From: Marinomonas vulgaris
GTDB taxonomy: Bacteria; Pseudomonadota; Gammaproteobacteria; Pseudomonadales; Marinomonadaceae
Direction of reading: 5' to 3'
Assembly (NCBI RefSeq): GCF_018145875.1
Contig: NZ_JAGSSV010000017.1
Coordinates: 1 to 64,000, forward strand
Length of the DNA: 64,000 bases
The position numbers and the translations under genes are program-made. Below, in pieces: positions 1 to 64,000 of the stretch. The notes below the pieces were generated by a model. It was given only the letters and a program-made list of their open reading frames with translations, was not told the DNA's origin and made no database searches. Each line of letters opens with the position of its first letter. Position 1 is the stretch's first letter.

Positions 1-70
1 GACGCTTGTTGTTGAATTCGCTGTCGGCAAAAGTGAGTTGATGTGACATGGTCAGGCTCGAAGGTTAAAA

Positions 71-988
71 ATGAATTCTTCGTTAGGAACAGGTGCATTG
101 ACCCTGCTTGGTGGCGTTGGTCAGTTTGTTGAGCTTGAGAAAAGTGCGATAACCTTGGGCTTCTTCATCGCCTTGATCGTCATAACTTTTGTTTTCTCTG
201 CTGCCCGCGGATTGATAAAAGGAATTGCACGGCTGTCTCAAATTAACTTTTGGTTACTGATAGCCTTGTTTGTTTTCACCTTGGTCTTTGGGCCTACGTT
301 GTACATTTTAGGTATTGGCGTTGAAGGGTTAGGCGCTTTCCTACAGAACTTTTTCCGCTTGAGCTTATTTACAGGTCAGGCTTCTGGTGATCTTTGGCCA
401 CAATACTGGAGTGTATTTTATTGGGCTGTGTGGTTTGCCTGGGCTCCAATAACAGCCATGTTTTTGGGTAAAATCGCCAAAGGTTACACGGTTCGAGAAT
501 TTATCCAAGTGAACCTTATTTATCCAAGTTTGTTTATTTTATTATGGATCTCTGTGTTCTCTGGATCCGCTATTTTCATGGATCAGTCTAGTACTGGCGG
601 TTTGTATGATGTCCTTAATAATGGTGGTATTGAGCAGCTGCTGTACCATATTTTTAATGAGTTACCATTAAGTGGCTTAACATCATTAATGTTGGTATTC
701 ATTGCTTTTATCTCTTATGTGACGGCGGCCGATTCAAGCACAGATGCCATCGGTGATTTGTGTGTGAAAGATTTCAAAGCAGACTCAAAAGAGGGTGCAG
801 GGCTTCCGATTAAAGTACTGTGGGGGACAATCATTGGGCTAGTGGCTTGGATCATGGTCAGCACCGTGGGTGTTGCTGGTATTAAATCTTTGTCTAATTT
901 AGGTGGTTTGCCGGCGACCTTAATTATTTTAAGTTGCAGTTTAACCTTGATAAAGTGGCTTCATAATCCATCTGAACTGAATAAGTAA
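71..988 (+). pseudogene. BCCT-family betaine/carnitine/choline transporter, N-terminal half missing
   Basis: This 305-residue frame encodes the C-terminal half of a BCCT (betaine-carnitine-choline) transporter. It carries the family's aromatic region (FYWAVWFAWAP, about residues 115-125) and the late motif TAADSSTDAIG (about residues 219-229), with about seven hydrophobic segments. Complete BCCT proteins have about 500 residues and twelve helices, as does the intact one at 25895, so the first four or five helices are absent. An in-frame stop lies at 44-46, the other two forward frames also stop within the first 45 bases, and no clear ribosome site precedes 71. I read it as a truncated remnant unlikely to transport. 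A short initial methionine could still allow a stub protein to be made. Confidence 0.75.
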
Positions 989-1053
989 AGAATTAATATG
1001 GTATCTGCTGCCTATTATAGTAGGTGAAGAAATCTATACTTCCTTGTTAAACG

Positions 1054-1082
1054 AAAAGCCGAACATTACGTTCGGCTTTTTT
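1054..1082 (+). terminator. Rho-independent terminator after the BCCT remnant
   Basis: The stem AAAAGCCGAAC / GTTCGGCTTTT has a 5-nt loop and is followed by a run of six T. The A-rich left arm gives a T-run on the other strand too, so it could stop both the BCCT remnant and the converging ArnT-like gene. A near copy with longer arms lies at 29223-29259. Confidence 0.9.
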
Positions 1083-1108
1083 GTTCTAAACACGACTTTA
1101 GTATTTTG

Positions 1109-2533
1109 TCATTGTGCACAAAACAGCAATCTCTCTTTTTTAGTTTCGCCTCTTTTTGAACAAGTCCAACCTGGGTAGTGCGTCGAGGCGTTTTTAGATT
1201 GAACAATAAAGAACGGCTGTTGCTGTGAAGGCAGCCATGTGGTCAAGTCTCCTTGTCGCTGCTTTGCTTTTCCAGCGGAGTAATATTGGCCGGAGAAAGG
1301 GCGTTTGTGTAGAAAAAATAAATCACTTTCTGAGGCTGCTGCTTGTTGTGCCCAAACAGTCAAAATCGCTTTTTGTGACTTCGGGTGGACAATGTCAAAA
1401 CGCAAGACACTAACGAGCACGATAAGCAGAATGGGCGTAATAAATCCTATTTTGTATAGCCAGCTCGGTAAAGGTCGTTGTTGATTCAGGTGCGCCAACA
1501 ACAAAGCAGCGGGTGGTAAGCAGGGCATGGTGTAGCTGGCGAGAATATTGCCCGAAAAGCTGAACAGCAACAGCGGCGCCAACATCCACAACACCAAAAA
1601 ACTGCCCAATCCATCGGACCTTTCTTCGGTATCTTTGCCTTCTTTTATTGAGCGAATCCATTGCCACAGCAAAATAGGGCTCCACGGTAACATAGAGATA
1701 AACGCATACACCCAAATGGTGCCGCGGGTTCTTTCGTGTGCTGTGCCATATAGATCTCCCTGCCAACCACTCACGATAAAGCGTTTTATGTGTTCACCAA
1801 CGATAAAGTAGTCTAAAAAACCGGGAGTTTTGTACTCCGCCATGGCGTACCAAGGCACTGATATCAATAAGAAAAGTACGCTGCCATAACCCCAAGGCAA
1901 TGCTTCCCAAAGTCGTTTCCAGCGTCCGTTCGGTAGTAGCCAAAGCGTTAAACTGATGCCGATTAACACCACCGCAAGCGGGCCTTTAGATAACATGCCC
2001 AAGGCGAGCCCAACAAAGAATAGATACCCCCATAACTTGCCTCGACCAGACCACGCTTGCCAAAAGCTCACCATGCTCAAAGTAATGGAAAAAGTGAGTG
2101 CCGTGTCTGTCATTACCGCGCCGCTGAGCAATATAAACGAAAAAGTAGACGCTAATAAGACCGCACTGAATAAGCCTATTTTGGTTGAGACAAAAATATT
2201 TTTAGCGAACAAGTAGACCAAACCAATAACGCCGATACCAACCACGAGGTGAGGCACTCGGGCGGCAAATTCATTGATGCCAAAGAGGTTAAATCCGATG
2301 CTGCTCAACCAAGTGAAAATGGGTGGCTTGCCCCAGAACGGTACATTGTAATCAAACATTGGCGTGACCCAGTCGCCGGTTTCGAACATGATACGGGCCA
2401 TTTCAGCGTACCTTGCTTCGGTGGTGTCCATGAGCGGGTAGAGGGCCAAAGAGACAAGACGAAGCACTAGGCAACTGACTAATAACATCCATAAAAATCG
2501 ACTGGAAGGCAAAGAAAAAGCGTGTTTTAACAT
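1109..2533 (-). CDS. ArnT-like (GT83/PMT family) membrane glycosyltransferase
   Basis: A 474-residue polytopic protein whose N-terminus has the GT83 signature MDTTEARYAEMAR around Asp36-Glu39, followed by GDWVTP and PFWGKPP, the loop that in ArnT binds the lipid-linked sugar donor. Members move a sugar from undecaprenyl phosphate onto lipid A or another envelope acceptor on the periplasmic face. About eleven hydrophobic segments are visible. It is shorter than E. coli ArnT (about 550), mostly in the C-terminal soluble part. Its ATG overlaps the stop of the upstream GT2 gene by one base (TAATG), so the two are translationally coupled. No arnB, arnA, arnD, arnE or arnF lies nearby, so aminoarabinose is not the obvious sugar. 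Confidence 0.85.
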   Translation of the reverse strand: MLKHAFSLPSSRFLWMLLVSCLVLRLVSLALYPLMDTTEARYAEMARIMFETGDWVTPMFDYNVPFWGKPPIFTWLSSIGFNLFGINEFAARVPHLVVGIGVIGLVYLFAKNIFVSTKIGLFSAVLLASTFSFILLSGAVMTDTALTFSITLSMVSFWQAWSGRGKLWGYLFFVGLALGMLSKGPLAVVLIGISLTLWLLPNGRWKRLWEALPWGYGSVLFLLISVPWYAMAEYKTPGFLDYFIVGEHIKRFIVSGWQGDLYGTAHERTRGTIWVYAFISMLPWSPILLWQWIRSIKEGKDTEERSDGLGSFLVLWMLAPLLLFSFSGNILASYTMPCLPPAALLLAHLNQQRPLPSWLYKIGFITPILLIVLVSVLRFDIVHPKSQKAILTVWAQQAAASESDLFFLHKRPFSGQYYSAGKAKQRQGDLTTWLPSQQQPFFIVQSKNASTHYPGWTCSKRGETKKERLLFCAQ

Positions 2534-3543
2534 TATTTGGTTTCCATCGACTGAAAGGTGGGTTTCTGCATGGCGTCTTCCATAAGCACATACAAGGGAC
2601 GTTGTTTGGACTCGATAAACAGCCTGCCGACGTATTCACCAAGCACGCCAATGGACAAAAGCTGGATTCCACCAAGAAATAAGATAATCAAAATGGTTGA
2701 CGGGTAACCTGCCACCGCATCGCCCCATACTAAGGTCTTGGTAAAAATAACTATGGCCATTACGAAGGCGATGAGTGAGGTTGCAAGCCCCGCCATGGTT
2801 GCCCAGCGTAAGGGTTTGGTGCTGAAAGAAGTGATGCCCTCTAATGCCAAATGCATCAGCTTGGGATAATTCCACTTTGTGGTGCCGGCCAGGCGTGCAT
2901 CACGATCAAAAGACAAGACGGTGCGAGTAAAGCCCGGCCACGCGAGTAGTCCCTTCATGAATCGAGTACGCTCTGGCAAGGTGTTAATCACGCTCACTAC
3001 TTTTTGATCCATCAAGCGAAAATCGCCGACATTTTCGGTGATTGGATGGTCGCTAACGTGCGACATAAAGCGATAAAAGCAATGGGCTGTGGTGCGTTTT
3101 AGCCAGCCTTCTCCGTGGCGTTCTTGGCGTTGCATCTCAACGACTTGTGCGCCCGCTTGCCACGCCTTGACCATATCAGGAATGTATTCCGGCGGGTCTT
3201 GCAAATCAGCATCAAGCAAAATCACACACCGACCAGAGGCGGCTTTCATGCCAGCGCTCATGGCGGCTTCTTTACCGAAATTACGGCTCAGCCTAAGGCA
3301 GCGTACTTGATGTAACCTGTGGGTGAACTCGCTGACCAACGACCAGCTGTTGTCTTGGCTTCCATCATCGATATAAATGATTTCACAATGTTGTTGCAGG
3401 TTAGACAAGGCTGCGCAGACTCTTGTGTGGCAAGTAGTGAGTACTTCCGCTTCATTAAAAAAAGGGATGACCACGGTTACTAGGGGTTGCGCCTTAGTGG
3501 CGTGAGCTAGGTGTTCATAAGCTTTATAAGACACTGTATTCAT
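2533..3543 (-). CDS. Glycosyltransferase family 2, GtrB/ArnC-type polyprenyl-phosphate sugar synthase
   Basis: 336 residues. The N-terminal GT-A domain (about 20-250) shows VVIPFFNEAEV, the nucleotide-binding YIDDGSQDNS and the DxD-type DADLQDPP motif; two C-terminal hydrophobic helices (about 255-310) anchor it in the inner membrane. This is the architecture of GtrB, DPM1-like and ArnC enzymes, which load a sugar from UDP- or GDP-sugar onto undecaprenyl phosphate on the cytoplasmic side. It leads the leftward operon with the ArnT-like transferase, diverging from the response regulator gene. With the GtrA protein at 5647 it completes a make/flip/transfer set. The sugar cannot be read from sequence. 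Confidence 0.87.
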   Translation of the reverse strand: MNTVSYKAYEHLAHATKAQPLVTVVIPFFNEAEVLTTCHTRVCAALSNLQQHCEIIYIDDGSQDNSWSLVSEFTHRLHQVRCLRLSRNFGKEAAMSAGMKAASGRCVILLDADLQDPPEYIPDMVKAWQAGAQVVEMQRQERHGEGWLKRTTAHCFYRFMSHVSDHPITENVGDFRLMDQKVVSVINTLPERTRFMKGLLAWPGFTRTVLSFDRDARLAGTTKWNYPKLMHLALEGITSFSTKPLRWATMAGLATSLIAFVMAIVIFTKTLVWGDAVAGYPSTILIILFLGGIQLLSIGVLGEYVGRLFIESKQRPLYVLMEDAMQKPTFQSMETK

Positions 3544-3658
3544 CAGAATTTTCCTAACATGTCAGTCGATGAGGCTATGCTAGAGGGGTGAGTGTCGCAA
3601 AAAGATGATTCACTTTTTTTTCATGCAGTTGTGTAACAATATAATGGTTTAAATCACC

Positions 3659-3678
3659 CAATTTACGCTGGGTAAATT
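3659..3678 (+). promoter_or_regulatory. Inverted repeat in the divergent promoter region of the two-component system
   Basis: CAATTTAC and GTAAATTG form 8-bp perfect arms around a 4-nt centre, about 25 bp before the response regulator start and within the 130-bp region shared with the leftward glycosyltransferase operon. It could be an autoregulatory site for the OmpR-type regulator, although such regulators usually bind direct repeats. Confidence 0.4.
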
Positions 3679-3703
3679 GCCTGCCTTTTTTACAGAGAAT
3701 TCA

Positions 3704-4384
3704 ATGAAACTACTGTTAGTGGAAGACCATAAAGACATCGCGGGTGTCATTTTCGACTATTTTGAAATCAAACATTATGTGTTGGATTATGCCAATAATG
3801 GGCTGCAGGGCTATGAATTGGCCAAAGTGGGGCATTATGACGCTATTATTCTAGACATCATGTTGCCTAAAATGGACGGACTGACAGTCTGTAAATCGCT
3901 GCGCGATGCGGGAATTGATACCCCGATTTTGATGCTCACCGCACGAGATACAAAAGACGATATTCTGGCTGGGTTTGAACATTTGGCCGATGATTATCTG
4001 GTTAAGCCCTTCGATCTAGACATTCTCGATTCTCGTTTGCAGGCGTTGGTCAGAAGAAAAAAAGGCCATGTCGCCAATCGAACGCTTACTTTCGGTCGGC
4101 TTGAATTGGATATGAAAACACGCATTGTGCAACGCGAAGGCAGTCGTTATTCATTGAACCCTTCCCAGTACACCATTTTGAAATGCCTGATGCAAAAAGC
4201 GCCGGATCTGGTCTCAAAAGATGAAATTGGCGATGCACTGTGGGGCGATGAAGAGCCAGACAGTAAGGTGTTAAGAAGCCATATTTACCAGCTTAGAAGT
4301 TTAATCGATAAGCCCTTTGAGCACGCTTATTTAAGAACCGTTTCAAAAGTGGGTTATCACCTGGTTAAGGAAGGTGAGGAATGA
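3704..4384 (+). CDS. OmpR-family response regulator
   Basis: A 226-residue regulator counted from the ATG at 3704, chosen because MKLLLVEDHKD is the usual receiver start and a purine-rich site (CAGAGAA) precedes it; the frame also opens nine codons upstream. The receiver domain (1-115) has the acidic pair ED, phospho-acceptor Asp51 (ILDIMLP) and the KPF lysine. The C-terminal winged-helix domain (about 130-225) matches the OmpR/PhoB DNA-binding fold, ending in LRTVSKVGYHL. It overlaps the histidine kinase start by four bases. Its place between the envelope glycosyltransferase genes suggests that it controls them. Confidence 0.92.
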   Translation: MKLLLVEDHKDIAGVIFDYFEIKHYVLDYANNGLQGYELAKVGHYDAIILDIMLPKMDGLTVCKSLRDAGIDTPILMLTARDTKDDILAGFEHLADDYLVKPFDLDILDSRLQALVRRKKGHVANRTLTFGRLELDMKTRIVQREGSRYSLNPSQYTILKCLMQKAPDLVSKDEIGDALWGDEEPDSKVLRSHIYQLRSLIDKPFEHAYLRTVSKVGYHLVKEGEE

Positions 4385-5643
4385 AACGAATAAAAACCGC
4401 AAAGCAGCTAACGTTCACGTATTTTTCGATTGTGGCCTTTGCCATTATTGCTTTTCACTTTTCCATGTTTGAGTCCATGATTGAAGATGTTGAAAGCATT
4501 TACGCTGAAAATCGCATGTTAAAAGACAGAAATACTGCGATAGAACAGCTGCAAGGGACGAACCTAACCTATTTGTCCGTGCCACCATTCTCCGAAGCCT
4601 ATGTTGGTAAAGCAAGTTTGCCTGCAGGTGTTATTTTGAATCCAGCCATGACAGACGATAAGCCCTATGAACTGGATGAGAGTTCGGACACGGATCGAGA
4701 GGTTTTTTCGATGCGATCGCTAGTGATGCTCAACGGACAGCCGCAAGAGTTGTATTTATTGCATTACGATGAAATCTACGAAGTCAGCGAAGTGCAAATG
4801 TTTAAGACCCAAAGCACTCAGCTGTTTTTGTCTATTTTGCTGTTAGCGGTGAGTTTGTGGGTGGTGATGCGCATTTCCAAGCGCTTAACCACGCCATTGG
4901 CCTTGTTGTCAGACAGTCTTGGTAAACGAAGTTCCAGTGACTTGTCGGCGATCGCTTTACCAGAAGGAGCCGTCACCTTTGAAGTCCACCAGCTGGTGGA
5001 GCGTTTAAACGCTTATCAAAATCAAATTAACACCATGATTGAACGAGAGCGTGCTTTTAATCGTCACGCCAGCCACGAACTTCGAACACCATTAATGGTG
5101 ATGAAAGGCGTGGCGACCTTACTGGGAAAATCGGATTCAAAAGATTTTCTTGAAAGACAACGACAGCGGATGAACAAAGCCTGTCAGGAAATGGAAGATT
5201 ACATTACCACCTTGTTGTCTTTAACAAGAGCAGAAGATTTATCTTCAATAGCGTATCGCTCAATCGAAAACAACGAACTTGAAGCCATTCGAGATGGCCA
5301 TTTAGGGTATCTGGTGAATAAATCAGTGACGGTTCAGATAGAGCAGGTTGGACAGATCATGACGCAATTGCCTGTTCCTACTTTTCACATCTTGGTTGGT
5401 AATCTTCTTAAAAATGCCATGGCTTGCACCGAATCGGGACAAATCACCATCGCTGTGTCTGACGATCGTTTGTCTATTATCGATACTGGCTGTGGATTGC
5501 AGGGTAAGCCCGATGGTGAAAGCTACGGTTTAGGCTTGATGATAGTGCGTGATATTTGCACTAAATATCATTGCGACTTTTGTTTAGTGGACAATGAGGG
5601 TGCTGGCTGTACGGCAACAGTGAGTTTTCCCCAGGCGCGTTAA
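4381..5643 (+). CDS. Membrane sensor histidine kinase
   Basis: 420 residues: a first membrane helix at about 8-28, a periplasmic stretch of about 110 residues, a second helix at about 145-163, a HAMP-like linker, the dimerisation domain with His232 in ASHELRTPLMV, and an HATPase_c domain with N box (LLKNAMACTESG), G1 box (IDTGCGL) and G2 box (YGLGLMIV). The ATGA overlap with the preceding regulator gene shows they form one cognate pair. The periplasmic domain has no family I can name, so the stimulus is unknown. PhoQ/PmrB-like control of surface charge is one possibility given the neighbours. Confidence 0.92.
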   Translation: MKRIKTAKQLTFTYFSIVAFAIIAFHFSMFESMIEDVESIYAENRMLKDRNTAIEQLQGTNLTYLSVPPFSEAYVGKASLPAGVILNPAMTDDKPYELDESSDTDREVFSMRSLVMLNGQPQELYLLHYDEIYEVSEVQMFKTQSTQLFLSILLLAVSLWVVMRISKRLTTPLALLSDSLGKRSSSDLSAIALPEGAVTFEVHQLVERLNAYQNQINTMIERERAFNRHASHELRTPLMVMKGVATLLGKSDSKDFLERQRQRMNKACQEMEDYITTLLSLTRAEDLSSIAYRSIENNELEAIRDGHLGYLVNKSVTVQIEQVGQIMTQLPVPTFHILVGNLLKNAMACTESGQITIAVSDDRLSIIDTGCGLQGKPDGESYGLGLMIVRDICTKYHCDFCLVDNEGAGCTATVSFPQAR

Positions 5644-5646
5644 CTT

Positions 5647-6081
5647 TTATGATTTGACATGGACAAAAACCCAAAATCGGGAGAAGGCATAGTTAATTAG
5701 CATGCCAAGGATTACGCCGGGGGCCATTGCTAAATACGGCCACAAAACATGAAGCGTGTGATGGGTAACACTGTCATGAAAAGACAGCAAAACCACATAA
5801 CACCCCCAATTAGGCACAAAGGCAACGACAGAACCGCCGAGAAATTTTAACCACTGTCGAACCGCAGCCTGTTTGAATTGGCTTTTATTACGGCCTGCGG
5901 CAAAGGTGATGTTTCTGTTTAGCCACCAGTTTGATGTGGCTGCTATCCAAAACGCCAAGCACCTTGCCACAGCAAAAGGCAGCCACAACGAAAACAGCAG
6001 CATACAAGCCACATCGACAACAAAGCCGCTCGCACCCACCAAAGCAAAACGCATAAAAGCCTGATCAAAAAATCTCGTCAT
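5647..6081 (-). CDS. GtrA-family polyprenyl-phosphate sugar flippase
   Basis: 144 residues with four hydrophobic helices and the GtrA hallmarks FALVGASGFVVDVACMLLF near the N-terminus and NYAFSRFWVF at the C-terminus. GtrA proteins are thought to flip undecaprenyl-phosphate-linked sugars across the inner membrane. It converges with the histidine kinase gene (3-bp gap) and lies apart from the GT2/ArnT-like pair, but completes their pathway. An internal ATG at 6054 is an alternative start, since no good ribosome site precedes 6081. Confidence 0.85.
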   Translation of the reverse strand: MTRFFDQAFMRFALVGASGFVVDVACMLLFSLWLPFAVARCLAFWIAATSNWWLNRNITFAAGRNKSQFKQAAVRQWLKFLGGSVVAFVPNWGCYVVLLSFHDSVTHHTLHVLWPYLAMAPGVILGMLINYAFSRFWVFVHVKS

Positions 6082-6339
6082 GGGCCGAAATATAACCCTT
6101 CGGACATCGAAAAAAGGTGAAAACGAGGGGTTAGTTAGTGTTTATTCAAATTTTGATGCGAATTATTAAAATAGTCGGTGCGCAAAAATATAAGCTAACC
6201 GATGAAAGAAGCTGGTCAAATTGAGGTTGATCTTAAGGAGTTTTTACCAACCTCTGCAGATTTAAAGAAATAGTTCTCACTTATTTTTAGCAAGCTTTTC
6301 TGTGTTGGCTTGGATATCGCTGACCAATAATTCTACTTT

Positions 6340-7938
6340 TTGGTAGCCTTGCTGTGCATGATCTTGGGTATGGATTTTCCAACAACTTTACCACCAGAAT
6401 TTGGTTTATACACAGCCATTGTCTCAGCAACTTTAGCGGCCTTGTCGATAGTCGCCGCTACTGTGGTGAGTAAAGCGACGACCATGACTTCGGTGGACTA
6501 CATTAGCTTAATGTTGACACTAACCCTAATGGTCGGGGTAATTCAGCTGGTACTTGGTTTCTTAAAAGTGGGGGTGCTGGTGAATTTTATCTCTCATTCC
6601 GTTGTGCAAGGGTTTACCGCTGGTGCGGCTATTATCATTGCAGCAAGCCAGTTAAAAAACCTATTAGGGCTTAACGTTCAGAGCGATGGCAGTTTGTCGT
6701 CTTATTTTTTAGGTGTGGTCGTAAATATAGAACAAACCAATATGTTCTCTCTTAGTATTGGCTTGGCCACTGTGTTATTCGCTGTACTGCTTAGGCGTTA
6801 TGTCAAACGGGTGCCCTATTTATTAGGGGCCATGGTACTTGGGGCGGCGTTGTGTTTTGTCCTTGGGGCAGAGCAGCAAGGCGTTATTGTATTGGATGCG
6901 TTATCCGGTGCGCTTCCCGTGTTTCGTTTGCCCAGTGTTGATGCTGACGTTTTGTCTGTATTGCTTTCTGGGGCTATTGCGGTTGCATTATTGGGTCTAA
7001 TCGAGGCGGCTTCTATCGCTAGAAGTATCGCTATGCGTTCTAAGCAGCAGATTGACGGCAATCAGGAGTTTGTGGGGCAGGGCATGTCGAATATCATTGG
7101 CAGTGTCTTTTCCTGTTATCCAAGCTCTGGTTCTTTTACTCGCTCTGGAGGGAACTACGATGCGGGTGCCAAAACGCCCTTGGCGAGTGTTTTTGCGGCG
7201 TGTTTTGTCGTGTTATTCTTACTGTTTTTGCCGTCGGTTACCCACTATATTCCAGTGCCTGTGATGGCTGGAAGCATCATGGTCATCACATGGAATTTAT
7301 TTAATATTAAAGGCTTTTTGACGACACTTCGTGCTGAAAAATCAGAAGTACTGACTTTTTTAGGCACTTTCCTGTGTACCTTATTTTTACAACTTGAATA
7401 CGCTATTTATGCTGGAGTCTTTATTTCTATTGGTTGTTATCTTTATCGGACTTCAAGACCAAAAATCACCCGTGTTGCCCCATTAGTACAGGAAGGGGCA
7501 AAACGACAAATACGCAATATTGTGCGTTATGACCTTGCGGAATGCCCAGAAATAAAGCTGATTCGTGTTGATGGTTCAGTGTTTTTTGGTTCATCAGATC
7601 ACTTACAAAAGGCGTTGCAGCAACTGCTTGCTCAGCAGCATCGTAAAATCATCTTGATTGCAAAAGGCATTAACTTCATTGATTCAAGCGGGCAGCATAT
7701 GTTGCTTGATGAGATTAAAAAGATAGAAGCTGCTGGTGGACACGTGTTTTTCAGCTCTTTGAAGGGGCACGTATGCGATGATTTGGAAGGCAGTGACTTC
7801 AAAAACTTTCTGGATCAGGGGCGTCTCTTTACCTCTTCCACAGCCGCCATAAACACCATGATTGCGAAGGTGGAGCCCGACAAATGCGCAGCTTGTGTTA
7901 ACCGGGTATTTTTAGACTGTCCCAATAAAGATAAATAA
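6340..7938 (+). pseudogene. SulP-family anion transporter with STAS domain, N-terminally truncated and internally deleted
   Basis: 532 residues from a TTG at 6340 (first ATG at 6358). The frame covers most of a SulP transporter from PPEFGLYTAIV onward, then the transmembrane core and a C-terminal STAS domain with the DSSGQHMLL loop. Two defects are visible. First, the normal opening segment and first helix before PPEFGLY are missing, and stops at 6328 and 6271 block upstream extension. Second, the stretch between ATLAALS and IVAATVV lacks about 15 residues that in the family hold the conserved GSS...SGPT region of the anion site. The product is therefore probably inactive. The tail has a Cys cluster (CAACVNRVFLDC). 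The 258 bp upstream hold no recognisable gene. Confidence 0.7.
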
Positions 7939-7982
7939 TACCAACAGTTTCTTTTTTCAATAATAATCACGTAATTGACTCG

Positions 7983-9437
7983 TTAGGATTTTAGTTTTAT
8001 CAAGAAATTCATTATTCGAGAGGTTAGCTTCCCATAGGGCGGCATGAGCAATTTGACGCTTGATATATTCGCTTGATAGAAAACAGGTCTCATTTTCGAA
8101 AAAGTAACAAAACCCTCATAGCCGTGATAATGCCCCATACCACTTCCTCCAATGCCACCGAATGGAAGGTCATGCTGGCCCACATGAAATAAGGCATCAT
8201 TTACCGATACCCCACCCGAAAGCACATTGTCTAAATAGTGTTTTATCGTAGCTTTATTATCGCTAAACGGATAGAAAGCCAATGGACGATCGCGCTTAAC
8301 AATGTAGCGAATTACTTCCTCGGCTTGTTGGTAGGTTTTGACCATTAAAATAGGTCCAAACGTTTCTCGCTGACTGATGATCATCTCATCTGTCGTGTCT
8401 AAAATAAGCATTAATGGAAATTTCCGAGTGTTAGTGTCCGGCTCTTGCTCGCTTAAATTTATCACCGTCGCCCCTTTCGCCTGGGCATCGTCAACCGTGT
8501 CGAGCAAACGCGTAAAGGCTGTTTTGTCTATAATCGCGGTGTAATCGTTATTATGGATATCTGGGCAATGCTTTTTAACCCATTTCTTACAAGCCGCGAT
8601 AAAAGGCGTTAATTGTGTTTGGTGTACAAAGGTATAATCGACGGTAGTACATATCTGCCCCGCATTAAACTGCTTAACAAACATAATCCTTTCAACCGCT
8701 TTTACTAACGGAAATTCAGGGTCGATCACCGCTGGTGACTTGCCGCCTAATTCCAAGGTAACTGGTGTTAAATTAGAGGCACAAGCCGCCATCACTTTTC
8801 TGCCTGTCTCTCCTGACCCTGTGAACATTAGGTGATCGAATGGCAAGGCCGAAAAAGCAATGCCGACTTCGCCCGTTTCGGTGAAAAACTGCAGTTTATT
8901 TGAGTCAAAATACTTTGGGCTCAACGCTTTAAATAATTCAGACAAAGCCACTGAGTTTTCCGACATTTTCACCATGGCTCTATTGCCTGCGGCAAATGCC
9001 GCAGATAACCCAGAAAAGCTTAAGTTAAGCGGAAAGTTCCAAGGAATGATAAAGCCAACAACACCAATACCTTGAGGAATAACTCGGTTTTTAGCCCCAA
9101 AATACAAGCTGTGATCGACACTGCGCTTTTGAACTCGCATCCATTTTTTAAGATGCTTAATGGTACTTGTGATATCACTGATCACGGTAATGACTTCAGC
9201 CAATAGGGTCTCATGATATGAGCGATTACCGTAGTCTTGATTTATCGCTTCAATGATAGCTTCACGATTTTCGGTGAGCATTAGCTTGAGGTTAAGGAGA
9301 TGCTGCTTTCGCTCCTCGTAGCCTTCTTGACCTTGCAAGACAAAAGATTCACGCTGCTGAGCAAGACATTGCGTTAACATGTCTGTGGTGTTTTCTACAT
9401 CTACTTTAAAGGTATCAAACGCAGTTGTGTTATCCAT
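7983..9437 (-). CDS. Coniferyl-aldehyde-dehydrogenase-type NAD(P)-dependent aldehyde dehydrogenase
   Basis: 484 residues, full length for the CALDH group, which are shorter at the N-terminus than classical ALDHs. Visible are the cofactor segment GFIIPWNFPLNL, FTGSGETGRKV, the general-base motif LELGGKSP and the catalytic Cys in NAGQICTT. A hydrophobic C-terminal tail (KLLMPPYGKLTSRIMNFLIKL) is typical of members acting on aromatic or long aliphatic aldehydes. It converges with the SulP remnant and has its own upstream region (9438-9611), in which I see no operator. The exact substrate is uncertain. Confidence 0.85.
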   Translation of the reverse strand: MDNTTAFDTFKVDVENTTDMLTQCLAQQRESFVLQGQEGYEERKQHLLNLKLMLTENREAIIEAINQDYGNRSYHETLLAEVITVISDITSTIKHLKKWMRVQKRSVDHSLYFGAKNRVIPQGIGVVGFIIPWNFPLNLSFSGLSAAFAAGNRAMVKMSENSVALSELFKALSPKYFDSNKLQFFTETGEVGIAFSALPFDHLMFTGSGETGRKVMAACASNLTPVTLELGGKSPAVIDPEFPLVKAVERIMFVKQFNAGQICTTVDYTFVHQTQLTPFIAACKKWVKKHCPDIHNNDYTAIIDKTAFTRLLDTVDDAQAKGATVINLSEQEPDTNTRKFPLMLILDTTDEMIISQRETFGPILMVKTYQQAEEVIRYIVKRDRPLAFYPFSDNKATIKHYLDNVLSGGVSVNDALFHVGQHDLPFGGIGGSGMGHYHGYEGFVTFSKMRPVFYQANISSVKLLMPPYGKLTSRIMNFLIKLKS

Positions 9438-9611
9438 AAATACTGTCTCTCAACAATCAATAAATGTTACGGCATTTTAGGGCGTACTACCGAGTTGCAA
9501 TGACAAAACTACTCTGACGAAACAATAGAGGCAAGGCAGGCATAGTCACATACTGTCATAGGGATGATAAATGTTGGAGCTGCTTTAACACATGCCAGTC
9601 TAGTCAGGCGG

Positions 9612-10181
9612 TCAACTAGTAACCCGTTTGCGCGTTAGCGCTATCCCTAAAATGATTAATAACATCGCCGCCAGGCTGTGCCATTCAATGCTTTCGCCTA
9701 AAAGAAGCGCACCAGTAAAATACGCCACGATAGGAATCACGTAATTGATGTATGAAAGAAACGTAGGGCCTGCCGTGGCGATAACGGAAAAACTTTGCTG
9801 CCAAGGTAAATCTTGCCACAGCCACAATGGCACGACAGCAATGCTTGAAACAATCGTCATGTCCGCTGCGGTGACAACCGGGTTATAAGAAGGTAATAGT
9901 CTTACCAAAATGGCATTTATTGCATAGCTTAAAGTGGCGAGTAAAATCAATAAGCCACTCAGTAAGTTACTGTGAGCGCCAACTAATGACGGCCAAAGCA
10001 CAACCACCACGCCAGTAATACCTAACAAAAAACCGAAGCTTTTAAAGCGATTGAGACTGTCTCCTGACACAAAATAATGCGCCAAAATCATGGTCGCCAG
10101 CGGCATAAATGCCACCAACAACCCGGTAATGCCTGAGCTAATATTCTTTTGCCCGGTGGAAATCAAAAAGAATGGCAACAC
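9612..10181 (-). pseudogene. EamA/DMT-family permease fragment, 5' end lost and internally deleted
   Basis: 189 residues from a GTG, against about 290-300 for an intact ten-helix EamA transporter. The frame begins in the middle of the first EamA repeat (LPFFLISTGQKNISSGITGLL), just after the stop codon of the GGDEF-EAL gene at 10184, with its own in-frame stop at 10188-10190. In the second repeat, about 25-30 residues between WQQSFS and VIATAGPTFLSYINYVIP seem to be deleted: the usual helix ending in a YLLYF-like segment is absent. I infer that a deletion joined the 3' end of the c-di-GMP gene to the middle of this permease, leaving a non-functional relic. Confidence 0.75.
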
Positions 10182-10183
10182 AG

Positions 10184-12376
10184 TTACTCACTATGCACGA
10201 TAAGGTTTCCTTGGTTAAAGGCTTCTGCGGTAATTGGCTTGCTGACATAGTACCCTTGCCCAAAATCGCATTGGAACTCTTCCAACAACTGCCACTGCTT
10301 CCTAGTCTCGATACCTTCCGCAAGTGTCTTTATATTAAGCTTATGCGCCATAGCAATGATGGCCTCTACAATTTTCTGATCATCTTCATTACTTTCAAGC
10401 TCAATAATAAAGCTACGATCAATTTTTAGCATATTGACGGGGAGCTGTTTTAACTGGGATAAAGATGAATACCCCGTGCCAAAATCATCAATAGAGAAGC
10501 AGATTCCCATATTTTTTAAAGTGTGTAGAATTTTTTGAGCGAGTGGGACATCCGTTAAAATGGTACTTTCTGTGACTTCAAATCCAACTAAGTGAGCAGG
10601 CACTTGATATTTAGTCAACAAAGTCTTTACACGCGTAACAAGGCTAAAATCTGATAATTGGGCCGGAGCTAAATTGATATGTATAGTGATATCAGGTCGG
10701 TTGTCTAGCTTGCGTTGTGCTAAGTAAGCAATACTACTTTCTAACACCCAATACCCTAAGTCCACTATTTTTCCTGTTCTCTCTGCTATAGGGATAAACT
10801 CATCAGGAAAAATTAAGCCTTTCTCTGGGTGGTTCCAGCGGACAAGGGCTTCCGCGGCAAAAACTTGATTCGTTTTAAGATTAAATTGAGGTTGAAAATA
10901 CACTTCAAATTCTTCTCGTTGAAGAGCAGCCGCTAGATCCTTCTCGCCTTTCACTAAATTGTGAGTAGTAAGTTTAATGTTTTCGTTATAAAAGGCATAT
11001 TGATTCTTTCCTTCTTTTTTAGCCTGATACATGGCTAGATCGGCATTCTGCATTAAAGTAATTAAGTCTCGTCCATGGTCAGGAATCATCGCAATGCCAA
11101 TGGAGGCGCTAATACTGTACTCTTTTGATCTGAAAGTAATTGGCCGTCTAATATATTGCAGTATCTGTTCAGAGCGTTGGGCGATGTATTCCCTTGTGTC
11201 TGTATTAGCCAATAACAGGGCAAATTCATCCCCGCCCAACCTAATTACTAAATCCGATTTTTGGCTGAATTTATCAAGGCGGTTGGCAATTATCGTCAAA
11301 ATTTGATCACCAACGTTATGCCCCTCTGTGTCATTGATTCGTTTAAAGTTATCTAAATCAAGAAAAATAAACGCTGTAATGGGATTATGTTTAAGCTCAA
11401 GGCTTACAGATTTAGATAAATTATCCTGAAGAAAACGTCGATTTTTTAATCCTGTTAATGAGTCTTGATAGGCTAAGTTTTGTAGCGCTAAGGTTTTCTC
11501 TTTGACTTGCTTCTGTAGCTTCAATGGTTGAATTAGCATTGCGTACAACGAAAAAGAGAGCAGTAGAGAAATACATAATGTAAGCAAATAACTGACGCTT
11601 CTGTTTGTTCCAAATGATGAGCTAGATTGCCTGCTGATACTCAAAGACAAATTACCAACAGGCAACATAAGATTAGTGATCGCGTAAAGATCGCTCAGTG
11701 GCTGGGCCGAGGAGGCTAAACTAATCGTTTTTTGGTTCGCGGTGTGCTGACGTGTTAAAGAAAATTGAAACCCTTCGCTTTCCAGTGTTCTTAATCGTGT
11801 TGCATTTAACAAGCTATCCAAATAAATAACCGCAGAGGCAAAGCCCCAAAAAGTCTCTTTTTGAGTTCCTCTGTTAAGGAATACTGGCACTCTACAGATT
11901 ACGGCGGCACCACCTTGAACTAGATCAATTGGGCCGATGATAAACATTTTTTGAGTTTTTACGGACAAAGACGCTTCTTTTACGTACTTCGGAGTGGTGA
12001 GAATATCCAAACCAAGAATAGGCTGATTATCTTCAGGGTAGACATCTGTAATGATGCCATCTGGAGCAAGTTGGAGGTGTTTAATATCACCAATTGAGTT
12101 CACTAAAGTATCTGCGTAATCATCAAACCAATCAGTTTTTCCGTTATTTTGTTCGATCTCATAAGCAAGTATTTGTGTCGAAGTAAAAGCAGCTGAAAGT
12201 TGCCTCTCCAAAATAGCAGACTGCGTGCGAGCGATGCCGCTGAGCAATAATTCCTGCTGGCTAGCGATAACGTGTTGTGTTGATTGCACCCAAGAAAAGC
12301 CAAGAAAAATCATACCGATAAAAGCAAATGCAGAAATAATGCCTGCATGCTGCTTCTTAAATTCCAAGCTTCTCAA
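10184..12376 (-). CDS. Membrane CHASE-GGDEF-EAL cyclic-di-GMP turnover protein
   Basis: 730 residues. Helix 1 (about 14-32) and helix 2 (about 262-284) flank a periplasmic CHASE sensor (PDGIITDVYPED, IGPIDLVQGGAAVICRVPVF). Then come a GGDEF domain with intact GGDEF at 381-385 and an EAL domain with EAL at 509-511, DDFGTGYSS, LKIDRSFI and LAEGIET. Both catalytic sets look complete, so it could make or degrade c-di-GMP; the RxxD inhibitory site before GGDEF is replaced by QKSD. The start is TTG at 12376, supported by AAGGAGA at 12382-12388. It may set motile or attached states relevant to the giant surface protein further right, but no direct link is visible. Confidence 0.9.
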   Translation of the reverse strand: MRSLEFKKQHAGIISAFAFIGMIFLGFSWVQSTQHVIASQQELLLSGIARTQSAILERQLSAAFTSTQILAYEIEQNNGKTDWFDDYADTLVNSIGDIKHLQLAPDGIITDVYPEDNQPILGLDILTTPKYVKEASLSVKTQKMFIIGPIDLVQGGAAVICRVPVFLNRGTQKETFWGFASAVIYLDSLLNATRLRTLESEGFQFSLTRQHTANQKTISLASSAQPLSDLYAITNLMLPVGNLSLSISRQSSSSFGTNRSVSYLLTLCISLLLSFSLYAMLIQPLKLQKQVKEKTLALQNLAYQDSLTGLKNRRFLQDNLSKSVSLELKHNPITAFIFLDLDNFKRINDTEGHNVGDQILTIIANRLDKFSQKSDLVIRLGGDEFALLLANTDTREYIAQRSEQILQYIRRPITFRSKEYSISASIGIAMIPDHGRDLITLMQNADLAMYQAKKEGKNQYAFYNENIKLTTHNLVKGEKDLAAALQREEFEVYFQPQFNLKTNQVFAAEALVRWNHPEKGLIFPDEFIPIAERTGKIVDLGYWVLESSIAYLAQRKLDNRPDITIHINLAPAQLSDFSLVTRVKTLLTKYQVPAHLVGFEVTESTILTDVPLAQKILHTLKNMGICFSIDDFGTGYSSLSQLKQLPVNMLKIDRSFIIELESNEDDQKIVEAIIAMAHKLNIKTLAEGIETRKQWQLLEEFQCDFGQGYYVSKPITAEAFNQGNLIVHSE

Positions 12377-12573
12377 TTAACTCTCCTTAATTATCAATAA
12401 GATAAGCATAAAAAGATGCTGATTTTAATCCAGTATGAAGTTTGGTCTATGAATGTATTTCAATTTCAATCTATGACAATAAAATATTTGTTTTTGTTAA
12501 TTTAGTACTAGATAATTGAGTGTATCTAAACGTAAAAAGTTAAGACAATCAAGCAATAAAAAGAACTCGTTAG

Positions 12574-12741
12574 TGGCCACAACAATCTGTGGCAGCAACA
12601 GAAATTTCACAAAATATGGCAGAAATTCAAACTGCTATCGATAAAACAATGGCCACAACTAACGATGCTCATGGAGCTAGCGAAGATGTTAAGAATATTG
12701 CTGGGCAAATAGAAGCGATTGCCTCTAGATTTAAAGTTTAG
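12574..12741 (+). pseudogene. C-terminal remnant of a methyl-accepting chemotaxis protein
   Basis: In frame from 12574 the DNA reads WPQQSVAATEISQNMAEIQT and, after further helix, ends IAGQIEAIASRFKV-stop at 12741. The QQSVAxxEIS...NMxEI heptads and the RFKV tail are typical of the last methylation helix of MCP receptors. A stop at 12571 and the lack of any coding sequence upstream show that the rest of the gene is gone, leaving about 56 codons. It is not translatable and marks the site of a deletion between this receptor and the divergent c-di-GMP gene. Confidence 0.8.
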
Positions 12742-12764
12742 CTTGCTTATGCCTAAGAAAAAAT

Positions 12765-12804
12765 GGCCTCAGACTCCCCTATATAAGTAGGGGAGTCTGA
12801 GGCC
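12765..12804. terminator. 16-17-bp perfect inverted repeat after the MCP remnant
   Basis: The arms GGCCTCAGACTCCCCT and AGGGGAGTCTGAGGCC pair perfectly around an 8-nt centre whose outer bases also pair. A run of six A lies just left of it, so on the minus strand the hairpin is followed by a T-run; on the plus strand it is followed by TTGGGC. It is probably the old MCP gene terminator, and as drawn works best for leftward transcripts. Confidence 0.65.
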
Positions 12805-12961
12805 TTGGGCGGTAATTAACAGTACATTTTCAACAATTGCTTCTCTTGGCAGAGATGTATGGTTCTCCTGCCTTTCATTTCAAAAGACACCATTAACGGC
12901 TTTTTTTTACTGCATAATACCTCTACCTCCTACATAGGCAAACAGAGCTATTTCATATTTC

Positions 12962-12990
12962 TTGACAGCATTTAACTTAACATGTTAATT
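12962..12990 (+). promoter_or_regulatory. Sigma-70-like promoter with overlapping palindrome before the hydroxylase gene
   Basis: TTGACA at 12962-12967 and TTAATT at 12985-12990 are 17 bp apart. The 12-bp palindrome TTAACATGTTAA (12977-12988) covers the spacer and -10 box, a position suited to a dimeric repressor. The gene starts about 50 bp downstream with GAGG at 13027-13030. No regulator gene is adjacent. Confidence 0.55.
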
Positions 12991-13039
12991 ATATTTCTAT
13001 GTTGTAGCTTTGGATTATAAAAATTAGAGGATCATCGTA

Positions 13040-14974
13040 ATGCAATATCACTTGAATGGTTTTAAACCAGGTAATTATCAGGTTTCTGACAAGGCTCGCA
13101 AGCCTTATCCCACCCCTCCTATTGTTGATTTGCCAAGCCAAGTAGATGTTTTAATTGTCGGTACCGGCCCTGCTGGTTTGACAATGGCAAGACAACTATC
13201 AGAGTTCGATGATATCAAAACATGTATCGTGGATATGGCGCCAGGCCCCTTACTTTTTGGCCGCGCCGATGGTATTTCATGTCGTACGATAGAGATCATG
13301 GAAGCCTTTAACAGCAGTGAAATGGTGGTGAAAGAGACGTATCAGCTGAAGCAAAATACCTTCTGGGAGCCGGACGCAGAGAACCCTAATAACATCAAAC
13401 GAACTGAAAAAATTGCCGACGCTAGAGCGGGGTTGTCTGAATTTACGCATGGTATTGTAAACCAAGCACGATTGCATGAATTACTCATTGATGGCATGCG
13501 CAATTCAGTGACCAATCTAGAACCGCATTACAGTCGTGAGCTCGTAGACTTAATTATTGACGAAGACGCAACTCAAGATGTTACAGCTTACCCGATAACA
13601 GCCACCTTCAAGCGTATCGATGAGGCGGGTAACGACAAAATTGAAACGGTGAAAGCACGTTATGCGGTCGGCTGTGATGGCGGTCGCAGCCGTGTCCGTA
13701 AAAATTTAGGCATTACTATGCAAGGCGATTCCGCCAACAAAGCATGGGGTGTTATGGATATATTACTTAACACCGATTTCCCTGATATTCGTGTAAAAAG
13801 CTTCATACAGTCCAAAGATCACGGAGCCGTCATGACGATACCTCGTGAAGGTGGTTATCTTTGTCGTTTCTATGTGGAGCTGGATCATATTGATAAAGAC
13901 AAGCGCGCCAGTGATGTCAAACTGACGGAAAAGGATTTGGTCGCCAAAGCTCAACAAATTTTCCACCCTTACAAGCTTGATGTTAAAGAGGTCGCTTGGT
14001 GGTCTATTTACGAAGTTGGGCAACGAATTGCGGAACGCTTTGACAATCGTCCACTTGGTTCCACAGAGGAAATTATTCCTCGTGCGTTTGTTGCTGGGGA
14101 TGCATGTCATACTCACAGCCCAAAAGGGGGTTGGGGGCTTAATACCTCTTTGCCAGATACCTTTAATCTTGGGTGGAAGCTGGCGTCTGTATTGCAAGGC
14201 AAATGCGATCCTAAATTGCTTCATACTTATGAAACAGAGCGTCGCAAGGTTGCCCAACAGTTAATTGATGCTGATCGTGAATTGTCTAAACTGGTGGCAA
14301 CGCGACCTGCAGCGGGTGAAAGCACAGATCACGCGAGAGTAGATACCGCCAAAATCGAAGCCTTTATGAAGCGTCAAAGCGGTTTTGTTTCAGGTGCCTC
14401 TATTGAATATTACCCGTCTTACCTTTGTACTGGTCAGGAAAATCAGGGGTTAGCGACAGGCTTCAAAATAGGTCAGCGCTTCCACTCAGTTCAAGCACAA
14501 CGAACCGCAGATGGTCGTATTCAGCACCTTGGGCATTTGGTCAAAGCCGATGGACGCTGGCGTTTATTTGTCTTTGGTGGTGAGCAAAGCCCTACAGACA
14601 ATTCTTCAGAGGTGTATAAGTTGATTGATTATTTGGCAAAAGATAACACCTCACCTGTGGTGAAATATACGCCAGACGGCGCCGATATCGACTCGGTAAT
14701 TGACACCTATGCGATCTTTCAACAAGAAGATCTATCGATGCATGATCTCCCTAACTACCTGTGGCCAGCGAAAGGCAAATATGGATTACACGACTACGAA
14801 AAAGTCTTTCAAAAGTCTGCTGAACATGACCCTTATCGCTTTAGAAGCATAAATACAGAGAAAGGTTGTGTAGTGGTGGTTCGACCAGACCAGCACGTTG
14901 CCACTATCCTTCCGTTAACGGCGCACCATGAATTAGCGGAATTCTTTGATCACTTCATGATAGAGCAGCAATAA
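13040..14974 (+). CDS. FAD-dependent aromatic hydroxylase, 3-hydroxybenzoate 4-monooxygenase (MobA)-like
   Basis: 644 residues, the usual size of the phenol 2-monooxygenase/MobA group. The FAD-binding Rossmann motif VLIVGTGPAGLTMARQL lies at about 37-54, the FAD/NAD(P)H motif VGCDGGRSRVRK at about 216, and the flavin ribityl site FVAGDACHTHSPKGGWGLNT at about 350. A thioredoxin-like C-terminal domain (about 470-640) is typical of this group. The opening MQYHLNGFKPG resembles MobA-type enzymes, which convert 3-hydroxybenzoate to protocatechuate, but related enzymes act on phenols, so the substrate is provisional. It is transcribed alone from the promoter at 12962 and converges with the ABC transporter operon. 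Confidence 0.85.
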   Translation: MQYHLNGFKPGNYQVSDKARKPYPTPPIVDLPSQVDVLIVGTGPAGLTMARQLSEFDDIKTCIVDMAPGPLLFGRADGISCRTIEIMEAFNSSEMVVKETYQLKQNTFWEPDAENPNNIKRTEKIADARAGLSEFTHGIVNQARLHELLIDGMRNSVTNLEPHYSRELVDLIIDEDATQDVTAYPITATFKRIDEAGNDKIETVKARYAVGCDGGRSRVRKNLGITMQGDSANKAWGVMDILLNTDFPDIRVKSFIQSKDHGAVMTIPREGGYLCRFYVELDHIDKDKRASDVKLTEKDLVAKAQQIFHPYKLDVKEVAWWSIYEVGQRIAERFDNRPLGSTEEIIPRAFVAGDACHTHSPKGGWGLNTSLPDTFNLGWKLASVLQGKCDPKLLHTYETERRKVAQQLIDADRELSKLVATRPAAGESTDHARVDTAKIEAFMKRQSGFVSGASIEYYPSYLCTGQENQGLATGFKIGQRFHSVQAQRTADGRIQHLGHLVKADGRWRLFVFGGEQSPTDNSSEVYKLIDYLAKDNTSPVVKYTPDGADIDSVIDTYAIFQQEDLSMHDLPNYLWPAKGKYGLHDYEKVFQKSAEHDPYRFRSINTEKGCVVVVRPDQHVATILPLTAHHELAEFFDHFMIEQQ

Positions 14975-14979
14975 ATGCC

Positions 14980-15014
14980 ATTAAGCTCGGAAAGCCAAGC
15001 TTTCTGAGCTTAAT
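14980..15014 (+). terminator. Hairpin terminator after the hydroxylase gene
   Basis: ATTAAGCTCGGAAAGC pairs with GCTTTCTGAGCTTAAT (one G-T) around the loop CAA, starting six bases after the stop codon. The following tract (ATTATTAGG) is only moderately T-rich. Confidence 0.65.
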
Positions 15015-15087
15015 ATTATTAGGGAAGATGTTGAAAAGTCTGGTTCATTAAAGCTGACTAGAGCAAGGAGTTAATCTGTTTAAAACA

Positions 15088-15119
15088 CCCTAAACAAGGT
15101 TAAATAAGCTTGTTTAGGG
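15088..15119 (-). terminator. Hairpin terminator downstream of the ABC importer operon
   Basis: CCCTAAACAAG and CTTGTTTAGGG form an 11-bp perfect stem with a 10-nt loop. Read leftward it is followed by TGTTTTAAA, giving the T-run for the minus-strand transcript that ends with the ATPase gene at 15203. Confidence 0.65.
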
Positions 15120-15202
15120 TTAAAGGCAGTAAAATAGATGAGATATTGCGATTTTTCGAATCAAAAAGTTATCTATGTTACGACTTCTTCATCTTAGTTT
15201 CT

Positions 15203-16330
15203 TTAAGCCTTTGTTATGTCACTCTGTTTCCATTGATCGTAAACATTAGTGTGATTGACATTCCAACGAACAACAATATCTGTTCCTGCCGCAATTTCAC
15301 AATGGTCTTTTGAAATGTATTTACTCATTAGGCGTTGCCCAGACTCTGTTACAACAGAGCAGGTGTAGCTTTCTCCAAGAAATACGGTTTCTTCAACAGT
15401 TGCCGCTATTTGATTCATCTCGACAGTGAGTGGTTCTTGTTCTGCTTGTTGCTCCGACAATACGTGTAGGTTTTCTGGTCGAACCATCAGTAGAATGTCA
15501 GCTTGTGTCTTTATCGGGGTAGTTTGTTCGCGAAACTTTAACGTTTGTTGTTCGAATTGAGCCTCAGACGTGGATACGGCACGGACTTTGATAAAATTAG
15601 AGTTGCCCAAGAAAGACGCCACAAACGCATTTGGTGGAGAATCATATAAGTTCCGACCTGAGCCTAGTCCAACAATCTCGCCTTCTTTAAAAATTGCGAT
15701 ACGTTCAGAAAGGCGCATCGCTTCGTCTTGATCGTGTGTTACATAAATAATAGTAATGCCCAAGCGTTTATGGATTTGACGCAATTCGTCCTGCAAGTCT
15801 TCACGAAGTTTTTTGTCTAAAGCACCAAGTGGTTCGTCCATGAGTAATATTTCAGGTTCATACACTAACGCTCGAGCAATGGCGACACGTTGCTTTTGAC
15901 CACCAGATAATAGCGTCGGCGGTCGCTCGGCAAAATCTTCCAATTGCACAAGTTTTAAAATGTCGTCGACTTTTTTATTGCGTTCAGCCTTTGGGGTTTT
16001 ACGGATATCTAATGGGAAGCCTATGTTGTCTCTGACGCTCATGTGTGGAAAAAGCGAGTAGTGCTGAAATACCATGCCAATACCACGTTTGTGTGATGGC
16101 ACATTAATAAGAGATTTATTGTGTAATAGGATTTCACCTGAGGTCGGTGTTTCGAAGCCAGCTATCATCGATAGCGTTGTACTCTTACCTGAACCACTTG
16201 AGCCTAGGAAAGTTAAAAACTCACCTTGTTGAATTTCTAAATTGATCTTATTGACGGCTGTAAACCGTCCATATTCTTTATTAAGTAACTTAAGCGTTAC
16301 GAGTGGTGCAGAACTTTGTTGTGTAGTCAT
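15203..16330 (-). CDS. ABC importer ATPase, polyamine/opine (PotA-like) type
   Basis: 375 residues. Walker A GSSGSGKST, Q-loop MVFQHYSLFPHMSV, signature LSGGQKQRVAIARAL, Walker B ILLMDEPLGALD and the H-loop YVTHDQDEA are all present in the first 220 residues. A C-terminal TOBE-type regulatory domain (about 285-370) is typical of the PotA/MalK group. It is the last gene of a four-gene leftward operon (binding protein, two permeases, ATPase). The shared operator at 19196 indicates that it serves the catabolic cluster to the right rather than polyamine supply. Confidence 0.92.
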   Translation of the reverse strand: MTTQQSSAPLVTLKLLNKEYGRFTAVNKINLEIQQGEFLTFLGSSGSGKSTTLSMIAGFETPTSGEILLHNKSLINVPSHKRGIGMVFQHYSLFPHMSVRDNIGFPLDIRKTPKAERNKKVDDILKLVQLEDFAERPPTLLSGGQKQRVAIARALVYEPEILLMDEPLGALDKKLREDLQDELRQIHKRLGITIIYVTHDQDEAMRLSERIAIFKEGEIVGLGSGRNLYDSPPNAFVASFLGNSNFIKVRAVSTSEAQFEQQTLKFREQTTPIKTQADILLMVRPENLHVLSEQQAEQEPLTVEMNQIAATVEETVFLGESYTCSVVTESGQRLMSKYISKDHCEIAAGTDIVVRWNVNHTNVYDQWKQSDITKA

Positions 16331-16351
16331 AGAAAACTCCTAACGTTCAGC

Positions 16352-17152
16352 CTAGAGGCTGCGCTTACGTAAAATGTTGGCGACAAGCATGATGAAGATA
16401 GATATAAAGATCAGTAAGGTAGAAGCAACTGCAATGACGGGAGTGAGGTCTTGCCTAAGAGTCGACCACATTTTTACAGGCAGTGTTTGTAATTCAGGGC
16501 TTGCCATCATCACACTGATCACCACTTCGTCCCAAGAAACCAAAAAAGCAAATAACGCACCGGCAAAAATACCGGGTTTAATCACTGGAAACGTGACTTT
16601 GAAAATGGCTTCGAGTCGACTAGCACCACATATCACGGCAGCGTTCTCAATGGACTTGTCGAACAACTTTAGAGAGTTGATGATTGAAATCATGGCGAAC
16701 GGTAGGGCAACGATAACGTGGCTAATTACAAATGCAACTAGGGTTCCAGTCAAACCTAAGCTGAGAAACATGCTGTAGGTAGCGACGGCAATGATTACAA
16801 CCGGCACAATCATTGGGAGCGTGAATAGGCTGTACAGATAATCTCTTCCAGCAAATTTACCGCGCACCAACGCAAACGATGTGGGCAATGCAATAGCGGT
16901 TGCGATAATCGACGTCATAAGCGCAACTTGTAAGCTGGTTAATGCGGCTTCTATCCATTGTGGGTTGTCAAAAAAACGCTCGTACCATTTTGTCGTCCAA
17001 TGAGGTGGTGGAAAGATCAGCCATTGTGACGAACCAAACGACAAGGCGACAATGAAAAAAATTGGGAGCGCTAAAAACGAAGCAATAGCACCGGTTATAA
17101 AATACAAAGTGGACTTTAATTTCCACCCGATAGATTGAGGGGTCAATAACAT
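16352..17152 (-). CDS. ABC importer permease, PotC-like
   Basis: 266 residues with six hydrophobic helices and the inner-membrane permease EAA loop (ENAAVICGASRLEAIFKVTFPVIKPGI, about residues 165-190), which contacts the ATPase. It belongs to the PotC half of the polyamine-type importers. The gene follows the PotB-like permease with a one-base gap and precedes the ATPase by 21 bp, so it is co-transcribed. Confidence 0.9.
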   Translation of the reverse strand: MLLTPQSIGWKLKSTLYFITGAIASFLALPIFFIVALSFGSSQWLIFPPPHWTTKWYERFFDNPQWIEAALTSLQVALMTSIIATAIALPTSFALVRGKFAGRDYLYSLFTLPMIVPVVIIAVATYSMFLSLGLTGTLVAFVISHVIVALPFAMISIINSLKLFDKSIENAAVICGASRLEAIFKVTFPVIKPGIFAGALFAFLVSWDEVVISVMMASPELQTLPVKMWSTLRQDLTPVIAVASTLLIFISIFIMLVANILRKRSL

Positions 17153-17153
17153 A

Positions 17154-18014
17154 TCAGCTGCCTTTGTTCGAGGATGTTGGTGAGTCTGATTGCACTTTTA
17201 GATAGATATAAAATATCACCAAGGTCACCGCAATTAGGATAGAAGCGGAGGCGCTTGCTACTCCCCAGTTCAAGAAATTCTGAATCTGCTGAACGATAAA
17301 TTCAGGAAGCATCATGTTACTCACACCGCCCAAAAGAGCAGGTGTGACGTAATAACCCAGCGACATAACAAACACCATTAGAGCACCCGAAAAAATACCT
17401 GGCTTACACAAGGGAATGAAAATCTTAAAAAAAACAGAACGAGCTGAAGCACCACAAATAGAAGCCGCTTGTAATACCATGGGGTCGATTGTGCTCATGG
17501 AAGCCTGCAGAGGAAGCACAACGAAAGGAATCATAATGTAGGTCATTCCGATAATGACGCCAGATAGGTTATGAACCAGCTCTAAAGGTTGATCAATTAA
17601 ACCAATGCCCATTAGTATTTTATTCAGGACACCAGAAGATTGCAGCAGAACCAACCATGAATAGGTGCGTGCCAGCAAACTGGTCCACATTGACAGTAAG
17701 ACGACATTGAGTAAAAAACGTCCCCATCCTTTTGGAAACAAGGTGATACACCAAGCGAGTGGAAAGCCAAGCAGTACAGCAAACACAGTGACCAATGTGG
17801 CCACTAAAAAAGTGTTACCGAGAATCTTAATGTACGTGGATGTGGCCAGTAATTCATAAAAATTTCCTAAGCCGAACGAGGGCACGGTAACGCTTTTTAT
17901 CAGAAGAATAACAAGAGGGATAAGAAAGAAAATACCTAAGAACAAACAAATCGGAAAAAGAAGAGACAAGTCCTTCCATTTTCGACTACTAAGAAGTAAA
18001 GACATATCAGTCAC
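17154..18014 (-). CDS. ABC importer permease, PotB-like
   Basis: 286 residues with six hydrophobic helices. The EAA-type loop reads LQAASICGASARSVFFKIFIPLCKPGI at about residues 180-206. It pairs with the PotC-like permease to form the membrane channel of the importer. It lies 66 bp downstream of the binding-protein gene and immediately before the second permease. Confidence 0.9.
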   Translation of the reverse strand: MTDMSLLLSSRKWKDLSLLFPICLFLGIFFLIPLVILLIKSVTVPSFGLGNFYELLATSTYIKILGNTFLVATLVTVFAVLLGFPLAWCITLFPKGWGRFLLNVVLLSMWTSLLARTYSWLVLLQSSGVLNKILMGIGLIDQPLELVHNLSGVIIGMTYIMIPFVVLPLQASMSTIDPMVLQAASICGASARSVFFKIFIPLCKPGIFSGALMVFVMSLGYYVTPALLGGVSNMMLPEFIVQQIQNFLNWGVASASASILIAVTLVIFYIYLKVQSDSPTSSNKGS

Positions 18015-18080
18015 CTTAAAGCCCGCTGGGAGCGTGGTGTTCCCAGCGGTAAACGGGTTAAAAAGAGCCAGAAGTAGAGG

Positions 18081-19097
18081 TTACTTCAGTAACCAGCTGT
18101 TCCATTGAGAACTAATAGCCTGTCCATTTTTCGCCCAGTACTGATAATTTAGAGACACTTGATCTTCAGAATAGCTGGTCGGTAAATAAGCGTTTAGACC
18201 TTCATCGATAAGGGCGCTACTTTCATTATTAATTGGTGAATACGCTGTTAGAGTGGCAAAGTCAGCTTGGCCTTGCGCACTGGTTGAATAAGCTAAGAAC
18301 TTCATTGCCGCGTCTTTATTTTTAGCCCCTTTAGGGATGACTAAAAAATCCGACATAACAAGATTATTGTCCCAGCTTACGCCAACCGGTAAGCCATCTT
18401 CTTGCAAAGAAAACACGCGCCCATTCCAAAACATGCCCATGCTCGCTTCACCAGAGGCGAGGAGTTGCTGTGATTGCGCGCCGCCGCCCCACCAAACAAT
18501 ATTATCTTTAATGGTATCTAGTTTTTTGAAGGCACGATCAAGATCCAGAGGGTATAGGTCTTTTTCAGCGACACCATCAGCAATAAGTGCCATTTCTAAA
18601 ACACCCGGGCTTGGCCATTTATACAAAGCACGCTTACCTGGGTAATTCTCTATATCGAAAAGTTGTGACCACGAAGTAGGCTCGCTCGATAAGCGATTTT
18701 TGTTGTAGGCAAGCACAAAAGAGAAGTAAAACGACCCTATACCGTAGTCGGAGACAAAGCGCGGATCGATGTTTGTTTTATCAATAACACTGAAGTCCAG
18801 TGGCTCAAGCAAGCCTTCACTTGCTGCGCGATAGGCAAAATCGGCTTCTACGTCGACAAGATCCCATTGCACATTGCCGCTTTCAACCATGGCTTTTAAT
18901 TTACCGTAATCTGTTGGTCCGTCCTGAACGACTTTGATGCCTGTATTGGCCGTAAAGGGCATAGCCCATGCTTGTTGTTGAGCGTCTTGAGTTGATCCGC
19001 CCCAGCTAACGAAGTTCATTGAGTCACTTGCGTTGGCACCGGCTACAGCCATACTTAGGGCAAGCGTTAATGCCCCTTTTTTTATCAATTTGTTCAT
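18081..19097 (-). CDS. ABC importer periplasmic solute-binding protein, PotD/PotF-like
   Basis: 338 residues. A Sec signal peptide (about 1-23, ending AVAGANA) is followed by a type II periplasmic binding fold beginning MNFVSWGGSTQDAQQQAWAMPF, characteristic of the spermidine/putrescine and related opine-binding group. Translation starts at the ATG at 19097 after AAGGAA. It opens the leftward operon, about 100 bp from the palindromic operator at 19196-19225. Family members bind polyamines, ectoine-like compounds or other cationic organics; linkage to the trigonelline-type cluster suggests an N-methylated or related compound as ligand. That is inference. Confidence 0.9.
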   Translation of the reverse strand: MNKLIKKGALTLALSMAVAGANASDSMNFVSWGGSTQDAQQQAWAMPFTANTGIKVVQDGPTDYGKLKAMVESGNVQWDLVDVEADFAYRAASEGLLEPLDFSVIDKTNIDPRFVSDYGIGSFYFSFVLAYNKNRLSSEPTSWSQLFDIENYPGKRALYKWPSPGVLEMALIADGVAEKDLYPLDLDRAFKKLDTIKDNIVWWGGGAQSQQLLASGEASMGMFWNGRVFSLQEDGLPVGVSWDNNLVMSDFLVIPKGAKNKDAAMKFLAYSTSAQGQADFATLTAYSPINNESSALIDEGLNAYLPTSYSEDQVSLNYQYWAKNGQAISSQWNSWLLK

Positions 19098-19195
19098 TTT
19101 ATAAGTTCCTTATGTGTTCTATTTTTTAGTTATATTTTGGCGTTCTGCATTCGAATTTAGCCAAAAAAATGACTGTTTAAAAAACAAACTCGCCA

Positions 19196-19225
19196 GACCA
19201 TATTATGGTATTCCATAATATGGTC
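19196..19225. promoter_or_regulatory. GntR-type operator (30-bp inverted repeat) upstream of the ABC importer operon
   Basis: GACCATATTATGG and CCATAATATGGTC are 13-bp perfect arms around the centre TATT. The core TATGGTAT-T-CCATA is the same as at the second site (20873-20886) apart from the base after TATGGTAT. It overlaps a possible leftward promoter (TTGACC read on the minus strand at 19226-19221 and TAATAT at 19205-19200, 15 bp apart). FCD-type GntR repressors bind palindromes of this size, so the regulator at 20116 is the natural candidate. Confidence 0.75.
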
Positions 19226-19334
19226 AAGCAAGTTTTGACTTTTATGCAATTTGATTTTTATAAAACGAGAAAGGAATTAATATTAGAAAAGTTAAATGTT
19301 GGGGGAAGATTGGAGAAAGAGGTGCCTGAAAATG

Positions 19335-19366
19335 CAAACGGCGACTATTCAAATAGCCGCCGTTTG
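19335..19366 (-). terminator. Hairpin terminator after the DUF1330 gene
   Basis: CAAACGGCG-A-CTA and TAG-C-CGCCGTTTG form a 13-bp stem that on the minus-strand transcript has one G-U pair, followed by CATTTTC. It would end the leftward regulator/CMD/DUF1330 transcript before the ABC importer operon, which has its own promoter. Confidence 0.6.
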
Positions 19367-19397
19367 TCTAACTCTGGGGATGTTAATTTAATAAACG

Positions 19398-19697
19398 TTA
19401 ATTCTGAGGAAGTCCTTTTAGAATCAAGACAGTTGCGTCAGCACAAGCCAAGCGATGCTCACGAGCACTTTGGTAGGCCTCTGAATGGTAGCAATCAAGA
19501 GCAGCTTCATAGCTATCAAATTCAAACACCACAGCACGGGTTGGCGAAGGTTGATTTCCTTCTAGCATGGTAAAGTCTTCTCCGCGAGAAAGCATGCGCG
19601 CGCCGTGTTGAGCCAAAGCCCCTGGTGCTAACGCTAAATACGCTTGATACGCTTCTGCGTCGTCGACTTTGACATGGGCAATCCAATAACCTTTCAT
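19398..19697 (-). CDS. DUF1330 family protein
   Basis: About 99 residues from the ATG at 19697 (MKGYWIAHVKVDD); an ATG two codons earlier at 19703 is possible, while extension to 19787 would run into the preceding gene. The DUF1330 pattern is clear: MxGYWIAHV at the start, Y-AYLALA, RG-D-ML-E and a central RAVVFEFDSYEAALDCYHS-EY. These small ferredoxin-fold (dimeric alpha-beta barrel) proteins have no settled reaction and often sit in catabolic clusters. It is the third gene of the leftward regulator operon, 29 bp after the CMD-like gene. Confidence 0.85.
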   Translation of the reverse strand: MKGYWIAHVKVDDAEAYQAYLALAPGALAQHGARMLSRGEDFTMLEGNQPSPTRAVVFEFDSYEAALDCYHSEAYQSAREHRLACADATVLILKGLPQN

Positions 19698-19726
19698 AGT
19701 CATTCTCTTGTTTGTGTTTATGAGTG

Positions 19727-20119
19727 TTAGTTGTTGTCTGCCAAAAGGCCTTGTTCTGTCAGCAATGCACGAGCAATACGGAAGCACTCGACACCTTGAG
19801 GAACGCCACAGTAAATAGCGATAACATGAATAATTGAACGTATTTCTTCCACGCTGACCCCGTTGTTAATGGCGCCTTTTAGATGCAACTCCCATTCTTC
19901 CATTTTGCCCAGTGCAGCAATCATAGAAAGATTCATCATGGAGCGTGTTTTGGCATCGATGGTGTCATCCCCCCAGCCAAAACCCCAACACCACTCTGTC
20001 ATGGCTTCTTGAAACGGAAGATTAAATGCATCTGCTTTTTGCAGATTTTTCTCGACATATTCATCGCCCAACGTGGATTTGCGCTGCTTAATGCCTAATT
20101 CAAACAATTCTTTGTTCAT
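19727..20119 (-). CDS. Carboxymuconolactone decarboxylase (CMD) family protein
   Basis: 130 residues, the normal size of a gamma-carboxymuconolactone-decarboxylase-like protein. The segment FQEAMTEWCWGFGWGDDTIDAKTRSMMNLSMIAALGKMEEWELHLKGAINNGVSVEEIRSIIHV shows the helical CMD fold. It lacks the CxxC of the AhpD peroxidase branch, so a lyase or isomerase role on a ring-cleavage intermediate is more likely. Its ATG overlaps the stop of the GntR gene (ATGA), so regulator and enzyme are coupled. Confidence 0.85.
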   Translation of the reverse strand: MNKELFELGIKQRKSTLGDEYVEKNLQKADAFNLPFQEAMTEWCWGFGWGDDTIDAKTRSMMNLSMIAALGKMEEWELHLKGAINNGVSVEEIRSIIHVIAIYCGVPQGVECFRIARALLTEQGLLADNN

Positions 20120-20778
20120 AATTTTGTTCCTTTATCGATTTGTACTGCTATTTCATACGCCTGACGTAGGTGTCGTTCGCATATTTCAACCGCTCTCTCT
20201 GGATTATGCTCTTCAAGTGCTTTTACAAGATCGTAAAGATCTTTAGGGCCAGCGGTTTTACGACCTTCTGAATTTAGCGTGAAAGCGCGCAGGCGCGATA
20301 TTCTAGAATTTAATTGCTCAACAAGAACCCAAGCCACATGCTTCTCACCCGTTTTAAAGATCAGTTCATAGAAACTGGTTGTGAGTTTGAGGGCGGTTTT
20401 GATGTCGTCTTTTTCAAGATACAGAGCGATATCATCATGGATCGCATAAAGCTGAGAAATGACTTCAGAAGTGATGACTTTACTGCATGCTTTTACCGCT
20501 GCGCCTTCTAATAAGGCACGGATTTCATAGATTTCACGGGCTTCAGAATCGCTTATAGAGGCGACAACAAAACCAGAATTTGGTATTCCATGAACCAGGC
20601 GTTCGCTCTCTAGATGGCGAATACATTCTCTCACTACTGTTCTGCTTACCCCCATTGTTTCGCATAAAGTTCTTTCAACTAGGCGTGTCCCCGGCTTTAG
20701 CGTATTGCTTGTAATCGCATCACGTAATGATGTAAGCGCACTTTCTTTAAGCGTTTTAGGGCGTTCAACCTTTTGCAT
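20116..20778 (-). CDS. GntR-family (FCD subfamily) transcriptional regulator
   Basis: 220 residues. The N-terminal winged helix (about 10-75) has the GntR pattern LRDAITSNTLKPGTRLVERTLCETMGVSRTVVRECIRHLE. The C-terminal FCD ligand-binding domain (about 80-205) has the acidic and His residues of the metal/ligand pocket (YEIRALLEGAAV, ERHLRQAYE). It is divergent from the catabolic operon, with a palindrome at 20873 in the shared region and a stronger one at 19196 before the importer operon. I infer that it represses both until a substrate or intermediate binds. Confidence 0.9.
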   Translation of the reverse strand: MQKVERPKTLKESALTSLRDAITSNTLKPGTRLVERTLCETMGVSRTVVRECIRHLESERLVHGIPNSGFVVASISDSEAREIYEIRALLEGAAVKACSKVITSEVISQLYAIHDDIALYLEKDDIKTALKLTTSFYELIFKTGEKHVAWVLVEQLNSRISRLRAFTLNSEGRKTAGPKDLYDLVKALEEHNPERAVEICERHLRQAYEIAVQIDKGTKL

Positions 20779-20835
20779 CGTTTTTCTTTTCCTTGTTAGT
20801 TAAAACAGTATTTTTAAATATTAGCACATTATCGA

Positions 20836-20865
20836 TTGAACTGGATAAGATAGTATGTTTATGAT
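20836..20865 (+). promoter_or_regulatory. Probable promoter of the trigonelline-type catabolic operon
   Basis: TTGAAC at 20836-20841 and TATGAT at 20860-20865 are 18 bp apart, placing the transcription start near 20872, at the left edge of the GntR palindrome. That geometry fits repression by blocking initiation. The match is by eye. Confidence 0.5.
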
Positions 20866-20872
20866 TGCATAT

Positions 20873-20886
20873 TATGGTATACCATA
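20873..20886. promoter_or_regulatory. GntR-type operator between the regulator and the catabolic operon
   Basis: TATGGTATACCATA is a perfect 14-bp palindrome, 40 bp before the DUF1185 start and 87 bp before the GntR start. It shares TATGGTAT-N-CCATA with the site at 19196-19225, and the flanking bases ATAT on the left are also similar. Confidence 0.75.
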
Positions 20887-20925
20887 CTACAAGAATGAAC
20901 CTTACAATATCCATCGGGAAAAATT

Positions 20926-21525
20926 ATGACTTTAGAAATTCGTAAAATAGTGTGCTTTGAGGAAGAAACTCTAGTTGAAGGTTTTAAAGCAGCAGATAAA
21001 CCTTTACGCATGTTTGCGGTGGCAGCAGTAGTAAAAAACCCTTGGGCAGGTCGTTATGTTGAAGATTTAAGACCCGTTGTGTTGGACTACGGCCCTCAAT
21101 TGGGCAAATTGTTAACAGATCGTATTTGTGAATTAGCGGGAGGCGCAGAAAACATTGAAGCTTTCGGTAAAGCGGCCGTTGTTGGTTTAAAAGGTGAAAT
21201 TGAACACGCTTCTGCGCTTATTCATACCTTGCACTTCGGTAACTTTTATCGCGAAGCGGTTGAAGCTAAATCCTTCCTTTCGTTCACCAACACCCGCGGT
21301 CCAGCTAATGCCTGTATTTCTGTACCCATGATGGACAAAAACGATGGCGGTCGTCGCTCTCACTACTTAACTCTACAATTCAATATTTGCGATGCACCTG
21401 CAGACGACGAAGTCGTTGTCGTGTTAGGAGGAGCATCCGGTGGTCGTCCTCATCATCGAATTGGCGACCGTTACCAGGAGTTGAAGGAGCTTGGACATGA
21501 TATCGAAAATCCCGCAGCGGTTTAA
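20926..21525 (+). CDS. DUF1185 (so-called amino-acid synthesis) family protein
   Basis: 199 residues covering the whole DUF1185 family, with the landmarks VVKNPWAGRYVEDL, EAFGKAAVVGLKGEIEHASALIHTLHFG and GGRPHHRIGDRYQE. The family name is historical and no reaction is established. These proteins recur beside flavin-dependent ring-cleavage monooxygenases and hydrolases. Here it is first in the operon, and the next gene starts inside its last codons with AAGGAG at 21484-21489, so the pair is translationally coupled. A role with a ring-cleavage intermediate is inference. Confidence 0.85.
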   Translation: MTLEIRKIVCFEEETLVEGFKAADKPLRMFAVAAVVKNPWAGRYVEDLRPVVLDYGPQLGKLLTDRICELAGGAENIEAFGKAAVVGLKGEIEHASALIHTLHFGNFYREAVEAKSFLSFTNTRGPANACISVPMMDKNDGGRRSHYLTLQFNICDAPADDEVVVVLGGASGGRPHHRIGDRYQELKELGHDIENPAAV

Positions 21526-22336
21526 ATCGTCGCAGGGCTTAGCTTATATCAAGGTTGGCACAGGACCTTCTCTTGTGCTGATCCATGGTGTGGGTTTAAG
21601 ACTCGACGCATGGATTCATCAAATAGAATATTTAGCACAAACGTTTACTGTTTATGCTGTGGATATGCCGGGGCATGGTGACAGTGATCTGTACCCAGAA
21701 TGTCGAAACATTGACCAATACACGGATGTCATTGCCTCATGGATTACGTCAGATGTTGAAACGCCAGTGGTCATGGTTGGTCATTCAATGGGCTCCATGA
21801 TCGCATTGAATTTCGCGATACGTTACTCAAACAGTTGTGTTGGTGTTGTTGCTCTCAACTCTATTTTTAGACGATCTGAAGAGGCCAAAAAAGCCGTCTT
21901 GAAGCGGGTATCTCAGATAAAAGAGAGTCTTTCAACGGATGATGTTACCGCACCGGTAAAGCGTTGGTTTGATTTTCCATTGTCTTCAGCCGACACAGAA
22001 AACGCCAAACTGTGTAGCGAGTGGCTAAGCAAAGCATCACTGAAAGGCTACCAACAAGCCTATGAAGTGTTTTGTTTTAATGATGGTCCATCCAATGACG
22101 CTCTGTCATCGCTGACAATTCCCGCGCTGTTTATGACCGGAAGTGGGGATGCTAATTCAACGCCAAAAATGTCTGAGGCCATGGCCGACTTATGCCCAAA
22201 GGGCAGTCGATACATCGTTGAGCATGCTCGTCATATGTTGACGTTAACGCACCACAAAGAAATTAACACAATAATAAAAGCATTTGGGCAACATTGCTTT
22301 GACCCAATAGAAGAGGTTTCTTATGAGTACATATGA
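21497..22336 (+). CDS. tgnD: Alpha/beta hydrolase, probable TgnD-type N-methylformamido-methylene-succinate hydrolase
   Basis: 279 residues from the ATG at 21497, chosen over the upstream TTG because AAGGAG sits at the right distance. The fold shows the oxyanion strand VLIHGVGLRLDAW, nucleophile Ser in GHSMGS (about residue 96), an acid in the GSGDANSTP region, and His in VEHARHM (about 249). In Acinetobacter baylyi, TgnD splits the fourth trigonelline intermediate into CO2, methylamine, formate and succinate semialdehyde. The assignment rests on its place beside TgnA/B/C-like genes and the succinate-semialdehyde dehydrogenase. A different amide or ester hydrolase remains possible. Confidence 0.7.
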   Translation: MISKIPQRFKSSQGLAYIKVGTGPSLVLIHGVGLRLDAWIHQIEYLAQTFTVYAVDMPGHGDSDLYPECRNIDQYTDVIASWITSDVETPVVMVGHSMGSMIALNFAIRYSNSCVGVVALNSIFRRSEEAKKAVLKRVSQIKESLSTDDVTAPVKRWFDFPLSSADTENAKLCSEWLSKASLKGYQQAYEVFCFNDGPSNDALSSLTIPALFMTGSGDANSTPKMSEAMADLCPKGSRYIVEHARHMLTLTHHKEINTIIKAFGQHCFDPIEEVSYEYI

Positions 22337-23231
22337 TCCACGAGCATTACGTGACGCTTTTGGCTCGTTTATGACGGGCGTCACAGTAGTGACTGCCGTG
22401 AGTAAAACAGGTGAGAAAGTGGGTTTTACCGCAAACTCTTTTACCTCGATATCCATGGATCCACCGCTATTAATGGTGTGCCCAGCGAACAAACTATCGA
22501 GCTTTGATGTGTTTGAACAATGCGATCATTTTAGTGTGAGTGTATTAGCTGAAGATCAGCAACATGCTTCAAACACATTCGCCAGCTCCAAGGGTGACCG
22601 TTTTTCCGAAGTAGAGTGCTCAGCAGATGAATTTGGAACGCCACTAATAGAGGGTGCTGTCGCGCATTTTTCCTGTTCTGCGTTTCATAAAATCCCTGCC
22701 GGTGATCATTTAATGTTGGTCGGAAAAGTAGAAAGCTTTTCAAGCAATGACAAACTTGGTTTGGGCTATGCAAAAGGCGGTTATTTTAGCTTGGGTATGG
22801 AACACAAAGCAGAAGACATGGCACATGGCAAATGCGCTAGCGTTGGTGCGTTAATTGAGTCTGCTGGCAACCTACTGGTGCAAAAAACCGACTCCGGTTA
22901 CACATTGCCTGTTGTTGATATCTCACAAAATGAAGGTTCTCGTGCTTCCCTCGCTCGTTATTTGACGACACTGGGCGGCGACTTTGAAATTAGTCAGGTG
23001 TTTTCTGTCTATGAGAAAGCCACCACCAACAACTTTGTTGCTTTCTACCGAGTAGATTGTTCATCGGGCTCTATCCCATCGGATTGTGAATATGTATCTC
23101 TGGATGCGTTGAGCACATTGCCATTTATCTCCTCCGATTTGACTGCCATGGTTAAGCGTTTTGTCACAGAAAAACAAAACGGTGTTTTTAAATTGTATTT
23201 TGGTAATGAAGTAGAAGGAGATGTGCGATGA
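22323..23231 (+). CDS. tgnA: Flavin reductase component of a two-component monooxygenase (TgnA-like)
   Basis: 302 residues. The first about 160 form a HpaC/NTA-type flavin reductase domain (FMTGVTVVTA, GFTANSFTSISMDPPLLMVC, GDHLMLVGKVE). The remaining about 140 form a separate C-terminal domain (SAGNLLVQKTDSGYTLPVV...) that looks Nudix-like and is absent from simple reductases. It would supply reduced flavin to the luciferase-like oxygenase encoded next, with which it shares an ATGA overlap. The start at 22323 overlaps the hydrolase gene by 14 bp. Confidence 0.8.
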   Translation: MSTYDPRALRDAFGSFMTGVTVVTAVSKTGEKVGFTANSFTSISMDPPLLMVCPANKLSSFDVFEQCDHFSVSVLAEDQQHASNTFASSKGDRFSEVECSADEFGTPLIEGAVAHFSCSAFHKIPAGDHLMLVGKVESFSSNDKLGLGYAKGGYFSLGMEHKAEDMAHGKCASVGALIESAGNLLVQKTDSGYTLPVVDISQNEGSRASLARYLTTLGGDFEISQVFSVYEKATTNNFVAFYRVDCSSGSIPSDCEYVSLDALSTLPFISSDLTAMVKRFVTEKQNGVFKLYFGNEVEGDVR

Positions 23232-24262
23232 AATTTTCATTATTTGCTCACATGGAGCGCGTTAACGAAAGCCAGCGTCAAATGGAACTTTATGATGAAT
23301 TTATATCATTGTGCAAGATGGCTGATGAGGGTGGCATGGTCACCGTTTGGACGGGCGAGCACCATGGCATGGATTTTACTATTGCGCCGAATCCATTTTT
23401 AAACCTTATTGATATTGCTCATCAGACGAAACAAGTGCGTTTGGGAACAGGTACCGTGGTTGCGCCATTCTGGCATCCTATTAAGTTAGCCGGTGAGGCC
23501 GCTATGACGGACATTATCACCGGAGGTCGCTTGGAGTTGGGGATCGCACGCGGTGCTTATTCGTTTGAATATGAACGAATGGTTCCAGGTGGCATTGATG
23601 CTTGGCAAGCAGGCGAATGCTTACGTGAAATGATACCGGCCATTAAAGGTTTGTGGAAAGGGGATCATACTCAGGAAAGTAAGCACTATAATTTTCCTAA
23701 AACCACATCATCACCAAAACCCTCTACGGAAGATGGTCCACCAATTTGGGTAGCGGCACGCGATATCAACAGTCATGAATTTGCCATCAGCCAAGACTGC
23801 AATGTTCAAGTGACCCCGCTTTGGCAAGGTCTTGAAGAGGTTGAGTCACTTATTAGTAAATACAAAGAAGCGTGTGAGAAATTTGAAAAACGCACCAAAA
23901 TTATGATTTTGCAGCATACTTATGTGTCGAACGACGAACAGGAACTCGAAAAAGCGGCTCGCAAATTACATGAATTTTATTGTTACTTTGGGTCATGGTT
24001 CAAGAACGAGCGCCCTATTACTCAAGGATTGATTGAAGCATTAAGTCAAGACGAAATAGACAATCACCCATTTTATAAGCGTGACGCCATTCGAAAAGAT
24101 TTAATGATTGGCTCTTCGCAGCAAATTATAGATCGCCTCAAGTACTATGAGGATCTTGGCTATGACGAGTTTTCCTACTGGAGCGATTCAAGTATGTCCA
24201 GAATCGAAAAAGAAACGTCTTTGCGCCGCTTTATTGACGAAGTGATGCCTGCATTTAACTAA
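23228..24262 (+). CDS. tgnB: Luciferase-like flavin-dependent monooxygenase, TgnB-like ring-cleaving oxygenase
   Basis: 344 residues with the TIM-barrel pattern of bacterial luciferase-like monooxygenases: WTGEHHGMDFTIAPNPF, RLGTGTVVAPFWHPIKLAGE, GRLELGIARGAYSFEYERM and the late SSQQIIDRLKYYEDLGYDEFSYW. The opening KFSLFAHMERV and the EHHGMDFTIAPNPF segment agree with what I remember of TgnB, which with TgnA opens the pyridinium ring of trigonelline between C5 and C6. GAAGGAG precedes the start. This is the key enzyme for assigning the pathway. An isomeric substrate such as homarine (N-methylpicolinate), common in the sea, cannot be excluded. Confidence 0.82.
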   Translation: MKFSLFAHMERVNESQRQMELYDEFISLCKMADEGGMVTVWTGEHHGMDFTIAPNPFLNLIDIAHQTKQVRLGTGTVVAPFWHPIKLAGEAAMTDIITGGRLELGIARGAYSFEYERMVPGGIDAWQAGECLREMIPAIKGLWKGDHTQESKHYNFPKTTSSPKPSTEDGPPIWVAARDINSHEFAISQDCNVQVTPLWQGLEEVESLISKYKEACEKFEKRTKIMILQHTYVSNDEQELEKAARKLHEFYCYFGSWFKNERPITQGLIEALSQDEIDNHPFYKRDAIRKDLMIGSSQQIIDRLKYYEDLGYDEFSYWSDSSMSRIEKETSLRRFIDEVMPAFN

Positions 24263-24279
24263 GACCCTAGAGAGACAAC

Positions 24280-25770
24280 ATGCTTAATTTAACGTTACCT
24301 CACTACGCACTTTTTATTGACGGTGAATCGGTTGAAGGCGCCACTGGTAAAGTGATGACGACAATAAACCCAGCAACGGGTGAGCCGTGGGCAACTTTTG
24401 CTTGCGCTGAACCTCAAGACGTCGATCGTGCTGTTGCTGCCGCTCGTCGTGTATTGTCTGAACCAGAGTGGGCAGGCATCACCGCCACACAACGGGGAAA
24501 GTTGCTTAATAAACTGGCAGATTTATTGGAATGTCATTCGTCCGAATTAGGGGCGATAGAAACCACTGACAGTGGTAAATTGGCTGCTGAGACTCAGTCT
24601 CAAGCGCATTATGTGGCGAATTATTATCGTTATTATGCGGGTCTGGCAGACAAGATAGAAGGACACACTCTTCCCATCGATAAGCCTGATATGCATGTGT
24701 TTACCAAGCCAGAGCCGATTGGGGTCGTGGCAGCGGTTGTGCCTTGGAATGCTCAAATGTTTCTTACGGCAACTAAATTAGCGCCTGCTCTTGCTGCTGG
24801 TTGTAGTGTGATTATCAAAGCCTCGGAAATCGCGCCTATCGCCATTCTTGAGTTTGCTAAATTGATTACTGAAGCGGGCTTTCCAAAAGGGGTTGTGTCT
24901 GTCATTACGGGCGACGCCCCAGGCTGCTCAATTCCGTTAACGTCTCATCATGATATTGATCGACTTGCGTTTACTGGCGGCCCGGAAACAGCTAAGCATG
25001 TTGTCCGCAACACGGCCAATAATTTCGCGGTGACTTCATTGGAGCTTGGTGGTAAGTCTCCGATTCTAGCGTTCAATGATGCTAATCTCGAAAGTGCGAC
25101 CAATGGCATTATTGCGGGTAATTTCGGCGCATCTGGTCAGTCTTGTGTGGCCGGTTCACGAGTCTATGTGCAGCGTGACTTGTATCCAAGTTTGGTCGCT
25201 AATTTGGTTGAGCGTACCAAGCAAATTCATGTGGGTGATCCACTTGATCCTAGCTCTCATATTGGGCCGCTTTGTACTCTTGCTCAGATAGAAGGGATAG
25301 AGCGAGCGTTAGAAAAAGCAATTTCGCAGGGGGCGAAAATATTAACTGGAGGTCACCGAATCACAGATCTCGGTGCAGGTTATTATTTTGCACCTACGAT
25401 TGTTGAATGCCCCAATACTGAGATTGAAACCTTGCATGTTGAGTTGTTTGGACCGGTTATGTCTATTGCCGTTTTTGATACGGAAGAAGAGGCTATCACA
25501 CTGGCTAACGCGTCTGAGTTTGGTTTGGGTTCTGGGTTATTCACTGAGAATTTATCAAAATCCTTGCGTGTCTCGCAAAAAATCAGATCGGGTATTTGTT
25601 GGGTAAATACCTACAGAGCGGTATCGCCTATGGCACCTTTTGGCGGCATAAACCAGTCTGGTTACGGTCGTGAGGCCGGCATTCAAGCCATTCAAGATTA
25701 TATTCGAGTTCGCACCACTTGGATTAGTACATCCAGTGAACCTATGTCGAATCCATTTGTGATGCGTTAA
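24280..25770 (+). CDS. tgnC: NAD(P)-dependent aldehyde dehydrogenase, TgnC-like
   Basis: 496 residues, a full-length class 1/2-type ALDH: VVPWNAQMF cofactor segment, FTGGPETAKHV, general base in LELGGKSP, catalytic Cys in GQSCVAGSR and the late PFGGINQSGYGRE motif. In the trigonelline pathway TgnC oxidises the ring-opened hydroxybutyrolactone/aldehyde to the methylene-succinate that TgnD hydrolyses. It lies 17 bp after the oxygenase gene in the same operon. The family call is firm; the substrate is inferred from context. Confidence 0.8.
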   Translation: MLNLTLPHYALFIDGESVEGATGKVMTTINPATGEPWATFACAEPQDVDRAVAAARRVLSEPEWAGITATQRGKLLNKLADLLECHSSELGAIETTDSGKLAAETQSQAHYVANYYRYYAGLADKIEGHTLPIDKPDMHVFTKPEPIGVVAAVVPWNAQMFLTATKLAPALAAGCSVIIKASEIAPIAILEFAKLITEAGFPKGVVSVITGDAPGCSIPLTSHHDIDRLAFTGGPETAKHVVRNTANNFAVTSLELGGKSPILAFNDANLESATNGIIAGNFGASGQSCVAGSRVYVQRDLYPSLVANLVERTKQIHVGDPLDPSSHIGPLCTLAQIEGIERALEKAISQGAKILTGGHRITDLGAGYYFAPTIVECPNTEIETLHVELFGPVMSIAVFDTEEEAITLANASEFGLGSGLFTENLSKSLRVSQKIRSGICWVNTYRAVSPMAPFGGINQSGYGREAGIQAIQDYIRVRTTWISTSSEPMSNPFVMR

Positions 25771-25800
25771 TACCATATAACGTCTCCCTGTAACTTACAT

Positions 25801-25836
25801 GAGCTAGCCTTTTCCGTCCTGAAAGGGCGCTAAGCT
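25801..25836 (+). other. Imperfect stem-loop between the aldehyde dehydrogenase and transporter genes
   Basis: The outer segments GAGCT and AAGCTC, then AGC/GCT and CTTTT/AAAG, can pair with small bulges in the 124-bp gap before the BCCT gene. There is no T-run, so it may be an mRNA processing or stability element rather than a terminator. Confidence 0.3.
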
Positions 25837-25894
25837 CGTTATCTTAAAATAAAAATAATATCTTCAATTTTGAAGGGAATGCTTAGGAGTTTGT

Positions 25895-27472
25895 ATGAAA
25901 CCGAGCAAGACAGTGTCGCCCAGTGGTTTGTGGTTGGGCACAAATAAGTTTATGTGTATTGCATCCAGTTTGATGGTGTTTGCCTTTGTTATGTTCGCTG
26001 TTACTGATGTGACCTTTTCGAATAAGGTTTTCAATGCATTTAATGGCTGGATTACGACCAACCTTAGTTGGTATTACATCGCGGTTGTGAGTGGTGTACT
26101 TGGGTTTTCTATTTGGGTGGCGTTAAGTCGCTTTGGTAAAATTCGCTTGGGTAGAGATGACGAAAGCCCAGAATTCGGCTTTGTGGCTTGGTTTTCAATG
26201 CTGTTTAGTTGTGCCATTGGTACTGGGTTACTGTTCTGGAGCATTGGCGAACCCATTATGCATATGCAAGGCAACCCATTTATGACCATGGAAGGCATTC
26301 AGCCTAACACAGTGGAAGCTGCTCAAATGGCCATAAAAATCACCATGTTTCATTGGGGACTTCATGGCTGGTCTGTGTATATTTTGGTTGGGTTGTGCCT
26401 TGCGTATTTTAGTTATCGCCGAGGTTTACCTCTGACGGTAAGGTCGGGGCTGTATCCATTGTTGGGTGAGCGTATTAATGGCCCGATTGGCCATGCGGTG
26501 GATTTGCTTGCCATCTTTAGTACCTTATTTGGTACGGCAACCACACTGGGATTAGGCGTATCACAGATGAATGCTGGATTGAATTATTTGTTTGGCATGT
26601 CAATTTCGACACAATCACAGTTGATTTTAATAGCGGTTGTGACCTTAGTGGCCACTCTGTCTGCACTATCGGGCGTGGGACGCGGCATTAAAACGTTGAG
26701 TATTTGGAACATTCGGTTGAGTGTTTTAGTTATTGTCTTCTTCGTTGTGGCTGGGCCGACGGTGTTTCTTTTAGACCTTGCTGTGTCGAGTGTGGGTGAT
26801 TATGCGGTGTCATTTGTTGCTATGGGCTTTTGGGTAGATTTGAATCCAGAGGGGCAATGGCAAGGTTGGTGGACAATTTTTTACTGGGGCTGGTGGCTGT
26901 CTTGGGGTCCATTAGTCGGTATGTTTATCGCGCGCATCTCCCGTGGCCGAACCATTCGTCAATTCATGTTGTCGGCCTTGATCATTCCCCCTTTAGGCGG
27001 CTTTATCTGGATTGTTGTATTTGGTGGAACGGCGCTTCATATTGATTTGTTCCAAGGTGGTCATCTTACTCAAGTAGTGAATGATGACATTACGCAAGCC
27101 TTGTACAGCACGATCGAAGCCCTGGGTGTCGAGTCTTTGACGGGGCCAGTGGCGTTGCTGTCAACTATATTGATTGTAACTTGGTTCGTTACTTCTGCAG
27201 ATTCAGGCACTCTGGTTATTAGTACCATTATCTCTCAAGGCAGTGCACATCCGCCTAAATGGTTGCGTTTGGCATGGGGTGTTGGGCTTGGTGTTGTGTC
27301 AGCGGTTTTACTGTTAGCTGGTGGGCTCGATGCACTTAAAACGGCGTCGATCATAGCGGCTTTTCCATTCTCTATCATATTGGTCTTTATGTGCTGGGCA
27401 CTGGCCAAGGGATTAAATGACGAAAAAATGGGCGTAACGTACACCGAAAATGATTTAGCCAAACAAAACTAA
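25895..27472 (+). CDS. BCCT-family transporter for a quaternary ammonium/betaine substrate
   Basis: 525 residues, full length, with about twelve hydrophobic helices. The BCCT signature GWWLSWGPLVGMFIARISRGRTIRQF lies at about residues 327-352, the substrate-site segment FYWGWWLSWGP is intact, and VTSADSGT occurs near residue 432. TAGGAG precedes the ATG. Trigonelline is a betaine, so a BCCT carrier inside this operon fits as its uptake system, alongside the ABC importer on the other strand. It retains the whole N-terminal half missing from the BCCT remnant at 71, and its C-terminus (NDLAKQN) differs from that copy. Confidence 0.9.
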   Translation: MKPSKTVSPSGLWLGTNKFMCIASSLMVFAFVMFAVTDVTFSNKVFNAFNGWITTNLSWYYIAVVSGVLGFSIWVALSRFGKIRLGRDDESPEFGFVAWFSMLFSCAIGTGLLFWSIGEPIMHMQGNPFMTMEGIQPNTVEAAQMAIKITMFHWGLHGWSVYILVGLCLAYFSYRRGLPLTVRSGLYPLLGERINGPIGHAVDLLAIFSTLFGTATTLGLGVSQMNAGLNYLFGMSISTQSQLILIAVVTLVATLSALSGVGRGIKTLSIWNIRLSVLVIVFFVVAGPTVFLLDLAVSSVGDYAVSFVAMGFWVDLNPEGQWQGWWTIFYWGWWLSWGPLVGMFIARISRGRTIRQFMLSALIIPPLGGFIWIVVFGGTALHIDLFQGGHLTQVVNDDITQALYSTIEALGVESLTGPVALLSTILIVTWFVTSADSGTLVISTIISQGSAHPPKWLRLAWGVGLGVVSAVLLLAGGLDALKTASIIAAFPFSIILVFMCWALAKGLNDEKMGVTYTENDLAKQN

Positions 27473-27478
27473 CTTATA

Positions 27479-27507
27479 TCTGCTTCGTACGAACAGTGCG
27501 AAGCAGA
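27479..27507 (+). other. Intergenic stem-loop between the BCCT and succinate-semialdehyde dehydrogenase genes
   Basis: TCTGCTTCG and CGAAGCAGA are 9-bp perfect arms, extended by TAC/GTG (one G-U) to 12 bp with a 5-nt loop. No T-run follows. It could be a partial terminator that lowers expression of the last gene or an mRNA 3'-end protector. Confidence 0.45.
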
Positions 27508-27533
27508 TTCACCCCATTTATTGGAGTTAATCA

Positions 27534-28997
27534 ATGTTTAATGCAGCACTAAACGACAGCACCCTATTTAAATTTCAGGGCTTTATTAATGGCGAGTGGG
27601 TCGCCGCAGATTCTGGTGAAGAGTTTGATGTTATTAACCCAGCGAACGGAGAGTGCATTGCGAAGGTCGCCAATTTAGGTGCTTCAGAAACACAAAAAGC
27701 CATTGTTGCGGCTCATGAAGCACTGGAAGTATGGGCAAATATCACGGCAAAGGAAAAGTCGATTTATCTACGAAAATGGTATGACCTTGTTATCGAACAT
27801 CAAAACGATTTAGCGCACATAATGAGCCTAGAGCAAGGTAAAATTCTGAGTGAAGCACTTGGTGAAGTGATTTACGGAGCCTCTTATATTGAATGGTTTG
27901 CAGAAGAAGCCAAGCGTATCTACGGTGACTTGCTTCCTAGCACCACGCTTAATCGCCGCTCCTTAGTGATGAAACAGCCTATTGGTGTGGTGGCGGCCAT
28001 TACACCTTGGAATTTTCCAACGGCAATGATTACTCGTAAAGTCGCACCTGCATTAGCTGCGGGGTGTGCGATTGTTTTAAAACCAGCCGCTGAAACACCT
28101 CTATCTGCGTTGGCCCTAGCTGAGCTTGCACAGCGAGCAGGCATTCCTAAAGGGTTGTTTAGTGTCATACCAGGAACAGATGCTGTCGCGATAGGGGAGC
28201 AACTAACCAGTCATAAATTGGTTAAAAAAGTCACCTTTACAGGCTCTACACGAGTTGGAAAATTATTAATGGCGCAATCAGCGCAAACTGTAAAACGGAC
28301 TTCCATGGAATTAGGAGGCAATGCTCCCGTACTGGTCTTTAGTGATGCGGATATTGATAAAGCCGTTGAGGGTACCTTTGCCGCAAAATTTAGGAACGCA
28401 GGTCAAACCTGTATTTGTGCAAATAGATTGTTGGTTCATGCCAGTGTCTATGATGAATTCGTGACAAAATTAACAGAAAAAGTGTCTCATTTTGTTTTAG
28501 GTAATGGGATGGAAGCAAGCAGTACCATGGGGCCTTTAATTACAAACGACGCGGTGGAAAATGTCTCTGATTTGGTCGCTGATGCGGTTGGTAAAGGGGC
28601 AACGGTTAACATTGGCGGAGCGGCACGAGAAGGCGAGGGATATTTTTATCAGCCGACAGTGATCTGTGGCCTAGATCAAACCATGCGACTTTCGAAAGAA
28701 GAAGTATTTGGGCCTGTTGCCCCAGTCTTTAAGTTCGAGTCTGATGATGAGGCCATTGCCATGGCCAACGACACAGAGTTCGGACTGGCAGCTTATATTT
28801 TTACGAATGACCAGTCGCGTTGTTGGAGAGTGAGTGAGCGTCTTGAATATGGCATGGTTGGTGTTAATGAAACCGCAATCAGTTCTGAAATGATCCCATT
28901 TGGTGGTATAAAAGAATCTGGCCAAGGCAGAGAAGGCTCGAAATATGGCCTAGATGATTACCTCGAAACGAAATACATTTGCTTGGGTAACATCTGA
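27534..28997 (+). CDS. gabD: Succinate-semialdehyde dehydrogenase (GabD/TgnE-like)
   Basis: 487 residues. It has the GabD-type pattern: GEWVAADSGEEFDVINPANGE, ITPWNFPTAMITRKVAPALAAGC, FTGSTRVGKLLM, general base in MELGGNAP and catalytic Cys in NAGQTCICANR, where the CxC spacing is typical of SSADHs. It converts succinate semialdehyde to succinate for the TCA cycle. As the last gene of the operon it identifies succinate semialdehyde as the likely end product of the ring-cleavage steps. TGGAG lies before the start. Confidence 0.88.
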   Translation: MFNAALNDSTLFKFQGFINGEWVAADSGEEFDVINPANGECIAKVANLGASETQKAIVAAHEALEVWANITAKEKSIYLRKWYDLVIEHQNDLAHIMSLEQGKILSEALGEVIYGASYIEWFAEEAKRIYGDLLPSTTLNRRSLVMKQPIGVVAAITPWNFPTAMITRKVAPALAAGCAIVLKPAAETPLSALALAELAQRAGIPKGLFSVIPGTDAVAIGEQLTSHKLVKKVTFTGSTRVGKLLMAQSAQTVKRTSMELGGNAPVLVFSDADIDKAVEGTFAAKFRNAGQTCICANRLLVHASVYDEFVTKLTEKVSHFVLGNGMEASSTMGPLITNDAVENVSDLVADAVGKGATVNIGGAAREGEGYFYQPTVICGLDQTMRLSKEEVFGPVAPVFKFESDDEAIAMANDTEFGLAAYIFTNDQSRCWRVSERLEYGMVGVNETAISSEMIPFGGIKESGQGREGSKYGLDDYLETKYICLGNI

Positions 28998-29011
28998 ATT
29001 TTACAGAAATA

Positions 29012-29064
29012 AAAGACTCGTCATGTAGCCATTTGTATCATAATTGGCAGGGTGATGAGTCTTT
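29012..29064 (+). terminator. Long-loop hairpin after the succinate-semialdehyde dehydrogenase gene
   Basis: AAAGACTCGTCAT can pair with GTGATGAGTCTTT (13 bp with two G-U pairs) around about 27 nt, starting 15 bp after the stop codon. The right arm ends in TTTGCTTTC. It is likely the operon terminator, although the loop is larger than usual. Confidence 0.45.
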
Positions 29065-29147
29065 GCTTTCAGTAAGTACTCAATTGCAATTGATGTTAAC
29101 TTTCTTTCTCTATCATTCAAAAATGAAAACCCTACACACAAGTGTTT

Positions 29148-29310
29148 TTCATAATCCAACTGAACTGAACTGAATAAGTAAAGAACTAATATGGTATCTG
29201 AGGCCCCTGAACATATATCTTGAACTAAAAAGCCGAACTTTGTGTTCGGCTTTTTAGTTTTAAACACGACTAATCAGGGTAAGTCGTCGATGCACTTTTA
29301 GTCATGCCAT
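29148..29310 (+). pseudogene. Decayed duplicate of the BCCT 3' end, terminator and ArnT-like 3' end
   Basis: 29149-29205 (CATAATCCAACTGAACTGAA through TAATATGGTATCTG) matches 962-1012, the last codons and stop of the BCCT remnant and the bases after it, apart from a 6-bp CTGAAC-type repeat and single changes. Then comes a near copy of the terminator (29223-29259) and TAAACACGACT as at 1087. On the minus strand, 29270-29300 reads K-S-A-S-T-T-Y-P, matching K-N-A-S-T-H-Y-P near the C-terminus of the ArnT-like protein. The whole gene junction was thus once present here and has been eroded, with about 75 bp lost from the ArnT tail. Confidence 0.7.
29223..29259. terminator. Bidirectional rho-independent terminator (second copy)
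   Basis: AACTAAAAAGCCGAAC and GTTCGGCTTTTTAGTT are 16-bp perfect arms around TTTGT. The A-run in the left arm and T-run in the right arm let it work on both strands. It now separates the end of the catabolic operon from the leftward gene ending at 29329. Confidence 0.85.
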
Positions 29311-29328
29311 TTGCTTTAGCCTCAGTGT

Positions 29329-30186
29329 TCATTTGGTAAGTGATTGCGGGTTACGGATACGGTGGCGACGGGAAAACTTGCCATTCTCTGCTTTCTCAGC
29401 CTGTTTGAGCGTGTCTTTAGCCATTTGTGCAGGCGATGCTAAGCCTAGCTCTTGCAAGGCTGTTTCAGCTTTAGCTGCCCGCTCTTCAAAAGTATTTAAA
29501 GCAGCTAAGGTGTCTTCAGTTAGGCGTTCTTTTGACTCTAAGTACTTTAGTCGCGGGTATCGTCCAGCCATCGCGACTCCCCAGTTAAGGGCAGGGTCCC
29601 ACCATGAATTTATATCGCGTCCCATACCTGTAATATGATGCTTAAGTACATCGTCGAGTGCTCCGTTCAACAGTGCTAAATCAAAGTCGACGCCGTGCGC
29701 TGTATCCTTCGATTTATCACCATAGGCATTGACGCCGGTTTTTGAAGGCCCTGTACGTGTATCGCGGTAGCGTGCGAGTGTCATCATGTCGCTTGCTAAT
29801 ACTGGCTTGTTTACGGGTAAACAAATGGCTTCAGGATCCCCCATTAACTGACCCCAAGACATACGAATAAAGGTGTGCTGATCCTCCATTCCTGGGTGGG
29901 TACATCTGAGTCCGATAGCGTACGCTTCCAAGTCTTCTTGTAAAAATTGGAAGCCGGTGTAACGGGCCCAGCGAACAACTAGAAATTCGTCTGCAGAAGC
30001 GCCCGGCAAATGAAAATCAACATCTTGTAAGTAATCTATTACGATTTGAACTTGTTCATCTGATAGCTCAATGTCTTCATGTAATGGATACATACCCTCG
30101 AATGTGTTGCGCACCGGCCTTTGTTTTTTGGCCATGTGGGCGTCTAGTTCGACTTGAGAGCGTGGCCGTGTCTTTTTTGTCGTCAT
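29329..30186 (-). CDS. Protein of unknown function, third gene of the cytochrome-b/sulfite-oxidase operon
   Basis: 285 residues from the ATG at 30186, taken as the start because AAAGGA precedes it; the frame opens at a TTG at 30213. There is no signal peptide or membrane helix. It is highly charged, with a Lys/Arg-rich N-terminus (TTKKTRPRSQ), an acidic segment ELSDEQVQIVIDYLQDVDFHLPG, several Trp and His residues (RWARYTGFQF, GRDINSWWDPALNW) and a coiled, Ala/Glu/Lys-rich C-terminus (about 225-275). I recognise no family. Its operon position suggests a cytoplasmic partner or maturation factor for the molybdoenzyme. Confidence 0.75.
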   Translation of the reverse strand: MTTKKTRPRSQVELDAHMAKKQRPVRNTFEGMYPLHEDIELSDEQVQIVIDYLQDVDFHLPGASADEFLVVRWARYTGFQFLQEDLEAYAIGLRCTHPGMEDQHTFIRMSWGQLMGDPEAICLPVNKPVLASDMMTLARYRDTRTGPSKTGVNAYGDKSKDTAHGVDFDLALLNGALDDVLKHHITGMGRDINSWWDPALNWGVAMAGRYPRLKYLESKERLTEDTLAALNTFEERAAKAETALQELGLASPAQMAKDTLKQAEKAENGKFSRRHRIRNPQSLTK

Positions 30187-30213
30187 GAAATTATTTTCCT
30201 TTTTCGTGAACAA

Positions 30214-31731
30214 TCAGATGGATTGGTTACGGTCGAAGAAATCAGTATCTTCAAAGTAGCCACCGCGGCCTTCAAGAATAATATCGTATCGGTTAACGAC
30301 CTCGATGCGTTCGAGCCATTTTAAACTACGAAACCCCGTTGAGGTTTCTAGACGCAAACGTACAGGACCTCCATTTTTTGCTGGAATTTCACCCTCGTCA
30401 TTTAGCTCGAAAGCGATGAGTGTTTGAGGCATTCTGGCTTCAACCATGGGGGTGGATTCATAGTAGGTGCCTCCTTCATAAAGGATGTCATCACGCCCCA
30501 TATTCTGAAAACTGGTGTATATGACATCTGTTGCACCTGGCAAGGGATTCACCAGATCAAGAAGGTCAGATACGGTAATGCCGCGCCAGCGTCCGATCGA
30601 GGAAAACCCTTGGACGCAATGATGGAGTGTTGTTTGCGAATGACCTGATGCCAACTCACGAAGCTCCGCAATCGTAAGTGTCATCGGATGCTCTACATAG
30701 CCTCCAATTTCAAGCACATAGTCGTCCTCATAGCCGTTAGCCATAAGAGCAAGGTATTCATCGGTTTCTGGAGGTCGCCCGCTGCCACGAAAGTTTTGTG
30801 TTGTATTCTCAAGGCCGACGTCTTTACCAGTGATATTGGAACGATCGTATTGCATGCGTGCAGGCAGTTTATAAAGCAGATTTGACCATGGACGTACAAT
30901 GACATTGTGTAGCCTTTCAACTGCGCGTCCATCAGATAGCGACCATCGTGTGGCTATCACATGCAGAGCCACGACAAGAGTGAGACCAACAGTAAAAATA
31001 CTGCCGCCCAGAACAGGGTTGTTTGAATCTCCCAATACCATTTTTGAGGTTTCGTGTAGATAACCGTGTAGGAAGACCAACACGACATGAATAGCAAAAA
31101 ATGCCAGATACCCCACAAGGCACAAAAAGTGCGTACTACGAATCACTTGGCGGCCACCTAAAAGCCGTGTTATTCGAGAAAAGTGATTGGCTATAGCAGG
31201 AGATTGAAACGCGCCAGTAAGGATTACCAAAGGTGTTAAAACTAATATGATGAAACCGTATGACAACTGTTGTAGGGCGTTAAACACCATTCCCTCAACA
31301 GGATGAGGCATGGTAAAGGCAAGGTAAGACAGCATATCTTGACCCGCCTGAGCAAACGTATCCCAGCTAGTAGGAACATAGCGTCGCCACTGACCAGTAA
31401 CCAGCAATAACACAAAATAAATAACCCAACAGGTCACAAAACCAGTAACGGCCATAAAATGCCAATATCGCCCAAGACCAAGAAGACCTCGTCCAGGCAA
31501 AGATACACGAGGAGAGTAGTCGCTGTATTCACCACCTACCGTGTAGTACTTATGTTTAGGCTCTTTTTGTATCGTGAATTGCGCCCAAGAAGTGCCAGGT
31601 ACAGTGTGTTGCGAGCGATACAGTTTGGGATAGGTTGATAAAATTTCTAGGCCTGATCTAACAAGAAAAGAAATAAAAATAATGTTGAGGAAGTGCTCCA
31701 CGCGAAGCCACCAAGGAAATCCGAGATCCAT
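30214..31731 (-). CDS. Cytochrome-b561-like membrane domain fused to a sulfite-oxidase-type molybdopterin domain
   Basis: 505 residues. The first about 285 hold five or six hydrophobic helices with spaced His residues (VEHFLNIIF, RYWHFMAVTG, STHFLCLVG, FAIHVVLVFLHGYLHE), like a di-haem b-type quinone oxidoreductase. The rest is a SUOX/YedY-type molybdopterin domain with the Mo-ligand Cys372 in HHCVQGFSSIGRWRGI and a dimer-face segment RLRLETSTGFRSLKW. In E. coli the two functions are separate (MsrQ and MsrP). The fusion predicts direct electron transfer between quinone pool and molybdenum site, with the catalytic part periplasmic by helix count or delivered with the membrane domain. No Tat signal is seen. 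Substrate unknown. Confidence 0.8.
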   Translation of the reverse strand: MDLGFPWWLRVEHFLNIIFISFLVRSGLEILSTYPKLYRSQHTVPGTSWAQFTIQKEPKHKYYTVGGEYSDYSPRVSLPGRGLLGLGRYWHFMAVTGFVTCWVIYFVLLLVTGQWRRYVPTSWDTFAQAGQDMLSYLAFTMPHPVEGMVFNALQQLSYGFIILVLTPLVILTGAFQSPAIANHFSRITRLLGGRQVIRSTHFLCLVGYLAFFAIHVVLVFLHGYLHETSKMVLGDSNNPVLGGSIFTVGLTLVVALHVIATRWSLSDGRAVERLHNVIVRPWSNLLYKLPARMQYDRSNITGKDVGLENTTQNFRGSGRPPETDEYLALMANGYEDDYVLEIGGYVEHPMTLTIAELRELASGHSQTTLHHCVQGFSSIGRWRGITVSDLLDLVNPLPGATDVIYTSFQNMGRDDILYEGGTYYESTPMVEARMPQTLIAFELNDEGEIPAKNGGPVRLRLETSTGFRSLKWLERIEVVNRYDIILEGRGGYFEDTDFFDRNQSI

Positions 31732-31744
31732 TGAGAAACCCTTA

Positions 31745-32272
31745 CTAGTCAGTAAAATTTTGATTATCAGGGGCGGCGACGATCATTCCAAAGCGCAGTG
31801 CCCAAAAGAGTAGGATGTAGATAACAGCGGCAAACAGTGTCAGATTCCAAATAGCCGCATCAACAATACTTGCGCCATTCCAGACGTAAGGAGCCTTTCC
31901 AAAAATTCCGCCTAAATAAACTAGCAAAGAAGATAAGGCAATGATCAACCCCGATGTCCAGATGCGAGCATTAGACATGAAACCAGTGGTGACAAACACA
32001 GCAGAGCCTCCGGTAATACACCAAAGTGCTTGAGTAGCAAAAGGAAAGATCTCATGGTTTGAAAAAGTCACCATTGCCGACGCCACACCGATCACAGCGA
32101 TTAAGGCGACAAGTAGTAATCGAGTGACTCTGGGCAAGTTGATGCGGATATAGCGGAAAAGCGGAGCGCGCTTTTTACCTGGTTTGATGTGCTCAAGTAC
32201 AGGTTCAGTGGCATTTTTGGTGCCGCGGAGGTCTATACCAGAACGCAAAGCAGGAGAGTTGTGGTCTTCCAT
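31745..32272 (-). CDS. Four-helix membrane protein of unknown function
   Basis: 175 residues. A charged cytoplasmic-type N-terminus of about 45 residues (PGKKRAPLFRYIRINLPR) is followed by four hydrophobic helices (about 50-70, 80-98, 105-122, 138-162). I recognise no family motif. It is first in the leftward operon, 13 bp before the cytochrome/molybdopterin fusion, so it may be a membrane subunit or assembly partner of that enzyme. Confidence 0.7.
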   Translation of the reverse strand: MEDHNSPALRSGIDLRGTKNATEPVLEHIKPGKKRAPLFRYIRINLPRVTRLLLVALIAVIGVASAMVTFSNHEIFPFATQALWCITGGSAVFVTTGFMSNARIWTSGLIIALSSLLVYLGGIFGKAPYVWNGASIVDAAIWNLTLFAAVIYILLFWALRFGMIVAAPDNQNFTD

Positions 32273-32865
32273 TACACTGCCTCTATTAATGAATATTACA
32301 CGTCAGTCAGCTTTTTACTGGTCTTGTCGAGCTGACATTTGTACAGGATAGTGTTTTTAACAGCAACAATGTCAGGCATTAAGCTGAAATCTAAGGAAAC
32401 TGCGATTAAAAAATTGAACAGTAGCCAGTACTTCTAACTCGGCTAAAAAATAAAAATGTCACCCATTTCATTACTTTTAGCTCTTAAAAAAGCTCATTCA
32501 GCCTTGTTTACGGTCTCTTGAATGCATCAATCCCTTGCGACTCAAATCATCCTGTTAATCCTAAACCCATTAACCAGGTCAAGCCGTGTTGCTAGTTTGT
32601 CGTCATTTCACCAGTGTATTAACGACAGAAAAAAAAAGACTTTAGTGATCTGAAACAATTTTTTACTCAAAAAATACAAGTTTATTCCTTTTTATATACA
32701 TATTTGTTGTAACCTCCACACTTTAATCATTCAATGACATGTTTTGTTCTTGTACCTCACGATCGGTCAAACAAGGACGTTGAGTTTTCTCGATGTTTGG
32801 TGGTTGTTAGTTTTTGCAAAGTACACAGGTAAGGTGTGTTTTAGCAAGATTTTGAGGGGTATACG
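32273..32865. other. 593-bp divergent intergenic region without recognised genes
   Basis: This stretch separates the leftward molybdoenzyme operon from the rightward giant-protein locus. It must hold promoters for both. It is AT-rich near 32620-32720, with several A/T runs. I found no hairpin with a T-run, no tRNA-like structure and no ORF worth calling. Confidence 0.5.
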
Positions 32866-33495
32866 GTGTTTCGTTTTTTTCTAAACAAAGTGTTTTTTAA
32901 AACAAGCATAGTGCTTGCTAGTGCAGTCTTCGTGGTGGGCTGTGCAAGTACAACGTTTGATACAAGCAATGTGGCATTAAGTTGTGACGATAATTTTACC
33001 CGATGTGCTCAGGTTGTTGAGCCACCATTAACAGCTTCCGATTCGCCATCAAACGTGGTCGATTCAGCAGAACAAGCCTCGATAGATCAATCTGCAAATG
33101 TGGTCACCACGGAGGAGATTGCTGCCTCCACACTTCCTGATGCCACTCCTGTGATCGCTCCAATTGAATTTGGCTTTGATAATGTCCACGCCACTGTTTC
33201 AGATATTCAGCAAGTCGTCACCTTTTTGTTGGCGAACCCAGAAATCACTCTGACTCTTCATGGCTACACAGATCCTATTGGCAGTGAATCCTACAACCGT
33301 GCCTTGTCTTACAATCGAGCAGAGTACGTTCGTCAACGTTTACTGTTATCGGGTGTTCCTGCCGAGCAATTGACTATTCAAGCCCATGGAGAGCAAGACC
33401 TTATTGTGGCGGAAGTTGATCAAGATGATTTATCAAGAGAAGCCCTCATTCGTCTTTACGCCCCTAATCGTCGTGTTGAGCTGTCGTTTGATTAG
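32866..33495 (+). CDS. OmpA-domain outer-membrane lipoprotein
   Basis: 209 residues from a GTG at 32866, supported by GAGGGG at 32854-32859. A lipoprotein signal ends at Cys26 (VVGC). A Ser/Thr/Val-rich linker follows, then an OmpA-like peptidoglycan-binding domain (about 100-208) with FGFDNVHATVS, LHGYTDPIGSESYNRALSYNRAEYVRQRL and a final NRRVELSF. It would tether the outer membrane to peptidoglycan. It leads the run of genes that includes a TolC-like protein, adaptors and the giant protein, so it probably braces the export complex or the surface protein. Confidence 0.88.
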   Translation: MFRFFLNKVFFKTSIVLASAVFVVGCASTTFDTSNVALSCDDNFTRCAQVVEPPLTASDSPSNVVDSAEQASIDQSANVVTTEEIAASTLPDATPVIAPIEFGFDNVHATVSDIQQVVTFLLANPEITLTLHGYTDPIGSESYNRALSYNRAEYVRQRLLLSGVPAEQLTIQAHGEQDLIVAEVDQDDLSREALIRLYAPNRRVELSFD

Positions 33496-33567
33496 GCTAT
33501 TGCCCAATAAACGCGACACAACCACTTCTCATTTTTATAATTTTTCGTTGTTTCATAAGGAGATATC

Positions 33568-35139
33568 ATGGCTGCCCTTCCTACTTTTGGTAAAACACTT
33601 CTCGCTGTATTGGTTGCGGCGACGGTCGCAGGTTGTTCTGTTACCCCAAACCGTTTAACCGATGGCGATGTAATGACAAGTGTCAATGAAAACACAGCCA
33701 TGCTGGAAAAGGATCTTGCGCCTATTACAGGTCCAATTGACCTAAATGAAGCCTTTGCGCGAACCATCAAATACAACCGAGATGCACGACTCAAAGCCTT
33801 TGAAGCAGTAGTATCTCAGGGACAACTGGCCGTCGATCGATTCGATATGCTGCCAGAGCTTGCGGCTCAAGCAGGCTATAATCGTCGAAACAACTACGCC
33901 GCTTCGGCTTCGGTGACTTTCGTTGGTGACGAACCTTCTAGTTTGGGCAGTAACCCTACTTATTCCGTTTCCTCCGACAAAACCACGGTCAGTGCCAGTA
34001 TAGGTGCAACGTGGGACGTGTTGGATTTTGGATTGTCTTACTATCGTGCCAAACAGCAAGCTGATCGCTTTTTGATTTCGAAAGAGCGTGAACGCAAAGT
34101 GGTTCACAGCATCATGGAGCAATCTCGTCGCGCGTACTACCGTGCGGTGTCGGCAGAACGTCTGTTAACCAAGATTAATCCACTGATTGCCAAAGCACGC
34201 GGTGCACTGATTGATTCAGCAAAAATAGAACAGCTGAGAAGTCAGTCGCCTATGGAAGCCTTAACTTATCAACGTGCCTTGTTAGAAACCCTTCGTACTC
34301 TGCAAGATATCCGTAAAGACTTGGTGCCAGCGAAATCTGAATTGGCGATTTTAATGGGCCTAAACCCGGCAACGGAATTTGAACTCGCCGACGTTAACAA
34401 CCCAAGTTTCACCACGCCAACTCTGTCATTGAAAATGGCGGATATGGAGCGCACCGCATTAGTGTTACGTCCAGAATTGAGAGAAGCCCAATATCAAGAA
34501 CGCATCACCCAAGAAGAAGTGCATTCTGCCTTCTTGTCTTTGTTCCCAAGCTTAAGCCTTAGCGCGGGTCTTAATTATAACGATTCCGACTACTTACGTT
34601 ACAACGACTGGACATCAACAGGGGTTGGCATTAACTGGAACCTAATGAATGTGTTCCGCTATGGCAGCATTGATAAATTGAACAATTTAAAAGTGGCGGC
34701 CAGTAAGCAAAAAGCGCTTGCCATGTCCATGTCGGTCATTTCGCAAGTCCATATTGCCAATTTGCAATTGAGCGAAGCCAACGATACTTACGCGCTGGCG
34801 GATCAATACTACGACGTGGCTCAGCGTATTAAAGGGCAAGTTGATTCAAGCCGTGCAGCACAGCAAACAGGCGAATTAGCCGTTATCCGCGAAGATCTTA
34901 ACGCTTTGTTGGCAGAATTACGCCGTGATGTGGCCTACGCAGATTTGCAGAATAACTTCGGTAAAGTGCTGGTTTCCATGGGGTTAGATCCATTGCCAGA
35001 GGGTTTCGGTGGGATGAATTTAGACCAATTGTCCAATGCCTTTGACACCATGTTTGCTCGCTGGGAACAGGGCGACATTGCCTATGTGTCTGAAGACGAG
35101 ATGCAGGCAGCGTTAGCGGCTCACACCACAGAAAAATAG
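33568..35139 (+). CDS. TolC-family outer-membrane efflux lipoprotein
   Basis: 523 residues. A lipoprotein signal with Cys23 (TVAGC) is followed by two OEP repeats with long amphipathic helices, for example LNEAFARTIKYNRDARLKAFEAV near the start and AANLQLSEANDTYALADQYYDVAQRIKGQ later. AAGGAG precedes the ATG. TolC-like proteins form the outer-membrane and periplasmic tunnel of type 1 secretion and efflux machines. It sits four bases from the adaptor gene and directly before the giant gene, so export of the giant protein is the likely job. It differs clearly from the second TolC-like protein (CusC) at 56231. Confidence 0.9.
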   Translation: MAALPTFGKTLLAVLVAATVAGCSVTPNRLTDGDVMTSVNENTAMLEKDLAPITGPIDLNEAFARTIKYNRDARLKAFEAVVSQGQLAVDRFDMLPELAAQAGYNRRNNYAASASVTFVGDEPSSLGSNPTYSVSSDKTTVSASIGATWDVLDFGLSYYRAKQQADRFLISKERERKVVHSIMEQSRRAYYRAVSAERLLTKINPLIAKARGALIDSAKIEQLRSQSPMEALTYQRALLETLRTLQDIRKDLVPAKSELAILMGLNPATEFELADVNNPSFTTPTLSLKMADMERTALVLRPELREAQYQERITQEEVHSAFLSLFPSLSLSAGLNYNDSDYLRYNDWTSTGVGINWNLMNVFRYGSIDKLNNLKVAASKQKALAMSMSVISQVHIANLQLSEANDTYALADQYYDVAQRIKGQVDSSRAAQQTGELAVIREDLNALLAELRRDVAYADLQNNFGKVLVSMGLDPLPEGFGGMNLDQLSNAFDTMFARWEQGDIAYVSEDEMQAALAAHTTEK

Positions 35140-35175
35140 GGTTTGATGGCTAAGGTGACGATTAGGATAAAGAAT

Positions 35176-35919
35176 ATGACGGCGGAAAAAGTGAAAACCA
35201 AAGCCTTGTTGATTTGTTTATTCGCGAGTCTCTTCTCATTGCCTGTTGTGGCACAAGAGACGGTGAAAGCGAGGGGCTTGTTGGTTGCAACCAACAAAGC
35301 CACCTTATCTAGCGAACTGGCCGCCCGTGTCATTGCATTACCCAAAAAGATGGGTGATGGATTTAAGCAAGGCGATACGCTTATCCAACTTGACTGCCGA
35401 TTGTTTGCGGCCCAGTTGCAAAAAGTGAACGCAGAAGTCGCGGTTGCAACGGCAAAGTTAGACAGTACGCGCCAGCTTAGCCAGTTAAATTCCATCGGCA
35501 CACTAGAAGTCGTTATCGCAGAGTCTGAGCTACAAAAGGCGCAAGCGGAACAAAGCATGGCGCAATTAAATGTTGATCGATGTGACATCAAGGCACCTTT
35601 TGATGGCTATGTTGAACAGCTTGATATTCAGCGTTTTGAAGTGGTGCAACAGCAACAGGCGTTGATGAACATCGTCAGCCGTGCCTCACTAGAAGCTGAC
35701 ATCATTGTACCCGCCCACTGGATGACTTGGTTGCAACTCAATAGCGCTATTGGCTTGCGAGTAGAAGAAACGCAACAAAGCCTGCGAGCGGTGGTGAGTC
35801 ACATTGGACCGAGTGTCGACCCGACCAGCCAAACGTTACAGCTGCGTGCGACCATCTCCAGTATACCCGCTAAGGTATTACCCGGTATGAGTGTCGTCGC
35901 CGAATTTACATCACAGTAA
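35176..35919 (+). CDS. Small HlyD/RND-type periplasmic adaptor
   Basis: 248 residues from the ATG at 35176, chosen because AGGA lies 8 bp upstream and the resulting N-terminus (MTAEKVKTKALLICLFASLFSLPVVAQ) is a good signal peptide; an ATG at 35146 is also in frame. The barrel-sandwich (lipoyl-like) halves are visible as GLLVATNKATLSSELAARVIALP and KAPFDGYVEQLDIQRFEVVQ, separated by a short coiled hairpin (about 80-135), then a beta-barrel. It is shorter than usual adaptors (350-400) and lacks the C-terminal membrane-proximal domain. Confidence 0.83.
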   Translation: MTAEKVKTKALLICLFASLFSLPVVAQETVKARGLLVATNKATLSSELAARVIALPKKMGDGFKQGDTLIQLDCRLFAAQLQKVNAEVAVATAKLDSTRQLSQLNSIGTLEVVIAESELQKAQAEQSMAQLNVDRCDIKAPFDGYVEQLDIQRFEVVQQQQALMNIVSRASLEADIIVPAHWMTWLQLNSAIGLRVEETQQSLRAVVSHIGPSVDPTSQTLQLRATISSIPAKVLPGMSVVAEFTSQ

Positions 35920-35995
35920 AACGCACTTTTGCTCTTATTGAACAAGGGCAAAACAGCAAACGAATTCCATTATTAGCCCTAAACAGGTGGCCATT

Positions 35996-38900
35996 ATGAA
36001 AAAGCACACAACCAATAACAAAATGAAGAAATCCGCTCGCAAACCTCTTATTACCGCATTAGAGCCACGCTTGTTATTGGATGGTGCTGCTGTAGCCACC
36101 GCCATGGACGTGCTGACCGATTCTCAGTTGTATGATGTTACTCAAGGGGAAGTGAACCAACAAGACAGTGACGCAACCATAGTGATTGCCCCGACGGAAG
36201 TGCGTGGCGTTGACTCTGCCCAAAACAACGGTAAAAAAGAAGTAGTTTTCATTGAAGATAATGTCGACGATTACCAAACCCTGATCGACGGCATTGGTGC
36301 GGGTGTAGAAATTGTCTTATTGGATTCCTCGCAAGATGGCTTGGCTCAAATGGCCTTGTGGGCCGAGTCAAACAGCGATTACGACGCCATTCATATCCTG
36401 TCCCACGGATCGGAAGGGGCAGTGGATTTAGGTGCCTTCAACCTTGATTCCACCAGCGTAACAACCCGAACTGACGACCTAACAACCCTTGGTGCCGCAC
36501 TTAACCAAGAGGGCGACCTACTGCTTTATGGTTGTGAGGTGGCCAGCGGTAAAGGGCAAGACTTCATCACCGCCCTAGCCCAAGTCACCCAAGCGGATGT
36601 AGCGGCTTCAGACGATCTGACTGGTTCGGCTGAACTTGGGGGAGATTGGGAGTTAGAGAACACCAGTGGCTCAATTGAAACAGTACTTTCGTTATCTGAA
36701 AATGTTTTGAATCAGTATCGTTTTACGTTTGCAGATGAAACATTTGACTTCGAATCTGGTGTCACTGGGCTCAACACACAGACTGTCACAGCCGTCGGAA
36801 TGAATGCGACATTTACTATTGTCGGAGAGCGAGATACGATTATTGATGATGATCATTTGGATTCACAGGGTTTAGATCCTATTAATGGTAGCACATCATT
36901 AGTTACTGGTGGTCCAAATTATGCCGAAACGAAATATACTTTTACTATTGACTCGGGAAAAACCTTTGATCTCTCAAGTATTTCCCTTCACAACTGGGAT
37001 AACACTGAAACATTTATATTTGAGTCTTCTAAAGGATCGGCATCATTTGAAGTTGAATATAACAATTCAAATAAAGTTATTGATGTTGCATCTCATGCAA
37101 ACGCTGCTAATTTCCAGGGTATTAGCTCGTTTACGATAACTGACGTAGATAATGGTTATCGGATGTACCTTCTAATGGATGACTTAGTAGTAACCAATAT
37201 CACTTCCGTCTCTGCAAATAACGCTCCCACCATCTCCGGTACACCTACAGACATTACGGTAACCGAAGACGCGACTTCCAATATCGATCTCTCTGTAGTG
37301 ACTGTTGCTGACACTGACGGCGATGACTTAACCGTTACACTCACAGCGTCTTCAGGCACTTTAGCAGCTGCAGCAGGCAGTGGTAGCGTTACTGTTGTGG
37401 ATGTGGGAAGCGGTGTTTTGACACTGTCTGGATCTGCGTCTGCGATTAATACCTACCTTGATACCACGACCAACATTCAATACACAGGTGACACTAACGT
37501 AAGTGGTGAAAACGCCGCGACCCTAACGATCAAAGCCAATGACGGCACGGCAGATTCGGCAACCACACTTGTTAATATTGATATCACTGCAGTCAATGAT
37601 ATCCCAGTCATTAATAACCTTAGCGATGGGGCTCCTAGTACAGCAGTTAATGTTTCTGAATACATTGATGTGCAAGGCGCCATTGCTGGTGTAGTTGATG
37701 TGGACGGTGGCGATTTTAATGGCGGCTTCCTGTTGATTGAACAGACTTCAGGTACAACCAATGGCTCTTTTTTAAGCGACCTAGATGATATTACTTTTAA
37801 GTTTGGTACAACTGAATCGAGTGCTGATGGGACGCCTTCTGAGGGCGACACTGTTTGGTATTCTGATGGTTCTGCTTTCGTCGCGATTGGTGCAGTTGAT
37901 AATAGCTTAACGGGTCAGGACGGTGCTGATTTGCGTATTGATTTCAATACAAATGACGCAAAACCAAATAGCGTAGGGGATTTCTTAGCCTATATAAAAT
38001 ATAGTGCTTCTACCGAAGGTGATCGTTCTTTCTCAGTGACTGTAAACGATGGTGATGGCGGTACTTCTGCGGCGGCCACCTTTACGATGCAAATAGTCGA
38101 TAATATCGCGCCAACTGTAGTCAGTATAGATCGCCAAACACCGAGTAATGAAATCACCAATGCTGACAGTTTAGTGTGGCGAGTGACGTTCAGCGAAGCC
38201 GTTACTAATATTGACAGTGCTGACTTTGCGGTATCCGGTACAACTGGTACGGTAACCAATGTGACGTCAGCAGGTGGAAACGCTTATGATGTCACTGTTT
38301 CCGGCGGCGATCTTGTTTCCTACAATGGAAATGTCACTCTTAGCTTTGCTGGCGGTCAAGACATTACCGACAGCGCTAATACTCCTAACGCCCTGACCGC
38401 GACTACGCCTACTAGCACTAATAACACCGACTACACACTAGACAATACGGTATCAGTTCCAACCATGGACTTGTCGAATGGCTCAGATACAGGCTCATCT
38501 AACACAGATAATATTACCCAAGATACAACGCCAACCGTGACAGGAACCGCTGAAGTTGGCGCGACCGTGGCTCTTTATGATACCGACGAAACCACATCAC
38601 TTGGTTCAGCAACGGCGGATGGTTCAGGCAATTGGAGTATCACCATCTCAGCGCTTTCTGCAGGTAGCCATACCTTAACGACAAAAGCCACAGATGCCGC
38701 TGGTAATGTCAGCGTAGCATCCTCTGGATTAACCATTACTGTCGATGACACCGCTCCGACTTTGTCTTCTAGTAACCCTGCTGATGGGGCTGTTTCAGTT
38801 GCTCCAAGTGGCGACATTACTCTGACGTTTAGTGAAGACGTTAATGGTCGCTATGACGACATCACTTTGGTGAATGTTTCCTCAGGTGCGATCGTAGAAA

Positions 38901-41900
38901 CTTACGACGCTTACAATAGTGGACAACTTACTTTTTCTGGTAATACGCTAACGATTAATCCAACATCTGATTTATTAGAAGCTACGGCCTATGCGATTCA
39001 AATAAACAGTGGTGCGATTCAAGACACTGCGGGGAACTCTTTTGAAGGCATTAGTGACAACACCACACTGAATTTCACGACAGGCGTCACAGATACAGCA
39101 GCGCCGACCTTCTTAGCGATTCAGCGTACCAGCGATGATGTTATCACCGGCGATACCACCAGTTTCACTTTGACCTTTAACGAAGCGGTGAATGTGACCG
39201 CGGCTGACTTTGCCTTAGCAACCACTGGCTCTGTCGCTAGCACGATTGGATCTATTACTGGCTCAGGCACGAATACTATTACCGTGAATGTAACGGGAAT
39301 TTCAGGCATTGGCACGCTTGGTTTAAACCTTGAATCTGGTCACGCTGTGACCGATCTCGCAGGCAATGCCTTAGCGACAGCAGAACCTGCGGACGATGAA
39401 GTCTATACCGTTGATACGGTCGCTCCGACGTTGATCTCGATTAACCGCCTCACCGATGCCAGTACTAATGCAGACTCAGTACAATTTGTCGCGGTGTTCA
39501 GCGAAAATGTCACCGGCTTAAGTGCGGACGATTTTGAATTAACCGGCACGGCTAAATCGGGCGCCAGCATTAGTTCCGTATTTGGTACGGCAAACGGTTA
39601 CATAATTACTGTAAACAATATCAGTGGTGATGGTTCCTTGGGTGTGCAGCTTAAATCGGCCGCCACTTTGACAGATACTGCTTCAAACGCATTAACGACA
39701 ACCACGGCCAGCGCCGTAACCGAGCAATACACCATCGACAATACCGCGCCAACCGCCACGGCGATTATTACCACCAATACAGCTTTGAGTACTGCAGATA
39801 CCGTCACCTTTGATGTGACCTTTAATGAAGCAGTAACGAACGTCACTGCTGACGACTTTGAGATTACAGGGGATGTCTCGGGCACTATTACTGGAATTAC
39901 GGGTTCTGGTTCATCTTATACTGTGACTGTGGCCTCGATTACAGGCGATGGTGCGCTGGGATTAAACTTCAAATCCGGTCAGAATATTACTGATACGGCG
40001 AGCAACAGTTTTTCTGGTAGTGAGCCAAGCACGGATGAAAGCTACACCATCGACAACACCTTACCGACTGTGGCGAGCATCAGCCGTGGCATGGTGAATC
40101 AAGTCAAAGCAGGAACCGCCACAGATGTGGTGTTTACCGTCGTCTTTAATGAAACCGTATCCGGTGTGGCGAGCAGTGATTTTGCTGTCACAGGTAACGC
40201 TACCAATACGGGTGTGAGCAGTGTTTCCAGCAGCGATGGTAAAGTCTTTAAAGTGACGGTAGCAGATGTCAATGGCACCATCGGCCAAACACTTGGGCTG
40301 AGTTTTACCGGCTCCGCAGATGATGCAGTCAGCCAAGCCTCGACCGCTACCTTCACGGCGGGCGACACCTACACCATCGCGGGCACCTTGTTAAACGAAG
40401 GCGCATTAACACAAACACAGCTTGATGCCATTGAAGACCTAAACCGTGCCGGCACTTTGTTAGAGCAATCCGTTGCTGATGCAACGCAAGTGGTCATTGT
40501 GGATTCTCGTGTTCCTGGTCTAGTGGAATTGACCAAAGAATCCAACCCTAACGCAGACATCTGGTTATTAGATGGCTCCCGTTCAGCGGTAGAGCAAATT
40601 ACCGAAATTTTAGCCAACTACAGCGACCTAGAGGCTTTACATATTCTGTCACACGGTGGCGTCGGTGAAGTCTACCTTGGTGCAGAAACCCTCAGTGAAT
40701 CTTCCATTACTCAAAACAGCGGTATTTATGCAGCGTGGGGTAATGCTCTAAGTGATAATGGCGACATCCTGCTTTACGGCTGTAACGTCGCTCAAGGTGA
40801 TATTGGTCTAGATTTCATTAACCAACTGGCTCAAGTGACAGGGGCGGATATTGCTGCTTCTGATGACTTGACCGGCTCGGCTGTGCTGGGTGGCGATTGG
40901 GAGTTGGAAGTAAAAACGGATGTCATTGAATCTTCAGCTTTATCAGGTGGCAACTATTCTGGTGTACTAGGGAATCAATTCACATTAACCCAGGAGCCTT
41001 TAGCATTAGCTGGCGCAGTTACTGGTGATAGTAGCTGGCTGTATACAGTTGCTATTGATTACGATTCTGACGGCGACCAGGACTTTCTAGCTTATGATGG
41101 ATCGGCTTATTCCTTTTTCGACAATGATGGAAGTGGAAGCTTTACGAAAGTAACTCCGAATACCTCTTTTCCTTTACAGAACAGTGAAGCGTTCCTAGTC
41201 GCTGATTTTGATAATGATGGTGATGAAGATGTTATTGTTGCGGATGGCACAGGGGTACCTTCTTACTATCAAAATAATGGGGATGCTACTTTCACACTCA
41301 GCCAAGACCCACTAGCATCAGCTGGCGCAGTTACTGGTGATAGTAGCTGGCTGTATACAGTTGCTATTGATTACGATTCTGACGGCGACCAGGACTTTCT
41401 AGCTTATGATGGATCGGCTTATTCCTTTTTCGACAATGATGGAAGTGGAAGCTTTACGAAAGTAACTCCGAATACCTCTTTTCCTTTACAGAACAGTGAA
41501 GCGTTCCTAGTCGCTGATTTTGATAATGATGGTGATGAAGATGTTATTGTTGCGGATGGCACTGGTATCCCCTCTTATTATCGTCAGGATGGAACGGTTG
41601 CAGGAACAAATAATAAGCCTCCAGTTATTAGTGCTACAACTCCCTTGGACAATGGCACTGGTGTTGAAACTACAGCAAACTTAGTTCTAACATTTGATGA
41701 AACTATTGCGAGTTCTGGCACTGGCACTGTTAACATTTATAAATCATCAGATGACTCTTTGGTAGAATCAATAGTTGGCAATGATGGTCGTGTCACAGGA
41801 TATGGTACTTCAACAATTACTATTAATCCGACTGCAGAGTTAGATCCCAGTACTTCTTACTATATTCAAATCGAAAAGGGAGCTTTGTTTGATTTAGATG

Positions 41901-44900
41901 GTATGACCTTTATGGGGATTACCGATAAAACAACTTTAGGCTTTACTACAGGCGCGGGCGTTGATTCTACTGCTCCAACTTTTGATACAACGCCAGCAAC
42001 GAGCAACATATCTACGACCACATTCGATTTAACTACAGATATTAATGAAGCAGGCAATTTATACTATGTAGTAGTGGCGGATGGCGCTCAAGCACCAACG
42101 GCTGCTCAAGTCAAAGCGGGTGTTTCATACGGCGATAACAATGGACGTGGGGCTGCAGTCATTACATCCGGCAGTGCCACTGTTTCTAGTGGTGCATTTT
42201 CTAATACCTTCAATGTCACAGGCTTAACGGCCAGCACCTCGTACGATATTTACGTGGTAGCGGAAGACGATGAAGGCAACCCTAATTTGCAATCCGCAGT
42301 AACTAAAGTCGATGCGACGACCATTGCTCCAGCAAACCAAGCACCAACTATATCTGGTGCAGCGGCTAGCCAAGCAGTGAATGACGCGGCTACTATGTCA
42401 CCATTTGGTGCGATTACCTTAGCCGATGCGGATAACGACAATGTTTCTGTCACAGTTGCGCTGGATACCGCGGCTAAAGGGGCGTTTACCTCGGCGTCTT
42501 TGACCGACTCAGGCTTTACCGATGCGGGTAACGGTTCTTATACGTTATCGTCTACTACATTAGCATCAGCACAAGCTGCGCTGCGCGCGTTGGTGTTTGA
42601 TCCAGCAGACAACCGTGTGGCGGTTGGCTCAACGGAAACAACGACTTTTACCATCACAGTAAACGACGGTACGGTGAACGGCACCAACAATACCACCACG
42701 GTGATCAGTACTTCTATTAACGACACGCCAACTGATATGGCCTTATCGGATGCGTCTTATAAGCACTCTGAAGGCGCGAGCAATGTTGTGGTCGGTAGCT
42801 TCTCTGCAACGGATGCAGATACCGGCGAAAGTTTAACGTACTCCTTAGTAGCTGGTACAGACGATACGAATAACGGCTTGTTCAACATCAACGGCGCGGA
42901 TCTTCGCATTACCGATCGTGCCGACGTTTCGGCGGGAACATACAGCGTTCGCGTTCAGGTAAGCGATGGCGATGCGACTTACGAAGAAGTCTTCTCGATC
43001 ACGGTAACAGACGATCAAGCCCCGAGTATTTCAACCATTGCTCCTATCGACAACGCGACCGGCGTTTCGGTAGCGGATTCGATTAAAGTCACCCTTGATG
43101 AGGATTTGCAACTAGGCGATTCTGGCACCATTACCTTGTATGACATTACTGGCAATGGCGCAAACAGTGTGAGCATTGATGTCACTAGCCATGCAAGCCA
43201 GCTATCCATTGCGGATAATGTGTTAACCATCAATCCAACTAGCAACTTGATAGCGACCAATCAATATGCGGTGCAATTTACGGCAGGGGTGCTAAAAGAC
43301 GACACGGGCAACGCGATCACCGCCGTTACCGACATCACGAGCTATAATTTCACTACGGGGACGGTAGACACTACGAAGCCGACTGTAGCAATTGTGGATG
43401 TGGCTGATCCGACTCAACCGAATGCCGGCACGATCACTATTAACTTTAGTGAGCAAGTCGCCAATGTCGACATCAGCGACTTCACATTAACAAAAGATGG
43501 TACTTCAGTTGATATTAGTGGGCTATCTGTCACCGGTACGGGAAGCACTTATACCATTGATTTATCAAGTGTCACTGCGGCTGGTGGTACTTATATGCTG
43601 ACACTGGCCACATCAAATATTACCGATACCTCAGGCAATGCATTATCTGCAGGCGACAGTGAATCTTTTGTGATTGATACGACTGCATCGACTGGCGTGG
43701 CGATCGTGCGTGCAGGTGCTCAGACAATAAATGGCAGTGCCGCAACTTTTACCGCGGTATTCAGCGACTCTGTGAGTGGCGTCGATGCTTCGGACTTTAC
43801 CTTAACAGGTACGGCAACGGGTGGCACGATTAGTAACGTCACTCAAGTATCGGATTCGGTTTACACGGTTTCTGTTACGGGCTTAACGAGTGATGGCACA
43901 TTAGGCGTTGACCTTAATAGCACTGGAACGGGTATCACAGACACAGCAGGCAATCCCATCAGTGGTGGTAAAATAGGTCAGCAAATCATCCGTGACACAA
44001 CCGGTCCAAGTGTTAATGCGATCAACCGCGACGGTGCCGCCCTGACTACCGCTGATACCGCCACTTTTACAGTGAGCTTTAACGAAGCAGTAACGGGAGT
44101 AGATGCCAGTGATTTCAGTTTGACTGCTGGCGCTACAGGCAATATTAGCTCTGTAATCGGCTCTGGCAGTACCTACCAAGTCACCGTTAACAGCATTACG
44201 GGCGATGGTGATTTACGTCTTGATCTCAGTACTTCAGATACAGGGATCACCGATACCGCAGGCAACGCTATTAGCGCGGGCTTCACCCCAGGCGACACGC
44301 TAACCATAGACAATACCGCTGCCGTGGTCACAGGCTCGCAAAGTGTTAATCTTGATGAAGGTATGGCTTCAGGCACGATCATTGGTCAAGTAAAAGCCAC
44401 GGATAGCAATGGCATCAGCGAGTTTAGTATTCAATCGGGTAACGATGCAGGGTACTTTGCGATTGATAACGATGGCGTGTTAACTCTGACCAGTGCTGGG
44501 GCAGCGGCTATTGACTATGAAACAATCACTTCCTATACATTAAATATCGTTGCAACAGATATTATCGGTCAAGCTTCCAGTGCAGTGGGTGTAACGATTG
44601 CTGTGCAAGATATTAACGATAATGCACCAACCATTGGCTCTTCATCTACAGCAAGCGTTGCTGAAAATACGGCCTCTACTGCTGTGGTTTATGATGCAAA
44701 TGCGACTGATGCAGATAGTACTTCTGCCCACAATACGTTGACCTATTCATTGAAAGCTATCGGCGACCATAGCGCATTTACCATCGATCCGAGTACAGGC
44801 GAAGTCAAACTTAATGCCGTTGCTGACTACGAAACAAAAGCCTCATACGGCTTCACCGTGATCGCCACCGACGGCATGCGCAGCACAGAAAAAGCCGTGA

Positions 44901-47900
44901 CCTTGTCCATTAATGATGTGAACGACAACACGCCGGTTATTACCTCTGGTACGACAGGCAGCGTCAATGAAAACGCTGCGACATCGACGGTCATTTATAC
45001 CGCTTCAGCCACCGATGCCGATGGTACAGCGACCAACAATACCCTGCGTTACAGCCTAACGGGCGATGATGCGGCGTTATTGGATATCGATGACACGACA
45101 GGTGTGGTGACGCTGAAAGCCTCAGCGGATTACGAAACCAAAGACAGCTATAGCTTTAATGTCGTAGCGACGGATAACGGGGCGGGTAACTACAATTCCG
45201 GTAGTTTGAGTTCCAGTGAAGCGGTCACGATCAGTGTGAACGACTTAAACGACAACACGCCGATGATCACCTCCGGTGCGACGGGCAGTGTGAATGAAAA
45301 CGTTGCGACCTCGACGGTCATTTATACCGCTTCAGCCACCGATGCCGATGGTACGGCGACCAACAACACCTTGCGCTACAGCTTAACCGGCACAGACGCG
45401 GGTTTGTTGAACATCAACGCCACAACAGGTGAGGTGACGCTGAAAGCCTCTGCGGATTACGAAACTCAATCTAGCTACAGTTTCAATGTCGTGGCGACGG
45501 ATAATGGTGCAGGCAACTACAACTCCGGCAGCCTTAGTTCAAGTCAAGCAACAACTGTTTCGGTTATTGATATTAATGAGGCACCTGTAGCAAACAGTGA
45601 TTCAAGCTCAGCGCTGGAAGCCGGTGGGGTTGGCAATAATATTGCTGGTAGCAATGCTACAGGCAATGTTTTGACCAACGATACCGATATCGACGCGTCG
45701 GATAGTAAAACGGTTACGGCTGTTAGTGTCAGTGGATCAAATGGAACGGTTGGGCAAGCATTAACTGGCGACTATGGCTCGTTAACGTTAAAAGCAGATG
45801 GTTCGTACACTTACATCGTTGATAACAGCAATACGACGGTACAAAGCCTGCAGGCTGGTTCCAATATTACGGATAGTTTTACCTACACCTTGAGTGATAA
45901 CGGTAGCTTAGTTGACACGGCAACCTTGGTGATAACCATTAATGGTGCGAATGATAATCCAACTCAAACCGTAGATGATGCATCCGATATTTCGGAGTCT
46001 GTAGATGCTATCGCACAAGACTTGAATAGTTCCGGCTCTGTGAGTTTTGCTGACGTTGATGCATCCGACCTGATTGATGTGGGTTTTGTCAGTGACAGCA
46101 ATATCGAGTGGTCAGCAGGAACACTGGATTCGGCTTTGGCAAGCAAACTTGTCGCTGGATTTTCAGTAACTGGTACAGATGAATCTGCACCGGGTACTGT
46201 TGATTGGTTTTACAGTGTTGATGACGTAGCTCTGGACTTCTTAGCTGTAGATGAAACCATCACTTTTAGCTATGTCGTCACCGTGACAGATAGCCAAAAT
46301 GCTACAGCTACAGATACGGTTAAGTTCACTATTATTGGTAGCAATGATGCACCAACTGTAAGCGCAACGTTAGCCGCTGGTATCACAGAAAGTGAAGATG
46401 CATCTGAACAGGTATTAAAAGACAGCGGTACGGTGAGCTTTACTGATATTGATGATACTGATCTGATCGACGTGACCTTCGACAGTGATAACAACATCGT
46501 TTGGAGTGGCGGTGCGATTGACAGTGACCTTGCCACACAATTGTTAGAAGGATTTGCTGTCAGTGGTACGAGCCAATCGGCGCCAGGAAGTGTGGATTGG
46601 CTCTACGATGTGTCTGGAGTAGATCTAGATTTCTTAGCTGAAGGGGAAAGTATTACCTTTAGTTATACTGTTTACGCAGATGATAATTCCGGTGACTTCG
46701 CTTTAGAGTCTTCTGATGCGAGTAATACAGACTCCGCAACTGTCGGCACAGGTTTTGAGTCAGGGCTGGATGGATGGTCGGTTAATAATGATACCAATAC
46801 GGTTGTTGTAAGTGGCGAACAAACTGTTGGACAGTGGGGGATTACGCCTAATGTAGGTTCAATGTTGAGTATAAACTCTGCAGGTGGCTCTAGTTGGGAT
46901 ATATCCGCAACAGCGCTTTCTTTAAGCGATGAAAGTAAAACATATATATCGAATACATATAATAATGGTATTACGCAGGCGAACTATGCTTATAAGGACG
47001 TTGAACTTGGTGCCGGTGAAACCCTTTCAATGGCATGGAACTATGTTGCGACAGATTATGCACCGTATAACGATTCTTCAATTGCCACGTTTGTCAATCT
47101 AGACAACTCTGATAGCGTTGGAAAGATCGACGGATTAACAGGCGAGGTAAGTTTGCTTGGCGCCACGGTTGAAGGGACGGCAAATTATACAACGGGTAAT
47201 TACGGTGGTACTGGATGGCAGCAGGTGTCATTCACAGCCACTGATGCAGGTACGTACAGAGTTGGTTACCTAGTATTTGACTTACAAGATACAGCTAATA
47301 GTCCATACTTATTTATTGATGATTTAGCGGGCGAAACGACTAAAAATGGTGAGCCGTATGATGCCATTGATAGGGATGAAAATGCACCAACACCTATTTC
47401 AGGAGACGGCAGTACGGATAGTGGTAGCAATTTACCGCTTCCACCATCGACAGTCGTTTCTTTTACTATTACCGGTAGTAATGATGCGCCAACGGTCAGT
47501 GCAACGGCAGCAGCTGGTATTGCAGAATCTTCAGATGCATCTGAACAGGTATTACAAGACAGCGGTACAGTAAGCTTTACCGATCTTGATGATACTGATG
47601 TAGTGGATGTGTCCTTCGGCAGTGACAATAATATTACTTGGTCAGCAGGCACGCTGGATTCGGCTTTGGCAAGTCAACTGGTCACTGGTTTTTCAGTAAC
47701 TGGCACTGGTGTGTCCGCGCCGGGTTCTGTTGATTGGTCGTACAGTGTTGATGATGCAGATTTAGACTTCTTAGCTGTAGATGAAACCATCACCTTTAGC
47801 TATGCCGTCACCGTGACAGACAGCCAAAATGAAACGGCGACCGATACGGTCAGCTTCACTATTACTGGTACTAACGATGCACCAGTTATTCAAGTAGTTG

Positions 47901-50900
47901 ATGTTACTACCGCGATCAACGAAGGTGTCACGTTAACCGATAACGGTAGTGTAACCTTCACTGATCTAGATCGAACAGATCGTCCCGTTGCAACACAAGC
48001 GACTAAATCCGTAACTGCCAAAGCGCAAGACGGTACCATCGCCTTGACTCTAACCACGGCACAACAAACCGCGATTGAAAATGCGTTCAGCATCGAAAAC
48101 GTCAGTGGCAATACCAACAACGGTACGGTGAACTGGACGTACAACATCACCGAAGCCAACTTAGACTTTTTGGGTGAAGGCGAAGTCGTTACGGCCGTGT
48201 TTACCATTACCGTGACCGACGATGAAGGCGCGACCGATACACAAGATGTGACCGTTACCATCACCGGCAGCAACGACACCCCTGATATCCAGGTGGTGGA
48301 CGTTACCGGTGAGATAACCGAAGGCAACACCTTGACCGATACGGGCAGCGTGACCTTTACTGATGTGGATCTAACAGATCGCCCAACGGCAACCGAAGCC
48401 ACTCAGTCTGTGACGGCCAAAGCGCAAGACGGTACCACCGCCTTGACTCTAACCACGGCACAACAAACCGCGATTGAAAATGCGTTCAGCATCGAAAACG
48501 TCAGTGGCAACACGAACAACGGTACGGTGAACTGGACGTACGACATCACTGAAGCCGACTTAGACTTCTTGGGTGAAGGCGAAGTCGTTACAGCCGTGTT
48601 CACCATTACCGTGATCGATGATCAAAACGCCACGGCCACTCAAGACGTTACCGTCACCATCACCGGCAGCAATGACACCCCTGATATCCAAGTGGTGGAT
48701 GTCGCTGCAAGCATCACCGAAGGCTCTACGTTAACCGATACGGGCAGTGTGACGTTTACGGATGTCGACCTAACGGATCTCCCAACGGCCACAGAAGCGA
48801 CTAAGTCAGTGACGGCCAAAGCGCAAGACGGTACTACCGGCTTGACGCTGACCAGCACTCAGCAGGCCGCCATTGAAGCGGCGTTCAGCATCGAAAACGT
48901 CAGTGGCAACACGAACAACGGTACGGTGAACTGGACGTACGACATCACTGAAGCCGACTTAGACTTCTTGGGTGAAGGCGAAGTCGTTACGGCCGTGTTC
49001 ACTATTACCGTGACCGATGACGAAGGCGCCAAGGCCAATCAAGATGTGACAGTGACCATCACTGGTGCAAACGATGCGCCGACCATCAAGGCGGGTGATG
49101 TAGTTGGTGAAATAATCGAAGGCGCGACTGAGACTCTGACTGATACGGGCAGTGTGACCTTTACTGATGTGGATCTAACAGATCGCCCAACGGCAACCGA
49201 AGCGACTAAGTCTGTGACCGCCAAGGCGCAAGACGGTACCACCGCTTTGACGCTGACCAGCACTCAGCAGGCCGCCATTGAAGCGGCGTTCAGCATCGAA
49301 AACGTCAGTGGCAACACGAACAACGGTACGGTGAACTGGACGTACAACATCACTGAAGCCGACTTAGACTTCTTGGGTGAAGGCGAAGTCGTTACAGCCG
49401 TGTTCACTATTACTGTGACCGATGACGAAGGCGCCAAGGCCAATCAAGATGTGACGGTGACCATCACTGGTGTAAACGATACGCCGACCATCACGGTGGT
49501 TGACGTTGTCGCAAGCATCACCGAAGGCACTAACCTGACCGATACGGGCAGTGTGACCTTTGCGGATGTGGATCTAACGGATCGCCCAACGGCAACCGAA
49601 GCCACTCAGTCTGTGACGGCCAAAGCGCAAGACGGTACCATCGCCTTGACTTTAACCACGGCACAACAAACCGCGATTGAAAATGCGTTTAGCATCGAAA
49701 ACGTCAGTGACAATACCAACAACGGTACGGTGAACTGGGCGTACAACATCACTGAAGCCGACTTAGACTTCTTGGGTGAAGACGAAGTCGTGACTGCCGT
49801 GTTCACCATTACCGTGACCGACGATGAAGGCGCGACCGATACACAAGATGTGACCGTTACCATCACCGGCAGCAACGACACCCCTGATATCCAGGTGGTG
49901 GACGTTACCGGTGAAATAACCGAAGGCACCATCCTGAAAGATACGGGCAGTGTGACCTTTACTGATGTGGATCTAACAGATCGCCCAACGGCAACCGAAG
50001 CGACTCAGTCTGTCACGGCCAAGGCGCAAGATGGTACCACCGCCTTGACGCTGACCAGCACTCAGCAGGCCGCCATTGAAGCGGCGTTCAGCATCGAAAA
50101 CGTCAGTGGCAACACGAACAACGGTACGGTGAACTGGACGTACGACATCGCGGAAACGGATCTCGACTTCTTAGCGAAAGGCGAAGTGGTGACCGCCGTG
50201 TTCACCATTACCGTGACCGATGATCAAAACACTACGGCCACTCAAGATGTGACGGTGACCATCACAGGTGCAAACGATGCGCCAACAGTGACCAAAGAGT
50301 TGGCGGCCATGGCTGGCACATCGGGTCAGATTTTCACTCCAGTGACTTTGCCGGCAGATCTGTTTGCTGATGTCGACGCAAATGAAGTCAATACGCTTGT
50401 TTGGAGCATTGAAAACTTACCAACAGGGTTGGTTTTTAATCCGGCAAATCGAACACTTTCTGGTACTCCTCAAGGCGGTTTTGAAGGAGAGAATATACTT
50501 GTTGTAGTCGCAACTGATGCCCAAGGAGCTCAGGTAAGAGCTCTGGTTTCTCTGACATTAGACCCAGCTCCTGTGGTGGATTCTGGGAATGTGAGTTTGC
50601 CGCCAACAGAGACCTTACCACCTGCTAACAATCAAGAAGCATCAGTGACTGAGTTTGCAGACAACACAGGCACGCTTCCTCAAGGGACTTTAGACACTTC
50701 TGCTGGAACCAGTGGTTTTGCAGATAATACTGGGTTAGAAGCGAGCGCAGTAGTACCCACGGTACCAGTGAATGGCGTTGTGATTGCTGAGTCACGAGTT
50801 GCTGTTAATGTCGGTACTGATGGACAGGTACAAGTGTCCGATCAAGAGACTGCAGTTAATACGACAGATCTTACTGTCGCGAGCTTCACCTACGAGGCTC

Positions 50901-51271
50901 AAACGGTGCAGATTACTATCGCCGACGCAAGACCAGGTGGTTCATACAGTGCAACTCTGGCTGACGGCACGGCATTGCCGAGTTGGGTAGAAGTGAATGC
51001 GACCACTGGTGAAATCACCATGACACCGCCTGAAGGTCAGGGTGCTCTATCGCTAAAAATCAATGCCGTTGATGCGGATGGTAATATTCGTGTCTTGGAG
51101 TTGGATGTCGATCTTGAAGACACAGTAGAAAGCAGCGATGAAATAGAAGACCCGCTCGCGATGTTAGCGCCACAGGGGGACGGTTATATGCCTCTTGATC
51201 AGCAGTTATCGCTAGCCAGCGAGCAGTTTGACGATTATGGTAGTGATTTGATGAAGTTGTTAGTGTCGTAA
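35996..51271 (+). CDS. Giant DUF4347/VCBS/cadherin-repeat surface or secreted protein
   Basis: About 5,091 residues from the ATG at 35996 (AGGTGG five bases upstream; a GTG at 35987 is in frame). It has no Sec signal. The N-terminus has the LEPR-XLL motif (TALEPRLLLDGAA). A DUF4347 domain spans about 36203-36680, and a second one about 40460-40960. Between and after lie Ig-like repeats (TFSEAVTNVDSADF type, 38100-40380 and 43380-44320), a duplicated FG-GAP-like Asp-rich unit (40975-41600), cadherin-like repeats with DxNDNxP calcium sites (44320-45570), VCBS-type repeats (45580-47880), six 133-residue repeats (47891-50290) and C-terminal Ig-like domains. The last about 40 residues (AMLAPQGDGYMPLDQQL...) resemble an export tail. 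No RTX GGxGxD repeats, protease triad or lectin core is evident. It probably acts as a calcium-dependent adhesin; the function is inferred from architecture. Confidence 0.9.
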   Translation: MKKHTTNNKMKKSARKPLITALEPRLLLDGAAVATAMDVLTDSQLYDVTQGEVNQQDSDATIVIAPTEVRGVDSAQNNGKKEVVFIEDNVDDYQTLIDGIGAGVEIVLLDSSQDGLAQMALWAESNSDYDAIHILSHGSEGAVDLGAFNLDSTSVTTRTDDLTTLGAALNQEGDLLLYGCEVASGKGQDFITALAQVTQADVAASDDLTGSAELGGDWELENTSGSIETVLSLSENVLNQYRFTFADETFDFESGVTGLNTQTVTAVGMNATFTIVGERDTIIDDDHLDSQGLDPINGSTSLVTGGPNYAETKYTFTIDSGKTFDLSSISLHNWDNTETFIFESSKGSASFEVEYNNSNKVIDVASHANAANFQGISSFTITDVDNGYRMYLLMDDLVVTNITSVSANNAPTISGTPTDITVTEDATSNIDLSVVTVADTDGDDLTVTLTASSGTLAAAAGSGSVTVVDVGSGVLTLSGSASAINTYLDTTTNIQYTGDTNVSGENAATLTIKANDGTADSATTLVNIDITAVNDIPVINNLSDGAPSTAVNVSEYIDVQGAIAGVVDVDGGDFNGGFLLIEQTSGTTNGSFLSDLDDITFKFGTTESSADGTPSEGDTVWYSDGSAFVAIGAVDNSLTGQDGADLRIDFNTNDAKPNSVGDFLAYIKYSASTEGDRSFSVTVNDGDGGTSAAATFTMQIVDNIAPTVVSIDRQTPSNEITNADSLVWRVTFSEAVTNIDSADFAVSGTTGTVTNVTSAGGNAYDVTVSGGDLVSYNGNVTLSFAGGQDITDSANTPNALTATTPTSTNNTDYTLDNTVSVPTMDLSNGSDTGSSNTDNITQDTTPTVTGTAEVGATVALYDTDETTSLGSATADGSGNWSITISALSAGSHTLTTKATDAAGNVSVASSGLTITVDDTAPTLSSSNPADGAVSVAPSGDITLTFSEDVNGRYDDITLVNVSSGAIVETYDAYNSGQLTFSGNTLTINPTSDLLEATAYAIQINSGAIQDTAGNSFEGISDNTTLNFTTGVTDTAAPTFLAIQRTSDDVITGDTTSFTLTFNEAVNVTAADFALATTGSVASTIGSITGSGTNTITVNVTGISGIGTLGLNLESGHAVTDLAGNALATAEPADDEVYTVDTVAPTLISINRLTDASTNADSVQFVAVFSENVTGLSADDFELTGTAKSGASISSVFGTANGYIITVNNISGDGSLGVQLKSAATLTDTASNALTTTTASAVTEQYTIDNTAPTATAIITTNTALSTADTVTFDVTFNEAVTNVTADDFEITGDVSGTITGITGSGSSYTVTVASITGDGALGLNFKSGQNITDTASNSFSGSEPSTDESYTIDNTLPTVASISRGMVNQVKAGTATDVVFTVVFNETVSGVASSDFAVTGNATNTGVSSVSSSDGKVFKVTVADVNGTIGQTLGLSFTGSADDAVSQASTATFTAGDTYTIAGTLLNEGALTQTQLDAIEDLNRAGTLLEQSVADATQVVIVDSRVPGLVELTKESNPNADIWLLDGSRSAVEQITEILANYSDLEALHILSHGGVGEVYLGAETLSESSITQNSGIYAAWGNALSDNGDILLYGCNVAQGDIGLDFINQLAQVTGADIAASDDLTGSAVLGGDWELEVKTDVIESSALSGGNYSGVLGNQFTLTQEPLALAGAVTGDSSWLYTVAIDYDSDGDQDFLAYDGSAYSFFDNDGSGSFTKVTPNTSFPLQNSEAFLVADFDNDGDEDVIVADGTGVPSYYQNNGDATFTLSQDPLASAGAVTGDSSWLYTVAIDYDSDGDQDFLAYDGSAYSFFDNDGSGSFTKVTPNTSFPLQNSEAFLVADFDNDGDEDVIVADGTGIPSYYRQDGTVAGTNNKPPVISATTPLDNGTGVETTANLVLTFDETIASSGTGTVNIYKSSDDSLVESIVGNDGRVTGYGTSTITINPTAELDPSTSYYIQIEKGALFDLDGMTFMGITDKTTLGFTTGAGVDSTAPTFDTTPATSNISTTTFDLTTDINEAGNLYYVVVADGAQAPTAAQVKAGVSYGDNNGRGAAVITSGSATVSSGAFSNTFNVTGLTASTSYDIYVVAEDDEGNPNLQSAVTKVDATTIAPANQAPTISGAAASQAVNDAATMSPFGAITLADADNDNVSVTVALDTAAKGAFTSASLTDSGFTDAGNGSYTLSSTTLASAQAALRALVFDPADNRVAVGSTETTTFTITVNDGTVNGTNNTTTVISTSINDTPTDMALSDASYKHSEGASNVVVGSFSATDADTGESLTYSLVAGTDDTNNGLFNINGADLRITDRADVSAGTYSVRVQVSDGDATYEEVFSITVTDDQAPSISTIAPIDNATGVSVADSIKVTLDEDLQLGDSGTITLYDITGNGANSVSIDVTSHASQLSIADNVLTINPTSNLIATNQYAVQFTAGVLKDDTGNAITAVTDITSYNFTTGTVDTTKPTVAIVDVADPTQPNAGTITINFSEQVANVDISDFTLTKDGTSVDISGLSVTGTGSTYTIDLSSVTAAGGTYMLTLATSNITDTSGNALSAGDSESFVIDTTASTGVAIVRAGAQTINGSAATFTAVFSDSVSGVDASDFTLTGTATGGTISNVTQVSDSVYTVSVTGLTSDGTLGVDLNSTGTGITDTAGNPISGGKIGQQIIRDTTGPSVNAINRDGAALTTADTATFTVSFNEAVTGVDASDFSLTAGATGNISSVIGSGSTYQVTVNSITGDGDLRLDLSTSDTGITDTAGNAISAGFTPGDTLTIDNTAAVVTGSQSVNLDEGMASGTIIGQVKATDSNGISEFSIQSGNDAGYFAIDNDGVLTLTSAGAAAIDYETITSYTLNIVATDIIGQASSAVGVTIAVQDINDNAPTIGSSSTASVAENTASTAVVYDANATDADSTSAHNTLTYSLKAIGDHSAFTIDPSTGEVKLNAVADYETKASYGFTVIATDGMRSTEKAVTLSINDVNDNTPVITSGTTGSVNENAATSTVIYTASATDADGTATNNTLRYSLTGDDAALLDIDDTTGVVTLKASADYETKDSYSFNVVATDNGAGNYNSGSLSSSEAVTISVNDLNDNTPMITSGATGSVNENVATSTVIYTASATDADGTATNNTLRYSLTGTDAGLLNINATTGEVTLKASADYETQSSYSFNVVATDNGAGNYNSGSLSSSQATTVSVIDINEAPVANSDSSSALEAGGVGNNIAGSNATGNVLTNDTDIDASDSKTVTAVSVSGSNGTVGQALTGDYGSLTLKADGSYTYIVDNSNTTVQSLQAGSNITDSFTYTLSDNGSLVDTATLVITINGANDNPTQTVDDASDISESVDAIAQDLNSSGSVSFADVDASDLIDVGFVSDSNIEWSAGTLDSALASKLVAGFSVTGTDESAPGTVDWFYSVDDVALDFLAVDETITFSYVVTVTDSQNATATDTVKFTIIGSNDAPTVSATLAAGITESEDASEQVLKDSGTVSFTDIDDTDLIDVTFDSDNNIVWSGGAIDSDLATQLLEGFAVSGTSQSAPGSVDWLYDVSGVDLDFLAEGESITFSYTVYADDNSGDFALESSDASNTDSATVGTGFESGLDGWSVNNDTNTVVVSGEQTVGQWGITPNVGSMLSINSAGGSSWDISATALSLSDESKTYISNTYNNGITQANYAYKDVELGAGETLSMAWNYVATDYAPYNDSSIATFVNLDNSDSVGKIDGLTGEVSLLGATVEGTANYTTGNYGGTGWQQVSFTATDAGTYRVGYLVFDLQDTANSPYLFIDDLAGETTKNGEPYDAIDRDENAPTPISGDGSTDSGSNLPLPPSTVVSFTITGSNDAPTVSATAAAGIAESSDASEQVLQDSGTVSFTDLDDTDVVDVSFGSDNNITWSAGTLDSALASQLVTGFSVTGTGVSAPGSVDWSYSVDDADLDFLAVDETITFSYAVTVTDSQNETATDTVSFTITGTNDAPVIQVVDVTTAINEGVTLTDNGSVTFTDLDRTDRPVATQATKSVTAKAQDGTIALTLTTAQQTAIENAFSIENVSGNTNNGTVNWTYNITEANLDFLGEGEVVTAVFTITVTDDEGATDTQDVTVTITGSNDTPDIQVVDVTGEITEGNTLTDTGSVTFTDVDLTDRPTATEATQSVTAKAQDGTTALTLTTAQQTAIENAFSIENVSGNTNNGTVNWTYDITEADLDFLGEGEVVTAVFTITVIDDQNATATQDVTVTITGSNDTPDIQVVDVAASITEGSTLTDTGSVTFTDVDLTDLPTATEATKSVTAKAQDGTTGLTLTSTQQAAIEAAFSIENVSGNTNNGTVNWTYDITEADLDFLGEGEVVTAVFTITVTDDEGAKANQDVTVTITGANDAPTIKAGDVVGEIIEGATETLTDTGSVTFTDVDLTDRPTATEATKSVTAKAQDGTTALTLTSTQQAAIEAAFSIENVSGNTNNGTVNWTYNITEADLDFLGEGEVVTAVFTITVTDDEGAKANQDVTVTITGVNDTPTITVVDVVASITEGTNLTDTGSVTFADVDLTDRPTATEATQSVTAKAQDGTIALTLTTAQQTAIENAFSIENVSDNTNNGTVNWAYNITEADLDFLGEDEVVTAVFTITVTDDEGATDTQDVTVTITGSNDTPDIQVVDVTGEITEGTILKDTGSVTFTDVDLTDRPTATEATQSVTAKAQDGTTALTLTSTQQAAIEAAFSIENVSGNTNNGTVNWTYDIAETDLDFLAKGEVVTAVFTITVTDDQNTTATQDVTVTITGANDAPTVTKELAAMAGTSGQIFTPVTLPADLFADVDANEVNTLVWSIENLPTGLVFNPANRTLSGTPQGGFEGENILVVVATDAQGAQVRALVSLTLDPAPVVDSGNVSLPPTETLPPANNQEASVTEFADNTGTLPQGTLDTSAGTSGFADNTGLEASAVVPTVPVNGVVIAESRVAVNVGTDGQVQVSDQETAVNTTDLTVASFTYEAQTVQITIADARPGGSYSATLADGTALPSWVEVNATTGEITMTPPEGQGALSLKINAVDADGNIRVLELDVDLEDTVESSDEIEDPLAMLAPQGDGYMPLDQQLSLASEQFDDYGSDLMKLLVS
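41009..41562 (+). repeat. Tandem duplication inside the giant gene, 312-bp period with 242 identical bases
   Basis: 41009-41250 and 41321-41562 read identically by eye, including all third codon positions. The unit encodes an Asp-rich FG-GAP/VCBS-like repeat (DYDSDGDQDFLAYDG and DFDNDGDEDVIVADGTG), candidate calcium-binding loops. Perfect nucleotide identity indicates recent duplication or gene conversion. Confidence 0.9.
44320..45570 (+). repeat. Cadherin-like repeats in the giant gene, about 109-residue period
   Basis: Successive units start with D-x-N-D-N-x-P (at about 44600, 44918 and 45245) and contain ATDADGTATNNTLRYSLTG and ADYETKxSYxFNVVATDNG. The last two units (44921 and 45248, 327 bp apart) are the most alike. 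The DxNDN and DAD motifs are calcium ligands in cadherin folds. Confidence 0.85.
47891..50290 (+). repeat. Six near-identical 399-bp VCBS-type repeats in the giant gene
   Basis: Units begin at 47891, 48290, 48689, 49088, 49493 and 49892. Five intervals are 399 bp (133 codons) and the fourth unit is 405 bp. Each has TDTGSVTFTDVDLTDRP, SVTAKAQDGT, AFSIENVSGNTNNGTVNW, ADLDFLGEGEVVTAVFTITV and ends TVTITGxNDxP. The units differ by a few residues and exchange variants (TTAQQTAIEN versus STQQAAIEA), a sign of recombination among them. Confidence 0.93.
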
Positions 51272-51274
51272 TCT

Positions 51275-52612
51275 ATGTCTGAACAAGCTGTTGCACAGCT
51301 GCTCAAAATTGAGCAGCAAGTCCGTTGTTGTGAAAATGCAACGGACTTGGGTTTTATTATGGTAAACATGACAAGAAGCTTGGTTGAATACGACCAAGCG
51401 GCTTATTTGGTTGGCGATGAGTTATCACGCCTCAAGGTATCAGCAATCAGTGATATTTCTTTGGTGGATCGTGCCACGCCTTTTAGTGCTTGGCTTGAAA
51501 AAGTGTCGTCGACAATCGATGGTACGGCGTTAAGTACAAAAGCGCATCCCATTGACCCAACTCAATGGCCAGCAGAGCTGTCTCGAGAACTTAAAGAGTT
51601 CTCACCGCCTTTTATGCTGTGGTTGCCTTTATTGATTCCTTCTAAACCCAATCAACGTGTTGGGGTGATTTTATTGTCTAAGGCTCAGCCTTGGACCGAC
51701 AAAGAAATAGGGTTGTTACAACATTTGGCGTCCAGTTATGCTCATGCCTTGCAACTGTTTACAAAGCGCTCTGGTGTTCGCGCATGGCTTAGTCATTTGG
51801 TGTCGAGAAAAGTGCAATGGGGCGTATTATCACTGATTTTATTGCTGGGATTTGTACCTGTTCGATTAACCGTATTAGCGCCAGCTGAGATCATCCCTAA
51901 AGACGCTGTATTAGTAACATCCGCCATTGCTGGGGCTGTAAGTGATGTGCTGATTAAGCCCGGTGAGCAAGTGCAGGTTAATCAGCCCTTAGTAAGAATG
52001 GACAGAACTGAGTTTCAAGGTTCATACGATGTTGCTCAAAGAGAGTTGGAAAGAACAAGGGCTGAATTAAGAACCGCTGAGCAAGCGGGTTATGTCGATC
52101 GCAAAAGAAAAGCCGAATTGGCTGAACTGGAATCGCAGGTCGAGTTAAAAACCATCGAACGTGATTATCTACAAGTCAAATTGTCTCAAACCGAGATTGT
52201 CGCTAAAAAATCCGGTGTGGTTGTACTCGATGACCCAGAGCAGTGGAAAGGTCGACCTGTTGTTGTGGGTGAGCGAATATTGTCGATTGCTGATCCTGCC
52301 AATGTGCAATTGGAAATTATGTTGCCCGTGGCGGATGCCATTTCTTTGGCGTCTGGTAATAAGGTAACTTTTTATCTGGATATTGATCCGTTAAATCCCC
52401 TGTCATTTCGTGTGGATCACTCTTCTTTTGAAGCCAGTGTCACGCCTGATCAGGTGGTTGCTTATCGAATTGTGTCTGATATTGAAGAAGGTACTCCACC
52501 ACCACGAATTGGGCTACGTGGAACCGCCAAGCTTTATGGTGAAGAAGTGTCTTTGGCTTACTATTTATTACGCCGTCCGATTACTTTTGTTCGTCAGCGA
52601 TTGGGACTGTAA
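51275..52612 (+). CDS. GAF-domain/HlyD-family fusion adaptor
   Basis: 445 residues. The first about 165 form a cytoplasmic GAF-like domain (KIEQQVRCCENATDLGFIMVNMT..., VGVILLSKAQPWTDKEIGLLQHLASSYAHAL). One membrane helix follows (about 184-202), then a HlyD-type periplasmic part: lipoyl half VTSAIAGAVSDVLIKPGEQVQVNQPLVRMD, a short coiled coil (about 245-305), the second half AKKSGVVVLDDPEQWKGRPVVVGERIL and a beta-barrel. The coupling of a GAF sensor to an export adaptor is unusual. It starts three bases after the giant gene, so it is the most direct partner for its export. Confidence 0.85.
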   Translation: MSEQAVAQLLKIEQQVRCCENATDLGFIMVNMTRSLVEYDQAAYLVGDELSRLKVSAISDISLVDRATPFSAWLEKVSSTIDGTALSTKAHPIDPTQWPAELSRELKEFSPPFMLWLPLLIPSKPNQRVGVILLSKAQPWTDKEIGLLQHLASSYAHALQLFTKRSGVRAWLSHLVSRKVQWGVLSLILLLGFVPVRLTVLAPAEIIPKDAVLVTSAIAGAVSDVLIKPGEQVQVNQPLVRMDRTEFQGSYDVAQRELERTRAELRTAEQAGYVDRKRKAELAELESQVELKTIERDYLQVKLSQTEIVAKKSGVVVLDDPEQWKGRPVVVGERILSIADPANVQLEIMLPVADAISLASGNKVTFYLDIDPLNPLSFRVDHSSFEASVTPDQVVAYRIVSDIEEGTPPPRIGLRGTAKLYGEEVSLAYYLLRRPITFVRQRLGL

Positions 52613-52614
52613 AT

Positions 52615-54744
52615 ATGACCTCTTTGGGCGACGAAACGTTACTGCCTAAGTTACGTCAAAATTTATCTTTGCTATTGGCTTCCCCTGACGAAGATGGTGA
52701 GCCCCGTTGGCAACTGTTTGATCCTGTTACCAACACATTTTTTTACCTATCTCGCAGTGCCTTTTATTTGTTTCGTGAGTGGAGACACAAGGACCAGCCA
52801 GACGCCTTACTGTCTCGGGTGCAAAGCCGTGGTGTGGATGTCGATCAAACCGAACTGGAATATTTTTTACGATTTTTAGAGCTGAATCATCTGTTAGAAG
52901 TACAAACAGACAAGGATGTTAACCGTTTGGGGCAAGAAGCCAGCAAGAGAAAAAAGCATGCTTTGATGTGGCTTCTGCACAATTACCTCTTTATTAAAAT
53001 CCCTCTTATTCGTCCAGATTTATTATTAAATCGTTTCTATCCCATTATAAAAATGCTCTTTAGTTGGCGACTGGATAGGGTAGCCCTGGTGATCGGTGCT
53101 GTGGGATTGGTCATGGTGTTAAGGCAGTGGGATACCTTCACACACACATTTCAAGACTTATTCAGTTTGTCTTCGATTGGTTACTATATTGTGGCTTTAG
53201 TCTTTGTGAAAACAGCACATGAATTGGGTCATGCTTTTGTTGCTAAGCGCTATGGTTGTCGAGTCAGTTCAATGGGATTGGCCTTTTTATTGATGACGCC
53301 TATTTTGTATACGGACACTACAGACGCTTGGCGACTACGGTCGCGGTTTCAAAGGCTGCGTATTGTACTGGCTGGCGTTAAAGTGGAAATTTATATCGCT
53401 TGTATGGCCACTTTTTTATGGAGTGTTGTGCCAGATGGCGGCTTTAGAAGTGTGTTGTTTTTTATTGCCACCACCAGTTGGATTTCATCGTTGTTGATCA
53501 ATGTAAGCCCTTTTATGCGCTTTGATGGATACTATGCCTTATCGGATTTTCTGGGAATGGAAAACCTTCAACCGCGCTCATTTTTGGTAGGAAAATGGTT
53601 TTTACGTGAGCGACTGTTTGGTTTCGATTTTTTGCCTCCTGAACCCTTGAATCGTAAGAAGTGTCTGCTCATGGTCGCTTATGCGTGGAGCACTTGGGTC
53701 TATCGGTTCTTTTTGTTTTTAGGTATTGCCGCCTTAGTGTATTACTTTGCCTTTAAGCTGCTGGGAATTGTGCTTTTCTTAGTTGAAATTATTTGGTTTG
53801 TTTTGTTGCCTATCACCAAAGAAGTGAAGGTTTGGTTCAGTTTGAGAGATAAAATGTCGATAAATCGAGTCAGTGTTACTAGCTTATCCATAATATGCTT
53901 GGCTATTGTCGCATTGGTTGTGCCATGGAAAAATCATATTAGCGCTCCTGCCGTTGCGACTTTTGAGCGTTATCAGACCTTATACCCGAGTGAATCGAGC
54001 CGTGTTATCGCTTGGGAAGTGAACGCGAATAAGAAAGTGACACAAGGCCAATTATTGGCCTTATTGGAATCCCCTGACATTGAGCAAGAGATCTCTCTCA
54101 CTCAAGCGACGCTTAACTCTCTAGAGACTCAATGGCAGCGTGCTAGCTCAGGCGCCATGGATAAAATGACGCAATTGACGCTGCAAACGCAGCTTTCACG
54201 GGAACAGTCGAGGTTACAATCTTTATTGAATCGCCGCGAACGTTTAGTAGTGACAGCACCTTACGATGGCTATATTGGTGAATGGCTGCCCTTATCGCAA
54301 GGCGACTATGTCAATGCGAAATCGCCTTTGGCAACCCTATACGATGAGCAAAGTGTGGTGGTGAAAGCGTACGTCAGTGGGAGTGTTTTACCTTTGTTAA
54401 AAGAGGGGCAGGAGGCAAGCTTTATTAGCAACGAAGGGGAAAAGCTGCCAACGACATTAACCGTTGTGAGTGTATTGCCTACCGCTATCAAACGCTTACC
54501 TTACCAAGCCCTAGGCTCGACTTATGGTGGGCCAATAGCCACTCAGACTCAAGAGGAAGCATTAATTCCTGAAGACGCGACCTATGAAGTTCAACTTGCT
54601 CTTTTATCGAATGTATCTGAAGAGAAACTGGCCTTGTTACGACAGCAATTTGGTCGCGTGGACTTAGCTGTGGAGCCACAAAGCTTTCTTGCTCAGGGCT
54701 TGCGTCGTTTGTATGGTGTCTTTATTAGAGAATCGGGCTTTTAA
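52615..54744 (+). CDS. M50 (site-2-type) metalloprotease fused to a HlyD-like periplasmic domain
   Basis: 709 residues. The N-terminal about 95 resemble a PqqD-like substrate-binding domain (WQLFDPVTNTFFYLSRSAFYLF). A multi-helix membrane region holds the M50 zinc site, HELGH at 202-206 with the third ligand Asp304 in FMRFDGYYALSDF. After the last helix (about 420-440) comes a HlyD-type section with lipoyl-like halves (YPSESSRVIAWEVNANKKVTQGQLLALLESPD and VTAPYDGYIGEWLPLSQGDYVN) and a coiled hairpin between them. All catalytic residues are present, so intramembrane or juxtamembrane cleavage of a substrate is plausible. It starts 3 bp after the GAF-HlyD gene. Confidence 0.87.
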   Translation: MTSLGDETLLPKLRQNLSLLLASPDEDGEPRWQLFDPVTNTFFYLSRSAFYLFREWRHKDQPDALLSRVQSRGVDVDQTELEYFLRFLELNHLLEVQTDKDVNRLGQEASKRKKHALMWLLHNYLFIKIPLIRPDLLLNRFYPIIKMLFSWRLDRVALVIGAVGLVMVLRQWDTFTHTFQDLFSLSSIGYYIVALVFVKTAHELGHAFVAKRYGCRVSSMGLAFLLMTPILYTDTTDAWRLRSRFQRLRIVLAGVKVEIYIACMATFLWSVVPDGGFRSVLFFIATTSWISSLLINVSPFMRFDGYYALSDFLGMENLQPRSFLVGKWFLRERLFGFDFLPPEPLNRKKCLLMVAYAWSTWVYRFFLFLGIAALVYYFAFKLLGIVLFLVEIIWFVLLPITKEVKVWFSLRDKMSINRVSVTSLSIICLAIVALVVPWKNHISAPAVATFERYQTLYPSESSRVIAWEVNANKKVTQGQLLALLESPDIEQEISLTQATLNSLETQWQRASSGAMDKMTQLTLQTQLSREQSRLQSLLNRRERLVVTAPYDGYIGEWLPLSQGDYVNAKSPLATLYDEQSVVVKAYVSGSVLPLLKEGQEASFISNEGEKLPTTLTVVSVLPTAIKRLPYQALGSTYGGPIATQTQEEALIPEDATYEVQLALLSNVSEEKLALLRQQFGRVDLAVEPQSFLAQGLRRLYGVFIRESGF

Positions 54745-54755
54745 TAGAAAATTTT

Positions 54756-55574
54756 ATGTCATCAAATAGAACTACACCTGTTCAGATCACATGGACTCCT
54801 CAACAAGTTGATACTGTAATCGATACATTGGCACATTTACGATTACAGGCAGATATCGATTTGCTACCGAAATACCCATATTTTGGTACCAAACCTTACC
54901 CATTAGGCCGTTGTAAAGAAATCCGTGATGCGGTGTTTGGTTTGTTGCAGATACAATTAAAAAAACCAGACTCAGAGGGGCTGATGCTATTGCACGATGC
55001 TCTGATAAAAGGCGCCTCGTTAACAAAAGCATGGGGATCGTTAAGAGACCTTTATTTTCAAAATGCTTTAATACTCGGAAATTGGTATTTAGATGTGTCG
55101 AACGATACTGTGAATCCTAATAAGCCAAGAGTGGAGGTGCTTCCCGTAGAGCAATCTGGTTTCAATAGTATCCGAGATTTTGAACACTTCGCTTACATTG
55201 CAAAGTCTTACTGGGGAGTAACCATTTATCGCAATACTGTTTGCCCAGCCCTAGCGCCGTTTTTACCTTTTTTGTATGTAAAAAAAGATGGTACCAGCTG
55301 GATGGGTGAAGCAAGTGACGATATGCTTGCGGTGGCAATGAATAGTGAATTCACTGCTTCCGAGCGTATTTTGACTTCCTTACCAACACCACCAAAGCAA
55401 ATAGAATTAGCTTGGGTAAAAGCCCTTTCTCGTCTTGAACATCACTCCCTTTTGCATGCGAAAGGCGATCCCACTGCCTATTGCGATATCTACCGTGGAA
55501 AACACTATTATAAGGATTCCGCGTTTCGTGACGCGCTTATCATGGCATTTTTGGCTCTGCCTAAAAGCGTTTGA
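54756..55574 (+). CDS. Protein of unknown function, last gene of the giant-protein locus
   Basis: 272 residues without signal peptide or membrane helix. Notable segments are PKYPYFGTKPYPLGRCKEIRDAVFGLL, a run rich in aromatic residues (AKSYWGVTIYRNTVCPALAPFLPF) and a C-terminal HHSLLHAKGDPTAYCDIYRGKHYYKDSAFRDALIMAFL. I recognise no family. It follows the M50-HlyD gene by 11 bp, so it belongs to the operon and may be a cytoplasmic chaperone, regulator or modifying enzyme for the giant protein. No function can be assigned. Confidence 0.75.
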   Translation: MSSNRTTPVQITWTPQQVDTVIDTLAHLRLQADIDLLPKYPYFGTKPYPLGRCKEIRDAVFGLLQIQLKKPDSEGLMLLHDALIKGASLTKAWGSLRDLYFQNALILGNWYLDVSNDTVNPNKPRVEVLPVEQSGFNSIRDFEHFAYIAKSYWGVTIYRNTVCPALAPFLPFLYVKKDGTSWMGEASDDMLAVAMNSEFTASERILTSLPTPPKQIELAWVKALSRLEHHSLLHAKGDPTAYCDIYRGKHYYKDSAFRDALIMAFLALPKSV

Positions 55575-55639
55575 TGACTTGCTTTAATAGGCACTCATTT
55601 TTCTAAAATGCCCCTACTATTTTTATATTTTAAGATTGA

Positions 55640-55653
55640 TGAAAGTACTTTCA
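55640..55653. promoter_or_regulatory. 14-bp palindrome upstream of the copper-resistance genes
   Basis: TGAAAGTACTTTCA is a perfect palindrome 76 bp before the first gene of the copper cluster, within the 154-bp gap after the giant-protein locus. It could bind a copper-responsive regulator, but no regulator gene is adjacent and I cannot match it to a named box. Confidence 0.4.
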
Positions 55654-55728
55654 GAGATTTGGCATAAAAATTCATTGTATTTAACAATAAATTTTAATAC
55701 CTTATATTGATAGATAAAGGTGATTTTG

Positions 55729-56160
55729 ATGCCACAAAGCTTTTTAAACAACATAAGTACATCTTCAAGAGGATACAGTTACCTGTGTCTTCTGTTTTTT
55801 GTGCTGTCGTTGTTTTCAATGGCTATGACCTCCAGTAACATGATTTCATCGGCTTCAAACATGATATTAATGGATATGCACGATATGGCAACGGAACCAC
55901 ATTCCGAGTCAAATTTATCTGATCATGACATGTCCTCTAGCGAAAAATCTTCGTGTATGTCAAATGGGTGCGCCGGTATGGCGGCCGATCATAACCATAA
56001 AAAATGCATAGACAATCATTGTAGTAGCTTTTCAGGTTTACTGGTCAGCTATCATTCTGATTCCGACAATGTTTCTTCTGTTCACACGACTCTGTTGTTT
56101 GAATTCTACGTTTCTACCCACCCAAATACGCCTTATTCCCCTCCTATAGTCATTTCTTAA
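55729..56160 (+). CDS. Small Met/His/Cys-rich protein of the copper cluster
   Basis: 143 residues from the ATG at 55729, chosen over a GTG three codons upstream because AAAGG at 55716-55720 is correctly spaced. One hydrophobic segment (about 18-36) may be a signal or anchor. The following part is rich in metal-binding residues: MDMHDMATEPH, SDHDMSS, CMSNGCAGMAADHNHKKCIDNHC. It ends STHPNTPYSPPI. It resembles the small metal-binding proteins that often precede cus genes, but I cannot name the family with confidence. A periplasmic copper-binding role is inferred. Confidence 0.7.
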   Translation: MPQSFLNNISTSSRGYSYLCLLFFVLSLFSMAMTSSNMISSASNMILMDMHDMATEPHSESNLSDHDMSSSEKSSCMSNGCAGMAADHNHKKCIDNHCSSFSGLLVSYHSDSDNVSSVHTTLLFEFYVSTHPNTPYSPPIVIS

Positions 56161-56230
56161 ATTCACGTTATTACTCATCGCTTCTTTACGCGCTGAGGTT
56201 TTATGAATCTAATAATGAGTATTCAAGCCA

Positions 56231-57619
56231 ATGCCCAAAAACAATTTTTTGGCATTCTGTACTGTTTTCCAGAATGTCTATTACCGTCCACTCTTAAACG
56301 GTAAAACGTATCATATTGTCTGTATTTTCCTATTGTCATTACTGCCACCTATTGCAGATGCAGAAGAATACAGCCTGCAACAAGCGGTAGAAAAAGCCGT
56401 ATCTCAAGACGATTGGTTGGTTTCCAGTTATAAAAAGGAAGGTGCTATTCGTGCACTGAGTCAGGGTATGACGGCTTTGCCCGATCCGAAAGTTAGCGTT
56501 GGCTTACTTAATATGCCAACCGATACCTTTGATTTTAACCAAGAAGCAATGACACAATTTAATGTGTCGGTGTCGCAGATGTTTCCAGCTGGCGATACCT
56601 TACGTTTAACAGGAGAAAAGTACGCCGCACAAGGTGATCAAATGCCCTTGATGCGTGATAATCGTCGCGCAATGCTGGTGATGGAAGTGTCAAATCTTTG
56701 GCTAACGGCCTACAGCTTCGAAGAAAGTATCAAACTCGTTAAGCAAAATAGAACCTTGTTCGAACAACTTCATGAGGTAGTGGAAAGCAGTTATAGCTCG
56801 GCGTACGGGCGAGCCAAACAGCAAGATTTAGTACGCTCTGAACTGGAGTTGATTAAGTTAGATCATCGTCTTACGCAGCTTCGACAAGCGAAAGAAAATG
56901 CACTGAAAAAATTATCCCAATATATTCTTCCGACAATGGCTGATCAGAGCATAGTTGATCAAGAAATCACTCTGAAAACAACGGGTGAACCCATTATGGT
57001 AACTCCGTCTTATATCCTTTCGTCGCTTTCATCGAATTCATTGGCATTGGCGGCTCGCCTGAGCCTGCATCCGTTGGTTCGCATTGTCGATGCTCAATCC
57101 AATACTGCGCAGATAGATAAAGCGATTGCCGAGCAAAAGTACAAACCAGAATGGGGTGTTACGTTAGGTTACGGTTATCGCGGTGATGATCTAAGCGGCA
57201 AAGATCGAGCCGATCTGGCGTCGATTGCGGTGAGTGTTAGTGTGCCCATTTTTTCGTCTAGTCGTCAGGATGCTCAGGTGAAAGCCGCGTCCTTACAGGT
57301 TGAGTCTTTTCTTTCTGAAAAGCAGCTGGTGTTCAATGAGCTCATGGCGAAATACCGTACTCTGACATCTGATATTGCTCTGTTGGATCAACGAATCCGT
57401 CTCTATCAAACAAAATTGCTTCCCAGTTACAGAGAAAGCGCGCAAGTCATGTTGAATGCTTATACCAGTAATGATGGTGCTTTTTCGGATGTGGTTCAGG
57501 CGCGTATCGCGACACTGAATGCGCATATTGAATTGTTGAATATTCGCATTGAGCGTTTTAAGCGATTGGCAGAATTGAATTATGTGATGGCACAAGGTGA
57601 AGAGGTGAGACTCAAATGA
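56231..57619 (+). CDS. cusC: CusC-like TolC-family outer-membrane channel for Cu(I)/Ag(I) efflux
   Basis: 462 residues. A signal peptide lies at about 25-48 (HIVCIFLLSLLPPIADA), preceded by a longer than usual N-terminus; no lipobox Cys is seen, unlike E. coli CusC. The OEP repeats show long helices (SLQQAVEKAVSQDDWLV, ALAARLSLHPLVRIVDAQSNTAQIDKAIAEQKYKPEWGVTLGYGYR). The stop overlaps the start of the adaptor gene by four bases. It forms the outer-membrane part of the tripartite pump with the next two genes. Confidence 0.88.
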   Translation: MPKNNFLAFCTVFQNVYYRPLLNGKTYHIVCIFLLSLLPPIADAEEYSLQQAVEKAVSQDDWLVSSYKKEGAIRALSQGMTALPDPKVSVGLLNMPTDTFDFNQEAMTQFNVSVSQMFPAGDTLRLTGEKYAAQGDQMPLMRDNRRAMLVMEVSNLWLTAYSFEESIKLVKQNRTLFEQLHEVVESSYSSAYGRAKQQDLVRSELELIKLDHRLTQLRQAKENALKKLSQYILPTMADQSIVDQEITLKTTGEPIMVTPSYILSSLSSNSLALAARLSLHPLVRIVDAQSNTAQIDKAIAEQKYKPEWGVTLGYGYRGDDLSGKDRADLASIAVSVSVPIFSSSRQDAQVKAASLQVESFLSEKQLVFNELMAKYRTLTSDIALLDQRIRLYQTKLLPSYRESAQVMLNAYTSNDGAFSDVVQARIATLNAHIELLNIRIERFKRLAELNYVMAQGEEVRLK

Positions 57620-59169
57620 AAGCAATCAGGTATATCGGTGTATTTGTACTAGGTGGTGTTCTTTCGGCCGCAGGTTATCACTTTGGTCTTCAAGCATTTA
57701 ATACCATGAACGGGGAAATGAATACGGGTTCGTCTGTAACGGAAGATGAAAAAGCTCCTTTATATTGGGTGGCGCCAATGGACCCAAATTACCGTCGTGA
57801 TAAGCCGGGTCAATCTCCTATGGGAATGGATTTAATTCCTTTTTATGGTGATGACCAAGGTTCCAATAATCAGGGCGCTGGTACTGTGAGTATCTCGCCT
57901 GAAGTCGTTAATAATCTTGGCGTGCGAACAGGAAAAGTGTTTGAAGGCGTGCTGAAACCAGACATCCGTACTGTGGGCTATTTGACTTACAACGAAGACA
58001 AGATTGTTCATATTCACCCTCGTGTCGAAGGCTGGGTTGAAAAGAGTTTTATTAAATCCAATGGTGATTCAGTTGAAAAAGGTCAGCCTTTATTCGACCT
58101 GTATTCACCAACCTTGGTGAATGCGCAGGAAGAATTTATCTTTGCTTTAGCCCGCAAAGACCAGCGCATGATCAACGCGGGTGAAGAAAGACTAAAAGCT
58201 CTGCAAGTGTCGAGTAGTTTTATTCAAGCGTTAAAGGAAAAGCGCAAGGTGTCTCAAACAGTGCGTTTTTTTGCGCCACAAAGTGGTGTGATTGATAACC
58301 TTGGAATTCAAGATGGTTTCTACATTAAGCCAGGTACAACCTTGATGTCGATCGCAGATCTTAGTGAGGTGTGGTTGGATGCCGAAGTATTTGAACGCCA
58401 AGCGCATCTTGTCGCTGTGGGGCAACCGGTGGAGGCTGTGATGGATTTTCTACCGGGGAAAACCTTTGCCAGTAACGTGGATTTTATTTATCCGACTCTA
58501 AATGCCAAAAACCGCACTTTGCGTGTTCGCATTCGTCTAAACAACCCTGAGCAACTTCTTAAGCCAGATATGTTTGCCCATGTTCGTATTGAAACTACTG
58601 AGCCAGGAAAGAAACGCTTGATTCCAAAAGAGGCTTTAATTCGCGGTAGCGAGCAAAACCGCGTGGTGTTGGCATTGGGTAAAGGGCGTTATAAATCAAT
58701 TGCCGTCGAAGCCGGCGCGTTCGGTGATGACTACGTGGAAATCTTAGACGGCTTGGTGCTGGGTGATGAGGTGGTGACGTCGGCGCAGTTCTTATTGGAT
58801 TCTGAATCCAGTAAAAGCTCGGATTTCAAACGAATGAATATAGACAATGAGCAGACGACAATGCCTGCCAGCAGCACTGAAATGAATAGCACGGCAATGA
58901 CTGGTAATGAAATGTCAGCAGCCGAACCTGCCAATAATGTTTGGGTAGCCGCACGTATTAATCGTATTGATGCGACAACGCGCATGGTAAATGTAAACCA
59001 TGATGCTATTGCGGATTGGAAATGGCCAAAAATGACGATGGACTTTGCCTTAGCCGATTGGTTAGAGCTAGATGAATTACCTATTGGCAAAAATATTCAG
59101 CTTGAAATTACTCGTGAAAGCAGTGTGCAGTTCATGGTCACTGACTATTTTGACGCTGACACGGAGTAG
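57616..59169 (+). CDS. cusB: CusB-like periplasmic adaptor with N-terminal metal-binding and C-terminal CusF domains
   Basis: 517 residues. After an N-terminal membrane/signal helix (about 5-27), a heavy-metal-binding segment (YWVAPMDPNYRRDKPGQ and SPMGMDLIPFY, about 51-76) precedes the adaptor core with lipoyl halves (HIHPRVEGWVEKSFIKSNGDSVEKGQPL, APQSGVIDNLGIQDGFYI). After a linker, the last about 80 residues form a CusF-like Cu(I)/Ag(I) chaperone domain, keeping the Trp and two Met ligands in WKWPKMTMDF. E. coli makes CusF separately; here it is fused to the pump. Confidence 0.9.
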   Translation: MKAIRYIGVFVLGGVLSAAGYHFGLQAFNTMNGEMNTGSSVTEDEKAPLYWVAPMDPNYRRDKPGQSPMGMDLIPFYGDDQGSNNQGAGTVSISPEVVNNLGVRTGKVFEGVLKPDIRTVGYLTYNEDKIVHIHPRVEGWVEKSFIKSNGDSVEKGQPLFDLYSPTLVNAQEEFIFALARKDQRMINAGEERLKALQVSSSFIQALKEKRKVSQTVRFFAPQSGVIDNLGIQDGFYIKPGTTLMSIADLSEVWLDAEVFERQAHLVAVGQPVEAVMDFLPGKTFASNVDFIYPTLNAKNRTLRVRIRLNNPEQLLKPDMFAHVRIETTEPGKKRLIPKEALIRGSEQNRVVLALGKGRYKSIAVEAGAFGDDYVEILDGLVLGDEVVTSAQFLLDSESSKSSDFKRMNIDNEQTTMPASSTEMNSTAMTGNEMSAAEPANNVWVAARINRIDATTRMVNVNHDAIADWKWPKMTMDFALADWLELDELPIGKNIQLEITRESSVQFMVTDYFDADTE

Positions 59170-59178
59170 GGGGATATC

Positions 59179-62100
59179 ATGATTGAAGCGATCATCCGTT
59201 GGTCCATTAACAACCGATTCATGGTGTTGTTGGCCACTTTTATTTTAGTGGGTACTGGCTTGTATTCGCTAAAGAATACGCCTGTTGATGCCATTCCTGA
59301 CTTATCTGACGTGCAAGTTATCATTAAAACCAGCTATCCAGGACAAGCGCCACAAGTTGTGGAAGATCAAGTTACGTACCCGTTGACCACGGCGATGTTG
59401 TCTGTGCCCGGTGCTCAGACAGTGCGCGGTTATTCGTTTTTTGGGGATTCGTATGTCTACGTTATTTTTGATGAAGATACCGATATATACTGGGCGCGAA
59501 GCCGAGTGTTGGAGTATTTAAGTCAGGTTGCGCCATCCTTGCCTAGTAACGCAAGGGCGCAATTGGGGCCAGATGCAACGGGGGTCGGCTGGGTGTATTT
59601 GTACGCTTTGGTCGATAAAACCGGTCAAAACGATTTGAGTCAATTGCGTTCACTGCAAGACTGGTTCTTGAAGTATGAATTACAAACAGTGCCAGGTGTA
59701 TCTGAAGTGGCGCCCATTGGCGGCATGGTGAAGCAATATCAGGTCAGTGTGAATCCAGATAAATTGCGCGCGTTAAACATGCCATTGAGTCATATTCAAA
59801 ATGCCATTAAACGCGGCAATCAGGAAGTCGGCGCGTCGGTCATCGAAATGGCTGAAGCTGAATACATGGTTCGAGCGTCTGGTTATATACAAAGCGTCGA
59901 AGATATTGAAATGATTCCGCTTGGCGTCAGTGAAAGTGGTACACCGCTAACGATCAAAGATGTTGCAAACGTTGGTATTGGCCCACAAATGCGTCGAGGG
60001 TTAGCGGATCTCAATGGCGAAGGCGAAACCGTCGGCGGCGTGGTGGTGATGCGTTTTGGTGAAAACGCTCAGAAAACCATCGAAGGCGTAAAAGCGAAAC
60101 TGGAAACCTTGAAATCCAGCTTACCAAAAGGCGTTGAGGTGGTGACGGTTTATGATCGTTCTGGTTTGATTGATCGTGCCGTGGAGAATTTATGGACCAA
60201 ACTGCTGGAAGAATTCCTTGTGGTTGCGTTGGTCTGTATGGTGTTTCTTTTTCATGTGCGTTCCTCTTTGGTGGCTATCATCAGTCTGCCAGTCGGCATT
60301 TTTACGGCCTTCATCGTCATGCATTTTCAGGGTATTAATGCCAATATCATGTCGCTTGGCGGTATTGCGATTGCCATTGGTGCCATGATTGATGGCGCCA
60401 TCGTGATGATAGAAAACCTCCATAAGCATATGGAAAAAGTCGAGATGACCAAGGAAAACCGTTGGCAGGTTGTGACCGCCGCAGCCACCGAAGTCGGCCC
60501 GGCGTTATTTTTTAGTTTGCTGATTATCACCGTCAGTTTTGTGCCTGTGTTTACTTTAGAGTCCCAAGAAGGACGGATGTTTGGCCCATTGGCCTACACA
60601 AAAACCTATGCCATGGCCGCGTCGGCTGCACTTGCTATCACGCTGGTACCTGTTTTGATGGGGTACTTTGTGCGAGGTAAGGTCTTGCCTGAGCACAAAA
60701 ACCCCGTTAATCGGGCTTTGATCGCGGTGTATATGCCAGCGTTAAAAGCCGTGTTGAGTTTTCCGAAAACCACCATTTTGGTGGCGATTGCTGTATTTGT
60801 CATTGGTATGTGGCCGTTAAATAAGTTGGGCAGTGAGTTTATTCCTAATCTAGACGAAGGTGATTTGATGTACATGCCGACAGCCTATCCGGGGATCTCC
60901 ATCGGACAAGCACGTCAGGTATTGCAGCAAACGAATAAATTGATTGCGACCTTGCCAGAAGTGCAAACGGTCTTTGGGAAAGTCGGTCGAGCGGAAACCG
61001 CGACAGACCCAGCGCCTTTAACAATGATCGAAACCTTTATTCAGCTCAAGCCTCACTCTGAATGGCGAGACGGCATGACCAGCGACAAGATCAAGCAAGA
61101 GCTGGATCAGCTGGTCAAGATCCCTGGCATTACTAACGCTTGGGTCATGCCAATCAAAACGCGGATCGACATGCTGGCAACGGGCATCAAAACCCCTGTC
61201 GGTATAAAGGTGGCAGGTCCTGATCTGAAAGTGATTCAAGATATTGGTTTGCAGTTAGAGAAAATTTTGAAACCCGTTGAAGGCACCGCATCGGTTTATT
61301 CTGAGCGTGTGGCTGGCGGACGTTACGTCAATATAGATATTAATCGTGAAAAGGCATCCCGTTATGGGCTGAACATTCAAGATGTTCAAGAGCTTATCTC
61401 TTCGGCAGTAGGTGGCATGAATGTCACGAATACGGTTGAAGGGCTTGAGCGTTACCCTATTAATGTTCGCTATCCACAGGAGTATCGTGATTCACCAGAG
61501 CAATTAGCTCTTTTGCCAATTGTGACTCCAAATGGTTTACGAATTGCGTTGGGGGATATTGCTGATGTGTATGTGGAAGAAGGTCCGCCAGGATTAAAAA
61601 GTGAAAACGCGCGTTTAAACGGTTGGACCTTTGTTGATATTGAAGGTGTCGATATTGGCCGTTATGTGGAAAATGCACAAAAAATCGTAGCAGACCAAGT
61701 GCAATTACCAGCAGGCTATTCACTAAATTGGTCTGGTCAATATGAGTATATGCAACGGGCAAAAGAAAAGCTGACCTATGTAGTGCCGTTAACATTAGCC
61801 ATTATTATTGTCCTCTTGTATATCAACTTCCGTAATTTCTTCGAGGTGGCAATCATTATGGGGACTTTGCCATTTGCGATGGTGGGCAGTATCTGGCTGA
61901 TGTATTTGTCTGGCTTCAATTTCTCGGTTGCCGTGGGGGTTGGCTTCATAGCGCTGGCTGGGGTGGCCGTAGAAATCGGTGTCATCATGCTGATGTATTT
62001 AAACCAAGCTTGGACTGAGACACAAAGTAAATGCGCTGAAAAGGGCGTCTTACCTCGCGCGGACGCGCTTTACCATGCGGTGCTTCACGGCGCTGGTATG

Positions 62101-62298
62101 CGAGTTCGTCCTGTGATGATGACGGCGGTATCCATCATTATCGGCTTGCTGCCAATTTTATATGGTACTGGAACGGGATCGGAGGTGATGAGTCGAATCG
62201 CTGCACCTATGGTTGGCGGTATGGTAAGCGCTGTTGTGCTGACACTATTAGTTTTACCTGCGGTGTACTTTATGTGGAAAAAATCTTCATTGAAATGA
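59179..62298 (+). CDS. cusA: CusA-like heavy-metal RND pump, Cu(I)/Ag(I) type
   Basis: 1,039 residues, full length. HME-RND features are [21 protein letters not shown] at the N-terminus, the [37 protein letters not shown] segment, [20 protein letters not shown] in helix 4 with the proton-relay Asp, and [15 protein letters not shown] in helix 10. The periplasmic [10 protein letters not shown]-like and [23 protein letters not shown] segments fit monovalent-copper/silver pumps rather than divalent cation CzcA types. It moves metal from the periplasm or cytoplasm to the outside through CusB and CusC. Confidence 0.95.
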
Positions 62299-62349
62299 GC
62301 GTTTGTTTCAATTGATGTAAAACGCGATTTTTCAGAGTCGCACAACATG

Positions 62350-62379
62350 CTGGCACAAGAGGACTCCTCTTTGTGCCAG
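62350..62379 (+). terminator. Stem-loop after cusA
   Basis: CTGGCACAA-GAGGA pairs with TCCTC-T-TTGTGCCAG with one bulged base. No T-run follows, so it may act as a weak terminator or processing site in the 130-bp gap before copC. Confidence 0.45.
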
Positions 62380-62428
62380 TGCAAACAAATATTAAACTCA
62401 AAGCCATTAAACTTTAAAGGATCATAGT

Positions 62429-62776
62429 ATGAACAAAATCAAATTAGCTCTTTCTGTATTCGTAATGACAGCCGCTGTAAATGTATATGCACTCGGCATG
62501 ATGACCATGACATACCCAGAAGATGGCGCCATGCTTATGGCTCAGGCTGAGCGTGTAGAAATGCATTTTAAACAGCCGATGCAAGTGGTGAGTTTGAAAG
62601 TGATTGGGTCGGATAATAAGCCAGTGGCGATTAAATATGATCGTAAAGCTGCGGCAACGGCGCATTTTAAAGTCATGCTGCCGAAACTGACACCAGATAC
62701 GTATTCTGTTCAATGGAAAGCCATGGGAGAAGATGGCCACATGATGAAAGGAGCGTACAATTTCATGCAGCATTAA
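62429..62776 (+). CDS. copC: CopC-family periplasmic copper-binding protein
   Basis: 115 residues. A signal peptide (about 1-21, ending VNVYA) precedes a CopC/YobA beta-barrel: TYPEDGAMLMAQAERVEMHFKQPM, then KLTPDTYSVQWKAMGEDGHMMKGAYNFMQH. The mature N-terminus begins LGMMTMTYP, lacking the His that in most CopC proteins starts the mature chain and completes the Cu(II) site, while GEDGHMM near the C-terminus keeps the second His region. The extra Met residues suggest Cu(I) preference. The companion copD is broken. Confidence 0.85.
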   Translation: MNKIKLALSVFVMTAAVNVYALGMMTMTYPEDGAMLMAQAERVEMHFKQPMQVVSLKVIGSDNKPVAIKYDRKAAATAHFKVMLPKLTPDTYSVQWKAMGEDGHMMKGAYNFMQH

Positions 62777-62828
62777 TTGTTCGCGGCAGTTCATTTGAGT
62801 AATAGAGCGAAAAATAACGGGAGGCTGT

Positions 62829-63100
62829 ATGGCGTTAACGAGTTGGGAGGTCGCGCAATTATTGACACGTTGGATGTTGTACTTTGGTGTATCCAGTGTG
62901 GTTGGTGGCTTGTTTGCGTTCAATTTGCTGCGCCATCAGCCTTTTAATTGCCCTGTATAAAAGGGTAATTAAAAGTCGGTGTGCTGGTGGGAAGTGTGGC
63001 TACGTTGGCATATTTCATTATTCTGGTTGGTGCTGCGATGGAGTTGCAATACGTTGCATGGTTTTGTGTGATTTCTAAATTTGACCTTATTCTATGTTGA
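62829..63100 (+). pseudogene. copD: copD-like copper-import membrane protein gene, disrupted and truncated
   Basis: From the ATG at 62829 the frame reads MALTSWEVAQLLTRWMLYFG through FNLLRHQPFNCPV-stop (62958-62960), like the start of CopD/YcnJ proteins. After a 34-bp palindromic stretch (62941-62974) the sequence resumes in another frame as VGVLVGSVATLAYFIILVGAAMELQ and ends at a stop at 63098, where the intact protein should continue for about 200 more residues. The break coincides with the palindrome. CopD would normally take copper from CopC, so its loss leaves CopC as a stand-alone copper binder. Confidence 0.75.
62941..62974. repeat. 34-bp palindromic insert within copD
   Basis: CTTTTAATTGCCCT and AGGGTAATTAAAAG are 14-bp arms (one G-T) around GTATAA. 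It lies exactly where the copD reading frame breaks, and introduces the stop codon. It looks like a small palindromic mobile or repeat unit; no other copy was seen in this window. Confidence 0.55.
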
Positions 63101-63302
63101 GGTCTAACTTAGAAACGAATACTTGGTTATCAAATAAGCAGTCCGTGTCTTTAAAATAGTAGCGCTGGGATACACCTAAAAAAAAGATACGATTATCGAC
63201 GAGTTTCTTATTAAAAACTATATTATACCTTTCTGCTGATATGTACACAGTTTATCAATTTTGCGTAGGCTAAAAAAATTGCTAAAGCAATTAAGTAAAT
63301 TT

Positions 63303-63330
63303 TATAAATAAATTATCTAATTTATTTATA
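63303..63330. other. AT-only 28-bp inverted repeat next to the recombinase gene
   Basis: TATAAATAAATTA and TAATTTATTTATA are 13-bp perfect arms around TC, five bases past the recombinase stop. All arm bases are A or T, which makes it weak as a terminator and reminiscent of a protein-binding or recombination core site. The 234 bp from copD to here contain nothing else recognisable. Confidence 0.45.
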
Positions 63331-63334
63331 TCAA

Positions 63335-64000
63335 TTAATCAGTGATACCAAGACGTTCACTTGCTCTTCTTAGTCGTTCATCACCGCGTCGATCGTATTT
63401 CTGGGTGGTGTTGATGCTCGAATGGCCCATTGCATCTTTAACGGTGACTATGTCTTCGCCGTTATCTAGCATTGCTGACGCAAATGTTCGGCGTAAATCG
63501 TGGGGGGCAAATTTCTCTATTCCCGACTCTATTCGACGCATTTCAAGGATATGATAAATGGCTTGATCAGACAGCCTTGATGTTGTGACATCATCAAAAC
63601 GCCTTATTCTTGGGAATAAAGCACCTGAATACTCCCCTCTAACTTCTTTAATCCAGCACTCAAGCCTTTCCCAAGAGCCGTTTGGTACAAAGGCCAGCCT
63701 TTCTTTGTTGCCTTTTCCAAGCACTTTTAGCGCCTTATCTTTGTAGATCATATCGTCAATATCAAGAGCCACCACTTCTGATCTGCGCAGACCACAACCT
63801 AAAAGAACGCCTAGAATCGCCGCATCTCGCAACCCCATCGCGCTTTGGTCGCCGGCACAAGTATCAAAAAGGCGCCGGATTTCATGCCTTTCAAGCGCTC
63901 GACCTTTCGTGAGGCGAGAGCCTCTTGCTGAGCGGATTTGTTTTATATGCTGAAAGCTGTCTGTATCTATCTGCTTCATTGTCCAGGCTTCAAGAGCGAC
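63335..64000 (-). CDS. Tyrosine-type recombinase/integrase, 5' end beyond the window
   Basis: At least 221 residues; an ATG lies at 63979, but the frame stays open to the right edge (VALEAWTMKQID...), as expected if the N-terminal core-binding domain continues outside. The catalytic domain is complete: Arg in GCGLRRSEVVALDIDD, Lys in GKGNKERL, HDLRRTFAS, GHSSINTTQ and the nucleophile Tyr in QKYDRRGDE. Tyrosine recombinases of this type mark genomic islands, integrons or phage-like elements. It reads toward the copper cluster, whose edge it may define. Confidence 0.92.
   Translation of the reverse strand, partial: VALEAWTMKQIDTDSFQHIKQIRSARGSRLTKGRALERHEIRRLFDTCAGDQSAMGLRDAAILGVLLGCGLRRSEVVALDIDDMIYKDKALKVLGKGNKERLAFVPNGSWERLECWIKEVRGEYSGALFPRIRRFDDVTTSRLSDQAIYHILEMRRIESGIEKFAPHDLRRTFASAMLDNGEDIVTVKDAMGHSSINTTQKYDRRGDERLRRASERLGITD

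Follow-up and report, generated by a model that had tools for sequence, protein, structure and literature searches.

The seven genes at 32866..55574 of the window (the whole stretch of DNA analysed, 64,000 nt) appear, on balance, to encode a leader-guided, TolC-dependent exporter that would employ a SecA-type motor and an M50 protease processing the substrate; judged from sequence, the locus would belong to a widespread family of envelope-spanning exporters, in two clades, for giant proteins with an N-terminal LE(P)R-xLL leader. All seven genes lie on the + strand with short gaps, and an ORF check of the window confirmed them at these coordinates. Together with domain profiles, this check bears out the gene content given by the original prediction: an OmpA-family lipoprotein (32866..33495; OmpA 1e-12, lipobox VVGC by eye), a TolC-family outer-membrane lipoprotein (33568..35139; OEP 1.6e-24, lipobox VAGC by eye), a small HlyD/RND-MFP adaptor (35143..35919; RND_mfp 2.4e-30, above the cut-off, and HlyD_3 8e-17), a giant protein (35987..51271), a GAF-HlyD protein (51275..52612; HlyD_3 2.4e-12), an M50-HlyD protein (52615..54744; Peptidase_M50 4e-10, HlyD_3 1.7e-11) and a 272-residue protein without a signal (54756..55574). 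The sole hydropathy peak of the small adaptor is at residues 19–37; the protein has a signal-like N-terminus and no further membrane helix. A profile scan of the six genes around the giant gene found no RND, MFS or ABC inner-membrane transporter domain. An RND-like gene at 59179–62298 belongs, by eye, to a separate downstream gene group.

The order TolC-family lipoprotein, small HlyD adaptor, giant protein, GAF-HlyD, M50-HlyD and 272-residue protein recurs in five other Marinomonas genomes (G012, G022, G026, G028 and G032), each with the complete locus on one contig, and the 3′ part of the same order is found in four further Marinomonas genomes, interrupted by contig ends. Since the order is kept across Marinomonas genomes, the arrangement is not due to chance. 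The frame of the giant gene is broken in G022, and G028 has one additional small ORF upstream of the giant gene. The TolC-family lipoprotein is 72–90% identical across five Marinomonas loci. A homologue of the OmpA lipoprotein occupies the same place in three of the five complete relatives (G022, G026 and G028); on this comparison, it is an accessory at the genus level and lies outside the core.

The likely start codon of the giant protein (5,094 aa), the presumed exported substrate, is the ATG at 35996, because homologues begin with MKK. The motif LEPRLLLDGAA at residues 25–35 (36059..36091) is a presumed export and processing signal; it is preceded by a lysine-rich stretch, and the giants of clade A, to which this locus belongs, have the leader pattern LE.R-hhh-D-(G/A)-A. 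The NCBIfam model LEPR-8K scores 16.5 bits against the giant, slightly below its cut-off of 17. The N-terminus has no hydrophobic core, the best 19-residue hydropathy being 1.15, whereas the small adaptor and both lipoproteins reach 1.8–2.1, and GGxGxD repeats are absent from the protein, in agreement with its earlier description as an LEPR-XLL and DUF4347 protein with neither a Sec signal nor RTX repeats. The last C-terminal residues are conserved among the nine giants of the genus that were compared; a short C-terminal secretion signal without RTX may be present.

Profile searches locate DUF4347 (PF14252) twice in the giant, at 36242..36721 (E from 8e-56 to 1e-54; predicted dyad His140/Cys183) and at 40490..40939 (E from 2e-50 to 5e-49; predicted nucleophile Cys1599), and also find Ig-like, cadherin, FG-GAP and VCBS repeats. 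Fold and PDB matches give DUF4347 a caspase-like clan CD fold with a His and Cys dyad; the dyad is invariant in 29 sequences, and the only two cysteines of the giant are the predicted nucleophiles of its two DUF4347 domains. By fold and dyad, DUF4347 is a putative clan CD cysteine peptidase, with proteolysis as its predicted activity. The same fold and dyad are common to CHAT, C11, legumain, caspase and Tce1; unlike in these peptidases, the domain sits here twice within a giant protein. Tce1 (PA0256) of P. aeruginosa is given as a DUF4347 protein in an excerpt of PMC8262886 and as a putative cysteine protease in an excerpt of PMC13323088.

The leader tracks the M50-HlyD protein: among DUF4347 matches with an available N-terminal sequence, and leaving out the window's own giant (motif present) and L048 (from G003, outside the class sample, motif absent), LEPR was found in 28 of 32 ORFs from M50-positive genomes versus 2 of 9 from M50-negative genomes (Fisher p = 4e-4), where LEPRILLA of G260 counts as a miss of the regular expression and G377 contributes three entries from three ORFs. 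The background frequency of LEPR is one in 178 ORFs. The exceptions are G299 and G340, which have the leader and in which M50 was not found, and G377 (twice) and G132, which lack the leader.

The M50-HlyD protein contains HELGH at residues 202–206 and Asp304, and H202, E203, H206 and D304 are invariant in 35 of 35 proteins; HExxH with a distal aspartate zinc ligand, along with the Pfam M50 match, marks it as a member of peptidase family M50. Among named families, the M50 domain comes closest to the RiPP proteases of the daptide and YydH/LiaK groups, the daptide metalloprotease model matching at 6e-46, under that model's cut-off. A PqqD profile matches 9 of 25 M50-HlyD homologues (best 6e-8) and gives no match to the N-terminus of the window's own protein. 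By these matches, M50-HlyD would combine a putative PqqD-like N-terminus with an intact intramembrane metalloprotease and an adaptor C-terminus. The GAF-HlyD protein has a GAF-like N-terminus, one membrane helix (residues 180–198) and an adaptor C-terminus; the GAF match is weak in the window's protein (0.006, below the cut-off) and above the cut-off in two clade B homologues (best 3.4e-9). Of the roles proposed earlier for the two proteins, cleavage fits the invariant M50 active site, whereas energy coupling is not supported: domain profile scans found no ATPase domain in either, and the sister clade often has a SecA-type ATPase.

M50-HlyD and DUF4347 occur together in 36 of 369 genomes, versus 7.4 expected (p = 6e-25). 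Among 80 named loci, many of them interrupted by contig ends, GAF-HlyD was found in 70, the small HlyD adaptor in 51, TolC in 45, DUF4347 in 30 and the LEPR leader in 28. Comparison of the sequences shows a core comprising a TolC-type channel, the small HlyD adaptor, GAF-HlyD and PqqD-M50-HlyD, and the expected co-occurrence of M50-HlyD and GAF-HlyD is constant in the loci compared. In a tree, the M50-HlyD family forms two clades, with the window locus in clade A. The source records bear the names of marine, soil and plant-associated bacteria, among them Pelagibacteraceae (SAR11) and Nitrospira.

A candidate motor is found in clade B. A truncated SecA-like ATPase occurs in 23 of 369 genomes, every one of these 23 also having M50-HlyD (p = 2.5e-21); its gene adjoins that of M50-HlyD in 20 genomes, and the ATPase motifs are intact in 11 sequences. 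Clade B often carries this gene, as in the paralogous locus on contig C6 of the window's own genome; G338 and G404, both placed by the tree, lack it, and so do G107, G244, G260 and G344, which have a single SecA and were placed in clade B by low identity. The clade B protein is missing SecA's C-terminal region, an indication that its partner may not be SecYEG. The tree contains 21 clade A loci, and no SecA-like gene stands beside any of these or beside the window's own. Clade A genomes have the housekeeping SecA and no second one unless a clade B locus is also present; G289 (clade A) shows no SecA matches, perhaps owing to an assembly gap. By analogy with clade B, the motor of clade A is probably the housekeeping SecA.

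In the favoured mechanism, the M50 protein would bind the leader in the cytosol through its PqqD-like domain, as such domains do with RiPP leaders. A SecA-family motor, dedicated in clade B and probably shared with the housekeeping pathway in clade A, the window included, would drive the giant, unfolded, across the inner membrane, and the M50 site would cleave it at the leader or close by. Export would then proceed through the adaptors and TolC, the GAF domain being a putative cytosolic sensor or gate, and, outside the cell, the caspase-like DUF4347 domains would cut the giant or neighbouring proteins. A more far-reaching proposal, put forward tentatively, is that of a new class of Gram-negative secretion: a hub of PqqD-M50-HlyD and GAF-HlyD might recognise the LEPR-xLL leader and form a TolC-coupled inner-membrane passage independent of SecYEG and ABC proteins, driven by a SecA-family protein (a dedicated, C-terminally truncated SecA for much of clade B, the housekeeping SecA for clade A), in which intramembrane leader cleavage by M50 would commit or release the substrate and the caspase-like domain would complete maturation outside.

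Type 1 secretion has an HlyD-type adaptor and a TolC-type channel in common with this locus, but its fused TMD-NBD ABC exporter is absent here and within 10 kb in 118 M50-HlyD neighbourhoods. The lack of an ABC ATPase, originally noted for this locus, is matched in its relatives by the absence of a linked fused exporter, and a linked LapB-type ATPase, sought within the same 10 kb in the 118 neighbourhoods, was not seen. The original prediction of a distinct export machine is supported by the missing linked exporter and the constant core, though not in its energy source. An ABC-type motif pair occurs within 10 kb in 14 of the 118 neighbourhoods; 12 of these were discounted because their only matches are ORFs of 238–378 aa, a length insufficient for a fused exporter. 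Of the two larger matches, one is an ABC-F protein and the other a regular-expression artefact.

It is unlikely, but worth weighing, that the giant leaves the cell through an ABC exporter of Lap or HlyB type encoded elsewhere in the genome, with the local TolC and HlyD proteins as an auxiliary conduit and with M50-HlyD and GAF-HlyD processing or sensing in the manner of LapG and LapD, which regulate LapA. The window's genome has LapG-LapD-LapB-LapC-type genes with HlyD on contig C22; on contig C1, beside another large repeat protein, it has a further T1SS-type ABC along with HlyD and TolC. These unlinked loci could act in trans, which would explain the missing linked ATPase. An excerpt of PMC10868602 describes a Vibrio giant with both LEPR-XLL and a C-terminal RTX region. 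However, the C22 and C1 loci each have their own HlyD, and the complete local set of adaptors and channel would be redundant. Among the matches listed, 13 of 25 clade A genomes (drafts) have no LssB- or PrtD-type ABC and no coverage of the LssB-model N-terminus, some T1SS-type ABC being found in 11 of 25. The window's giant, moreover, lacks RTX, and its leader is N-terminal and tracks M50-HlyD. LapA/LapBCE systems with LapG/LapD resemble the locus in their giant repeat-rich surface protein, HlyD adaptors and TolC channel and differ in their linked ABC, whereas here the giant has an N-terminal LEPR leader and no RTX, and the adaptors are fused to GAF and PqqD-M50. A scan of the six genes surrounding the giant gene found no LapG (C93) or LapD domain. 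A decayed Lap system is ruled out by the Lap-type genes on the other contig.

Ordinary export through SecA-SecYEG with an atypical signal is improbable; M50-HlyD would then be a signal-processing protease and HlyD/TolC would serve the outer-membrane step from the periplasm. The SecA complement of clade A described above, the lysine-rich N-terminus of the giant and the signal-like N-terminus of the small adaptor agree with such a route, which has its motor in common with the favoured exporter. Against it, the leader lacks a hydrophobic core, which would make the use of SecYEG unusual; by eye, clade B leaders have none either, and the truncation of the clade B SecA variant points to a different partner. 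That the HlyD proteins form no conduit, M50-HlyD and GAF-HlyD being a unit for envelope stress or RiPP-like processing linked to surface giants and export taking another route, is very doubtful: the kinship of the M50 domain with RiPP proteases and the sensing suggested by GAF fit such a unit, but it would need neither the TolC and small HlyD genes of many of the named loci nor the SecA-type motor frequent in clade B.

The 272-residue protein was expected to be constant with the exporter, but it is confined to Marinomonas in the samples examined, follows DUF4347 giants and also does so in five genomes without any M50-HlyD match at 1e-30; for these reasons, it is not regarded as part of the exporter. 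All 15 of its carriers have DUF4347. It has no profile match, and its predicted model (pLDDT 92) yields weak structural matches only; a papain/transglutaminase-like fold with an invariant Cys53 is possible. The protein is probably a genus-level accessory that acts on the giant before export.

The leader-guided exporter also has features of two other systems. The accessory Sec system (SecA2) exports serine-rich adhesins in Gram-positive bacteria; clade B, though not the window locus, similarly encodes an additional SecA-type ATPase next to large surface proteins rich in repeats, but in Gram-negative bacteria, C-terminally truncated and linked to HlyD/TolC and M50. RiPP leader processing likewise combines a PqqD-like domain with an M50 intramembrane metalloprotease, presumably acting on an N-terminal leader; here, unlike in RiPP proteases, M50 is fused to an HlyD adaptor, the substrate is a giant and the daptide score is below the curated cut-off. 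Giant surface proteins are some of the largest proteins that Gram-negative bacteria encode. In open-licence PMC papers, no described exporter for LEPR-xLL giants was found, nor any combination of LEPR-XLL/DUF4347 with M50, HlyD, GAF, TolC, PqqD or SecA-like proteins. These features, including the reduced SecA motor often carried by clade B, hint at a secretion machine of an undescribed kind. If this is true, a TolC-dependent route would use a SecA-type motor together with an intramembrane protease that binds the leader, in place of an ABC pump, and the LEPR-XLL motif, the DUF4347 domains in giants and the orphan truncated SecA would each gain a function.

The seven same-strand genes at 32866–55574 of the original prediction are all present, as checked in the window by open reading frames and domains: they encode an OmpA-like lipoprotein, a TolC-family lipoprotein, a small HlyD protein, a giant protein, a GAF-HlyD protein, an M50-HlyD protein and a 272-aa protein. 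The window belongs to contig C8 of a 3.45 Mb genome (G000). Directly downstream of the locus (55720–64000), inspection by eye shows a gene for a small Met/His-rich protein, a group of RND metal-efflux genes of CusCBA-like type and, on the minus strand at the window end (63335–64000), a tyrosine-recombinase-like ORF. The giant protein is 5,094 aa long (sequence from the probable start: MKKHTTNNKMKKSARKPLITALEPRLLLDGAAV), with two DUF4347 domains (residues about 86–245 and 1502–1651), long series of Ig-like, FG-GAP, cadherin and VCBS repeats and only two cysteines, at positions 183 and 1599. As had been predicted, it lacks RTX repeats (GGxGxD count 0). Domain profile searches of the six other genes found no transporter domain of the ABC, RND or MFS type.

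The order TolC, HlyD, giant, GAF-HlyD, M50-HlyD, 272-aa protein recurs in five other Marinomonas genomes in which the locus lies complete on a single contig; its 3′ part is found in four further ones, where contigs stop within the giant. M50-HlyD was detected at 1e-30 in 23 of 48 genus genomes, 15 of which, window included, have a copy at least 59% identical. In one locus (L034, genome G022), a frame change near the 5′ end of the coding sequence disrupts the giant gene. Outside the genus, a sample of 369 genomes of the class yielded M50-HlyD in 57 at E 1e-20, at most three candidates being scored per genome. Named genomes contain at least 568 stretches with this gene, including those of Colwellia, Amphritea, Pelagibacteraceae, Hyphomicrobium, Rhizobium, Nitrospira, Aliarcobacter, Halomonas, Pseudomonas, Methylomonas, Azospira and Desulfopila, among others. 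The best 80 of these, many cut by contig ends, have GAF-HlyD in 70 cases, small HlyD in 51, TolC in 45, DUF4347 in 30 and an N-terminal LEPR leader in 28. A tree of 35 M50-HlyD proteins separates clade A (21, window included) from clade B (14) with 100/100 support. Pelagibacteraceae (SAR11) records L181–L184, L188, L190 and L236 contain clade A genes, several adjoining large ORFs; these genes may bear on SAR11 giant genes. GAF-HlyD and M50-HlyD are also present in Polynucleobacter (L216). DUF4347 giants sharing a contig with M50-HlyD include open frames of 8,630 (G161:C1) and 10,477 residues (G333:C56). An excerpt of PMC5644125 describes a freshwater bacterium whose giant gene region includes genes as long as 42 kb.

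The claimed absence of an ABC exporter holds for the locus itself and, as regards fused exporters, within 10 kb in 118 neighbourhoods in which an M50-HlyD was recognised (9 from the genus, 35 from the class sample and 74 of the 80 named loci). These are partly redundant: G008 and L177 represent one and the same locus, and others may repeat. An ABC-type motif pair lies within this distance in 14 of the 118, in 12 of them solely in ORFs of 238–378 aa; the check is a motif test, and some of these 12 may be split ABC exporters whose ATPase is a small protein of its own. The matches in the remaining two of the 14, an ABC-F protein and a regex artefact within a GAF-HlyD, were discounted.

An unlinked ABC exporter might act in trans. 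The window genome has LapG- (C93), LapD-, LapB- and LapC-type genes together on contig C22 (L027:5578–12396), the LapB-type gene scoring 983 bits, above the cut-off, with the T1SS ABC model LssB. A second T1SS-type ABC, of 604 bits and under the cut-off, lies with TolC and HlyD on contig C1 (L028:2–13348) and adjoins another large repeat protein. The LssB and PrtD models were used to survey 25 genomes classed as clade A: a recognisable T1SS ABC is present in 11, and none was found in 13 (two of them incomplete, 67% and 81%) among the matches listed, down to about 282 bits. In these 13, the best LssB matches reach 286–331 bits from model position 140 or later, an MsbA-type level, and PrtD gives at most 265 bits against a cut-off of 510. 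The 25th genome, G278, with an LssB match of 351 bits, was assigned to neither group; the 25 do not include G283, a probable clade A genome that likewise showed no T1SS ABC. Judged by these profile matches, the 13 negative genomes argue against an ABC acting in trans as a general explanation, but in Marinomonas it may still apply.

Of the 369 class genomes sampled, 48 have DUF4347, and M50-HlyD is present in 36 of the 48, against an expectation of 7.4 (hypergeometric p 6e-25). A LEPR-like motif, [LMVIQ]E.R.[LMVIF][LMFYI][DS] within the first 150 residues, was found in 28 of 32 DUF4347 ORFs from M50-positive genomes and in 2 of 9 from M50-negative ones (Fisher p 4e-4), with a background of 1 in 178 unrelated ORFs. 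By eye, most DUF4347 ORFs that lack it open either with a hydrophobic segment or directly with DUF4347. The leader pattern is LE(P/Q/S)R-hhh-D-(G/A)-A in clade A and, mostly, LE(P)R-hhh-S in clade B. Exceptions are G299 and G340 (motif present, M50 not found) and G377 (twice) and G132 (M50 present, motif absent). Leader and type 1 signals can share one protein, because a Vibrio giant combines LEPR-XLL and C-terminal RTX domains, according to an excerpt of PMC10868602. Further Marinomonas clusters (L047 in G029; L025/L026 in G016) have a DUF4347 giant without LEPR, which in G029 adjoins, by Pfam, an aspartyl/asparaginyl hydroxylase, a formyltransferase-like protein and a phage-tail-collar protein; such giants possibly follow a different route or modification.

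The second M50-HlyD of the window genome, outside the window on contig C6 (L098:3–12532), belongs to a paralogous clade B locus with TolC, HlyD, part of another giant, a larger HlyD protein in the GAF-HlyD position and a 655-aa SecA-like protein. The latter contains SecA_DEAD (2e-70), SecA_PP_bind and SecA P-loop domains; SecA_SW was not found in it (E 0.01). Compared with the genome's own housekeeping SecA, this protein stops shortly past the second ATPase domain and has no counterpart of about the last quarter of SecA, the part with the scaffold, wing and two-helix finger. Walker A G-x-G-K, the DEAD box D-E-x-D and AGRGTDI are invariant in 11 SecA-like proteins. Among the matches listed, sorted by E-value, SecA-like proteins occur in 23 of 369 genomes, at 717 bits or more; the next matches, full-length SecAs, reach at most 639 bits. 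All 23 genomes have M50-HlyD (3.6 expected; p 2.5e-21), adjoining in 20, about 16 kb off in one and on other contigs in two. Of the 14 clade B members of the tree, 12 come from genomes with a SecA-like gene, which stands beside M50 in 10; it was not found in the clade B genomes G338 and G404. It stands beside M50 in none of the 21 clade A members, G000 and G022 holding theirs at a clade B locus. Four genomes outside the tree, placed in clade B by low identity (G107, G244, G260, G344), have one SecA each. This distribution makes it very likely that a SecA-type ATPase supplies the energy in much of clade B. Among 24 genomes of clade A, 20 have one SecA, G000, G022 and G357 have a second and G289 has none; for clade A we infer housekeeping SecA as the motor.

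Comparison of the loci gives good support to a distinct export system that is marked by a leader and lacks a linked ABC exporter, with export itself and the leader cut putative. It is rated new in kind for two reasons: a search of the locus did not reveal the inner-membrane transporter defining known TolC-dependent systems, and searches of open-licence PMC papers gave no account of such a system. Its recognised parts are all from domain families already known, and specialists might equally class the system as a type-1-like variant. The strongest new clue to how this export system is powered is the link to SecA in the sister clade.
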